64,000 bases of DNA from Dysidea avara (lineage: Eukaryota; Porifera; Demospongiae; Dictyoceratida; Dysideidae), in assembly GCF_963678975.1 (NCBI RefSeq), contig NC_089274.1, positions 33,103,790-33,167,789 of the forward strand, written 5' to 3'. The notes beneath the pieces were generated by a model. That model did no database searches and was not told the DNA's origin. It saw only the letters and a list, made by a program, of their open reading frames with translations. The number at the start of each line of letters is the position of its first letter. Positions within the stretch are counted from its first letter, which is position 1. Position numbers and translations under genes: made by a program. Of this stretch, positions 1 to 64,000 are shown piece after piece.

Positions 1-377
1 ATTGAAATAGCTGATATCTGAAGCGGCCAAGAATGAATGCTGATATACAACTAATTGGAATTAACAAAAAGTTTAACATTGAACCTTTGTCTTTCAGCTG
101 TGTTCTACATTCACTCTTGCTGCATCATAAATTGATTTCTTTTAACTCTAATTGGCTGATAATTTGGCCGCCTTTTTTTTGCTCTATACACTGAATATTA
201 AATAAAGCGGCCAAATTATCAGCCAATTAGAGTTAAAAGAAATCAATTTATGATGCAGCAAGAGTGAATGTAGAACACAGCTGAAAGACAAAGGTTCAAT
301 GTTAAACTTTTTGTTAATTCCAATTAGTTGTATATCAGCATTCATTCTTGGCCGCTTCAGATATCAACTATTTCAAT
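1..377. repeat. Near-perfect palindromic (foldback) element
   Basis: The arms at 1-171 and 207-377 are inverted copies of equal length (171 bp) around a 35-bp A/T-rich spacer. The outer ends read attgaaatag... and ...ctatttcaat. A shorter diverged piece with the same 'ttggccgc..cagatatca' end recurs at about 472-505. No ORF is visible inside. It is a MITE/foldback-type element, and it may extend beyond the left edge of the window. Confidence 0.85.
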
Positions 378-738
378 TGCCAGTTACTTTCATGGGTGCA
401 CTTTTTTTACAGCCAATGCTAGGTATTTTTGCACGAATTAAAAAAAATTTGTATAAGTAGTTGGATTAAGATTGATTCTTGGCCGCTCCAGATATCAGTT
501 CTTTAAGTTACCAGTTATTTTTACTTTCATGAAATCTTTCCCTACAACTGAGCTGTTTTTAATTATATTTGATTACAGGTACTTGTAGTGTCTTGGACGC
601 GCCTTTTTTTTACAGCGAAGGTGTTTTTGGGGTGGATTTATGTTACACAACAGTAAACAAACAAGTACAAGAAACTTTCCTTGCACTTGTTATTTTGTAC
701 ATGCAAGTGAGTGCCTTTTTTTTTTCTTGTTTTACAGG

Positions 739-1023
739 TTCCACAGTGGCTATCGTGGTGTCTGTGTTAGTAGCAATGGCCATCTTGACTGCTGTTACCA
801 CTGTTATACCAGGGATAGTGTATGTGTTATACAAAAAGTATGTAGTTGTACGTATTTATCACAATGGTGATACTAACATGATTTGTCTTACAGGAAGAAA
901 TCTAATGAACCAGTGGTGATGTCTAATCCTGTAGTAGATATGGGGAAAGGAGATCAGAAGTTTAAACGTGTGTATCTAAATACAACTAGTATTATATTGT
1001 TATTGCACTGGAATAGACTGTAG
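739..1023 (+). CDS. 3' end of an unidentified gene encoding a transmembrane segment (partial)
   Basis: Two exons can be read. Exon 739-837 follows a ttttacag acceptor and encodes a strongly hydrophobic stretch (STVAIVVSVLVAMAILTAV...GIVYVLYKK), followed by donor gtatgt. Exon 894-1023 follows a cttacag acceptor, joins in phase, and encodes a short lysine-rich tail (KKSNEPVV...MGKGDQKFKR) before a TAG at 1021-1023. A hydrophobic segment of 20-25 residues followed by basic residues suggests a single-pass membrane protein with a short cytoplasmic tail. The N-terminal exons lie outside the window or upstream in repeat-rich sequence, so I cannot name the protein. The last 16 residues before the stop could be intron read-through if the real donor is near 987. 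Confidence 0.45.
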
Positions 1024-1559
1024 GAAAACCTTTGAAATACCATACTAGCATACTCTATTGGTGTTTTCTATCATCCAAGTGTTTGGGTGGACAAAGAAAC
1101 TGCTAGCGTTAAACAATAACTAGTGGTTTAAAACTCAAATACAACAGTCAACCATCATGACCACACTATCATTTGTACCGTGAGTTTTAACAAAGCAGCT
1201 GCAGCCTATGTAATTATATCCAGTGGAAGCCCATATCAATTTACAGTACACATTATTACTTTTTAGACATAATGCCAGTGTAGCTAGCAGTAGGCATATA
1301 AGATATTGTGAATTATGCTGATAATTATAAGAACATCATTGTAAGCTGTGAAGAGAATTTGCTGTTTGCAGTTTGTAAAAACTATCAAGTTACTCTAATA
1401 GAGTAGTCATTAGTAGAACAGTCACCGCAAATAACTGCACATGCCTGGACTTTGTTGAATTAATCGTATGATTCAAGACAATTGCTGATCTAACTGGTTT
1501 ATAACTCATGTAATTGTTATTTGAAAATTAGAATTATATCATACAGTACAGTATGTACA
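1024..1559. other. Non-coding stretch, nothing recognised
   Basis: AT-rich DNA after the stop of the membrane-protein fragment. There is one copy of the dispersed 'actctaatagagtagtca'-type motif near 1392. I see no ORF or structured element. Confidence 0.5.
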
Positions 1560-2330
1560 GTAGTACTGTATATATGGTAGGGTTAATGGAGATTTGCACA
1601 TTCTCGCAAAGAAATATTGACCAGAAGCCAGCCTCACAGTACCTTCATGGAACCTTTGCAGTATTGGTTATTAGTGATGCACCGATACCACTTTTTCACT
1701 ACTGATCCGATACCAATACTTTGCTCCACAGGCATTTCTCACAAGCAACAGTTAGTGATTTAGCTTACTAAACTCATTTGTTAATCTCATTAACTGCAGT
1801 TTGCTGGTTTTGTGGCTATCAATTGCACGAAGATAATAGTTTATGGCTTCAATGAATCTTATTTCGTGGCTTACTTCAGTTTCCACTGTACTAAATAATG
1901 CTAGTACTTGGCTTTTAAGGAATTCATGGCTTATATCAGCTTTTCCTCAACTCTGTTCAATGCGCTATGTACGCCGCCATCTTGATAAGTAATTAAATGA
2001 CGTCATTTAAAGTATCGGTTGGTATCGGACATTTATAGATTTACCGATACCGCAAAAATAGGGCCGATACCGATACTAGTATCGGTATTGGTGCATCACT
2101 ATTGGTTATAGGTATAAACTAGCCCAAAAGTGCCTTCAGTACAACCCGAAATGCTTTCCATTACTGTTGGACATTGTTCCAGCCTGACAGGTTCCTTTTG
2201 GCATACTCGACAATGCCTTTCAGTGTGTACAATGCATGCATCATGGACTTACCTTTGTCCTCTTTTGTGTCCCGTTTCTCTTTACTGACAGCACAAGGTG
2301 TCGATTTGCAGTAGCACATTAATGGGAGAG
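1560..2330 (+). repeat. Dispersed repeat copy interrupted by a MITE
   Basis: Sequence at about 1560-1671 and 2102-2330 belongs to a family also seen at 9340-9600, 31990-32170, 41940-42130 and 45800-46500. Shared blocks include 'cagcctca', 'cagtattggtta', 'cccaaaagtgccttcag' and 'catggacttacctttgtcc'. Its continuity is broken only by the MITE at 1672-2101. Confidence 0.6.
1672..2101. mobile_element. hAT-like MITE with 8-bp target duplication
   Basis: The element starts tagtgatgcaccgatacca and ends tattggtgcatcacta, with terminal inverted repeats of about 16 bp and repeated internal 'ggtatcgg' blocks. Exact 8-bp direct repeats 'ttggttat' flank it at 1664-1671 and 2102-2109. The 8-bp duplication and this terminus fit non-autonomous hAT elements. 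It has no ORF. Confidence 0.85.
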
Positions 2331-3150
2331 ACTTCATACTTTAATGAAAATTCTTGTGCCATTTAGGATAGTAAACATGTTAGTATTTATGTGATGTGAC
2401 ACTCTTCACTTACTGGGTTACATAAATGTGCTTGTGTTATTATTGTTTAGTGGTGTAATTTTCAACATTAAATTTCCTGCTTGTATACGTAGCTGTGTCA
2501 TGTCACAATTATTAAGTTGATAATGCAAGTTTACATATGTTTGTGTTATGTGTATTCATGTGTAGCTATGTGAACTTATTATGGTGCATAATAAATGACC
2601 GTATCTTTTCATAGGCCTTGAAGAAGATGATGCAACGTCTATTAATGCATAGTATGAACAATTCACACCAATTATATGTATGTATAGTTTTATACGATCT
2701 TTGCAAACTAGTTGCACGTAATTATGTAACAATGACTGTATGTGCAGTAGCTGTATTATTATTATTGTAATAATTGATGAACATGTTATGTAATTTATAT
2801 GCACTACGTAAATTACAAATATGATTCTTTATGTTTACTTGACCACTATATAAAAATGGGAGCTTGACAATATTGTTTAAGCCAGTTATAAGTAGATATC
2901 TGTTTTAGACAGGTGAATTACCGCATAAGTTTCTCATTTGGGACAGGAGATTCCACTGTACATGTAATGCAACTGACTGCTGTATATTAATGCCTAGGCA
3001 TGCTATAAAAAATTATTACTGCAAGATAGTGAGCATATTCATTATCGAAAAACAAAGTGCTTTGAATTGTAAAATGAAGTGCTACAAATGAAGAAAAGTA
3101 ATAGAAGTGCCTCTGCTGCTTATATTAGTTACTATAATTATGGCAATTCT

Positions 3151-3536
3151 ATAGTATGTTCACGTTGAGCTGAATCCTGAAAAACAGCTAAAAATTGAAA
3201 GTGGATTTTTTCTCAACAGAGTTAACATTTCAGCCTATCAGATGATTATTGGTAACAGCAAAGGTGTCAACAACAGACACGTACGGTTTGGCTCCATTAT
3301 AAGTTCGGGAAAGGGCTGTAATGGACACTGTACTTATATGGCTTCCCCATAGGAAATGTATTGCAAAAATTTTGATTGGCCATAAATATTATGTCAAACA
3401 TTTGACCAACAAGATTTTGAAATATTTTTAGCGGATCAAGCAGCACTACAAATGAGCCAAATTTCAAGATCGTGTGTAGTTGCATCCATGAGTTATTAAA
3501 TGTTTTTGAGGATTCAGCTCAACGTGAACATACTAT
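3151..3536. mobile_element. MITE with 28-bp perfect terminal inverted repeats
   Basis: The termini at 3151-3178 and 3509-3536 are perfect inverted copies, starting atagtatgttcacgttgag. The interior has no long ORF. A diverged copy in reverse orientation lies at about 36290-36585. Confidence 0.85.
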
Positions 3537-3539
3537 AGA

Positions 3540-4955
3540 TCTTGTGATAGCCATAGTGAACATCACTGTACATTTTAGTAACCATCACTAAGAATTTTCA
3601 GTCACGTTCACTATTTGCCACAGTATTCACTACTTATTTTTACTGTGTGAAGCCATGATGTGCTTCATATCAAACTTAAATTTGAACAGTTAATTGAGCC
3701 TAAAGTGTTAATCCTAGTCATAACATGTACTGGCTTGGCTGAAGGCACCATTTAGTCATTTAGAAATTCAGTCAAATTAAAATATAATTCCATAGAAACT
3801 TTTTATGTACTCTAACGGAATTTTGGGTTTGGATATGCACCAATACTGCCAAACTGGTGTGGAAAAGTATGAGGCTGATTTTGGGTAATATTTTTGGAGC
3901 AGAAACCTGATGAAAACTCGAGATTTAGTTGAAATTAGTATGTTATGAATGTTCTATTAGAGTAGTTTAACTGATTGTTTTAATTTGATCATTTTCTACT
4001 AAAAGGAACTGAATGTTACACTGTGTTATATTGGGATGTCAAACTAAGATAGTCTGGTGTTCCTGCTGTAAAATCCACAAGATAAAATTTCAGAGGGGTT
4101 TCCAGGAACCCCCCTAATTACATCCCAGTATTTTATTTATTAAGGCTTTACAACACAGCAGAAGTGCTGAAGGTATGTAGGACACCTGGTCCTACAATCT
4201 GTTTAAAGTATTACAAACATAAAAAATTGTTCACAGAGACAGCACATTTCTTAAAACCTGATTCACACGGCAGTGACTGGGGCAAGAGAAAGTGTTTGAT
4301 ACTGTGGGTTAAGGAATACATTGCATTTAATAAAATGCCCTTTCAATGACAGTTCCAGATCATCGAGGATTGCGAAGAGGGATTCCACTCTTGAGACATG
4401 GTCAGCCAAAGTGCAGCTATTAGTTGTAGAACAGTGAATGTAATAGTAAACAATAAAACTGTTCAACAATGAAAAAACCTATAGATAACTCATACAACTG
4501 GTATTACATATTGTTATTATCTACTTTACCAGTTAGGCACTGGAGGGTGTACACAGATGTGAAACTACAAGTGTCTTTGTAGGAAAGAACTCCATCATCT
4601 CCCAGTGAACAAGTGATCATACCATTATTACAATCAGTAAGTGATGGACAGAGAACTATGTGCTGGTATGTATGGAATTATTTTCAAAACAAAGTTCATA
4701 AGGTCATCACAAAACTCTTAATACACATTACCATCACTCATTGACAAGCTCCCATCACTTTGACATGTTCTAGTGTCACGCTAACGTACAACTGTCATCA
4801 TAGGAAGGAATTCTATCATCTAAGTGATTGTCCAATAAGGTCAATGAGGGTAGCCAGGATAATGGAGCTATATACATAAATATGATGTATGAATTCAGTG
4901 TACATAAATAACACTACTGTTCATAGTTACGAGGTAAATGGTAGTAGAGCCTGAC
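3540..4955. other. Non-coding intergenic stretch
   Basis: AT-rich sequence with only short ORFs and no recognisable motif. No structured RNA or terminal repeats are evident by eye. Confidence 0.4.
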
Positions 4956-4959
4956 AATA

Positions 4960-5165
4960 ATGAACTCATATGTGACACGTTCCTTTTCTGGTATTGACAA
5001 GTATCTTCCTTCTGCACTTTTATATTTTTTTAATAACATGGTTGTCTACTTCTTCATGCAAAGAAACCATACCAAGGCATCAATTTTCCGCATTGACACT
5101 TTCCTTAGAGGAGCATATTTAGATGTCACAAAACTATTTGAAGCACTTACACTACTGTAAGAGGG
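4960..5165 (+). pseudogene. Remnant of a repeat-encoded ORF (shared with 48.2-48.4 kb)
   Basis: The translation contains FFMQRNHT...IDTFLRGAYLDVTKLFEAL. The same motif is encoded on the minus strand near 48250-48390 (FFMQENHT...IDMFLRGAYFDVTRLFEAL), and a weaker copy lies near 47040-47110. Conservation at the protein level between repeat copies suggests a decayed mobile-element gene. The family is not recognised. Confidence 0.4.
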
Positions 5166-5206
5166 AGCACAGATACTTGAGAGATGCACTTATAAACTGA
5201 TTGTAT

Positions 5207-5304
5207 GACCATGCCCTTAACAATCAGAACACATTGCCACACCCTTAAACAATCAAAGCACATGACCACACCCTTAAACAATCAAAGCACATGACCACAC
5301 CCCA
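5207..5304. repeat. Tandem repeat, about 29-bp unit, three copies
   Basis: The unit 'ccacacccttaaacaatcaaagcacatga' is repeated with small changes just downstream of the peptidase stop codon. Confidence 0.75.
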
Positions 5305-5536
5305 ATGTAATCAACTGCAGTTTTGCTGTAGAAAATTAGGCATGGCACCGAATCATGTACCTTAACCTATTGCGAAGCCCATTCAAGGTAAGCAGCTAGA
5401 TTAATAATGCAGTCATACGTGTACAATAAAGTTTTAAAATTATTAATTTAAAACAAAGTTGGGTTCCAGCAATAAAAAGGTATAGTTGAGCAGTACTGTA
5501 TTTACAAGCAATTGACTGATGATTGTTGTATATGGT

Positions 5537-8500
5537 TTATGATGTCTTGGTATACTGGTTTAGTATTTGAGCTGCATAGCGTAAGTATATGGCCACAAGT
5601 GAGAGTTGTCTGTCAACTTCTTGCCAGTCTGTAAATGTTGTTGCATTAAATAATGCATCTTCAACACCTGGGAACACTGATCCAGCATAGTCATCAATTG
5701 CACTAGGTGCAAATATTAAATGCCTAAAAAGAGAGAACATTATGTCACAGTATACATGTTGATTGTCTTACTTGAAAATTGGTCTATTGGGTAGCCCATC
5801 TGGGTTGAGGAAGGCTCTCTCAAGTGACTGCAGTTTGTTATTCAATATACGACGTTCATTATCACTGTGTTTGTACATGATAAACAAACTTTAAATGAAA
5901 CAACAAAGTAACCTTAGAGTCTTCTCTCTTGCATGATCTAGCTCTGCCTGAAAGCCATTACATGCACTGATGAACATGTCAACTGAAGCATTGAAGAGGG
6001 CTGTATACACCACAGTAAAACATTAGAGTATGTATGAACAGTAGTGCAACCTATCAACCTTTACTCACTCAAGGTTATTTGGTGGTCCAGCAATGTTTGT
6101 TCATTTGTTTGAGTAAATCTATCAGCCTGAGATCTCATGAATACAGCATAGTCAGAGACATTGTAAGGTAGCAGTGGAGTGGTTGCTATTTGGAGTGCAA
6201 TATTCAACCAGACCAGCCCGACTGCTCGATGGTATTCAAAGTAAGGATCAGCAAACTTCATTATCCAGTAGAAAGTATCATGGACAGAGTGGTAGACTGG
6301 GTAGCTCTGGTATTGTTTCTGGAAATGGCAAGACAAAAAATACTTGACAATAAGTTTGACACTGGAGAACACAGAGATAATTATGTATTAATGCAGAATT
6401 AAAAGGGGGGAAAAACCAGATGGGTATATATACATCGCAGTGTTGAAACCAGGTCACTACTGCTGACCCGGATGACCTGGTCTGGGTGAGACCCAGGATT
6501 AATTAAAGCTGAGGTGTACACCAAAAGCTACGTTTTAGGTGCGTGTTAAGTACAAGGGTAGCTATATGAAAACTAAGCAGGTAAAGTTTATAAGTAAAGA
6601 TATCAGTCACGTAAGTTTGCAGATTAGTAGCAAGATACATTTCCTGCAAGGCTTTGCACATACCTAACACACCGTACTTACAAACAGTAAATCTACGTAC
6701 CATACCAAGAACGCATCCAGAAATTAAATATTTATGCACTATATTGTAGACACATTTAAGATTTCTTTTAAAGCAACACCTCCTCATAGATTCTACAAAA
6801 TTGTTTACCCTGTCTTACAAGAGGACATGGTTTCAAACTTTCTAAACCCAGATTCAAACTCCTTAAGTTTTTCACTGACTGTATAATCAATTAATGGAAT
6901 TCTTTACCCTGTTATGTGATTAACGCCCAATCAGCTAATGACTTTAAGAACAAAATGGATACGTTTTTGGGCAGAAATTGGATACGGACATAACAAGAGG
7001 CCAATGGCATATTAACTTACTTTTAACATTGTAATTGTTTTCTGTCAATTAAATAGTATGACACATTCCTGATAATAAAGCAGGCATGGGTCACGAAAGA
7101 AGCTGGCCTATCACAAGATTATACCAAGTCTTATACAATAACAGTCAATTAGTGGGCGTGGCTGCACATAAGCCTGCAGGTATGGATTTGTGCATACCTA
7201 CAGACTGCGATACTATTGATAAATGGGCGTGGCTGTATGTATAGTTGCAGACAGTCATCCTTATAAGTAAGCGTGACTCACGAATGAAGCTGGACTTGAC
7301 TATAATGCATTTATACACTTTCGTATTGTCCAACTAATTGATTTGCTTCACCCTGTAAAGCGGATCAGTTCCAGATGACCCGGACAAAATGTGACATGGT
7401 TGACCTGGGTAACTCAACTCAGTTTCAATGCTGATACATTGAGATATCAAATCCTTATAATGACTGCGCACACATTCCAACATTGTGTAATATGCAACAT
7501 GCTTATGAGGAGGGAGCCATAGAGCTTACACATTGATGATCAAAGCATAATTATACAACAAGCATGCACAAACCCTTCTGGGGCCCCTTGGAAAAAATTG
7601 AGAATGGTCTCTCCCCTCTGTTACACCACTTACATTAGTGTAATAGTACTAGGGGTGTCAGCTCACTAACATGTGGTGATATTGAACCAGTTAGGTAGCA
7701 CTTACCGAGTAATAACCCATGTCCAACGATGATATTCCTAAGTTCTGTAGAAATATGGTGTAATCACTACCTGATCCAAGGTTCTCAATGCTACACAGAG
7801 AAAAATTTCACAATACATACGAGCACACACACATGTACCCAGATATAAACACGCACACACACATGCAAACAAATTTATGTTGTGCATACTTACTATGGTC
7901 GTGTGCCAGGTATAGTATTACAGTGCTCCCATTGATCATAAACTGTTGAAAACTTAGAACTAGGGCATTTGGTCTGTCAATAAAAGGTTACAAATAAAGG
8001 AGTAAACAAACACAACAGTATTATGCATGTAACTATAAAGGAGTAATCAACACATTACTTTGATAGAAAATTACAGGTGTTTACCACAAAGCTAAAGTGC
8101 ATGTACATAATACAATATGCCAAAACAAAAAATGAAGAACCAACTTTGTTCAATGAAACATATATCACTTCAAATACAAAACACGATCCACAAATGCATT
8201 ATATTATACCATTTTAGTTGCCTCATAAATCAGACTGTAGAGGAGGGGTGTAGCAGCGATATAGATACAGTACAGTCATGACCAAAAACAGACAAGTCAA
8301 CATTTAGGTAGGCCAGGCTTCTGTCCATCAGTAACTTTGATATATCCTGCCAGTAGCATGGTTAGCATCACACACACACGCACGCACGCACGCACGCACA
8401 CACATGCACGCACGCACACACATGCACACACACACACTTGGCCCCATTCAGATGATCCAAGCAGTCCATATTCTTCAGCATCCCAGCTGCACAACACCAG

Positions 8501-11500
8501 GGTACGGCCAGGACGCCATCCAGTCTTCCTCAACTGCCCCAACACATTGGCTATCTGTGCAATGATGCACACAAAAAAGAAGGGCGGGGCTAGGGTAGTA
8601 GCCATACCTCTGCTAGAACTGCAGTGCCACTGCTGGGATCAGCACCTCCAAACACCCATGCATCACGGTGGTTGCCTAGCAACACTAACTTGTCTGGCTC
8701 AACATGACCATAAATCCAACCAATCACATTTACTATAGTCTTGTTGATGTACTCATTGTTAACTTGCAAATAAACAAGAGAAGACCTAAAAAAGTATGCA
8801 GAATCCTGATAATTGCCAAGGAAACTACGTACATAGTACAAGTGTAAGAACATTTACATTGGAGTAGGCATTGTAGAAATAAAACCAAGCATTGAAATAA
8901 GAGAGGTCACCTAGACCTGCAGTTATTGTACTGCATTGGACATTGAATTCCTACTTCAGTTGAATGAGCATAGTTAAAGCACTACCATGCACGTGTACAG
9001 AAAATACAGCATGAGGAGTGTGTCGAGTAGCTATTACAGCACAAGGCAAAGCTCAGTGTTGTATTAGTCTTAACACACCTCCCATGTGTTGTATTTTTCC
9101 AGTATGGGTGATACTTTAAGTGTTATAATGTACTTCCCAGTCATCTTGCTTGTAGCACTTACCTTGAGAACCCAAACTGCTTCAAAATTGTGCTACTGCA
9201 TAGGTGTTGATTGGGGGTAACGTGTCATGGCTTCAGTATTTTAAATTCCATTGTGTGACTGTAGAAGCACTTCTTGTACTGTTTTTTTTGTTTATAACAA
9301 ATGGAACAAATTATGTAGCTGAAACTGAAATGGTAGTCATGGAATCGGTTCAGTAGTACTTTTGTAGTGACTGGATTGATTGCAGAGGTGCTTCTTACAC
9401 TGTTCCATCATTTTAAACACTGTATAGCATGTGAAATAAAGCTGAAATGGCCACTTCGTGATTCTGTAATTCAGCAGGAGCATGTGTTCAGTTGTGCAAT
9501 TAATTTTTATGATGTGTCTGGTGCCATTATTTCCCTTGATATGGTATGCAGTGATCCCTGCTATACAGCACTATATGGTACTGTAATCTCACCACCTCTT
9601 TAATAAGACTATATCCTTATAATACTCGTGGTATCATGGTGCCAATAGTAACATTATTAAAGAGGTTTTACTCTCTCATTTTTTGTTTCGTAAATTTTAA
9701 GCTGCAGACTTACCCATTATCAAAATCAGGTCCAATATTGTAGGTGATGTTGAGTTGGCCTTGCCAATCAGCTGGTGCCTCATCTCCACCAATACGAGAG
9801 AGAAACTGCATAGCATCTTTGTAAGATATTGGCTGGACTGGTATACTGGGGACAACTTTAGAGTCTATTGCATCCTGATACAAGCGGCGGTGTGCTCCAT
9901 CTAGAGAAATAACATTATTTATTATGGGACACCCACTACTTCAACAGTGTTTACTGTGTACATAGTTTGTACACATCTAGTGGTCCTAAACCATCAGTAG
10001 ATATAATGAACAGATTACTAACAACCAAACTAAAATAGTGTGTAATATAACTGACCTTTTGAATGCCTTAATTACCAGATTAAGCATGCCTGTCAATTCT
10101 TTTGATAGGTTTTTTCACCTCATCACAGCTTGAGTACACAGAAATACACACACACGTGCACACACACATGCACTTGCACATTTTGAGATGAAAATGTCAT
10201 TGCAGTAAAATAATACAATGTACACTGCACAAAAGTGACAACTTCCAGTAATTTATTAGTTACAGTAGTAGCAAGCCCCATTATCACTTACATAAATAGC
10301 CTATATGCTACACAGGTATTATTATCCACTAAATAAAAAGGAGGGCCTACCTATTGATGGCAAATCAGGAGTCAAGATATCTCCTACACCAGTGCTCAGG
10401 GTACCACGCTGCAGTCCGGTATCTGGCAAGCTGACTCCCTCTGGAAATGATGGTGGCCCATCCCTCGGTGCATATTCTGCTGGATCAGAATATATTATCA
10501 GCCCTCTACAGCCATGTTGTTGGGCAAGTGCTGCCTGAAAACACAAGTATGCAGTTAAGTAATGAAACTCTCAGGGGCATCAGAGTAAAAGTGAAAGTGG
10601 TAAGGCTCATGATTAATCAGGGGCATGCCTCCAGGAAAAATTTAAAATTCACACTAGTTTTGAGATGCTATTTGAGGCACTATTTTTGGGGCTGTGCAAA
10701 GTGAAACTGGAGACTGACCAAAAAGCACCTTCATAATTTAAAACTTATCATTTGGGTTTATTAAAACTGTCAGAAATGTTTTCAAAGCAGCTACAAAGAA
10801 AAACAAAGCCAAAGGTAGTATAACGATAATTATTTTTGGAGGCACTTAAATAAATACCAAGTATTGAATGCTAACTACTTTTAGTTTTGGGTTTCATCAA
10901 GTTAAATTTTTTTTTTAAATTCAGCCAAGAAGTGATAAGGCTCTGACCTCACTGGTCGCACCTACTCTGACGCTCTTGGAAACTCTCAATGAGTCTACAG
11001 GATGTATTGAATTCCATCTGGTCATCACCTTGTTTCCACGGAAATTTTTTGCATATCTAGCAATGCAAATTGAGTTACTGAACTGGATTCCTTTAGAGAT
11101 AAGAAATTCAAAGTCTTCATGACGACCATAGTTGACATATATAAGTGTTCCCTATACAAAATAGCAATGTGTAACATGTAGGCTTTACATGCTAACAAGA
11201 TTATATACACAGGGTGTACAAATATATTCTGAAGGAATGTTGGACAATCCAGTACCACACATGGGCAAATGTTCTACAAGCAACACTGACATACGTACGT
11301 ATGTACATACGTATGCTTCTTAACAACTTCATTGGAATAGATACTTTCACACACAAAGATCCAAAAATGATTTAATAGTTGTGACTGGATCTACGAAAAC
11401 CGTTCTTATCGCCCAAGACAGGAAGTTTGATTTTTTCACACAAACACAAAGCTTAATGAATGCACTATCAAGTTTCACTGCCACATTTGACCAGAGTGAA

Positions 11501-14221
11501 GCGGTCTGCTTTTGCTGGTTGCTTTTTAAAAGCACAGTGGTGAACCGTACGAGTGATCTGGGGTCTTGATGGAGCCCTGGTCAACCAGGAGATGGCTGTG
11601 TGTAGCTGTGTGTGGCTGTACAGCTCTGTGGTGCTGGACAATGACCTGTGCTGTAAATTTCCCTTCATCTGAGCCCTGAATGGCCCATAACTTGGCCTAA
11701 TTCATCCCAACACGTTTCCTTTCAAATTTTTAACACCATCTTGCCCACCTTCCAGGGCCCCTGCCTCCCACCCTTCTGGAACTTGCCTGATACAGACAAC
11801 CTCGGTTTAAAAACTATCTAAAATGGCGGGAAACTTAGCTGTTGACTACTTCTTCAGTGGATGATCAGGAAGGTAAGAAATTGTGAAATGTGTGAAAATT
11901 TGGTATGCGTAGCTACCACCATTGGCCAGCTACAACACTCTGAATATTTAAAACCGACGTTTCTCAATACTTTTAAATGGGCGATAAGACCAGTTTTCCC
12001 AGAGACAGTCACAGTTAATGTACAATTAAGCATTACAGTATGCACATGTGACTGCTCTATTGTAAAAAATCGTAACTTTTTAATTTTTTTTATTTGTGTC
12101 CATCCATCTACTATGTACTCATATGTGCTTGTTCTTGTCTGTTTTGTCAGTAAGTTAACAAGACATATGGTAAACTACTCACATTAACTGTTCCAATACC
12201 AGAGTAGGCATTAAAAGGAGCTGACACATTGGGGTCATCTTCACCAGCCACTAGTGGTTTCTCCAGGGTGGCGTTGGCTACATACACCACATCACTCATA
12301 TCACTACTAGATACAATGTTGAGAATGTTGAGCGACGATCGGTTAGGGTAGGTGAGCAATACAGTGTAGTTTTTTATTTCAACATGATCAAAGCCATATG
12401 AGTTCCACTGGAGTGCCAGTTGGTCAGCTAGTTTGTTATTTTGATGCAATGTGTGGGTGTAGGGTGAGGTTTCTGTGGAACAATGAATGCAGACCTCAGA
12501 TATGCATAGAGACCTGCATGACACCTCAAGCCTACAGTATTATACAAATTTTGCAAGCAAACTTTTAGAAAAGACAATTTTCATAGCTCACTGCCCATAA
12601 TGTAAGCACACAGAGTGGTCGCATGTATAATAGAGCAACTGTGTAAATACAGTACTTGTGGCAAGTGACAATTAAAAAAACAACAACTAAGGACAACAGC
12701 AGCACATGGCATGTTCCAGAGCAGGTTTTAATGAGCCCGGTTTTTGCCAAATTTGGCAACAACACTTGGGATCAAATATTGTTCCAGTGGTTTATAGAAA
12801 CTTTCTGTAAACTTAGCTTCTGCTAATATTAGCAACATATTTGATCCCAAATTTGGCAAAAAGTAGGCCATCAAAACTTACCAAAATTGGTTCTGGAACT
12901 GTAAATTATTGCTGAAGTTAGCTACAACTTATGAACCCCTACTATGCCATTTTTGGTAACCAATGGCTACTTCACATGTTGTCAAGAACTCTCTCATTAG
13001 TAGCCAAATCTGAAATCCTTCACTGCATTCACCTTAGGTATACACAGCACAATCAATTGTGGTTTTGGATTTCTAAATCTGTATTGTTGCCAGTTTTGAA
13101 AATCTAAAACCATAATTGATTGTGCCATGCCACCCTATTTAAGGTAAATGCAATGAAAGATGCCAGATTTGGCTACTAATGAGAGAGTTTCCATTCTTGG
13201 CAACATTTTGAAGTAGCCATTGGTTACCAAATATGGCAAAGTATGGATTCATAAGTTGTCAAATTTGGTAATTTTTTAACTTGCAAGAGTTGTAGCAAAT
13301 AGCCAATATTGGCAATGGCTAGATCAATCTTATAATAGTCAAATTTGGATTCGTACATAATTAATGCCAATATTGGCAAAGGTTAGGTTTGAAGAAAGGT
13401 TTCTGTAAACAAAACACATTTAGCAACATATTTGATCCCATATGCTGCCAAATTAGCAAAAGTAGCTTGGCAAGATCTTATCTTGGCAAAATTTCTGCAA
13501 TACATTTGTGTCTCTTCAAATCACTAGGTCTACTGAAGTGTCTATCACACACAGCACAGTATGTTGATGTTGACAGTGATGTTACTAGAGGGACTGAATC
13601 ATCTAATGTGCACCTATGCACTGCAAGACCTCCATTACATCTCTCACACCTTTGACATTGTATTGTACCTACCTGCTCATTGACAGGTTTCTCCCTTTCA
13701 TTAATGCACTTATGCTTTGCTTTATCTGATTCTCTTCAAAAGAACCTCCCGCACACACACAACATTTAACTACACAACATTTAACTACACAACATCTTGA
13801 TTTATAACCTTTTTGGATTTGTTTCCTTCATTAGAAGGGCCACATGACCATTTCATGGCAGTGGTACAGAGGAACACACGCGGCGCGCGCGCGTGTGTGT
13901 GTGCGTGTGTGTGTGTGTGTGTAACTATTTCATGTTCTACTATAAAACACTTACTCAAGATTATCTCTAATGTTTTCAGCCTTCATCTTATCAACAATCA
14001 CTTCCAACACTGATCTACCCTCCACCATCCTACCCCATGTTTCTGCTTGTGGGGCTCCTCCATCATCATGGCTGTCTTCGTCATGAAATGCCAGTACTCC
14101 AATTAGCAGGCCCAGGACCAGACCCAGGATGAACAGTGCAGCAGATAGCACAAATATGAACCATGGTCGATAGTGAGCTATATGGCCTCTCTTTCTCCAT
14201 GTAGATGTTGAGGAGTTTTGA
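5537..14221 (-). CDS. FOLH1-like: Glutamate carboxypeptidase II / NAALADase-like membrane metallopeptidase (M28 family), N-terminus incomplete
   Basis: Minus-strand exons: 14221-13955, 12472-12183, 11151-11029, 10534-10351, 9900-9714, 8785-8608, 8554-8438, 8346-8210, 7973-7894, 7790-7706, 6318-6069, 6000-5913, 5864-5772 and 5723-5537 (stop TAA 5539-5537). The first exon gives a short basic cytoplasmic stretch and one membrane anchor ([21 protein letters not shown]), the type II topology of this family. A PA-like domain follows ([38 protein letters not shown]). The peptidase domain carries the zinc ligands and general base in [34 protein letters not shown] and [11 protein letters not shown]. 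The C-terminal dimerisation domain ends normally ([11 protein letters not shown]). Expected role: extracellular zinc carboxypeptidase removing C-terminal glutamate from N-acetylated peptides or folate polyglutamates. Exon 8346-8210 has a 2-nt frame break. The 13955/12472 junction is out of phase by one, so a microexon or an indel is likely. The initiating exon upstream of 14221 was not found. Confidence 0.93.
6420..7445. mobile_element. Terminal-inverted-repeat element in a peptidase intron
   Basis: The sequence at about 6430-6495 (gcagtgttgaaacc...gacccggatgacctgg) is an imperfect inverted match to about 7365-7440 (cagatgacccgg...gtttcaatgctgatac). It sits in the intron between exons 7790-7706 and 6318-6069. 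It encloses a retroelement tail and repeated 'gggcgtggct' blocks at 7150-7230. Confidence 0.5.
6800..7022 (+). pseudogene. Non-LTR retroelement reverse-transcriptase C-terminal tail (degenerate)
   Basis: The plus-strand translation gives [13 protein letters not shown], then [18 protein letters not shown], then DFKNKMDTF, with an in-frame stop. This is the usual end of CR1/Jockey-type reverse transcriptase ORFs (W-N-S-L-P, then a spaced F-K..L/M-D). It is antisense to the peptidase gene, inside its intron. Confidence 0.6.
8370..8437. repeat. (CA)n/(GT)n microsatellite abutting a splice donor
   Basis: On the minus strand, exon 8554-8438 ends CAA and the intron starts directly with gtgtgtgtgtgtgcatg. 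The repeat therefore forms the 5' splice site. Confidence 0.8.
9340..9600 (+). repeat. Copy of the 45.8-46.5 kb dispersed repeat family
   Basis: Blocks such as 'gattgattgcagaggtgcttctt' (truncated match) and 'aatggccac' match about 46290-46390. The copy is intronic to the minus-strand peptidase. Confidence 0.45.
12740..13470. repeat. Large imperfect palindrome in peptidase intron
   Basis: The arms converge on about 13080-13095. Matching segments include 'caatcaattgtggtttt' with 'aaaaccataattgattg', 'ctctctcattagtagcc' with 'ggctactaatgagagag', and 'gcaacatatttgatccc' repeated at the outer ends. Many short 'caaatttggca' units occur. It is a foldback-type element lying between the first two resolved exons. 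Confidence 0.75.
13883..13921. repeat. (GT)n microsatellite
   Basis: A simple CG/GT repeat (cgcgcgcgcgtgtgtgtg...) about 35 bp downstream of the 13955 donor of the peptidase gene. Confidence 0.8.
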
Positions 14222-15810
14222 CTGCAGGAAAACTGGTCATGTTATATGACTGTCCAGTAGAACAGCAGTCTATTCACTAAACTTATACGTATGGGATTCT
14301 TGCAGATCCGGTCACATTTAAACTTTTCAACTTGGTCCATAGGCAGTTTTGTCTTTTAGGTAATCAACCATATTTCCGCATATCAAAGCCAGGGCTTTTA
14401 TTTCCTTCCCAGCACTTTTGACCCAGCCTGTAAACAAATAGGGCCTTCTTTTGAGACCGGGTGTTTATTTTCGATTGATCTGACCGACGCCCAACGTTAA
14501 TTGAATTCAGGTGGTGGTAGAACAAAATTACTGTAATGGTAAGCATACAAAACAGTAATACAGTGTGTTGACTATATAAACAAGTGTAGGCAAGGCTGGA
14601 AAATAGTTTTATCATACATATCTGCATGCATGTGGACTCGCCCGGACTACCCACGTAATTACTCATAGTACCTTCATCCCTCAGAAGACTCCAACCTCAA
14701 GTATGAAGAAGCAGCAACAACAAGGGAGACAATTAAAGCAGACTCAAGCAATAGCCCGGGCCTCTATTTGAGACCAGGCACTTATTTTCCAAAGGTGCTG
14801 GAACCTCCCGGCTTATAATTGGGACAGGCATTGCGGCTTTTATGAGGAAATATGGTACATTCCCTAAGGTAAGTGTGGGGGTAATTCTAGACTCTGAGAT
14901 TGTATGGTAGAGTCCCTGGCCATATAATTTGGTACACTAATGTGGTGTCCTATGGGCTATTTGCAAACCAAAAGTTAAGCATATCCATTATCCAACTGCA
15001 ATAATTGAAACAAATTTGTAGTCTGATTACAGGTAATTTTACTAAAAAAAACTTTGAAAAAATGTCAAGTAACTCTATCTATGAAGCACAGGCGGAGTGG
15101 CAGTCAGTTACATAGAAAATATTTGTGTATTGTACAAACCTTTAAAATACGCACTGCTACTTCAATTCCTCCAGAAGGGTATGAGCTTCCTGTTTAATTT
15201 ATAAGCTGCAGATGAGTAGTACTTTAGTTTCTATACTTGTTTTAGAGAATTGATGATTTATGAAAGGCACTACTTACTTGTTATTCAAAGTTAGTTTTAT
15301 GTTGTAAAATTGCCCATACTGATATCTAGGCTCTGCCAATATTCCGGCAGTGGTCATGGAATGTGTGCAACATGTACACTGACCAGACGGTTTATTTGCC
15401 ACACCCACACAAAGCGAGACTAAGTTAGTGATAACATTTAAATGAGGACCTACCAACCCAAAACTCTGATTTTTACCTGTGAAACAACTAATCAAGTTGA
15501 ACTGGTTAGCTCGTTGTGAGTGTAGTGTAAAGAGAAACCTGAGCACACCAGCAGGGCTGACTGCTCAGTAAACAATAATAATAATAATAATAATAAGAGT
15601 GGCACCTCATTTACTAAAAACTGCCTGCATCCCTTTTTATCCCACCGCCTCTAATTTCATTATTGCTGTTATCAATCATGTGCACACTTATGTTGATGCT
15701 AAGAAGGCTAGCTATAATTCTACCGCACGGCATATGTCGCTTGCACCTCGGAAACAGTGGTAAAACAGTCAGTATTAGCTCTTAAAAGGCTTTAACTAAC
15801 TTTTATAGTA
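14222..15810. other. Probable 5' region of the peptidase gene; no exon resolved
   Basis: A tttcctgcag acceptor (minus strand) ends at 14222, so at least one upstream exon must exist. I could not identify it with confidence. The stretch contains a taa microsatellite at about 15573-15596 and otherwise only short ORFs. Confidence 0.4.
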
Positions 15811-15967
15811 ACAGACAGCTAGTCTCGAGTGGCCAGACCGCTTTTTTCCATGTATTGGGTAGAGAAAAAAGGGTCTGGTGCAACTCCAATAGCTGTTTAC
15901 TTCTGAGCCATCCCCAGACATTGGGGATGCTAACTGAATAACATTGGCTGCAAAGGAGGCACCATGA

Positions 15968-16504
15968 TAGTCTCGTGTGGCCAGATTCTTTCCGCACAGC
16001 CACTTATCGATTGGAGATTATTAGCGGCACACTACAAGGATCTGGAATAGTTCGTGAACGTAAAAATTTTCAACACGTTAATGGTGACGATTGATTGACT
16101 GAGTAACACCAAAGCTACAAAGGGACAAAATGAAATGGATCTTCCTTCGAATCTTTAGCCTGTTCTGATCGGCATATCCATTAAATATCTTCCGCCTACT
16201 TCCCTGTAAGGCAAGATGAACCGAGCTTGTTTGTCTATATTCAACCATACTTGTTGAAGATTCAATGGTAGGGAGAAGGCAAAACCCACACGGGTCAGTA
16301 GTCAGAGGTCTTCTTCAGTTTGTTCTTCAGTAATTACACTATTTTGGTGATTAAAAGATCGCGTGAGTCAATTAACACTCACCAACCACTGGTGAGAGCA
16401 GTATTTTTAAAAAATATCGAACTATTCCAGACCCTTGTAGCGCGCCACTTATAATCTCCAATCGATAAGCGGCTGCGTGGAAAGGGTCTGGCCACGCGAG
16501 ACTA
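15968..16504. mobile_element. Inner MULE-like MITE of the same family
   Basis: It starts tagtctcgtgtggccaga and ends tctggccacgcgagacta. The flanks are gcaccatga (15959-15967) and gcgccatga (16505-16513), a 9-bp duplication with one mismatch. Subterminal 'atcgattggagatta' is shared with the 77-bp copy at 60438-60514. Confidence 0.8.
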
Positions 16505-16572
16505 GCGCCATGACGTCAGTAAAACAATGAAACATTTGTAACACTCCTGCTCCGGTTGTGAGTCTTGTTACA

Positions 16573-16670
16573 TGATGAGGATGAACTTTCAAGATGCTTT
16601 AAAAGAGACATTGGAGCAAATTAAGATTCATTTAAAGGATAAACAGATCGAAGCCATCTTGAGTTTACTT
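16573..16670 (+). pseudogene. Possible captured helicase N-terminal fragment
   Basis: An ATG-initiated frame reads MMRMNFQDALKETLEQ then IKIHLKDKQIEAILSLL. The pattern 'LK.KQ.EAI' resembles the start of RecQ-like helicase domains. It ends exactly where the MITE at 16671 begins. The fragment is short and the assignment is tentative. Confidence 0.3.
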
Positions 16671-17009
16671 AGGCCACTTCAACTAAATCTTTTGTTTCTC
16701 GGGTGAAATTCAGCCAAATAAAAGTCGGTAGGTCGGTAAAATAAAAATAAAAATAGGCTATTTTGCTAGCTGAAGAGTGATATTGTGAGTCAAACGGTGG
16801 CTAAGCTACATTACGGTTGCTGTATCACTTGTGAGTAGGCAGCTATATGTTGAGATATTTACTTTTTGAGAGCTTAAAGATAAATTTGCAACTCTTTCGT
16901 GGCGTTATCACTCTTTGCAAGGTGATCACGTGATTAACATAATTATTTTATGCTGAAAAATACAGGGTCAGTCAGGCCCGAGAAACAAAATATTTAGTTG
17001 AAGTGGCCT
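16671..17009. mobile_element. MITE with about 33-bp terminal inverted repeats
   Basis: The ends aggccacttcaactaaat and atttagttgaagtggcct are inverted copies extending to 'tttgtttctcggg'. It sits inside the 15820-17168 element. Confidence 0.75.
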
Positions 17010-17529
17010 TACTGACGTCATTGACGCCTCCTTTTATGGCCAATGTTATTCAATTAGTGTCCCCAGTGTCTGGGGACAGCTCAGAAGTAAACAGCTATTG
17101 GAGTTGCACCAGACCTTTTTTTCCCCCACCCAATACACGGAAAAAAGCGGTCTGGCCACGCGAGACTAACAGACAGCTTGATTTGGAGTATAATAATAAT
17201 AATAATGAAAAACGACCTCCCACCCGCATGGAAATCTGAATTTTTGTGGATGAGAAACAAGCTCGGAAACAAGTAATCAAGCCTTATGGTGTACGTGGAC
17301 ATCACGTGCTCAGAACTACACGTATCAATATACCGATATTTAAAAACACACGTACACACGACACAGATACTAAACTCACTGTGTTAAAGCTGATGTTTCA
17401 TCATCGGTTTCAACCGAGGGGTCCGAAACCGAGCTTATTTTTTCTGTTTCTATCATTTCTATGATCACGTGCCAGAGTGCTGATAACAAAACCGGAAATT
17501 CAAGTTTCGTGATCAACTTTTCGTAGGGG

Positions 17530-17940
17530 ACGAGGCACTGAGGGACTAGGGAAAGAGCTGATTTGTCCATCAATTTGTTGTAACCAAAGTGTCTAGATGG
17601 GTCTCTGAGATCGAAGAACTTTCTAAGTTTGCTTCTCAACACCCTCACTGTGCATACAGCGCTTTTACACATGGATTTTCCAGCAAGTGGAACTTTCAAC
17701 TTTTGGTGGTTTGGGCGGAGGCTACTGTTTTCTACAACCGTTTGGCAGATCTTTTATCACAGAAGCACAATACGTCTTACAACCAGACACTCTCCTGGAT
17801 GCACTGTGCTTTATCATTTTCCCCTGTACTGGCCATTCGTGGGAGCAGAAAGCTGCAGTCAACCGAGCTCCCCGCTGTTTCCACTGAGCTGCGCTTAGTG
17901 GAGAGCCGTATTCTTACTGATTAGAGTGTTGTTAAAACGT
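17530..17940 (+). pseudogene. Internally deleted non-LTR retroelement ORF fragment
   Basis: The translation runs from a region matching the large retroelement ORF at 24-26 kb (HPHCAYSAFTHGF) straight into that family's C-terminal block (EATVFYNRLADLLS, TLSWMHCALSFS, IRGSRK). About 300 codons are missing at the junction. An A-run follows near 17965. Confidence 0.65.
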
Positions 17941-17974
17941 GTTTATTAATAATGAATGAATAATCAAAAAAAAA

Positions 17975-19230
17975 TTTTTTTTTTTCCAGCAAGTGGAATT
18001 ATCTTTTCCGAACTGTACCCAATATTTCTGAACTGCTGATCCCTTTAGAGAAGCTATCCATCATATTTACTTACCAACCTTGACTGGTCGTAGTCCACCT
18101 AATGATCAAGGACGCTCTCTTCTGGCCTTTCCATTACGTTTAGGAGGGTTAGGACTTATCAATCATGAATCCTCTGTTGGTTAGTGATGTCTAATTCAAA
18201 ACTTCAGTTGCTGTCACTAATCCTCTTTTCTCCCTACTGATTTCCCGTAACAGTTGCTACACCCGTGAGGTTATGGGCTCACAACACTCTGCAAAGGCTA
18301 AACTGTGCTCACTTAACCATCAGCAGCGGCTTGACCATCTACATAAATTTCAAGAATCTGCACCTTCAGCCTTAAGCCGCTCAATTGACATTGCCCATGA
18401 GCCTGGTGCCTCCACTTGGTTGTCTGCTCTACCTCTGAGAGATCATCAATTTCATCTACATAAGGGTGATTTTGGTGATTCCCTCTGCTTGCGATATGGC
18501 TGGATGCCAGCTCTACTACCGGCTTCCTGTATATATGGTGTCTCCTTTACTGTTGAGCATGCCTTAAGTTGTCCTTGGGGAGGATTCTTATTTGTCCGTC
18601 ATAATGAAATCTGTGATTCTATTGCTCATTTGCTGAAGGGGATTTTGTCATGATGCTTGTGTTGAGCCGGGCCTTCAACCTTTGACTGGTGAGAACCTTT
18701 CTTATCGTAGTGCTGTTGTAGATGATGATGCTCACTGGATGTTGCTACTCGTGGTTTTTGGGGTATTTCACACCAGCGTGCCTACTTTGATGTACATGTA
18801 TTCAATCCTTATGCCCCATCTTATCAATCAGTATCAGTGTTGACTTGTTATTGCCGTAATGAACAACAGAAGAGAAGGGCTTATGACCAGCGGGTGCGTG
18901 GGATGTTTCTCACCACTTGTTTTTTCAGCTGCTGGTGGCTGTGGACCAACTGCTGATGAGGTTGGCTTCTTGCATTGCCACCCACCAGGGAAAGTCCTAC
19001 AGTCACATACTTTGCTGGCTTCGGTGCCATATTGGTTTTTCTTTGATGTGCTCAGCTGTTTTGTGTTTGCGTGGTTGCCGCTCTTCACCTGGACATCTCC
19101 CCGACCCCTCGATGATTGACCTGGCTGTGCACAAGGGGCGTCTCCAGCCTTAGTTTGGACATTAATATAGCATTTTTTGGGTTGTTTGTTTGTGATATTG
19201 ATCATAATCGTGTCGATGTCAAAAAAAAGA
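17975..19230 (+). pseudogene. Second retroelement remnant, 5'-truncated, with frameshifts
   Basis: It begins at the same 'ccagcaagtgga' at which the preceding copy jumps. It then gives FRTVPNISELL, EPGASTWLSALPLRDHQFHL, CIYGVSFTVEHALSC, RHNEICD, TRGFWGISHQRAYFDVHVFN and a C-terminal block (KSYSHILCWLRCHIGFSL, SAVLCLRGCRSS). It ends in an A-rich tail near 19219. Several stops and frameshifts are present. The D...GFWG..Q.A.FDV cluster may be a restriction-like endonuclease domain. The C-terminal block differs from the 17.6 kb copy, so it is a different subfamily. Confidence 0.7.
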
Positions 19231-19374
19231 AAAAGGGAAGAGCTGATGCACAGACACAAGGCATAACAAAAAAACAGAACTAAAGCTTTCTAAAAGGCTT
19301 TTACCTTTAAATACTGCAGGAGAACATAGATAGCTACTAGATGAGAAAATACCAAATATATCCTTGGACTTATC

Positions 19375-19460
19375 TATGATTTTTTTCCAGGGTTTAATAG
19401 ATGTAATGCCCTGATTTGCCTACCACCCCCAGCACAGAATGGTGTAAGCGCTGGACAACA
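19375..19460 (-). mobile_element. 3' end fragment of the same retroelement family
   Basis: The 'tttgcctaccacccccagca' stretch with a preceding T-run matches the 3' UTR ends at 22890-22965 and, inverted, at 54085-54150. Confidence 0.55.
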
Positions 19461-20534
19461 CTGAAAATAGGAAATGTTTTTGATTGTATAGTAAGGATTC
19501 TGGTCTTTAATTAAACTGATTTGCCTTAAAGTTGTTGCACTATTGTATTCAAGTGTTTTGTTTTGTATTTGTGTCCATGTATATGTTGTATCTGGCACGT
19601 GTTAAGTTTTGTACTTGTTAGCTATATAGCTACGTGTGTGTATTTGTCTGTATTGTATGTTGCTCTGGCAAGTGGCAAGGAAGCAACATGATTGATTGAA
19701 TTTAATTCATAAATCAAAATCAAAGGAATCAAGCTATAGGTGAACCTCTGTTAGGTGAAGCTCAGCAGAGGTAGATGGGTACTCCACAGGTCTAACAGTC
19801 CTACTGCCCCAGGTGGCCAAGATGGTGGAACGAGGTAAAGAGAAAGAGATCCATCAAGATAGAGTCTTGGCATAAGGTGTGCCATGCTTCTTGGCGAGTA
19901 GCGGGTAGACTATGCATAATTCATATACGTTTTGCGTTTCTATGGCCCATATATAAGAAGGAGGGGGAGGGGGGTCTAAAGTTAGTGTTAAGCATATAGC
20001 AAAATCAGTTGGGAGATGTTCCCATAAGACCTCACATGATAAAAACAATGAATACATTTTGAAGCCATAGTTTCAAGTTTCTATCTCCATGCATGCTTCA
20101 CAGGTTTTAGCCTCCTTGCAGTTGTATGTCTAGCCTATAAGAAGTGCTTACAACTGAATTTATATATTCAAGAAGAATTGATGTTTTATGATGCATGACC
20201 ATGCATCTACTGAAATGCATCTACTTAAAAATTATTTTAATAGTATGACAGCTATAGGGTGTTTGGCACAATGGTGCATGAGGTGGGTCAATCAATTTAG
20301 GCAGGTTGTAGGTCAGCTCCCACATTCCTTATAGTTTAGAAGAGTTTTCATAGCTAATGGATGCTAATTGACTGTTCTATTAGAGTATACTTGCATGCTC
20401 CTAATATATAATCTTGACACCCTCTTATTGATTCTTGGACTTGGCTCTCTCCATGTATGCTCTCTCCATCTTGCTCATATGTGTAGCTAATTGCACCTGT
20501 ACTATAATATAGGCCACTGTAAAAATAAAGCAGG
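19461..20534. other. Non-coding stretch
   Basis: No convincing gene. There is one inverted copy of the dispersed 'actctaatagagcagtca' motif near 20372-20392. Confidence 0.4.
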
Positions 20535-20550
20535 TCGTGCACACTAATAT

Positions 20551-20598
20551 GTCACAATATATACATACCAATTGGTATATTAGTGTGTATATTGTGAC
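20551..20598. repeat. Short palindrome
   Basis: gtcacaatatatacatacc pairs with the downstream gtgtgtatattgtgac around 'aattggtata'. The pairing extends weakly outward to about 20538-20611. Confidence 0.7.
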
Positions 20599-21320
20599 AT
20601 TTTGATGTGCAGGACACACTTCATTTATACAGGCGGTGTAACGTCTATAATAAGTCGCCAATACAAATGAAGTTAAATACCAGCAATAATGATGGTGGGA
20701 TCACTATAGTTCATGCAGTAACAAATATCCAAACCACCACAGCTTCTTGGACATCATGTTTATAAATAAGATATGATTGCATGCATATACCTAGAAATTA
20801 AACTTACGCACCATGCACAAATCAATTTTAAGCTATAACCTGCTGAGTAGCTATTATAGCCAATGTTTATAGCTACAATGAATACAATATATACCAACAT
20901 CATTATCAAACAAACAAATTGGGCCTAAGACGGTTATAAGTCTAAGTCCTTGAAATTAGGTTAGGGTAATCCTAAGGCTGCAGCACATGTTGCTATCAGA
21001 CCTTCAGTGCTGGTCACTGTAAAGTGTTAATAATAAAAATAAATAATAATATAACATTCAGTTTCTGTTCAATTTGTTAAATAGATTGAGAAAACTTGAC
21101 TGAGCTACTATCTTTTTAAAGCATCATTGGCAAAGGGGTACATTTATATAATTTGTTTATAGTTGCATCAACTCAATTTAGACTGGGTAGCTACTTTAGT
21201 ATTAGTTTTGTAGACCTTCACACGCACTGCCCACAAACTGCGTAGCTAATTCATGCATGCAGTGAAAATAAAGTGGTTTAATTGCCAGAATAAATTGGGC
21301 CAATGTTAGTCAGCATCAAT

Positions 21321-21558
21321 GGCGGATCCAGGATGGGGAATTTGGGGCAAATCCCCTCCTCCCTCCCTTCAAGAAATTGCATACAAGATCGAGATACTCT
21401 AATAGAGCAGTCAATTACTCTAATAAAGCAGTCACAATGTTCATGAGGCAGTGTAGCTTACCTATGAAGCTATAAATAGGATTTTATTTTAGTCTTCGAT
21501 CAACTGTTTTTCAGCAAGGTGCCCCCCCCCCCCCCTCTTTCCAAACTCTGGATCCGCC
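21321..21558. mobile_element. MITE, 'ggcggatccag' family, copy 1
   Basis: Its 11-bp terminal inverted repeats are ggcggatccag and ctggatccgcc. Internally it has C-runs and the dispersed motif 'actctaatagagcagtca'. It is nearly identical over long blocks to 57124-57422. Confidence 0.8.
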
Positions 21559-21841
21559 CGTGAGCATATATGGTCAGACCGTCTACTCAGTTAAGATTTC
21601 CTTTTTAAAGTGATGGTCGGTCAGCAGAGCAATCAACATTATTAGTATTGTTATTGTTGTTGACTGTGCAAAATCTCTTACAAAGAGTATGTACAAGCAC
21701 AGATAATGAATGAATCAACACAATTAATTATGTGATTAATTGATGTTCAGCTAGCCTTGCTTTAAATTGTTCTAAGCTTGAACAGGTGATGAGGTCATTG
21801 GGTAACTATTGTTCCAGATCTTTATACGTGCTTTTTGCCAG

Positions 21842-21992
21842 AAACAATTGCTCAAATGGCTACTGCTTGTGAAGTGCCAAAGAAAACCATAAGATCCTTG
21901 TTTGAGCAGGCAGCTCGCATTGCTGTGTCCTGTTCTTACAGAATTTTTAATTCTAGAGCCTCCCCGGGCTGGGATCTTTTAGACCACCTTAG
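21842..21992 (+). other. Candidate orphan exon
   Basis: The open segment TIAQMATACEVPKKTIRS... to ...GWDLLDHL follows a tgctttttgccag acceptor-like site and ends at a donor-like AG/gtaaac. The frame is open throughout and looks helical, like a DNA-binding helix-turn-helix. I found no partner exon that joins cleanly, so it may belong to a decayed mobile element. Confidence 0.25.
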
Positions 21993-22440
21993 GTAAACTT
22001 TAAGTATTACATATATGTAGATATAGTTTTTTTTTTTTGTTTTTTTTGTGTATTGTAATTTAATTTACCTTTAGTTAATGTAAGTCTTGCCAGGGCTCCT
22101 GTACTGATCCATCAGCACATGGTACCCCTGTGTCTAGGCCCCTGTATGCTTGTAATGTATATTTTGTCTTAATCATTAAGACGTTTATTCTCTCATGGAA
22201 AGAATGAGTTAAGGTATGAGGTTACTCTTGTGTTTGGTTGCGTAACAGCCTCATTGGGTGACCTTGTAAACAGTAGTTAGATAGAGCCGGTATAAGTATG
22301 GTATCAGTCGGTATATCTATTAATTGGTGCATGATCTTAAACATTGTGATTGCTTTCAGCTGGTTTCTGCTGGCAGAGGTGGCCAATTCAAATTTTGCAA
22401 CATATTTGTGAAACTTGCATCAGAGACCTCAACCTGGAAA

Positions 22441-22811
22441 CAGGGCCGCCCACAAGGGGGGGGGGGGGGGGGCAACTGGGGCATTTTGCCCCGGGCCCCA
22501 GCCTGAAAGGGGCCCCAGGAGGCCCCATGAAGGGCCCCCTAAATACCTGTTTAAAAGATCGATATACTCTAATAGAGCAGTCAGATCTAAATACTTTAAT
22601 AGAGCAGTCACAGTATTCTTCAGAGGAGCAGTGTAGCAAGCTTATAGATAAGGAGATATGGCTGGTGCTGGGTAGTTATTGTCATTGCCAGCAGGTTGTG
22701 ACCTTTTTTTTTTTTTTTTTTTTTTCAGTTTGGTCTTCACCTTACAACTTGGGTGAAGGGCCCCACTTTAACTCTTTGCCCTGGGCCCCTTAATTTCTCT
22801 GGGCGGCCCTG
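22441..22811. mobile_element. hAT-like MITE with 8-bp target duplication
   Basis: The ends are cagggccgccc and gggcggccctg, 11-bp perfect inverted repeats. Direct repeats 'cctggaaa' lie at 22433-22440 and 22812-22819. The interior has G-runs, 'ggcccc' blocks, two tandem copies of the 'taatagagcagtca' motif and a T-tract. Confidence 0.88.
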
Positions 22812-22888
22812 CCTGGAAAGTGTACTTGGAGTGAGACTTGAGGTTAAAATGCGTGAGATTTGCTTACTTTGTTATGCGTGAGGTCTTG

Positions 22889-23223
22889 CCTTTTTTTTTT
22901 TTTTTTTTCCCGGGCTGGATGGACTGCCCTTGCCTACCACCCCCAGCACAAAGAAAGCACGTGCTGGACAACTGAATAAAAAGGACCAGATTGCTAAAAG
23001 TTTAAAAGTCCCTGTGCTCATCAATGCGGCCCATCTCAGGAGAGGCATCAGAGGAGCGATGCGAGATGGACCTATTTCCACGTATGCACATTGTAGCTGA
23101 CCGAAATAGAGAAAAAGACAATGTGCATCGGATAAAAGCCAGAGTCTGACTGTAACTAGTAGAGCCGCGGCGAGATAGATGGTCAGCCAAACGACGGTAG
23201 AAAACTATTGCCTCCCTTCCCAT
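22889..23223 (-). mobile_element. 3' end of the large minus-strand retroelement, separated by an insertion
   Basis: The minus strand encodes MGREAIVFYRRLADHLS, TLAFIRCTLSFSLFRSA and CIRGNRS, followed by a 3' UTR ending in a run of A (T-run at 22889-22908 on the plus strand). It continues the ORF of 24160-26200 in the same direction. The homologous uninterrupted junction can be read at 53797-53830. Confidence 0.85.
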
Positions 23224-24159
23224 TTACATTAACGATATTGTAACAAACATCAAGAGTGAAATTAGATTATTTGCTGACGACATTCTACTCTTTAAAACTA
23301 TAGCTACGCCCAACGATCACAGAATACTGCAAAATGACTTAGATTCCTTAACACAATGGGCTAGCAACTGGCTGATGGAATTTAACATTCCCAAATGCAA
23401 TATTTTACAATTTACAACCCACCACAGTAAAAGCACTTTTACATATAAAATGTCTAATATTCCATTGAATATTGTATCAGAGCACACCTATCTTGGTATC
23501 CGCCTCCATCATACACTACCATGGGAACCTCATGTTAACTATGTTTGTGGAAAGGCAAACCGTCTTCTTGGATTTCTGAAAAGGAATTTATATAATGCCC
23601 CAATACAAATCAAAGAACACTTATACAAACAATTATTGTTACCTTCTATTGAATACTGCTCAGCCATCTGGGATCCTTATCACCAAACAACAGTTAGCAA
23701 ATTAGAAATGATCCAACACCGAGCTGCAAGATTTGTTCTTAATAAACCATGGCACAGATCCAGTCAACAACACAGTATTACAGATATGCTTAATTACCTT
23801 CAATGGCCAAGTTTAAAAAGTAGGAGAAGGAATGCTAGACTTATATTATTAATCAAGATTGTAAGAAACTTACTGGTGCTACCAAACCATTGTTTACCCC
23901 AGCCAACCCCTGTATCATATACTCGTGCCAATAATCCCCTCAAGTTTGCACAGCTGCAATCCAGAATTGATTTATATAAGTATTCTTTTCTGCCAAGAAC
24001 AATTATTGATTGGAATAACTTGAAAATTGACAACATTGACACAATTAACCTTGACACTTTTAAGAACATTATAGATAAGCTAAACAATTTGTGATTTGTA
24101 ATGCACATTAGCGTGTTGCCCCTGGTGGGCTTTGCTAATTAATAATAATAATAATAATA
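23224..24159 (+). mobile_element. 5'-truncated non-LTR retrotransposon (CR1/Jockey/I-like), RT C-terminal half
   Basis: It is inserted between 'cttcccat' and 'acctcca' of the minus-strand retroelement. The ORF gives YINDIV, LFADDILLF (RT FADD box), WLMEFNIPKCNILQF and YLGIRLHHTLPWEPHV. It continues with LEMIQHRAARFVLNKPWHR, SLKSRRRNARLILLIKIV and a terminal WNNL-type motif, with stop TGA at about 24092-24094. It ends in a (TAA)n tract, the 3' tail type seen in several non-LTR clades. No target-site duplication of more than 1 nt is evident. The element starts inside the RT domain, so it is dead on arrival. Confidence 0.88.
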
Positions 24160-26197
24160 ACCTCCAGTGGTCGCAAACACAAGGGGAGTGAAGGAGGCCT
24201 GCTCAACCTCTCTGATACGGTCACCATACTCATGTTTCTTCTGTGCCTCGTGACGTCGATACAAAGAGGGGACACTGGTGTTGCAGTAGCTCGGTGCATT
24301 AGGATGAAACATCCTTACGTCAAAAAAGGCACTTTGCCGCTGCCCCCAGAATCCCCTAGCATGTATGTCTGCCCTAGCCTCATCCTGACGGTTGGCAGTC
24401 TTAGGTGCAATGATCTCTGGCTGTAAAGGTGGCTCAAGGGCCACACCATGACATGTCTTGGAAAGCCACTCTGCAGTGATGTTTCGCAAAGGATTGTGGC
24501 GAACAAATGTGAGGCCTCCATGTCTGCAAATCATAGCATGATCCGCAGAAAATGGGACCCCACAAACACAGTGACTGGATATGTTCAGGAGCTTCCAGCT
24601 GTATCTAAGATGCAAGGCATCCCAAAATTCTTGCTTCATCAGATGGAATCCCTGCTCTGCTAAAGGCAATGCTGTCAGCCAGGCAGAAGCACCCGGTTCA
24701 CTGTTCAGGTCTAAAACTCTTTGGGATTGTGACGAAAGATTAGATTTGATCGTAGAAGCCCTCCCCCTCAAAGTAGAGCGACAATCCTGATGAATCTGAG
24801 CCTTGATAGAACTAATGTCGGGTAGAGGGGCTAGTAGATTCTGAGCAACAATCAAAGATCTCAGATGGTGTGTGATTTTGATAGATGCAGTAAACTGAGA
24901 ATCAGCAATGTCTACAGGATTGACAATACCCAAGCCACCTAGGCGGCAGGGTAGAGAGAGCACATCACGCTCTAAGGCAGAACAAGCACCATGGCCAGTG
25001 AGGGCAGGGATCAGCTTCAAACGGATGGCATCCTCTAGAGGCTGAAATAGGGGCCCGACATTGGGGATGGTCCTCATGATGTACACCCACCAGCCTATCA
25101 TCCCATGAGTGAAAGCACAAAAAGCCACATGAGGATGATTTGTAGCAATCTCAGCCAAAGCAAGCACTTCACTGGACCAAGAACAAACCTTCTTGGCCAC
25201 AAACCCCTCTGCAAATTCTCGAGAGTCCAATGCAGCCCCAAGATGGCGCTGGCCCTGATCAGTAATCTGCATACCAGTGTCAGCAAAGATAGATTTTGCA
25301 ATAGTTAACAAATGAGGCTTTACAATCAACACTGTACATGTCTTAGATGCATTAGAAAAATACCCGAAATTAGGTCCCAAAGAGGATGATAGTATCTGCC
25401 ACCATTTATGCAAAAGTTTCAGTTTCCCCACCGCAATGGCATCATCTGCAAACCATACCTGCCCAACACTGGGGACTGCCACACGGAGTCTTTTAATTAA
25501 GGGAACCACAGCCAGGGCATACATTGCCATTGCAAGAGGATCTCCTTGAGTTGTTCCTTCACAAGATGGGATTTCACCCTCTCCAACTACAAACAATCGG
25601 ACTGGCTGAACATAAGTGTTGTTCAGGATAGTAGAAAATGCAGGACAAAGGATGGATATATTATGTAGGGCAGCTTGGCGATTCACACAATTGAATGCAT
25701 TAGTAGCATCCACTAAGAGTGCAGCTTCACAATCACTGTCATCAAACATATTCTTCATAGCATGTACAGCAGCCTCAGAGCCAGCTGATTGTCCCGCACA
25801 GGTCTGTAATGGGCCAGCAGCCAGTGCAATATCATCACCTATAACATAAAGGATCGCCTTAGCAACAATTCTACGGGGCACGTCACCAATACCTATTGGT
25901 CTCACACCTGGACGTTTGTCGAGAGGTATCAGCCTGCAAGCAACAAAAGGCATCAAAATTGCAGGTTCAACTGTAGTTACGGATAAGCAGCGGGCAACAG
26001 AGGCCAAGGCTTGGCACAGTTCAACAGAAGCCTCATTAAAAGAGGTGCACAGACGCTTCCACCCATAAGCATCCACACCAGACAAACCGGCAGCACCATG
26101 AGTATTAAGTGCTGCACGCTTGATAAGATCGCCTGTGAGAGAGTCAAAGATTATCGGATCAAACTGGGGAGTGATTGGTCTTAGTAGGAAAAATTCC
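24160..26197 (-). mobile_element. Non-LTR retroelement reverse-transcriptase ORF (5'-truncated, 3' interrupted)
   Basis: About 675 codons are open on the minus strand. The N-proximal part has FDPIIFDSLTGDLIKRA and GLSGVDAYGW. RT motifs follow: LIPLDKRPGVRPIGIGDVPR, AGQSAGSEAAVHAM, ALLVDATNAFNCVNR (catalytic D), EGTTQGDPLAMAMYALA and VWFADDAIAV (FADD box). Downstream are SALERDVLSLPCRLGGLGIV, EPGASAWLTALPLAEQGFHL, a C.CG..FSADHAMIC..GG....RHN zinc-like cluster, and ADIHARGFWGQRQSAFFDVR, a possible PD-(D/E)XK restriction-like endonuclease core. The frame runs into the (TAA)n tail of the inserted element, and its true C-terminus is at 23223-22905. The ORF is remarkably intact, suggesting recent activity. 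I infer an RLE-bearing non-LTR element, but the clade is not certain. Confidence 0.85.
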
Positions 26198-26199
26198 TG

Positions 26200-26829
26200 T
26201 TAAAATTGCAAAATTTGCATGGCTATTTTCAATTATAAATCTCCATTTTTAGCCATTAGAGCATCCATTTTCAGCCATTAGAGCACTGTTTAGTGCTTTG
26301 CCAAGAGGTTTGAAGTGAAATTAAATACATTAGAGCTTAATTTTCCAGGAATTGCAATGCGTGTCGGAGATGGAAAACCATGCATGAGACAACAACTTGA
26401 TCCAATGAGTGTGTCTCACGCGTAATGCGTGAGAGTTGAGGTGTCTGGCATTGCATAAGAAGAATAATCATTATACACAAACCTCACACAGCATCTTTGA
26501 ACTGACTCAATAGCTAAGATGTCCTTTTGTGTAGCTATAAGGGTCCCAGACCACACAGACGGCGCATTAGGCTAGGATTGGTTTAATAAGTGACTTCACT
26601 TTGACAGAAATCGGACAGCTATGAAGGTTACGCAAAGCCCTTTGATACTGTTAGCTTTGTTAGTTATTTGTCTAATGTGTACAAGAATGTGTTCAGACCA
26701 GGATATCTAGCTATATTTATAATTACAATTAAAATTGCATAAATCATTACATACTGAATTGTAAATAAATAAATAAACTCTTCTAGAAATGTGCGTTGTC
26801 ATTGTACGGCCATACGGCGATGGTGAGGC
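26200..26829. promoter_or_regulatory. Upstream region of the reductase gene
   Basis: This gap lies between the retroelement's 5' truncation and the inferred start codon. Short direct repeats 'agccattagagca' occur near 26255-26285. I see no clear TATA box at a useful distance. The promoter presumably lies here, but nothing specific can be assigned. Confidence 0.3.
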
Positions 26830-28118
26830 ATGAAGTCGTTGAAGAAGGTTTTTGGTAAAGAATCAAAATCCGTGTTTGACAGGTATGTATTTAATCTCAG
26901 ATGCCGCCCACCCCATTTCAATCTTCGGCAATCTCCTCAGACAGGGTGGATAAACGGATGAACTATCGCGAGTTTTATCCATACATTAATTAGCTAGGCG
27001 TCTCTTTAGCCTATCAAAGTAATGTGTGTATCTGCTTTAGCTTCGGCTTTAGTAACATTCGTTATCGAGCTCATTCGATGCCGCGGATAGGATGACTGGG
27101 ATGATCAGCTCGATAAACCCTGCTTGAGGGGGCGGGGGCAGCATTGTACTCATCAATAATATTATAGACCTTTTGATTTATCCAGGACAGAGCTACTTAA
27201 AGGACAGCTCCAACAAGTGGAAAAGGACATCAGTTCTAGAAGAGATGAGTCGTCAACTAATAGTGATACACAGGGACTAAGTGAGTTGGAGGCAAGGCTG
27301 AAGCTAATCCGTGAGAAGATAGAGGATTCTAAGAATGACAAAGAAGCAAAGCAACTCAGTACTGCTGTCAAGTCGGCAGTCATGTATGCTTGTGATCAGT
27401 GTATGAGACCCATTGAAGGTACTATTAATGTAAGCTGTTATATTCCGGCTATGGCTATCTGTGTGGTGATCTGATTCATATATCCGGCATGATTGTCTTG
27501 AAGTGACCATGCATGCTGGGGAGAGAACAATCTGTGATGCTGCTTATAAGTACTTCAGCCATATATTCAGGACACATTTCATGTACTTTTATCTCAGGCC
27601 AGTTAGTTACAACTGCATCCATGTGCATGCTCATGTACACATACATACACAGTCAACAAAATTTTTATAGAGAATGATGCTTTCATTTATACAATGCTGC
27701 CGACACCTCATTGTGATTGCAATGGTTACTTGCAGTACCAGTCTGGTACTGCAAAGTAACCATTGCAATATTATATATTTGTATTACTACCAGAGCAGGG
27801 TCAGTAATTGATATAGAAAGTAATAAATGCAGATTCAGTACTTTTAGCAAACTGTTGGCGATAGTTACAATACAAATATATATATAACAGCAATTACTAT
27901 AGTGCATGTACACCAATAGTAAATATTCAATCTATTTGGTATATGGCCACTCTATCACTAGTTTATCCATTGTATTAGCTGATGAGTACCATCATCACTC
28001 ATTGTCACTGGAGAATTTGAACTATGATTTGTGTGAGGGTTGTTACCAATCTATTGATGATGACCAGAAACCGCTCTTCTTGCCTTCTAAGACAAATCCA
28101 TGGACACAATATGCAAAG
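26830..28118 (+). CDS. Reductase gene, exons 1-3: coiled coil and ZZ-type zinc finger
   Basis: Exon 1 starts ATGAAGTCG and ends at AG/gtatgt. Exon 2 encodes a charged helical stretch (LSELEARLKLIREKIEDSKN), then CDQCMRPIE. Exon 3 completes the finger with YHHHSLSLENLNYDLCEGCY. The pattern CxxC ... NYDLCxxC is that of ZZ fingers. The middle Cys pair of the canonical finger is absent, as in the dystrophin-type variant, so histidines near residues 100-102 may contribute. Splicing 27418 to 27979 is needed to bring both halves together in frame. ZZ fingers usually bind protein partners, so a targeting or regulatory role is inferred. Confidence 0.8.
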
Positions 28119-31100
28119 GTACAGATATATATTTCTACTGGAAAATTGTATAAATGTATGGATTTTATTTGTTTGTATTATAGTGTGTACACATACATAC
28201 ATGTTCAGGTAATGAAGTCTAAGACAGTGTGTGAGATGTTGGTGAGAGCTGCAGAGGAGTTTGCTGGATTACCATGTCTGGGATATAGGCAGGTAAACAA
28301 TGGAACACCAGAAAAATCATTCAAATGGTTAGTACAGTGTATGCATGTGTGCTGTATGTGTATAACTATGTGAGGCAACATATAAGTGGCTATAGATAGC
28401 ATCGGCCTGGTAATCAAAAGGTAGGTTCGATACCTGGTTATGTCAATTTGGAGGTGTTGTTGTTGAGCAAGAAACTTTACTCACATTGCTCCAGTCTACC
28501 CAGCTGTACATTGGGGACCTGGTGGCCTGGTGTCATCTGGGAAAGCAGCCCACCCAGATGTAATATCAATACAGCTGTAGGTACTTGGTGTTTACTGGGA
28601 AAGCAAATACCCAACTGTCCTTGTCTTGTTTTAGCGGCGTTGAGGACTTTGGGTTTCACATATACTGCAGGCTACTAGCCCTGCCTAAGAAAGATTTGTC
28701 TGCACAAAGCTCAAGCACCTGAGTGGTGCACAGGTATCCCAGTGCTGGTTCACTGGGCAGCAACTGTCGTAGGCTTTTTTATATGCATTTATGTATGTAT
28801 TTTTTTATTGTATATGTGTGCTATATTGCATGTACACATGCCATTGTAGATGCATACATGTGAATTATGGTACATGTGCTGGGGTCTTGACTGGATTACC
28901 ATCCAGGTCAGTGGTGCTTACCCGGCTTTAACCTCTCTGGGTACATGTATATGTATGTAGTATGTAGAGTGCATGTTGTACTACGTGTGTACACAATTTA
29001 CTGTGTGTATGTGTTAATTTACTATTAAAAATTACATGTGGTACTGTAATAATCACTGTGTTAGGCTTAACCAGAGAGAAACCTTCCAGATTGCACTCTA
29101 TCTAGGAGGAGGTACGTATTTATATACTTACATAAATCATATGTGCAAAGTTCTATGTGTACACCTAATTAGCACTCACTATTTATGAAGTTCTTTGCTC
29201 ATCATAGGTATTCGTAGTTTTCTCTGTCATGAGTTTGATGATCGTGATAAAATATTTGTTGGTGTCAGTGGAGAAAACTCACTTGACTGGTTTATCAGTG
29301 ACTTTGCTGTGTGTCTGCAGTCAATGGTGATTGTCCCCATCCATACTTCACTGGTATGGGACATGTGCTGTGTTATGTGTCTTTGTACAGTCGAGTTTTA
29401 TGAAGGCAACTTTTGTGCTAACTGTACGTGCATGTGAAAAAGTTATAAGGATAATTCTTCGTTGTATCAAGTTTGTTGTAACATGCATCTAACTTATATG
29501 TGACCAGCTGAGCAAAACCAGCCATTTTTGCACATTCATTTTATTCTCCTCTATTTTATATAATAGCAAAGGAGTGGACTACAAAAAGTTTGAGTTTTTT
29601 TGTCTTGCGGTAGACATTTGGAACAGCAAGTAATTTAATTTGCAACGATATGGCAAATAAATTACAGGCACTTGTGTAAGTAATCAGTCAAAATTCACAA
29701 CCGGAACAAGCTACAATGATGGGAACTGGCTAGCTCAATTTGTTCTCCATAAACTTGCAAATCAGTAGTGATATTGTTCCATATGCACAGAGAAGAAGGC
29801 CATTTCAACAAGAAAATGACGATGGCAAACTCTATTTATGCCACATTATAATTATATATGGGTGCACATAACCCATGTGCCTTTTGCTGTATGAACATGA
29901 AACAAAGATTTCTTACTCTCTGTGAACAGGTGAATCTGATTGGTACATAGGTTTAATTGATTTGAGCTTTGTTTGAAGCAGTTAAAAGGTGTGTAAAATT
30001 TTTGTGCGGCACGTATATGTTTACCAGTTTATTTCAATGTATTTTTACAACAACATAGAATTTTGCGACAATAACTGGATTTTGCTCAGTCGGTCACATA
30101 TCTAATTATTTGCATTATTTACACAAGAAAGAAAACTTTGTTGCCAAAATACAGAAACTTCTTCATGCACATACATATAAATAATACTATGTGGAATTTG
30201 GAAGTAAGGTAAATTGGAACTGACACCTATTCTGATGTTGTTTCAATGTCCTAGGAGCGTATTTGTATGCAATGAATCCTTAGCAAGAGTACACTTGTTT
30301 TGTGGTATAAATGATCAAACTGATTCTGTCTGAATAATATACCTCATTTGACAATTCACTTATGTAACGTAAGAATAGTATTGAATACTGAGGATACACC
30401 ACTCTCTGATTTATTCTTATAACTTCTTGCATGTGTACTATAGGACACTGAAGGAATTGCTCATATCATTAATGCTTCTGGTGTGTCCTGTGTTCTTTGT
30501 TCACCGGAAATGTTACCCAAGCTGACTACCAGCAAGCAACGTTGTCCCAGTCTTAAGCTATTAGTACAGCTCAACTCTTGGCCTTATGATCCTTCTGAGG
30601 AAGGTAGAATACACATGGAAGCATTGAGATCTTTCCTTCTGCTCCTTCAAGAATCAAATCAGTTGTCACCTAACAGAGACGTTGATGTCACAAAGGATAC
30701 AAGTAATTTGGAGGAAAACATCATAAAATTTATTCAAAAGATTGCTATGAACTCCCAATCACTTCAGGAAACACTGTTCACTATCTTCAAGCATCACATA
30801 GCGTTGTCACAAGATGCTGGCTTGTTGCAGCACTTTGTAGCTGCTACCCCAGGTCACACAGGAATCCCAGACCTTACTGTGTGTCATGTCAACACTATGC
30901 TAGTACTGTCCTGTATCTATCACTGTTTTGTGATGGGGTGTCTACCCCAACCAATATCTATCAGCAAGTGTAATGATCTTGTTGCTGTAGTCTACACTAG
31001 TGGCAGTACTGGACTTGCTAAAGGTGTGTACATAAGAATATTTGTGCATACGTATATTATTGTAATTATTTGTTTTTCACTCTCATGTTGTATGTATCTA

Positions 31101-34100
31101 CACTATATTAACAGGTGTAACATTTACTAATGAGGTTTGGTTAAAGTATATAACAAGTATGAGGATGTTTGTTGAAGTTCAGATTTGTAAAAGTAAGTAT
31201 GTACATGTATATATGCACATGCATGTATTTTAACTGTGACACATTCTTAGAGTGAATGTACTTTAAGTTTCCATTTGATAGTTAATTACACACTTACCCG
31301 AGCCTAGTATATTGTTTGAATTATTAAACTGATATAGAAATATTGCAACATAATTGAGACCACCATCCTACTCTGATACGTGTATTCTGGGGTTCATGGC
31401 AGAATTGAAATATGGTTGGGTTCCTCATATTATCGAGGTCACCCAAGACATATTTTCCCACACCAATTAGGTTTAATCCACTTTATAGGATAGCCGGGTA
31501 TGACCCAGATTAGATCTTGTGTGGTGATGAATCAATCAAGCTGATGATGTGGATGCCAATATATGTAACTATGCATGTATTGACAATGTACGTGGGCCAC
31601 TACTAGTGAATTGATTTAAAGAAGAAAGGGCGAGCCACAGTCAAGGTGGTGTTTACAGATTAGACTAAGTGCCTTCTTGTAAAGAGGGAGCATATACTAG
31701 TATAACTAAAATTGGAGTGGTTTCAAATTGTGAGCAATTGTGTGGGTAGTAAGAAATGTTAGTACAATGAGCCACACCCACTTATCAATCATTGTTTGGT
31801 AATACATAGCCACCTTTTACCTAAAGCTCTTGCAGGCAATCTTTGCTATATTACAGGGCTAACTACTGCCAACATCACATCCAATATGTAATTCATAATG
31901 CCTCTGTTTGCCATGCCTTTGTTTATTTAAAATAGTTCACATCTGAGTCACATTCGGGTCCCAACTAATATCTGGGTCAGATAAAGTTTTCCCCTCAAGT
32001 ATCATGTACCATATAGTAAGGGCAATGAAGGTGTGGGCGTGGCCAGTGATAAAATATCACCCAAAAACCTGCCTTCATTTTTCTTCACAACAACTTGACA
32101 GTATTGATTGAGCCCAAAAGGGCTTTCAGATTGACCTGAAACATTTCTGTCAAGTTGCTACTAAATTTATATGACGGAATTTTCTACTGCCTGCCTGATG
32201 TGTTCAGTCAAGCATAGTAGAAAACTGGGTACAGCTACAGCCCTACTTCTTTCACAAAATGTTTCAAATTCACTTGGGAAGAAACATTTGGCATATACAA
32301 TGCATGCACTATTGTCTTGCCTTTTATCCTTCTGTACCCGTAGCTACACGTTACACAACATTATGCAATATAGTATTACATAATGCATGTACGCCTGTGG
32401 ACACGTGTTGTAAACATTGCAGTGCTGAGTGAGCTGTCCAATATCATCAGAGACAAGTGTACAAAGTTAACTTAACTACTTGCGTTTCTGAACGTTTGCT
32501 ATATGACCAACACTGTTCACTACAGGCCAGGATCCAGATGAGGAAGTTCTACTCTTTGTAATGATAGACTCCCCAGCAATGTTTCACTGTTAATAGTTGC
32601 TGTAATAGCTTTAGAAGATAAAGACGATAATCATTTTTAGAGGCACTTATCGCAGAAAGATAGCAGTTTCAAGTGATATTTGAAGTATTACTGCTGTAAA
32701 CAAAGGTAAAAGATCTTACAATAAGTGTTTCTTGGACTGATAAAAACTGGTTTTAGTTTATTGAATTGAAGAAAAACTTGTTAGTCCGGCATCTGCTAAG
32801 GGAGGTTCCATTTGAGCCCCCCCAGGATCCATCCCTGCATTAACTGCTTCTTTTGTTTGCTTCATCATTATTCGGATTGGTAGCATTCTTTCCTTCATGA
32901 CTTTCTTTGTGTTTCTTGACATGATGTGTCAAGCAAACCACAAGCTATAATACTATGTATACAAAGTAAGTAAAAGATAACTTGATGAACTTCTAAGTGA
33001 ATATAGTTTGGCAATAATATGTGGTGTGTTATATTAATACCTAATCGGCAAAGATACTGACTACTTGCATATACCTGTATAATATATTGCTGTCATTAAC
33101 TATCTGTTTTGTGAAAAGGGGTCTTCCCGTGTACACATCCAATTTACCAAGCTTTTCATCCATTTAGCAATGTTGGTACTAACTAACCAGATTTGAAGTC
33201 ATTAGTTTCCATCTGTCTGAAGCTACGAATCATTAAAGTTGTTATACAGCTCCTGTGTGGATGAGTGTTAAAGACCTATTTTTTAAAAATCCATTTAGAT
33301 TAATTTGCATTATTATACAGTGTGTTTAGTGGTCATGAACTTGCAGAAAAAATTCACAAACAAGTATAAGAAAAATTAGGAATTTTAAACTAGAGTAGGG
33401 ACAATGTAGTACCACGATAAAAAGTACTGAGATTGGAGTAGTACGTAATGTCCAATTGCTGTAAAAGCAATAAGAAGCCAATTTCCCTACTGTGCATTTC
33501 AATCTTAGCAGCACAGTAGGGATATTTACTTCTTATTGTTTTACAGCAATTGGACTTTACATACAACTCTAATCCAGCTTGTTTCAGTACTTTTTATCGT
33601 GGTACTACATTGTCCCTACTCTAGTTTAAAAATTCCTAATTTTTCTTATATGTACGTGTACTTATAAATTTTCTTTGTGAGTTACTAAAATGTGAAAATT
33701 TGTCTTTTGAGAACTTTCCAGCTGTTTATTGTAATGGTTTTAAATATGTAGATCCAATGGCTCATTTGACTGAGAGGAAGATAGGATATTCAGTGATCAC
33801 TAAGGGAGGAAGGATTGGTGTAATGACCAACTTGAATCTACTGATGGAGGATATTCAGTTACTGGAGCCCACAACATTCTCCACAACTCCAAGGTACGTA
33901 CAATTGTAGTAGTCACTCTTTATAACGGAGCCAAAAGACATTTTGAAACTGCATGTGTTGGCTAGTCATTGTGTATTTATTTTTTATTATTACTGGGCAG
34001 GCAGCTCAGCTGATGTGTGTATATGGAGGTTGTAGTGGTACTGGAGCTATTAGGACTGCACTGTTATGTGCATATATATGTATTTCACATGCATACGTAA

Positions 34101-34515
34101 TTATGTAACAATTACAGATAGCATATTTCTAAGTTCGTGTAGACTTACTTAGTAAAGTGAAACACCCAAGTATAAATGTCTTACCTTACAGAAATTTTAC
34201 AGGCGTGCATCATTTGCAATTGTGTTACATGGTATAGTTACACTGGTGTGTTCTGCTTCAGATTCTTCAATAGACTTTATTCTGAGTATCAACAGTTGGT
34301 AGAGGTTAAGAGGTTACAACTCCAAGCTGCCAACCCTGACTATGATGATGCCATGCTCCAACAGGTACAATGTGACATGTGTGTGGAGGCAATCTTAATT
34401 TGGTCAGGCGACCAAACTTGCAAAAAAATACTGGTGTAAAGATGTCACTTTTTGTCTTAAAAGTCTAGTATGTAACAATATGTGACTGAATTTTTGAAAA
34501 TTGTTAATCTTTGCT

Positions 34516-34588
<73 letters not shown>

Positions 34589-34589
34589 G

Positions 34590-34621
<32 letters not shown>

Positions 34622-37600
34622 CACACTATTGAAGTTGGCTTTTCCCCATGATTGGATAGCCACACTGATACACTCTACATTTAAACCACAGGCATGCCAC
34701 TGAATTGCTCGTGATGCTTTTCACAATGCCAACTCCCTTGCACAGTTGCTCAGATGTTTTCTAAGCGTATCAAGACTCACGGTAGAGTTGCGAGGCCAAG
34801 AAGCACAAAGCGCGCGCCCACAATAAAATAAACACACGACCACTACTGTGAGTCATTTACATGAGGGATCAATTATGCAATCTTTTAAAATCCGCATGGC
34901 AAAATCTCAGGCTTACTAAAAGATTCCACCTCAAAACCAGGGGCATGTAACCTTTGTATAATGAGTAACTACCACACGAAAAGTCAGGTGAATTGTTGGA
35001 GTAGTTTGTTCCATCGCCCACCCATTTACCATGCGTTAATTAAATTATTTATTCAAATGTGCATTGTTCTTTTTTTCATTTTCTTCGTCATCGCATCCCA
35101 TTGAAGCAATTTTCTTTCAACCATGAAGTCGTATTGTAAAAAGGCTGCGGCTATCAGGGGCTTTTTACACAATGTATCTATACATTTAATTTCGTTAAAA
35201 AGTTGTTAGTTAGTTTATGAGATCGCTTTTGTACTCTTTGAAGATTCAAACTTGCCGCCATGACGTCGAGGTGTGGGCACCCGCCTCAATTCCCAAACCC
35301 AAATAGTGTGGAAGTGGGCAAGGTCATTGGCCATGGCAAGCTGGCTGATTTGATAGACACTGTGCTGTCAACTCTTGGTTTAATTGTGAGCAGTCACTGA
35401 TTTGTTTTAATTTCACCACGGTATGCCTCCACTGACTCGTCAGCGTGACTCCGGCCCATGGAGGGCCGTACATAGCTATAGCCAGCTGTTTCATACCCGC
35501 TGTAGTGATACAGTTGAAGTAATTTACTGCTACATTACCCGTGCGCGTCTCTAATCCCACCCCAGCCCTTCAGTGCCTGTGAAACTTCAGTGTTCACTTA
35601 AAAAGCCAGCATCAGCGCATCATCTTTCAGTCACAGCACTTCGTAGACCCTCATGCAACCACCCACAATTATAGAAACTCTTTAATGATAGCATGATATA
35701 TTGTAATAGTAAACATTTACATTATGATGATCCCATAAAATAAAAAATTAAGAATGACTACAGTAGCACAAGAAGCCAGATACACTAGTGTTTGGCTATG
35801 AAGTACCACCAAGAGTTCATAATATAGTAGTGGGGTCTTGGTACCACATATTATTTTTTCTTCACCATTTGTGTGATTTGTCCATTGACCATAAACTCAC
35901 CCTCCAACAGTCACAACATCAGTATTCACCCTGCATATACAGAAAAGGGTACAGTATGGTAAGGCACAGCTAACTAAAAACATATAATCATAGTCAGACT
36001 AACATGTCAACAAACACTTACTTCCACTATTATGATTATTGTTAAAGTGAGCATCCCACATAGCCATTCCCAAGTCAGCATACTGCAGCAATTGATGACC
36101 AATTTTGGAGTATATTACTGGACTTCTTTTTAATTTAGCTTTGACCATTGGCAAACTACAACACTCAACAATTATATCAGAGTATACATAACTCTATATA
36201 TTTGCCCAGTTACTATATAGTAGGCCCATGGTTGTCTCAGATCTGCACATATTATCATCACATCAATCGATTGATGCATAGTAATTGTGGTATACTGTAT
36301 GTACGCATTGAGCTGAGCCCTCAAAAATATTAACTTATTAGTTTTGTAGTATTGACTTACTTGCTAATCATTCAAATGCCTGACACATTATTTATAGCCA
36401 AAGAATTCACCATACATTAGAGGAAGCCATAAAAGTATATAGCCTTATAGCCTTTCCTGGACTGTTGATGGAAGCATTTGTCTGCTCTTGAAAACTTCGT
36501 TGTCATCACCAACCATCTTGTTGGTTGAAATGTTGAGAAAAAATCTTTCATTTTTAGCTGTTTTCTCACTAGGGCTTAGCTCAACTTGTTCGTGGCCTGA
36601 CCCACACAGCTGCTAGAACAAGCCAGCTGCAAGGATCTGGCCTACAAAAGCATAGATATATAATCCCAGGAAGCTACTATGGCGTGGGGATTCCTGTCTA
36701 AAATTATGACGGTAGTTATATATCCGTTTACAATGACTTATACACGAACTCACTCGGCAATTCGCTGGGAGAATAGGGTGATGCATTCAGCGTCTTCATG
36801 TCCATTCTGAGGCATACATTCAGCAACAACTCGCAGCCGATTCGCCTCCACTTGTTACGCACATAGACTAGTTATATCACCAATCCACCGCTTCAGGAAG
36901 AACCATTAAGATGGTAGCCTCGACTTTGTCACTATCCCCGGTTCTTATTTTCACGTGAAACATCACGCAAAATATCATGTGAGTCCTTGAGGGAAATTTG
37001 AACGGTTTGAACAAGTTTTCTCTTAGCAAGTCACTTTTAGTAGCGCTTCTAAACACTGAACTTGAAGCTTTTGCTACTGATTTAGCTAGCTAATCTGATA
37101 CTGAAGCTGTTATTATGCATGTATGTATGCATGTATGTATGCATGCATAATAACAGCTTCAGTATCAGATGTAATATAATAGCCAATCTTCAGTAACTGT
37201 ATGCTCTCCATTCAACACAAAGTAGTGATATCCCGTGCCAAAAAAGCCCAGCTGTAAAAAAAGGTGAGGCCAAGAATGCACAAGTACATGTTCATGGAGT
37301 AACTACAACCAAAAGACATGATACCAAAATCTGGCCAAGAAAGCATTTACAGTATAAGCACTTTTATGCATTCATTTTCTATATGCTTCACATTATCACA
37401 TCCAGCTAGTTGTACATGTGTGCTTGCAATATAAACAATACTACTGAGACGATAAAAGATGATTACACTACATTGTTACCAAAATTAATTTAACTAAAAA
37501 TTTACAATTGGTTTCTACTTGGCCATCTTTTTACACTGTATATTAAAATATAAAGATGGCCAAGTAGAAACCAATTGTAAATTTTTATTTTGGTAACAAT

Positions 37601-40600
37601 GCAATGTAATCATCTTTTATTGTCTCAGTAGTATTGTTTATATTGCAAGCACACATGTACAGCTAGCTGGATGTAATAAAGTAAAGCATATAGAAAATGA
37701 ATGCATAAAAGTGCCTGTACTGTAAATGCTTTCTTGGCCAGATTTTGATATCATGTCTTTTGGTTGTAGTTACTCCATGAACATGTACTTGTGCATTCTT
37801 GGCCTCGCCTTTTTTTACAGCTGGGCTGTTTTTGGCACAGGTTTCTTTTACTTTGAGTAGCACAGGTGTCTTGAGAGCCCTATAGTAAGGCTGAAGACTT
37901 TATATGATCTGCTTGCCGTTTTCTGTTGATATGCCGATTGCCTACTCACTATCTCTGCTACTACGTATGGTTGGCAATTTTACAGTGAAAATTTCAAACT
38001 TGTAGCTTTTGAACTTCCTAAATTATACTGGATCGAAATGTTTATCTCGTAATCTGTTCTTGTGCATTAGGTTACTTAGGTGTTGACACTGTGTTGAGTG
38101 TTGTAATAGAATATTTGACTGCTCTATTAGAGTATCTCAACCTTTCTGTAATCTGGCATTTGTATCTGCTAGACCTATTTTACTGCCCCAAGTGTATACG
38201 TACCTATGTGATATAAATGATGGGAAGTACTGTACTAGCATTTCAGTGAACAGATAGACAGTCTCAGAATTTGTGTACACTTGTTGTGTCAAGACTCACA
38301 GTAGTCATTTGCGTGGCCAAAGAAAGCGCATGTAGGGCACGTGACTGCTGTGAATTATTTACACGAACGATTAACTCTAATAGAATGCACACCAAAAATC
38401 TACCTTTAAAACTATTCTTTTGTAAAAAAAACTTACGATACAACAACACCTTTGGTATGTTGTTATATAAGTGTATTACTAAGTAAGTAATCCCTGTTAT
38501 ATTTTAGTAATGCTGCATGAAATTTTGCTGAAAACGTTGTATTCTTCTCCTTCGCATACTTGTTAGTGCAAGCCGATCATTTTTTGACACTTATATCTTA
38601 GACTATGTTAGTTCCACAGCCTTGGATTCACTATCTCAAGTTCTTTGGCTAGTTAAGTTTCTTCAGTACAAATCTTGGAGCTCCACCTCTCTTGCGAGAG
38701 CCCAGATAATAACATCGCCTATGCTATTGCTGATTTATTTTGCGGTCTTTTAGAACCCTATCTTAAATTTAAGACACCTCTAACTACAGTAGCGTTTATT
38801 TACAGTTGGTGAACTTGGTGAATTTGGCCGTTTATTTGCAGTCAATGCTAGGTGAATCAGTGTGGTAAACTCGGTATCGTGCGCTATTCTTGTAAGTGTT
38901 TGTTATTCAGTTGTTATTTAACGGTCTGAAGTAGCTAACGCAGCCCACAATACAGTTTTGTTTGTGCATTTCAAAGGACAATCCAGTACGTTGCAAAATA
39001 ATAAGAAGTTTGGGGCACATTCTCACCTGCCAGGAAATGGCCTTTACTCAATCTGTTCACTGATGGTTTTAATGGTGCCAGAAGCCATACCCTATTGAGG
39101 TTACAACACCAACAAGTACCTGCCTATTTGTACCAAACTACATTCTTTGGTTTTGCCACTTCATGTCCCAAGCTATGATGCAATACACACAATAACTGTT
39201 GAAGCTGTATGATAACCAAAGGTGGCTTGTATGAAACTATTAGCTTTGTGCATTACTTTTTTTGTCTTGACTATTACTCAGTGACAAAAATGTGTGATAT
39301 CCTAAAACAAAAGCAGCCTTGGAGCTGTAAAAAAGGGCGCTGCCAAACAAAGTAGGATCAATCAAACAACATGACTGGTAAGAGCAACGACTGATGTTAA
39401 GTTGCGGCCAAGTAGATTGGAATATTACCATGATCAAACTGTAAAACAACTGGTAAGAACAAGGACTGATATCGAGTTACAGCCAAGTGAATGCAGCATT
39501 ACCCATTCTCTTTGTATCTATAGCTATATAATAAAACTAGAATAAATACACATGCAACTGTTATTAAATTGTCACTTTTTTTTGTAGTGTGTGATTTTAA
39601 AAAGTGGCCACATGACAATTTAATAACAGTTGCATGTGTATTTACTCTAGTTTTATTATATAGCTAGCTATAGCTAGATACAAAGAGAATAGGAAATACT
39701 GCATTCACTTGGATGCAACTAGATATATATCAGTCCTTGTTCTTACCAGTTGTTTAACAGATTGATCATGGTAGTATTCCAATCTACTTGGTACCACAAC
39801 TTGATATCAGTCCTTGTTCTTACCGGTCATGTTGAATAAGCTTGTTTGATTGATCCTACTTTGCTTGGCAGCGTCCTTTTTATACAACCCCAAGACTGTT
39901 TTTGTTTTAGGATATAGCATACAGTAGATCTCCAAAACATTTCCATGCCATTGCATAACAAGTGAGATTATAAAATGCTTTTGACACCTACTGTATTATT
40001 TGTGTACATGTATGTTCTCCTGTTAACAGATAAGAGCAGAAGTAATGTCGTCCTTAAAATCCAGTTTTGGAAGAAGACTGAAAATAGTTAATGTTGGTAT
40101 GTATGTGTACATACTGTATGTATACAAGGAATTGTCATATTTATTTGTGTAGGCGGAGCAGCGACAAGTAAAGAAGTTCTGCAATTTATGAGAGAATTGT
40201 TTTATCATTGCTTTGTGATAGAAGGTTATGGCTGCACTGAAATAAGGTAATTCTATGCACACATGTGTGCTTGTGCAGACACCAGTACATGTTGTATATT
40301 GACAGTAAAGCAACATTAGCATACTGCATGTACTGTATGTATTTTAGCATACTGCATGTACTGTATGTACATATATTTTACCAGTAACATAGCTGTGATG
40401 GATGAAAACAGTAAAGCAACATTTCAAGATGGAGTACAGTTTAGGATAGAAAGTGTTCCTTCACTGGACTACCATGTAAAGGACCCTGCACAGCCTGAGT
40501 AAGTACCCAACTGTAGTGAATGTGATGGTAAAGTAGATAGCATGTTACAAAGATTTATATTCATTTTGTACTATGTACTATACAGAGTTGGAGATAGAGG

Positions 40601-43600
40601 ACAATTGTTGGTCAAGTCAGAGGCAATGTGTACATTAGGCTACCACAATAATGTTACTCAATCTGCTAGCTCATTTGATGGCGGTTGGTGAGTATAGTTA
40701 ACACTCCGTTTTATTATTATCTGTAAAGCTGAATATTGTAAGTATGCTCTCTGTTCATTAACTCTCGACTCTACAGGTTCCATACTGGAGATATTGTAGA
40801 AGTTGTGGGAAATCGACAATTCAAAATAATAGACAGAATAAAGAATTTTTTCAAACTCTCACAGGTACTGTATCATTTTTATACTTGTTTATTTCATGCA
40901 TGTTTCTACATATATAGGGTGAATTTGCTTCTTCTGAGAAGTTGGAAATCATTTACTTGGAGAGTATATTTGTGGATCAAGTATACATCACTTGTGCAGA
41001 TACTAGCAGGTACGTATCATACACAGTAATTAGCATACAATAATCCATATCCCTGTGTGTATTAGTATTACTGTATTTATATTCAGTATGTGTATACATC
41101 ACATACAGTCTATGTTTATGATGTATGTAGGTATGAACAGAAGGCTGTGTTTGCAGTGGTGATCCCCTCACTGGACTACTTACAAGATAGTCTTGCTGGT
41201 CAAGGTGTGGAGGTAGCATCACTTGATAGTACTGGCTTGTGTGCACTGAGGGAAGCTGTGAACTTGGTAAAGTGATTAATGCACAAGTGTAACTTCCCTA
41301 CAATCATGTATCGGTTAGATATTGGTAAATTACATAAGCCAAAAAGCATGAATATCGTCTAAGCTTGAAAATTCAGAATTGGTTCACTCTACTATGCAAC
41401 TATGTAACAATAATATACTTTAGGAGATGTGCATACTTTATTTATTTAAAGTTGTTACATGCATGCAGTGTCACAGGTATGCTTCTAGATTTGTTACGTA
41501 TCTATATCATACTTATGTTATGAGTTGTATGTATTCTACACTTGTACAAAGGTACATGCGTATGTTAATAATATGTACTGTACTGCGTTATTGACATATA
41601 CTTGTAAACATATATGCAGGTACACTCTGATCTCGTAAGGATTGGAAAGGAAAAGAAGTTGAGAGCATTTGAGGTTAGGTCACAGTATGATAATATGTTA
41701 TATGGACACTGTCTGGTTATATAGATACCCCATGCTGTTTTGTTGGACCCAAAACCTTTCACTGTTGAAAATGGTTGTCTTACATCATCAGAAAAGTATG
41801 TTAAGATTATGTGTGCATGTGTGTATTGTCTCAAGTCATTTATAGCCCAAGAATTTAATTCTTTGTATCACCTTTTTGCCCATACCACTAATCTAGGAAT
41901 TTTAAGTTCAAATAGAGATCATTATACGGTACGATAGTACTGTATAGTAGGGACCACAAAGGTTTGGGCGTGGCCTTCAAAACAATCACTCAAAAACCAA
42001 CCTCAATTTTCCCTGAAAACGATGAGGCAGTATTGGTTAGGTACCCCAAAGAAACTTTCAGATTGACCTGAAACACTTTTAACAAGTTGCTACGGAATTT
42101 TTTTTAAAATTATTAATAAATATAATTTTCTACTGACTGACCCGTTACACAGTATTATAAACAAGAACAGTATGTATCGGTTTGCACTGAAGGCACTGTT
42201 GGGCTTGATTATACTTGACCAATACTGCCAAGGCACCATAAAAGTTTTGTTTATGAGAAAGTGCATGATCCTTAATATGCAGTACTACCATACTGTATGA
42301 TACTGACAACTATGCGAAACTGGCGTTTATACAAGACCAGTATTCTCTTAATCATGCACTTGTAGTCTACTTCATATCTCTATGCACTGCCTTTAATACT
42401 GTTTTCTTCAAAATACTTCAATTACAAAGGATAGTTTTACTTTACTATTAATGGTACTGTACAGAATCGTGGTGACTACACGGCATGTTAATTTGAAACC
42501 TGATGGTTACAGAAACAGGTATCTGGCAACATAGGTGGGAGACAGCGCTGTTATCTATGTAGGTCAGTGACTAAACTGAAATATGTAATAATATTTTGTT
42601 AGCTTTGTGATAAAATGTATGGTGCAGCATAGTATATGCACTGGTATGTATGAAATTTCCAAATTGCGCAAATGTATGTTAGTCATTCTCAAGAAACTTG
42701 CAACTGAGTCCCCTGGAAAATATAAATGGCTAACATTCCACTGTGAATGCAGTAGCATATGGTGCGTAGGAAGCGTGGGTGCTTGGGCACCCATGAATAT
42801 TTCTAACTAATCAGAATCAAAATCAGTAAGGCAGTATCATTCTTTCTATTCTAACTTGCCAGTGATTCCATCTGCCTTGATCTGACTTCAACCATAATCC
42901 ATAGGCTTAAACAAAGGTGCTGTACAAGTGTATTAAAATAATAGAATACAAGTCCGCTCGTAAAAGATCGAGATACTCTAATAGAGCAATCATATACCCT
43001 AATAAAATAGTCAAGAATAGCATTATTATAAGCAGTGATTTAACTGTTTATCAGTTAATATCTATATTCTAAACAGATCAGAGTTGCTGATTCCACCCTT
43101 CAGTAATGCGACTAGAAATTCTTTGGAGATGAAAATCAAGTTACTCTTATTAGTACTGTAGTAGGGCACCCATAAGTTAAATATCTTCCTACTCCCCTGG
43201 CATATATATGGTGCATACCGCTCAAATGCAACATTATCTCGTGAAAGTGCAAGCAATTAAAAACTCAATAATGAAAGGGCATGGCACTCATTTCGCTCTT
43301 GGATATTCATCCCAAACGAAACAGGATGAATACTTGCATACGAAATGGGTGCCACGTCCTTTAATTAACAAGTTATAATCGCTTGCACTCTTGTGAAATG
43401 ACATTGCGTTTAGGCAGTACCACACATGGGACATATACAGGTAGTAGAAGTTATTAGTTATAATGTTCAATTGACTAAATGTCAAGTGGTTGCTCTATTA
43501 GAGTAATTGAATGTTCTGTTAGGACAGTTGAGGGTACCTGTGTTGTATAAATACACTGTTAATGGTGATTATACACAGAACTTCAGAGATACAAACTGTT

Positions 43601-44711
43601 TAGTTATCCAAAAACTGAATGGTCTGTATAGAATGTGTATAGCTATTACAGTGTGGTCAAGCCTCTGTTGTATTTGGCTTAGAAATGATTTTTTCTGTAT
43701 ATACCTCATATAAACCTTTGCTAGTGTTCAGGGCTTAAAATAGTAGTGTTAAACTGTTGGCTGTACACAACCAATGTACCTACGCATTACCTGTATCTAG
43801 AGACATACATACATACATATACGTATATTACACTGTAGAATTGCCAGAATTGCTCTACAAAAGAAGTACCAAGAGAAAGTGAATGAATGTGTTGCAGAGC
43901 TACTGGAGCAAGAAAAAAAGTCACACACTGCTAACATCCAGTCGCTAATTGCAAAGACTCTTCAGCTAAATGTTGATGTTACGTCTTCAAACCTGTCAGG
44001 TATTGTGTGACAAATTCCTTAACAATTATAAGTGCTATCTTGTATGTAAATTTTGCTATGCATAATGAACGCTGTTATAGTATTCGTATATGCATTTTGT
44101 GATATGTATGTAATCATTTGTGTGTAGAAAAATAGTTTCTATTCATCTCTTGTTAGGGAAAACATTTGTAGAACATGGTGGAGACTCACTGACCGCCATG
44201 CAGTTTACTGCAACAGTCAAGGAACTATTTGGAGTTAATTTAAATGTTGATATGTTACTGTCCTCTGATTTGTCATTGGATCAACTCAGAGACTTAATCA
44301 GTGACCATACTAGCATTAGTAGTGGCAAGGATGACACTTTTGATCTTATGAAGGCTGATATGGAACTTGAATTACCCAATTTTAATAGTCCTAAATCTGT
44401 GACTGTACAGGCTAGCAACAGTGTCTTTTTAACAGGTGTGTTTGTGTAGTGTGTGTTTGTGTAGTGTGTGTAGTGTGTGTGTGTGCGTGTGTGTGTAGTG
44501 TGTGTGTGTTTGTGTAGTGTGTGTTTGTGTAGTGTGTTTGTGTGTGTGTGTGTGTGCACGCGCATTGTGTGTATGTGTAGCATGTGTGCGTGCGCATGTG
44601 TGTGTGCGTGTATGTAGTGTGCACGTGTGTGTTGTGTGTTGTGCATGTGTGTTGTGCGTGTGTGTGTGTGTGCGTGTGTGTAGTGTGCGCGTGTGTGTTG
44701 TGTGTGTGTGT

Positions 44712-44742
<31 letters not shown>

Positions 44743-44746
44743 TGTG

Positions 44747-44832
<86 letters not shown>

Positions 44833-44878
44833 TAGTGTAGTGTAGTGTGAGTATGTGTGCGCGTGCATGCGTGCGTGC

Positions 44879-44920
<42 letters not shown>

Positions 44921-44937
44921 TACGTATGTGTAGTGTT

Positions 44938-44993
<56 letters not shown>

Positions 44994-47900
44994 TGTGTGG
45001 GTGGGTGGGTGGGTGTGCGTGTGTAGTGTAGCATAGTGTGTGTACGTGCACTACCTATCTGTATATACAGAATGTACTACTATACCTGTGAGAATTTGCA
45101 GTTTTTGTGTCTGTCATAAACAATTGCAGCATTTCCTATAGACATTGATCCTATGCTGTTTTACAAAAATGTTTAGCTACAAGGTTGTCATATTCCTTTT
45201 TCTAAACAAGATGTTTATCTTACTTGATTGTGAATATTTACCCATCATCATTTAGGTGCAACTGGATTTTTGGGCTCATTTTTTCTCTCTCAATTACTGT
45301 TGAGTAGTGATGAAGTTGTAGTCTATTGTTTAGTGAGGTGTAGCCAAGAGAAAGAAGGTATGTACATATATAGGCAATTGGTAAATGAACAATAAGCTTT
45401 ATTGTGTTCTGTACAAATGTGGTACATAATAATTGTATATTTCTAATTTTTCATGATTCAATAAAATTTGTGGTATTTCTTAGAGTTAATGTATTGGGCC
45501 TTTTGCAACTGTTGCAACTTAAAAAAATTGTTGTTCCTCTGGCTATGTAATCATTACAGTTTGACTCGTCTATTCATATATTTCCACAGCAGAGCTATTA
45601 CCGTAGATTGAATGTTTAATTGTCAAATCATTTATTGAAGTATATAGTACTAGTGTGATTAATTTAAAACTGAAGTAAAGTTCAGAAATAAAAATTGATG
45701 AAACAAGATATGAAAGGTCGCTATATGGGAAAATCCCTACATTGGCATGTTTTCACCATCTGTTTGATGCCTAAGTGGGATTTTACCACATGACTATCAT
45801 CATACAGTACGGTAGTACTGTATATTAAGAATCATGAAAAACTGGACTTTTCTAGCCGAAAATATCACCCTAAATCCAGCCTCAATTTCCCTTCACGACA
45901 GCTTGACAGCATTGGTTAGGCACAGCTAAGCCCAAAAATGTCTTCAGACCAACCCAAAATCCTTCTAGAACGTTTGTATGGAATTTAAAATAATTTCTGT
46001 TAACAGAAGAAATTTTTATGCTGACTGACTAACTGACTAACTGACTAACTGATGCTTCCCGGCAGCCAAGCTTAACTTGACAATGGATAAGGCTACTGAC
46101 TTGATTTCTTCACTGCTTCATCCCAATATGTGTCTTTTTGCCAACTCAATACACACATCATGGACTTGCCTTTGTCCTCCTTTGTGTTCCAGTTCCTTTC
46201 ACTGACAATGCAAGGTGTTGATTCATGGCAATAATGTGATGCAGCTTCCCTGTGGCTGTGTTGGTTAATCGCCCATATTTTCCGTATCATATGGATTGAT
46301 TGCAGATATGCTTCTTGTACTGTTCTTCGTTTGTAACGCTGTGTAACGGGCGGAATGTGAAAACAAAGTGTAATGGCCACCTCCCTTTCCTTATATAATT
46401 GGTCGTTGGGGTACGCATTCAAATGTAAAATTACTTTTATGGTATTTCTGGTGCCATTCTTTCTTTTAATGTGGTATGCGCTGTCATAATTATGTTTAAT
46501 ATACTAGTATATAAAAAATTATTAATTTAAGAATGAAGTAGAGATCCAAGTGATAAAAATTAGTGAAACAAGAGACAAGAGATGAATGATGGTATTACAG
46601 CATAGCTTGGTGAGAAAATCCCTACATTGGCATGTTATAACAACAATGCCACAGTAGGGATTTCCCACCAACCTATGCTGTAATACCATCATTCATCTAT
46701 TGTTTCACTACTTTTCATTGCTTGCATCCCTAAAAATTATTTTTAATATACTAGTTTGTTTGGTTTTTTGTTATGCTATACATGTGTGACTGTTCTATTA
46801 AGGTGACTGCTGTATTAGAGTATCTTGAGTCAGCCTTTCACCTACCAGAGGCGTGTCACTATCAGTATAGCTATACCTATAATAACAGTGTGTCATCATG
46901 ATTGAGTAAATAAGATTGATAAGAGATGTGGTCTTGGTGCTCTATCGTTATTAATCAACGATCACATTAATAAGCATGGTATTGAACCTATCATGAAGGT
47001 ACAGGTATCTATCTACCAAGCGTAAGCGCTTAAATAAGTTTGTGATGCCTATTAAAATACGCTGCTCAAAGAAAGTGTTGATATGGAAAATTAACACCTC
47101 ACTATGGTTTCATTGCATGAAGAAGAATGAAGACCAGCCTGATTGAAGGATAAAAGGAAAGACAAGGTGCAAAGGGCACACACTTGTCAGAACCCCTAAA
47201 GGCACACCCCACTGGTGAGTTTGTTATTGTGGCGTAAAGTGATGGCAGTGCGCTGATTCATTTGGCCTCCAGCCTTGCGACTGTGGTTAGGCAGGCAGGC
47301 AGGCTGGTGGGTGGGTGAGCAAGCAGGCAGGCAGACAATTATTTTTTTAAATTCTATATCCGACCACCTGTGATTGTTTTCTTGTTTTTAATGCTGTATT
47401 TGATGTTAGATGGACTAATATTATTCCGCGAAGGGAATTTTGTTGCATAAGATGTTTCTAGGATGATTTTTAAAGGTGGAATTTTAGGCAGCACATGTCA
47501 TTTTTGGGAGATCCCTACTTAGACCCTTTTGGTGGTGAATTTGGTGGATTTTGGAGGTGTCTAAGTTACTTAGACCCTTTTCATGTTTACTTAGACCCTT
47601 TCATGTTTACTTAGACCCTTTTCATGTTTATTACGTACACCCGGACTGGTAGCGTTGGCAACGCATCGTCACCTGAAAATTAATTTTAAACAGTAACGGG
47701 TGGAGTAATGGCTTGTTTCTACTAATGAACGCTACATTTCTCTGTTACAAGCAGCTGTCAACAATGTTAAGGTACAACAACTACATAAAGGGTCTAAATA
47801 ACTTAGACTTCAGACCACAGGGGTCTAAGTAATTTAGTAACCCTCAGGCCCTGTAGTAGCGCCTTCACTTCGCTCAGGCGCCACGACACAGGGCCATCGG

Positions 47901-50018
47901 GTTACTAAATTACTTAGACCCCTGTGGTCTGAAGTCTAACTATTACTTAAACAGTACTACTGTACTGTTTGATTTTTAAAAAATTAGAAATTTTAGAAAT
48001 AGGAATCAAAGAAAAAAGGTAGTGAAACAAGGGAATAGTTTAAAAGTAGTGAAACAAGGAAGATTGCCTATACCTACAAATATACTTGTGGACATTTAAT
48101 CCCTAATTCATAGATTTTATGTCCGCTAGCTATATCTGCAAGTATAGGCAACCTTCCTTGTTTACTACCTTTTTTTCTTTGGTCCCTAATCCAACTTAAA
48201 ATTTCTAATTTTTCTTCTACTTGGCATTATACAGTAAGTGCAGTTATATCTATCTATTTTCCCTCTTAGTGCTTCAAATAGTCTAGTGACATCAAAATAT
48301 GCTCCTCTAAGGAACATGTCAATATGTAAAATTAATGCCTGTGTAGTTGTATGGTTTTCTTGCATGAAGAAAAGGCACATGCCACCCACGAATTTGCTAT
48401 TGTGGGGTATGAAATAGTGGCCATGTACTGCTTCATGCACAGCTTCATTTGGCTTCTTGCCTTGCAGGTGGGTGGGTGGGCGGCCGGGCGGGTGGGTGGG
48501 TGGGCAGACAGGCAGGCAGGCAGACCAAAAAACTACTTTTTATAATTTCAATATCGGGGCATTTGTAAGTGTTTTCTTGTTTTTAATGCTGTTAGATGCA
48601 CTGAGACTATTCTGTAAAGGTGATTTTCATCACATATGATATTTCTATGGTGGTTTTTAGTGGTATATGCCATTGTGGCAAGTGTTGTTCATCTTAGGGA
48701 AAACCCCAGTACTAGCATGCTGTTTGATAAGTACACAAATAGTTATCAATACATGATCTTCGGTTCATCCCTTTTCCTATTCTAACATGAACAGTTAGTA
48801 ATATTTAGACCACAGCAAGGTGAAATACTTGAAATTCATTGGCTACTTACAGGTATTTAAATCCTGTAGATCCCTTGTTCATGTCTCAATAGATCCCTGT
48901 CTCTGGGGTGATACAAAACACGGTAATTACGTGCCTGTAACATTGGCAACACATGGGCGTTTAGCAAGTGCAGTAATGTGCATTACAAGTTACAGGGAGG
49001 TGTATTGGGCTTCTTTAACCCTCGTGTCACAAGCAGCTGTGAAGGTACAACAATGAGCTGTGGTCTAAATTAGTTAGACATCAAAATACAGGGTTCTACG
49101 GAACTTATAACCCTTGGGCCCTGTAGTAGCGCCCTCGCTTCATTCGTGCGCCACACAACACAGGGCCTTTCGGGATTCTAAATTCTGTAGAACCCTGTGT
49201 TTTGATGTCTAACTATTATGTAGATTTCACACAGACAGTAGTGTAGGGCACATGCATTGTGTGGTTACATTATACATACAGGTAGTAGTATACAGACACA
49301 ATGCATACAGTATATAAAAATTGTACATACATACTTACATGTGCATTAAATTTTTAGGAGTTTCCAAAGTAACAGACTACCTGCAAGGTTATGGTTTACC
49401 AACTGAGCTACTCAGTACTCGTGTTAAGATTGTGTGTGGTGATTTGGAGCAGAAGTACTTTGGTTTGGATTACATGGTCTTCCAGCAGTTAGGAAATTCC
49501 ATATCGCAAATCTATCATTTTGGAGCCCACGTCAACCACATATTGGGATACAGTGCATTAAGGTGATGCACGTATAACACTGTAGATGTACATATGTGAA
49601 TGTAGTACTATGTGTACATATGTGCACACGGGATCCACTTTGCACATGGTTTAGTATAATGTGTTTTATGGATAGGGCACCAAATGTGGTAGGTACTGTT
49701 CACGTGCTGGAGTTGGCATCACTTCACAACACTCCACTGCACTTCATCTCATCCATTAGTGTGATGGATAATGTTGGGTAAGTATTTGTATGTCCATACT
49801 GATGGGCACACGTAAATGTATATTTATAAATGCATGTAGATCAACCCCAATACCAGAAGTGGAGTGTTCTGCAGTACCTGTGGAGGCTTTAGTTAGTTCC
49901 TGTGGATATGTCCAAACAAAATGGTAATGTTACGTATGTACATGTCTGCTGCTTTATGTGTAGTGTTTGTGTGCTAGTGTGTGTGTATGTGTGTGTGTGT
50001 GTGTGCTAGTGTGTGTGT

Positions 50019-50057
<39 letters not shown>

Positions 50058-50113
50058 TGCATGTTTGTGTGTGTACGTACGTGCGTGTGTGTATGTGCGT
50101 GTGTGTATGTGCG

Positions 50114-50193
<80 letters not shown>

Positions 50194-51459
50194 GTGTCTA
50201 GTGAAGTATGTATACATGTGTAATGTGTGTGTTTTTAATGTGTACATATGAGCTTCAATCTGGTATGTCTTATATTATTTTTAGGGTATCAGAGTACTTG
50301 GTATGTCAAGCCAGAAAACAAGGTTTACCAATTGCAGTTTACAGACTTGGTATGATCAGTTGGAGTATGAAGAATGGGAAAGCAAACAAGGTAAGTAGCA
50401 CACACCAAAATTATCACTTTGTAGGATTTGTACCTCACATACATATACATAATGTAGTTACATTCCTATTGCATATTATCTCTCTTTCTACATAATATTT
50501 CCTTGTGATTGGGCTTTCACAGATTTTGCTCACTGAGCTATGTATCTTGACAATTCATACATGTCTTATACTCTGATATACTATATCTATAGTCGTTGTG
50601 CTATATAAATACAAATTACATGTATGATTGTGTATACAGAGAGATTGGCTGTATCGACTTATTCATGGTATAAATGAAATGGGTGTAGCACCTCAACCAA
50701 TGGAAGCCAGTGTCTCACTACTCCCTGTTGACTGTCTAGCTAAGAGTGTTGTGGTCTTGTCTCAACTTGTGACCTCTAATGGTTAGTGTTCAAGTTTTAT
50801 ATATATGTGTGCACTTATACATGTGTAGGTATTAATATATAACAGTATGTACGTATGTGTGCATGGTGTTGTTGCAGACCATTATTTCAGTGTTTTAGTT
50901 ATCAAAGGCATAGATGACTACTTTCAAAAGTATTTTATCAGAATCTCCGAATGAGAATATCTGCCATTATATTTTTCCACATCTGTTTGCCTCAATGCAT
51001 GTATATATTAACTGCTGTTGCATTGTTTATTAACTTGGACATACATGCATACAATATGTAGTTATGTAACAGTGTTGTCATGCTTATTTACCAAACTTTT
51101 CTATAGACAATTGGGGAAAGATATTTCATCTCACTAATCCAAATAATGTAAAACTGAGGGAAATGTTTCAATGGATTGACACCAGCAGGAACACAAAAGA
51201 TCAGGAAACACTCAAGATGGTCCCATATTCAGACTGGTGGAATATGTTACAAAGGGAGATCAATGATGTACGATCTCTAGACCTCAGCAACCCCAAACAC
51301 AAGAACAAATTAGACAAACTTTCTGGTCTACTGTTGTTTAGTAGTGGACTACCCAACAGTAAAATGTCTTATGTACTAGACAACAGTGTGAAGATTGATG
51401 GAATACAATATCCTCGGATTACTGAGAAGTCCTTTATTAAGTTTATTTCTGCTGAATGA
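26830..51459 (+). CDS. Carboxylic-acid-reductase-like enzyme (ZZ finger - adenylation - carrier - thioester reductase), 28 exons
   Basis: Exons: 26830-26882, 27186-27418, 27979-28118, 28209-28327, 29065-29111, 29208-29353, 30444-31023, 31115-31192, 33722-33893, 34262-34364, 40030-40096, 40153-40246, 40385-40498, 40586-40687, 40777-40864, 40918-41009, 41131-41266, 41620-41673, 41725-41795, 43839-43999, 44157-44435, 45256-45357, 49358-49562, 49676-49777, 49840-49923, 50285-50390, 50640-50781, 51107-51459. They sum to 4023 nt, giving 1340 residues, and every junction is phase-consistent with GT/AG sites. Order: basic N-terminus and coiled coil (1-85), ZZ finger (86-120), ANL adenylation domain (about 145-830), carrier domain with Ser894, extended-SDR reductase (about 975-1340). 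Expected reaction: acid + ATP to acyl-AMP, thioester on the pantetheine arm, then NADPH-dependent release as aldehyde. Bacterial carboxylic acid reductases have the same A-T-R order at about 1170 residues but no ZZ finger. Substrate and location are unknown; no signal peptide is seen. The exact acceptor of exon 9 (33722 or later) is the least certain junction. Confidence 0.93.
27716..27769. repeat. Hairpin palindrome in intron 2
   Basis: attgcaatggttact and agtaaccattgcaat flank an inner palindrome (gcagtaccag/ctggtactgc). It is almost perfect over 54 bp. Confidence 0.8.
28209..41795 (+). CDS. Reductase gene, exons 4-19: adenylation (ANL/AMP-binding) domain
   Basis: Motifs in order: FVGVSGENSLDWF (exon 6), ATP-loop VVYTSGSTGLAKG (end of exon 7, residues about 429-440), PMAHLTERKIGYS and GGRIG (exon 9), EGYGCTEI (exon 12, about 603-610), FHTGDIVEVV (exon 15), and DRIKNFFKLSQGEFASSEKLE across exons 15-16. 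The last contains the hinge and the F-K-L-x-Q-G-E-F lysine region characteristic of long-chain acyl-CoA synthetase and CAR-type enzymes. Exon 7 (580 nt) is the longest and includes a less conserved, probably surface segment between residues about 290 and 390. Intron 10 (34365-40029) is 5.7 kb and filled with repeats. Confidence 0.92.
28385..28780 (+). mobile_element. tRNA-derived SINE
   Basis: The head contains 'agcatcggcctggtaatc' and 'ggtaggttcgatacctgg', the anticodon-arm and B-box (GGTTCGANNCC) portions of a tRNA-like promoter. A body of about 300 bp ends near 'ctgggcagcaactgtcgtagg'. It lies in intron 4, with the same orientation as the gene. Confidence 0.6.
31410..32400. repeat. Repeat-rich part of intron 8
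   Basis: Contains 'gaggtcaccc'/'gggtatgacccag' blocks similar to 28900 and 6430. It also holds a copy (about 31990-32170) of the dispersed family with 'gtgggcgtggcc', 'cacccaaaaacc' and 'cagattgacctgaaac', shared with 41950-42110. Confidence 0.45.
33361..33657. repeat. Palindromic MITE in intron 8
   Basis: Arms of about 135 bp meet near 33495-33510 ('ccctactgtgc'/'gcacagtaggg'). The right arm ends about 65 bp before exon 9, so the element sits right beside the acceptor. Confidence 0.85.
34516..34626. repeat. (CA)n microsatellite
   Basis: About 110 bp of nearly pure CA dinucleotides in intron 10. Confidence 0.9.
35260..35385 (+). other. Candidate first exon inside intron 10
   Basis: An ATG in a strong initiation context (gccgccATGacg) opens a 42-codon frame, MTSRCGHPPQFPNPNSVE to DTVLSTLGLI. 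It ends in phase 0 at a good donor (ATT/gtgagc). The surrounding 200 bp are richer in CpG than the intron. I could not find a downstream exon. It may be a nested gene, an alternative start, or a relic promoter of a mobile element. Function unknown. Confidence 0.3.
36290..36585. mobile_element. Diverged copy of the 3151-3536 MITE, reversed
   Basis: It shares 'gttgaaatgttgagaaaaaa' and terminal 'gagctgagccctcaaaaa'/'agggcttagctcaac' with the copy at 3151-3536, in opposite orientation. Confidence 0.6.
37093..37170. repeat. Perfect hairpin around a gcatgtat repeat
   Basis: atctgatactgaagctgtta and its exact inverse flank tandem 'tgcatgta' units. The 78-bp unit can fold fully on itself. Confidence 0.85.
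37235..37840. repeat. 606-bp palindromic (foldback) element in intron 10
   Basis: The arms meet near 37537 ('ggccatcttttt'/'aaagatggcc'). The outer ends are 'gtgccaaaaaagcccagctg' and its inverse near 37820-37840. The arms are nearly identical over about 300 bp. Confidence 0.88.
39297..39915. repeat. 619-bp palindromic (foldback) element in intron 10
   Basis: The outer ends are 'atatcctaaaacaaaa' and the inverse 'tttgttttaggatat'. The centre is near 39590, and the arms contain 'gactggtaagagcaa' and its inverse copies. Exon 11 starts only 115 bp after it. Confidence 0.85.
40316..40370. repeat. Tandem duplication before exon 13
   Basis: Two copies of 'agcatactgcatgtactg' plus 'tatgta' sit immediately upstream of exon 13. 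The adjoining 16-mer acagtaaagcaacatt at 40302-40317 recurs inside exon 13 at 40409-40424. Confidence 0.7.
41796..43838. other. Intron 19, repeat content
   Basis: Holds a copy of the dispersed family at 41940-42130, the 'actctaatagagcaatca' motif at about 42972-42992, a palindrome at 43211-43424, and an inverted motif copy near 43490. No exon is needed here, because exons 19 and 20 join in phase and the protein reads through. Confidence 0.6.
43211..43424. repeat. Imperfect palindrome, about 85-bp arms
   Basis: 'gaaagtgcaagcaattaaa' and 'gggcatggcactcatttcg' are mirrored by 'cgaaatgggtgccacgtcc' and 'cgcttgcactct' to the right. Confidence 0.7.
43839..44435 (+). CDS. Reductase gene, exons 20-21: linker and phosphopantetheine carrier domain
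   Basis: Exon 20 carries IARIALQKKYQEKV and a helical linker. Exon 21 opens with KTFVEHGGDSLTAMQF, where GGDSL holds the serine (about residue 894) that receives the 4'-phosphopantetheine arm. The protein must therefore be activated by a phosphopantetheinyl transferase. The helical hairpin VKELFGVNLNVDMLLSSDLS is typical of carrier domains. The intron starts directly with a (GT)n tract. Confidence 0.92.
44436..45040. repeat. About 600-bp (GT)n microsatellite starting at a splice donor
   Basis: Intron 21 begins gtgtgtttgtgtagtgtg immediately after exon 21. It continues as imperfect then pure GT repeats to about 45000, followed by gggt units. Confidence 0.95.
45256..51459 (+). CDS. Reductase gene, exons 22-28: NADP-dependent thioester reductase domain
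   Basis: The Rossmann glycine motif LTGATGFLGSFFLSQLL spans the exon 21/22 junction (residues about 975-990). VKIVCGDLEQKYFGL and IYHFGAHVNHILGYSALR follow in exon 23, and PNVVGTVHVLELAS and HFISSISV in exon 24. The catalytic YVQTK (Y1136, K1140) is in exon 25, RLGMISW in exon 26, DWLYRLIHGI in exon 27, and an ordinary C-terminus in exon 28 with stop TGA 51457-51459. This matches thioester reductase (extended SDR) domains that release aldehydes or alcohols from carrier-bound acyl chains. Confidence 0.93.
45800..46500 (+). repeat. Longest copy of the dispersed 'cccaaaaatgtcttcag' repeat family
   Basis: Its order of blocks matches the shorter copies at 1560-2330, 9340-9600, 31990-32170 and 41940-42130. 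It contains a (gactgactaact)n run at 46022-46051. Confidence 0.5.
46540..46725. repeat. Palindromic MITE
   Basis: 'gatgaatgatggtattacag' and 'gaaacaagag' on the left are mirrored by 'ctgtaataccatcattcatc' on the right. A related half copy lies at 45690-45790. Confidence 0.75.
47803..47939. repeat. Palindrome of copy A, GC-rich loop
   Basis: The arms 'ttagacttcagaccacaggg' and the inverse enclose 'ggccctgtagtagcgcc...acacagggcc'. Confidence 0.85.
47981..48212. repeat. Palindromic MITE between the two copies
   Basis: 'aattagaaattttagaaat' and 'ggtagtgaaacaagg' on the left are mirrored by 'ccttgtttactacc' and 'aaaatttctaatttttc' on the right. The centre is near 48100. Confidence 0.75.
49073..49213. 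repeat. Palindrome of copy B, same loop as copy A
   Basis: The arms 'gttagacatcaaaatacagg' and the inverse differ from copy A, but the core 'ggccctgtagtagcgccctcgcttc' (truncated match) is shared. Confidence 0.85.
49964..50190. repeat. (GT)n microsatellite in intron 25
   Basis: GT-rich repeat of about 225 bp between exons 25 and 26. Confidence 0.9.
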
Positions 51460-51930
51460 CTTTTATACTAATTTATGTCAACCACAGTGAGTATAAAAAC
51501 TACAATGTTTATAGGTATATTGAACACTAATCTCAGGTTTATTCAAATGTTTAAGCTAGCTACATGGGGCAATTTTAAAAGAACCGACACTGCCATCCAC
51601 CACACTCCATTCTAAACCGTAGATTATATAATGTCTTGGCTAAGATGTTTTAGTTACTAACAGGGTTGCATGCCATGTGATTATATTATACTGGCAAGCA
51701 GCTACCAAAGTAACTGTTTAAATACGTAGGTCATCTGTTTTCAGGGGATACTCAACACGTGCCCTGGGTCTAGGAACAGATCATAGTGACTATCACGTGA
51801 TACTGGTTTGGGTGTGCTGTATATATACTGAGTGGACTTATCTGGTTTTTTGCACAATGATGTACGTGTGGATTGAGGATTAAATGCAAAGGTGAGCTAC
51901 TAGTATGTATACTAGAGAGACTTCATTCAC
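51460..51930. other. 3' flank of the reductase gene
   Basis: I see no canonical AATAAA within the first 100 bp after the stop. No other gene is recognised. Confidence 0.4.
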
Positions 51931-51949
51931 GTTTTTCATCAATTGACTC

Positions 51950-52330
51950 TACTGGCTCCTCTACATCTCACTTTGGCTGAACGTCCAACTTGAATCCATC
52001 CAAAGGAGAGCAGCCAGATTTTGCTACAAATAATTTTTCTAGATTTAGTAGTGTAACAAGAATGATGTCATCATTAAATTTACCTAGCCTTGAAGAAAGA
52101 AGAAACAAGTCTAAGATAACTACAATCAAGAGTACATAATATTTATATGGGGAGAGTGTCTAACTTGAATGCATTCACCAAACACCCTGGGTAAAGTAAC
52201 AGCAAGAGTTAATAATATAACTCTTGGTAACAGCCCATCATTTGTGAGAAAAAGGCTTTGCCCTCATCAACATAAATCAACACCAATCAACAGTTCTCTA
52301 TTTCCAACGAAGGTGATGATTTGATGAAAG
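51950..52330 (+). pseudogene. Degenerate RT C-terminal tail (CR1/Jockey-like)
   Basis: The frame-broken translation shows VQLESIQRRAARFCY, SSVTRMMSSLNLPSLEERR, then NNITLGNSPSFVRKRLCPH. The order LE.IQ.RAARF - V..M...L..PSLE.RR is that of non-LTR RT ends, as in the copies at 23.7 kb and 63.4 kb. Confidence 0.65.
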
Positions 52331-53600
52331 GTGAACTTGGTAACTTTACCCCAGCAGGGGAGTGGCACAAGCAGGCTAAGTTGTAAGTGGTTGGGGAGAG
52401 CCAGATTCTCTAGTTCAGTGCTGCATTTTTGAAGCAGCAAATAATTACCTCTTAGTAGTGTCTCACTGTTTCAAATGGTTGTGAAGTATTAAAAGTTTTT
52501 TAAAAGGCTCTGAATGTCCGAAACAACAGTACGATAATTATTTTTAGAGGCGCTTAATACGGACGGAGGTGCTGGGTGACAATTTCACAGCTAGTTTGAT
52601 TTTGGTTCGCTTTGGTTTCAGGTAATTTTGTAATAAATTGCTAATAAAAGCATGGCTGATACAAGTAGTTATAGCTAGTACAGTGTGTGAATCACATGAG
52701 CATGCTCTAGCTACCTAGGGGGTCTGGAGGCATGCCCCAACTTTTTTTTAACCAGGCGCACGCCCACAGCCGGCTGAAGGCCGGCTGTGGGCGTGCGCCT
52801 GGTTTACTGTAATTGTTTTCGTAAAAGTGTGTGTGTGTACCTATCTACCTATGTTTGTCCGTACGCACCCACGTGAGCAAAATCGTTTAATAACGGTGAA
52901 AGCAGCTTTTACGTAAGAAGTAAAAGTGAAATGAAGTCTGTATTAAACTTCTGCACAGGTGAACTTTGCTCTGAGGTGGTTTCTTTTCGGCGGACTGAAA
53001 TACGGGTGTGGTGACTTTCCTCAGACTACCTTCCCCTTGAGGTTTTCAGGCATTTAGCAACTGAAAAACAACGGTGCAGGCCTCGTACACTGCCAGGAAT
53101 AGCCTATCGCTTCGAGTTGAAAGGGGGCGTATCCCTTACGTACGCGAACGAAAATGAAGAGCAGCTTTGAGGCTTTGTCGAGAGAATTTGTGGGAAAAAA
53201 CACGTTAGTCACACTATAAGACAGTTTAGAAGATAGTTTGTGCGTAATATGTTGGTAAAAGCGGTTTATTTAACAAACGCTTCCTTAGCAGTGCATAGCA
53301 ACGTAATTGAATGAATTACGAATATTTCATGAATTACGAGAAATAGCTAATTATATTATTGCACAACCCAAACTACCATATTGTAAAGTAGTAATACATA
53401 GTTGGTTAATTCATAGTAGTATATACTGTCTATAGTTATTCCAGATGAGTTAGCTAGCTGCATGGCGCCTGGTTTTTAGAAGTAGCACAACATCAACTTG
53501 TTTAATTTGCAAAATTTCACACATTGCGTTTATTACATTGTTGGCCTGACATAAAGTTTAGTAGCTATTTTAATCAGAAATATGGCTGGCTCCTCCACAT
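52331..53600. other. Non-coding stretch with one hairpin
   Basis: Includes a block 'acgataattatttttagagg' near 52531, shared with 10823 and 32618, and the hairpin at 52750-52804. No gene is seen. Confidence 0.45.
52750..52804. repeat. Perfect GC-rich hairpin, 25-bp arms
   Basis: aaccaggcgcacgcccacag continues to ccggc, followed by the 5-nt loop tgaag and the exact inverse. It is strikingly GC-rich in an AT-rich neighbourhood. Confidence 0.9.
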
Positions 53601-53605
53601 GCTGA

Positions 53606-53652
53606 AGGGGGGGGAGCATTTGCCCAAATGCCCCATCCTGGATCCGCCAATG
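53606..53652 (-). mobile_element. Half copy of the 'ggcggatccag' MITE
   Basis: 'gcccaaatgccccatcctgg' followed by atccgcc is the inverted terminus of the family at 21321 and 57124. Confidence 0.6.
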
Positions 53653-53796
53653 CCCAGGGTTTTTGTACAGGCCATACATAGTAGTTGTAGCTAACATGGG
53701 CATGAGTGATTTGCCTGAAATATACACACAAGCGCCCGAGTGCGTATATTTCAAAGTGCCCATGTTACAACTAATATATTCCACTTGGGTGATTCA

Positions 53797-54152
53797 CGCA
53801 CCTGCAGTGGAGGTATGGGAAGGGAGGCAATAGTTTTCTACCGTCGTTTGGCTGACCATCTATCTCGCCGCGGCTCTACTAGTTACAGTCAGACTCTGGC
53901 TTTTATCCGATGCACATTGTCTTTTTCTCTACTTCGGTCAGCTACAATGTGCATACGTGGAAGTAGGCAGTCCATCTCGCATCGCTCCTCTGATGCCTCT
54001 GAGCCTCTCCTGAGATGGGCCGCATTGATGAGCACAGGGACTTTTAAACTTTTAGCAATCTGCAGCTGGTCCTTTTTATTCAGTTGTCCAGCACGTGCTT
54101 TTTTTGTGCTGGGGGTGGTAGGCAAGGGCAGTCCATCCAGCCCGGGAAAAAA
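53797..54152 (+). mobile_element. 3' end of the FADD-type retroelement, 5'-truncated
   Basis: It encodes CSGGMGREAIVFYRRLADHL, TLAFIRCTLSFSLLRSA and CIRGSRQS, then a 3' UTR ending cagcccggg and an A-run at about 54149-54156. It is closely related to 22905-23223 and shows the uninterrupted version of that copy's insertion site. Confidence 0.85.
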
Positions 54153-55299
54153 AAAATCAATAACCGGACGATCCTTTTCCCGGACACCTGCAGTTGCCAA
54201 ACGGATAAACCGATCAGTCTAAAATTTGGAGCGTGTAAAGGTCTAGGCTAAGTACTTCGAATATAAAATTTCAGCCCGAACGCTAGGAATACGAAGCCAA
54301 TATATCTGTCCGGAATAACCGGACAAAGCGATCAATAATCCGGACAGTGGCCCTGAACTCAGTAACTACAGCTCCGATTTCCGCCAAACCCTAGGGCATG
54401 TAACATCAGTCTATGGTCGTGTGTTGATAAAAATTTGGAGTCACAGCTATGTTTGGTTTTGAAGATACGGCTCGTTGAATTCAGCGTGTTTCGTTGACCT
54501 ACTATTTCCGGACACCGCTATTCTTTGGTTTTTGGGAAGCCAACGCATTTACAAGATCTCCACAGCCACTCAAATGATGGAAACAGTTGCTGTGAACATT
54601 GTGCTACTGCTGTTTGATCCAGGTATAGTCCGTTTTGTCTGCAGCAACTCCTTACATGCCATGCCATTAACTAATGTTTTCGAGCAGATGGGCCTAGTAT
54701 ACAGTACATTAACATGCCCATGCAGTCCAGATCTCTGCATGTATGATGGTATTGAGACGTCTTTTTATAGTTTAATGATGTAAAGGGTACAATATGAAAG
54801 AACGTTCTTCAGTTAGCAGGGATGCTAGCTGGTTTATCTCACCATTTAAACATTATAGTCAAAAGTGCTCAACCTTTATAGAGTGATACATCAATAGCTA
54901 ACTAGACAATCTTTCTCCAGACATCTGTATAGCTGTCGTATGGCTGAACTAATCAGTCTGGTATTTGTACCTACAAGGTCTTGGCTAAAGTATTTCGAAT
55001 GCAGAATATCAGCCAGAACACATTTGAAGTATGACGCACATATGTATAGAAAAACAACCAATAACTGGACAAAACAATCAATAATCCAGATAGTGGCCCT
55101 GAAGTCTGTAACAAAAACTCTGATTTCCCTGAAACTCTAGGGCATGTAACACATCAGTCTATTGTCGTATGTTGAAGTCTGCAACATCAGTCTATGGTCA
55201 TATCATATGTTAATGAAAGTCTGGAGTTTCAACTATGAGAATGAGATACAGTACGCTAAAATTAACATGATTCATATATATACTAATTTCCGGACACTG

Positions 55300-57120
55300 T
55301 TATTCTTTGGAATAATGCATATTCATGATCTCCATAGCCACTTAATTGATGTATGAACATCGCAATGTCACTGAAATGCTGCATGGGATATACTAGCACC
55401 CTAGCTGCTTAAAATTCAAATCTGTATAGTGCATTTGTCTTTCAAGCAGATTGTCCTACAGTGCATTAACATGTGGGTTTATTAAATTTCTGCACAGTGT
55501 GTTGCCTTATTGTTTAATGCGTCTTGTTCCTACCTAATATAAGACTACAGAGCAAATGTACATGTATTTTATCAATAGCAAACAACCAATTACTTGAACC
55601 AATTACCAACAGTAGCTCTAAAATCCTTAATGAAGTGGACTAATAAAAGTCTACTGACTTATAACTACATGCAGTCTGCATGTAAACAAAAGGCTCTATA
55701 GTCTCAGATGGCAGATGTACACCTACTGCTAATCAGGAAATCATATTTTCAATTTGACACAATTGCAGGATCTTACAACTACAACAACTTATAGTTGACG
55801 CAAATACCTAGCATGGGCTTGTGCAGTACTGTTACATTTTGATTAACTTTGCACCAACTGCTTATCTGCCTTTTAAGTACACACTAAATTGGATATTTAC
55901 TTTTAAGCGGTACTTCAAATCATTCCTAAACAAAGATGCCACTAAACTTTTCAACAAAATATTTAAATTAAAAAGCTTGTCTATAATTTACTACCTGATA
56001 CGAAGTTCTTAGCTCACTTTGTGAGAAAATCACTCATAATGTCACACATGAAATAATTAGAATTTTAATGTTTAGGTGATGCTGTTTAGTGCAGGGTCCA
56101 GTTTTAAAAACATTTCAATTGTAATTCAAGGAATTGATTTAGCCACTGTTTTGTAAGATAGGAAAAGACAGCTACTTACAAGAACAGGTACACACTGTGG
56201 TGGATATCCTAAGTTGTTGTGTATACATGCCATTATAACCAAAGAAGTATACATGCTATGAAGATGATCTTGATGAAGATGATCTTAATTAAATTTTAGC
56301 TCTCATAATTTTATTTCGGTGTGTTGACATCTGTACAGCTGAACCCTGTGTTATTGATAGACTGATGAAGTCGGAACTTCTACAATACCTCAACTACATG
56401 CAGTGCTCCCTCGGTTATTCAAACCTCTATTATCCGAACACTTGGATATCCAAACAGTAGAAATGATTGCTCTATTAGAATATTTTGTCCAATACGGATG
56501 TTCTATTAGAGTATTTGGACAGGGCTCTGTATATAAATGAATGGGCTTTGACTATCCAAACTTTTTGATTATCTGAACATGTCTTCATACTGATGAGGTT
56601 GAATATAGAGGGAGCACTTTAGTTGCTCAAAATAAGTTATGTGGCTGGCCACTACAGGTAGTTAGTTTATAATGACATTAATAAAATAAAGGCAGATGGT
56701 ATATGATTTGACTGCAAACTATGACAACCATCATTTCACACCATGCACACAATATACTTTGAAGGGAAGAGATGCAATTAAGCCAGAGTCAAATATGCAG
56801 AAACATTTTAAGCAGTGAAATGGCCTATTAGGGCATTTAATTGTAAAGGGACTGTTCTAGAGTGTAGGAGGCATTTTTCTGTTGCAGTTTGTATTTTCCA
56901 CTGATTGCTCTATTAGAGAGTATTAATCTGTTTTCAAGGTGTTGAAATATATCCACATAATATGCTGGCATAGCACTCTAGCCTATTTATTTTGCTGGCA
57001 TATTTGCTGTAGGCCAAGACACAATACCTAAATTGAGATTTTTTAGAGATGCCAACTTCATATTTGAAGTATATACTTTGACCATAATGGTTGATTGATT
57101 ATATACCTGATTGTGATCTC
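55300..57120. other. Interior of the inverted-repeat complex
   Basis: AT-rich, without a convincing gene. Inverted copies of the 'tctattagagtattt' motif lie near 56465-56515 and 56905. Confidence 0.4.
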
Positions 57121-57123
57121 AAT

Positions 57124-57422
57124 GGCGGATCCAGGATGGGGCATTTGGGGCAAATGCCCCCCCCCCCCCCCCCCCCCCCCTTCAAGAAATTGCATACAAG
57201 ATCGAGATACTCTAATAGAGCAGTCAATTATTCCATAAAGCAGTCACAATGTTCCTGAGGCAGTGCAGCTTACTTATGAAGCTATAAATAGGATTTTATA
57301 TAACATACGTGATATAATATATTTGGTAAAGGATAACTAGCTATTATTGTTTTGACCTTTTTTTTTTGCTCTTCAACTTTTTTCAGCAAGGTGCCCCCCT
57401 CTTTCCAGACTCTGGATCTGCC
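57124..57422. mobile_element. MITE, 'ggcggatccag' family, copy 2
   Basis: Same ends and interior as 21321-21558, with an extra segment of about 60 bp near 57298-57370 and a longer C-run. Confidence 0.8.
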
Positions 57423-58149
57423 CCTGGATCTAGTATGGTTTTGGCTCTCCACAGGTTCCTTCCAACTGACACTGGCTACAAGTTTATGTAGCTATTTATC
57501 CATCTACTCTTGTTACCTGATTTGATATCCGATCTTGTCTATAGTTAGGCCATCATTATTATATTCCTTCCACCCAGATCATTTTTTTAGGTAGCTGCAC
57601 CAAATTTTAATTGTTTGATTATAGATCACGTGAATGCACTATTTCATGATAGTAGGAGGCACAGAGTTATTAAGTTTTAAGGTAAATGCATTATCTGTGC
57701 ATGAAAACATAGCAGAAGGTTGGAAGTTCCTCCACTGTTGTTTAACAAGGTGCATTGGTGTACAGCCCTGGCAGCCTTCAAGATCAAGATACTCTAATAG
57801 AGCAGTCAGATACTGAAATAACAAGAGTTAAGTGTATAATTAATAATCAATATCACCTCCTGCCCGCATCAGTTTTTGTTCTGTTGGGTGACAGGAAACA
57901 AGCAATATAATAATGATGGCCTTAGGTGTTCATGTATATCCACAGGTTCTTTCCAAGTGACTTTGGTTGCAAATTTATGCACAGTAATTTGGAACGTAAA
58001 AGTACTTCAGCTAAGACCTTATACATCCCAAATACCAGACTGATCGGTTCAGCCATTTGAGAACTACAGGTGTCCGGAAAAAGATCATCCAGTTATTGAT
58101 GTATCACTGTATAGAGGTTGAACTCTTTGACTATAATGGTGGGATAAAC

Positions 58150-60209
58150 GGGGTGGGGTAAAAGCGGGACGGGAACCGGGACGGGGACCGGGACGAAAGG
58201 GGGTAAAAGCGGGATGGGGACGAAGCCATGTTGACGTAGCTGTGCTCACGTGTCACTGAGAGATTTCTGCAATAAGCCATAGCTGAGAGCAGCATTCTTT
58301 ACTTCAGAGGTGCTATTTATAATAAAGCTTGAGAGATTTAGCTACATTATACTGAAACTTACAAGACAGACTTATTGTAACGGTGACTTAAATCAGTTTG
58401 AGCTACTTAGTATCTGCTGAGACTAATCTCTTTATGGATGACTCAGAAGATGGCTTGAATCACGACACAGATGACTGCACAGTGATTTCAAATGATGCCA
58501 ATGGTGCCCTCGAAATGGAGGAGATTGTATCCTATTTAGAAGGAGCTGGAACCAACTACAAAGATTTTTTGAACACCTCTGTCAAGCCACCCGTGCAACC
58601 CCGAGGAAGAACACTGATATTGTTTGATTTAGGCCCAGATGAATCTCAATGGGAGAGCAACAAAAAGAAGCTAAGGTATAGTGAGCTATGCAATCATGAA
58701 CATATAGAATTATATCAAGAGTTATTATTAACTCTTGCCTATACCTATATTGTTTGTGTATATTATACTGTGCTAAAATTACCTCTTTATCTACACAGAT
58801 GTGACCAATATAGATGGGTCCATAAAGGCACTAGGACTTTTGACCGTGGGAATTATTCTGTGAAGAAGAAGACTGGAGCTATTGATGTAGCAGGGATAGA
58901 AAAGCAAACTGGTGATAACTCCTTCAAGCGGTTGGAATATTGGGGTATTGGCTCAAGCTATTTAATTCACTATCTGGGAGATCACAATGCATTTGTACCA
59001 TGTGCACACCGGAACAGCAAGAAAAGTACCAAACCATTTGTACGGTCAGCACCTCACATTAAGGAAAAGGTATAGTGTAATAGTTAAGCATGAAATAGTT
59101 AGGGACCTGCCTATTATGTTCAAAATTTTGCAGGTTACTAATAAAGGACCAATGATGTCAGCACAGAAAGTTTATCAACAGTTAGTCAATGAAGATGAAG
59201 GTGGACCTAGACATGTCATCAACACACCTAGAGACCAGAATCAAATCAAAAACTTCCAGAAAGATGAGAATTGCCAGTTCCGGATTTCACATGATGGTAT
59301 TTACAACACATACCAACTATGTTTCCAGCTGCAACTGAAAGATCGTAAGGGAGAGCCCCAAAATTTTCTTCGAAATTTTCAAGTGTACCCAACAGTCTGT
59401 GTTCACATGGTATCACATCCTGTTTATTATTGTTGTTTTATCCATGTATAGCTGTATTTTGTGGTATGTATAACCTGTATACATGGTGGAAAACTGGTAT
59501 TAATTTCTAGGCAGTATCATTAATGTATGGAGAAAAGGTTATAATCAGGATCAAATCACATAGGCTCCCCTCTAGCTATATGAGGGTCATTATTATTTAC
59601 CATTACTGCAATACAACTTCACTTTGAAGGATACAATACATATATATAGATCAAAAATACATTAGCTACATAAAATCATAATACAGTATTTAATAAGTAC
59701 AAGTAAAACTGATCAAGAGATGGGGAGTTTACAATGTGGTCTGGTAATTTGTTTGACTATAAAAAAAGTTATATCGTATCAAGACTTCAATGAATAGTAT
59801 TATAGGATATTTTTATTAAACACCATCAAATTATGATGAAACAACTACAAAGTAAATGCAAGTCAATCCTCGGACAACATGCGACCGCACAACTGACCGA
59901 AAATGAGGACAGTACACAGGACAGTACACAGGCACGGCAAAGAGTATTTACAAAAACTAAACTTACAAAACAGGTTTATTAACTTCAACTTGAAACAGGT
60001 TAGCTGTCCACTCATTAAAATAGCAACAGAAGAATATTTGCTGAGAAGCAGATATTCTTCTGTTGCTATTTTAATGAGTGGCTATGGAGGCAGAACTAGA
60101 TTTAGGTAACCCCGTACAGTGATCTAACTCTAAAGTCACTTTGGTCCCCATCCCCGTCCCGCTTTTACCCCCTTTCGTCCCCGTCCCCGTCCCGCTTTTA
60201 CCCCACCCC
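58150..60209 (+). mobile_element. 2060-bp DNA transposon with G-rich TIRs and 8-bp target duplication
   Basis: Terminal inverted repeats of about 75-80 bp start GGGGTGGGGTAAAAGCGGGA, and the inverse ends at 60209. Direct repeats 'ggataaac' at 58142-58149 and 60210-60217 are exact. The sequence without the element can be read from the inverted-repeat partner at about 54825-54870. It contains one truncated spliced gene (58434-59451). The long TIRs and the coding part suggest a Mutator-like element, though 8 bp is short for that group. Confidence 0.88.
58434..59451 (+). pseudogene. Truncated transposon gene (MULE-like, N-terminal part)
   Basis: Exons 58434-58675, 58799-59069 and 59134 onward join in phase through GT/AG introns. 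The start ATG opens an acidic region (MDDSEDGLNHDTDDC). It is followed by CDQYRWVHKGTRTF, FKRLEYWGIGSSYLIHYLGD, PCAHRNSKKSTKPFVRSAPH, GPMMSAQKVYQQLVNEDEGG and FQVYPTVCVHM. The C/H-rich first half looks like a FLYWCH-type DNA-binding module, and the second half like the region preceding a MULE transposase core. The frame then runs to a stop at 59449-59451, or to a donor at CACATG/gtatca, and no DDE domain follows. The element is therefore internally deleted. Confidence 0.55.
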
Positions 60210-60437
60210 GGATAAACCAGCTAGCACCCCTGCTATTATTGAAGAAAGTTCTTTTATATTGTACCCTTTACATCATTAAACCATAAAAGACGTCTCAAAA
60301 CCATCATACATGCAGAGATCTGGACTGCATGGGCATGTTATTAAATGTAGTGTATACTAGACCCATCTGCTCGAAAACATTAGTTAATGGCATGTAAGGA
60401 GTTGCTGCAGACAAAACGGACTATACCTGGATCAAAC

Positions 60438-60514
60438 TAGTCTCGCGTAGCGCGCCGCTTATAATCTCTAATCGATAAGCGGCCACGCGGAAAGGGTCTG
60501 GCCACGCGAGACTA
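60438..60514. mobile_element. 77-bp MULE-like mini-MITE with 9-bp target duplication
   Basis: tagtctcgcgtagcgcgcc ... ggtctggccacgcgagacta, flanked by ggatcaaac (60429-60437) and ggatcaaag (60515-60523). It has the same ends as the elements at 15820-17168 and 15968-16504. Confidence 0.85.
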
Positions 60515-61489
60515 GGATCAAAGTTCATCAAACAGCAGTAGCACAATGTTCACAGCAACTGTTTCCATCATTTGAGTGGCTGTGAAGATCTTGTAAATGC
60601 GTTGGCTTCCCAAAAACCAAAGAATAGCGGTGTCCGGAAATAGTAGGTCAACGAAACACGCTGAAATCAACGAGCCGTATCTTCAAAACCAAACAAGAGA
60701 CCGTAAACTTAAAAAGGAAGAATATCAACTACTTTTGTCTGAGCTAGATCGCCTTGGCATTGTTAACTTTTATGACACAAATTGAGATGAGTGTATTGGG
60801 TCACTATCTGCCAAGTTCATTATCTTCTTTTCGGAACTGTGTGAACTTCATTCAAAATAATTTCACTATTTATGTTAAAATCTCAATGTAAGAGAATCTT
60901 TGATTTAGCAGCGGCAATTTCAATATCCTCTTCTAGGAGAATATTTATGGCGAAGAGCTGCCAAGAATGGTGTGTGGACTTTTGAACATTATGTTGGCAA
61001 GACATTTTTCATTATTAATTGTGTGTGTGTTTTGTTTTTTGTTAATTATACTCCTTGCCATGCCCACCTGTGGGGCTTTTTATGCCCTATTTTTGTGGTA
61101 GCATGTGTCCGAGGACATTTGATTGTAATTGTTTGTGTAATCAATAATACTGATGGTTCTTCTCCATAGCTGTGACTCCAAATTTTTATCAACACATGAC
61201 CATAGACTGATGTTACATGCCCTAGGGTTTGGCGGAAATCGGAGCTGTAGTTACTGAGTTCAGGGCCACTGTCCGGATTATTGATCGCTTTGTCCGGTTA
61301 TTGATTGTTTTTCCGGACAGATATATTGGCTTCGTATTCCTAGCTGCTTCAAGCCTTCGGGCTGAAATTTTATATTCGAAGTACTTTAGCCTAGACCTTT
61401 ATACGCTCCAAATTTTAGACTGATCGGTTTATCCGTTTGGCAACTACAGGTGTCCGGGAAAAGGATCGTCCGGTTATTGATGACTTATT

Positions 61490-63190
61490 CTATCCCTCAC
61501 AAAGTACAGTTACGCATGCGCACAGTCTAGTTGATTTCGTTTCACCGTTTCGTTCCGGATTGTATAACTATCCGTTGCAAAGATTGGAAATCCTCAGTAC
61601 CGAGTTTTTCAGGCTTCTGGCGAAGATCAAAGCATTAACGTGATCAAACACGTGATCCGTGCTTCGAACTAGCAAGGCTTACATAACTTGCAGCATACTT
61701 GAACATGTACAATGATCGGCAAAAGGTGCGAATATTCACTTTAAATGGCTTGCAAGTTCGAAATATTTGAATTACAGATCACGTGTTTGTGCTTTGATTT
61801 TCGCAAGAAACCTGAAAAACACGGTAACGACACTCAAATGAATCCGTCATCGATGAACATTGCGTCTCCATGGAAATCACGTGAATTTTAACCTATCACT
61901 GTGACGAATTTGCATTCTTATGCTGTTATGGCTATGAGGTTTGAGGTTGGTTAGTCAGTGGACCAAGTTGTGGGCTAACTTTATACCTTAACAAGATTTG
62001 CGGGCACTAATCACATGATGTATCGAATTCCAAAAATAGTCACACAAGACACTCGGTGGGGTGTGAACAGGTACTGTACGTGTGTTCGTTTGGAGATAAG
62101 TACGCAGCTATATCGCCGGTCAACTCTCAGTCCACCACTCCAGGGATTCAGAAAAGGGTAAGCGCTTCATGGTACGATCATTCCTATGAGTGTATGTGAT
62201 TAAATCACGGACATTGTTTTGCATGCCGTAAATCATAGATGGGAATAATCTATGCAGCGTTTGCACTGATGAAGTATAACCAGTGCCATTGCGCCAAACT
62301 TGGCTCGCTTCATGCCCCCGGGCTCTGTGTCGTAAGTTGTTGTACAATTGGGCTATTTGCCCCACCCTAATGCAGTGACGCATACTTGCATCTGGGTATA
62401 GCTAGTAATTGCTGTACGTGTATTCTGGCTGTAGGAAAACTTCCACAGATCCATCTGCACAAAAAAAGCCTATGAACTACTGAATAGCATACTCATTAGC
62501 TACTGCATGGGCATGGCTATAGCTACATAATTTATAATTAGACATATCTAAATGTATTAACAATGAGTGGTAGTCCATGCGGTCTGCTTCTTGAGGTTGA
62601 TTATTTACCCACAGTCAGTGTTGGTGAAGAACTTTTTGACATTGACGTCAACATTGAACTTTTAACCATTGAACTTTTAACCATGTGACCATTGAACTTT
62701 TAACCATGTGACCATTGAACTTTTAACTATGTGACCATTGAACCATGTAGTGGTGAAGAACCTAATGGGTGTATTGGAAATGGGATGGTTCTATTATAAT
62801 ATTGAAGTCAAAGAACAGCTCCAGTGTTCGCCTCCCAGTGCCTAACTGATCCTCTACTTAGCTTGCCTCCCTGGTTTGACCACTGAGTGTGGTGCTTGGC
62901 CAGTAGAGACGGGAAGGGGGACTAGAGGTGCTAGAGCCCTCCCAACTTTCAGAGCTCTTCCCATAATTACCTTGTGTGGCGTCATGAGTGTATCACGTGA
63001 TTACTATTGTCATAGTTTCCAAACTGGCAGCAATATATCATATAGTGGAAGGAGTCATTGTATGTATGTCATACCTAAAGACTTTAATTGACAATACTGG
63101 GGTATGTATTTCAACATTGATAAATGAATGGTGCTATGAGTTGCATTAAAGCATAATATTTTTACGTACCACTGAATATTTTTCTGGACA
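61490..63190. other. Non-coding stretch
   Basis: Contains the minisatellite at 62651-62745. No gene with recognisable motifs. Confidence 0.4.
62651..62745. repeat. Minisatellite, about 23-bp unit
   Basis: 'ccattgaacttttaaccatg' (plus tga) is repeated about four times with slight changes. Confidence 0.85.
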
Positions 63191-63204
63191 ATCAAAAGCT
63201 TAGC

Positions 63205-63801
63205 CCTGCTACTAAAGCTAGGTATTTGGGTGTTATCTTTGATAACAAATCAACATTTAATCATCATGTGGATTCAGTTTGTCAGAAGGCAAATCAGACC
63301 CTCTCCTTTTTATGTAGGAATTTGAATTAGTGTAATCGAAGAGTAAAACTTGATGCTTATAAGATATATGTCGAACCAATTTTGAACTATGTAGCAACAG
63401 TATGGTCTCCCCATACTCAATATTATATTAACAAACTTGAAAGAATTCAAAAACGAGCAGCTCGTTTTATTTTTAAAGACTACCGAAGGACAAGTAGTGT
63501 CTCGCGTATGCTCAACTCTGGGTCTAAAATCTATTTCGTACGTGCGTACTAAAATGAGGTTATTGAGATTGTACATAAATTAGTGGAACTCTCCTTACCC
63601 AGCTACATTTCCATTAATAACAGATCAGGCACACAAGGAAATGAACATAAACTTAATCTATCCCACTTCACTGTTGATTCTTATAAATTTAATACTGTAT
63701 CGATAAATTTGTGGAACGAATTGCCAATTACTATTGATTGTACACTAACTGAATTTAAAACACATTTTTTCCGACTATATTTTGTGAGCAGAAATTACTA
63801 A
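63205..63801 (+). pseudogene. Non-LTR retroelement RT C-terminal half, degenerate
   Basis: The translation includes RYLGVIFDNKSTFNHHVDSV, an in-frame stop, VKLDAYKIYVEPILNYVATV, LERIQKRAARFIFKDY and RRTSSVSRML. A frameshift near 63550 follows, then SVNLW-type ending NLWNELPITIDCTLTEFKTH and a stop at about 63799-63801. Same group as the 23.2-24.2 kb element but an independent copy, interrupted by a stop and a frameshift. Confidence 0.75.
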
Positions 63802-64000
63802 TCCTAAGATATTGTATTTATACTCAAATTTTTGTGAGTTTTACAATTATTAATATATATACTTTTGCAAAAAGTGCCGCCATATTTAATCTTGTAGCAC
63901 CTAAATTATTCTGTGTGGGGGGGGGGGAAACATGTTCCTAGACCCTCCTAAAAGGAGGATGCTGAGTCTACGAGTCATTGCAACCACGAACAAGCCCAAA

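Follow-up and report, generated by a model that had tools for sequence, protein, structure and literature searches.

A sponge gene predicted to encode a carboxylate reductase of adenylation, carrier and reductase domains behind a ZZ-like zinc module

A 64,000-nucleotide stretch of the Dysidea avara genome (C3:33103790-33167789, hereafter the window) carries on its forward strand, at 26830..51459, a 28-exon gene that joins a ZZ-like zinc module to adenylation (A), carrier (T) and reductase (R) domains. The gene and the fusion are real, and the prediction of an A-T-R enzyme is sound. Judging from sequence, we consider it likely that the product is a working carboxylate reductase of a eukaryote with a docking-type front module, and we infer from the same source its activity, cofactor, product and what the module does. 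Bacterial type I carboxylic acid reductases (CARs) come closest to the A domain, and the terminal reductases of NRPS/PKS systems to the R domain; a mixed origin therefore appears more likely, though not proven, than a simple line of descent from a CAR of bacteria.

Gene structure and a second copy

The coding sequence (4023 nt, 1340 codons plus stop) runs from exon 1 at 26830-26882 to exon 28 at 51107-51459 (+) without an internal stop, and its introns are GT-AG in 27 of 27 cases, as read by eye and checked by script. A preliminary description of this DNA had proposed 28 exons joining in phase into 1340 codons and a series of motifs in a fixed order; the splice-site script and a second copy of the gene bore out the former, and every motif was found in its stated order. 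In a phmmer search of the PDB the best matches were bacterial CARs, colinear over residues 423-1275 (E 3.1e-73), which together with the stop-free second locus argues that the gene model is not a random assembly. Exon 1 (26830..26882), which supplies the ATG start and 17.7 codons, is the least certain exon: it is placed by phase only, homology searches lend it no support, and the second copy yielded no counterpart. Exon 2 (27186..27418) encodes a charged stretch and the first cysteine pair (CDQC) of the ZZ-like module, and is backed by a Pfam match below cut-off, by codon score and by the second-copy exon at C3:29885191-29885420; to the eye, the charged stretch looks coiled-coil-like. The second half of the module, NYDLCEGCYQ, lies in exon 3 (27979..28118), followed by the adenylation domain in exons 4-20 (28209..43999), the carrier domain in exons 20-21 (43839..44435) and the thioester reductase domain in exons 21-28 (44157..51459). 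In a codon-usage test of low power, 0 of 78 stop-free non-coding stretches reached the score of exon 2 and 7 of 694 non-coding stretches scored as high as exon 4; the same test was weak for exon 3 (28/451) and for an extra stretch of the A domain (3/19). Intron 3 (28119-28208, 90 nt) is stop-free in frame, and exons 3 and 4 share an open frame (27903-28373, +), so that translation could pass straight through; were this intron retained, the link from the ZZ-like module to the A domain would be longer by 30 residues.

The second locus lies on the minus strand at about C3:29859731-29885420, on the same contig and 3.2 Mb from the window gene. A protein search of the sponge's own genome (550.8 Mb, 108 contigs) gave at least 39 matches, all in these two loci on C3 (35 of 46 candidates were scored), and a search for a paralogue within the window gave only chance-level matches. 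Exons 2-28 of the second copy contain no internal stop, and 708 of 1301 aligned residues (54.4%) are identical to the window protein; 17 of the 27 exons have the same length in both copies, while equal phase is not a free result, the model of the second copy having been built with the window's exon phases as a condition. Silent substitutions between the copies exceed replacements (dN 0.362, dS 1.614). The protein was divided into ten parts, and pN/pS stays under 1 in all of them, at 0.35 for the A core, 0.48 for the R domain, 0.50 for the ZZ-like part and 0.54 for the additional stretch of the A domain; these ratios are rough because dS is saturated in two parts. The comparison supports the gene structure, the length of exon 7 and the presence of the front module. 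Contamination is rejected, as the earlier description had also held, because both copies, diverged from each other and rich in introns, sit on a single contig of 50 Mb.

Domain order and catalytic residues

Pfam placed AMP-binding at residues 210-668 of the window protein (E 4.2e-41), PP-binding at 864-923 (8.9e-7) and NAD_binding_4 at 975-1212 (3.2e-55). The order A, T, R, as first described, holds in both copies with all three domains above the Pfam cut-offs; in the Pfam check that the preliminary description had proposed, ZZ was the one family to fall below. No condensation or ketosynthase domain was found by Pfam in the window protein. CAR-type alignment of the A domain extends to about residue 850. 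Exon 7 gives this domain an additional stretch (about residues 313-420), which is 47.5% identical between the copies. The interval from residue 285 to 424 measures 139 amino acids in the window against 58 in the median of the CAR loci listed (81 longer). Overall, the window protein is 25-26% identical to four CARs.

According to PMC5826065, changing His237, Glu433, Ser595, Tyr844 or Lys848 of NcCAR to Ala abolishes activity. All five of these residues are present in the window protein, as His480, Glu714, Ser894 (the phosphopantetheine serine of GGDSL), Tyr1136 and Lys1140; they are kept in the second copy and invariant in all 82 bacterial CAR loci tallied among the 84 listed (L027 and L038, with A and R in different frames, were dropped from residue tallies). 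The R domain further contains TGATGFLG, which fits TGxxGxxG, at residues 976-983, and GxxNxxD/E at 1172-1178. In the second copy PxxH reads SxxH, with Pro changed to Ser and the His kept, and in the A3 motif the window has Ala where four aligned CARs have Pro. The same paper gives Phe after GE (SxGEF) and an A10 Lys as bacterial marks, and Lys after GE and an A10 hydroxyl as fungal ones; with Phe715 after GE and A10 Lys830, the window protein lies outside the fungal CARs (types II-IV) on these marks.

Different affinities of the A and R domains

Profile models put the A domain nearest to the CARs: taken alone it scored 220.7 bits with the CAR model and 126.6 with the next. The whole protein reached 368.5 bits with the type I CAR equivalog NF041592, short of its cut-off of 1300. 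In phmmer searches the A domain reached 67.5-153.2 bits against the 84 CAR loci listed and 44.7-72.1 against five acyl-CoA ligases. The R domain pointed elsewhere. With the thioester reductase model TIGR01746 it scored 273.2 bits alone and 270.2 within the whole protein, above the cut-off of 213.35, while other models gave the isolated domain 186.3 (MxcG), 185.7 (L-aminoadipate reductase, Lys2) and 111.3 bits (CAR). Phmmer gave 142.9-190.3 bits against 12 NRPS/PKS loci and 135.9-157.8 against four more, compared with 56.4-95.7 against the 84 CAR loci listed. Mean identity of the window R domain was 36.0% to the 12 NRPS/PKS R domains and 28.6% to 27 CARs, the latter below the 30.3% between CARs and NRPS/PKS. 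The domain is up to 41% identical to bacterial NRPS R domains (121 plasmid records listed with an R match), and it matched PDB 8aep, which we take to be the R domain of NcCAR, at only 68.4 bits. Among phages there were only two weak R matches (25.5%), and six peptide patterns confirmed no relatives in viral contigs.

Trees divided the two domains in the same way. In the A trees, which used 27 of the 84 CAR loci listed and were flagged for long branches and odd amino acid composition, the window grouped with CARs at 97/89 support and both copies did so at 99/88. In the R trees, flagged likewise and built from 27 (a first tree whose bootstrap had not settled) and later 15 of those 84 loci, both copies fell inside the NRPS/PKS R group (97/95), and the best trees, with the window alone or with both copies, placed the sponge R domain outside the CAR clade. 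The AU test retained a grouping of CARs with the window (p 0.453, 0.056) or with both copies (0.213) for the R domain, as well as a place for both copies just outside the NRPS/PKS group (0.207). These trees cover bacterial CAR, NRPS/PKS and acyl-CoA ligase sequences, with no fungal, Lys2 or other animal ones; CAR sampling took the best 80 of at least 437 genome-contig relatives, a partial and mostly actinobacterial set, and the NRPS/PKS sequences were chosen plasmid matches, 12 at first and later 16. Similarity and the best tree together make a mixed origin the better reading, though not a proven one. The CAR identity first proposed for the protein suits the A domain and the layout, and is doubtful for the R domain, which scores far better with NRPS/PKS thioester reductases than with the R domains of CARs.

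The gene might instead simply belong among the CARs of bacterial type, transferred or retained, whose R domain has merely evolved less than those of bacterial CARs. The A-T-R order, the CAR signature residues and the A-tree grouping would all fit such a history, and the AU test leaves room for it in the R tree; the R domain itself argues the other way in its identities, in its phmmer scores and in the grouping of both copies, and we regard this history as doubtful, if still a serious contender.

Distinctly unlikely, in our judgment, is an acyl-CoA synthetase-like or NRPS-like enzyme of the Lys2 or ebony kind, loaded with an amino or fatty acid and using its R domain for some other release, which would be no general carboxylate reductase. 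Consistent with it are the score of the R domain alone with the L-aminoadipate reductase model and the AU test of the A tree, which keeps a placement with FadD acyl-CoA ligases (p 0.243 for the window, 0.476 for both copies) or with NRPS A domains (0.269 and 0.135); in addition, PMC10531068 documents animal NRPSs as well as Ebony and AASDH. The whole protein, however, reached only 192.7 bits with L-aminoadipate reductase model TIGR03443 (best stretch only, 910-1278), under a cut-off of 1030.1, and its A domain scored 64 bits with amino acid adenylation against the 220.7 with the CAR model. Moreover, phmmer with the A domain found no match in 11 of the 12 NRPS/PKS loci and 14.2 bits in the remaining one, though 10 of the 12 contain an A domain by profile.

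The N-terminal module

The ZZ family PF00569 scored 15.7 bits over residues 85-123 of the window protein and 20.4 bits (E 4.4e-4) in the second copy, both below the Pfam gathering cut-off of 21.4. The module reads CDQC, 19 residues and NYDLCEGCYQS in the window, and CNQC, 18 residues and NYDLCGVCYQS in the second copy, so that the first zinc site of a ZZ finger (CxxC plus YDLCxxC) is present in both sequences. The second zinc site of a ZZ finger consists of an inner CxxC and two histidines; this inner CxxC and the later histidines are absent from both copies. We rejected a hidden exon that would restore the site, as intron 2 contains no phase-keeping exon of 20-250 nt with a CxxC. The best solved matches of the module were the ZZ fingers of BIG (E 8e-4) and then PRT1 (0.018), and it shares CxxC...YDLCxxC and the flanks with ZZ fingers (PF00569; BIG, PRT1; PDB 9lgs, 8zgb). 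We read the module as a ZZ derivative with one predicted zinc site; on the motif evidence, the ZZ label is right for descent and not for a full ZZ.

The fusion of this module to the enzyme is real, since the second copy retains it: ahead of its A domain, tblastn and the exon model both show one exon with CxxC and another with NYDLCxxC. The N-terminal fusion of the preliminary description has therefore stood, while its full ZZ finger has not, and the separate zinc-finger gene that it had offered as a possible refutation is rejected on account of the open frame common to exons 3 and 4 and of the same two finger exons in the second copy. For these two reasons it is very improbable that the finger exons belong to another gene and were wrongly joined here, even with exon 1 supported by phase alone.

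Genomic setting

Upstream in the window is an exon resembling glutamate carboxypeptidase II/III (M28) at 8300-8638 (-), with best PDB match 3fec (E 2.8e-12); ORFs at 12150-12539 and 13954-14241 (-), which have no Pfam match, are by eye perhaps further M28 exons. Just upstream of the A-T-R gene are two reverse-transcriptase-like ORFs (24139-26199, -; 23201-24094, +), both below the RVT_1 cut-off. Its large introns hold inverted repeats (37240-37832, 39408-39791 and 33371-33643) with arms of 249, 65 and 60 bases that are 92-95% complementary, possibly non-autonomous transposons. Downstream, at 58392-59451 (+), an ORF of 227 amino acids overlaps one of 161; neither has a Pfam match, and they may be a transposon or a new gene. 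No RNA genes were found in the window, and none of the ten window ORFs scanned could be recognised as a pathway partner. Elsewhere in the genome, NAD_binding_4 matches with most of the domain in one open frame occur at C3:32864048-32864608, C10:12940254-12940844, C10:12931164-12931766, C4:20098246-20098845 and C12:19360563-19361099; these five loci may be retrocopies or fatty acyl-CoA reductases without introns.

Predicted reaction and product

In the reaction that we propose, the A domain would use ATP to activate a carboxylic acid. The carrier, once phosphopantetheinylated at Ser894, would accept the acid in thioester linkage, and the R domain with NADPH would release it reductively as an aldehyde or take it onward to the primary alcohol. 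The N-terminal stretch and the one-zinc ZZ-derived module would form a docking or assembly piece, with no catalytic part. The phosphopantetheinyl transferase family PF01648 gave 0 matches in the genome in an exon-wise search, which a split gene may escape (10 of 14 control genomes were positive).

In SrCAR, Asp998 limits reduction to the aldehyde. Both sponge copies have Gly at this place (Gly1163 in the window, counted in the 5msp alignment). Among the 82 CAR loci listed and tallied it is Asp in 65, Gly in 7, Asn in 5, Ser in 3, Thr in 1 and a gap in 1, and among 12 NRPS/PKS R domains Gly in 9, Asp in 2 and Thr in 1. The catalytic triad has Ser1105, at a place where the same CAR loci have Thr (76) or Ser (6) and the NRPS/PKS R domains Thr (10) or Ser (2). 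The Gly weakly suggests that an alcohol is as possible a product as an aldehyde. However, a fungal and a bacterial CAR are reported to reduce aldehydes themselves (PMC10168641), so this residue does not decide between the two products.

The boldest version of our reading would make the protein a lineage-specific animal chimera, with a CAR-type A domain, an NRPS/PKS-type R domain and a one-zinc ZZ front kept in two copies, acting as a stand-alone four-electron reductase from acid to alcohol, docked through that front to a partner in a host-made pathway for natural products or lipids. We hold this version as tentative, and as a whole unlikely.

Discussion

With bacterial type I CARs (NiCAR, SruCAR; NF041592; PDB 5msc, 5mso, 5msp) the window protein has in common the A-T-R order, the PxxH His, SxGEF, the A10 Lys, GGDSL, TGxxGxxG, YxxxK and GxxNxxD; it departs from them in an R domain that is not CAR-like, the Gly at the Asp998 place, the ZZ-like front and the longer A stretch. 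Its R domain passes TIGR01746 as do NRPS/PKS terminal thioester reductases (MxaA, PDB 4u7w), but unlike NRPS/PKS systems the protein has no condensation or ketosynthase domain, and its A domain is of CAR/acyl type. The A-T-R layout and the triad Ser are shared with fungal CARs (types II-IV, NcCAR), whereas the window protein has Phe rather than Lys after GE and keeps the A10 Lys.

The characterised CARs tabulated in PMC5826065 are bacterial and fungal, and a coral fragment is named a hypothetical carboxylic acid reductase in PMC2980464. Animal NRPSs are surveyed in PMC10531068, the main text of which makes no mention of sponge, Porifera or zinc, and animal-encoded nonribosomal enzymology is already in print, to go by a title cited in PMC12833800. 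We found no characterised animal CAR in the literature searched, a partial coverage that is no proof of absence.

If active, the enzyme would let the host itself convert acids into aldehydes or alcohols. The genome has at least two resident copies of it, and their conserved front, regulatory in appearance, is missing from the bacterial enzymes. It would also add a new protein to the question of two- versus four-electron reduction, and would offer a concrete way to test whether A-T-R enzymes are assembled in animals by the mixing of domains.
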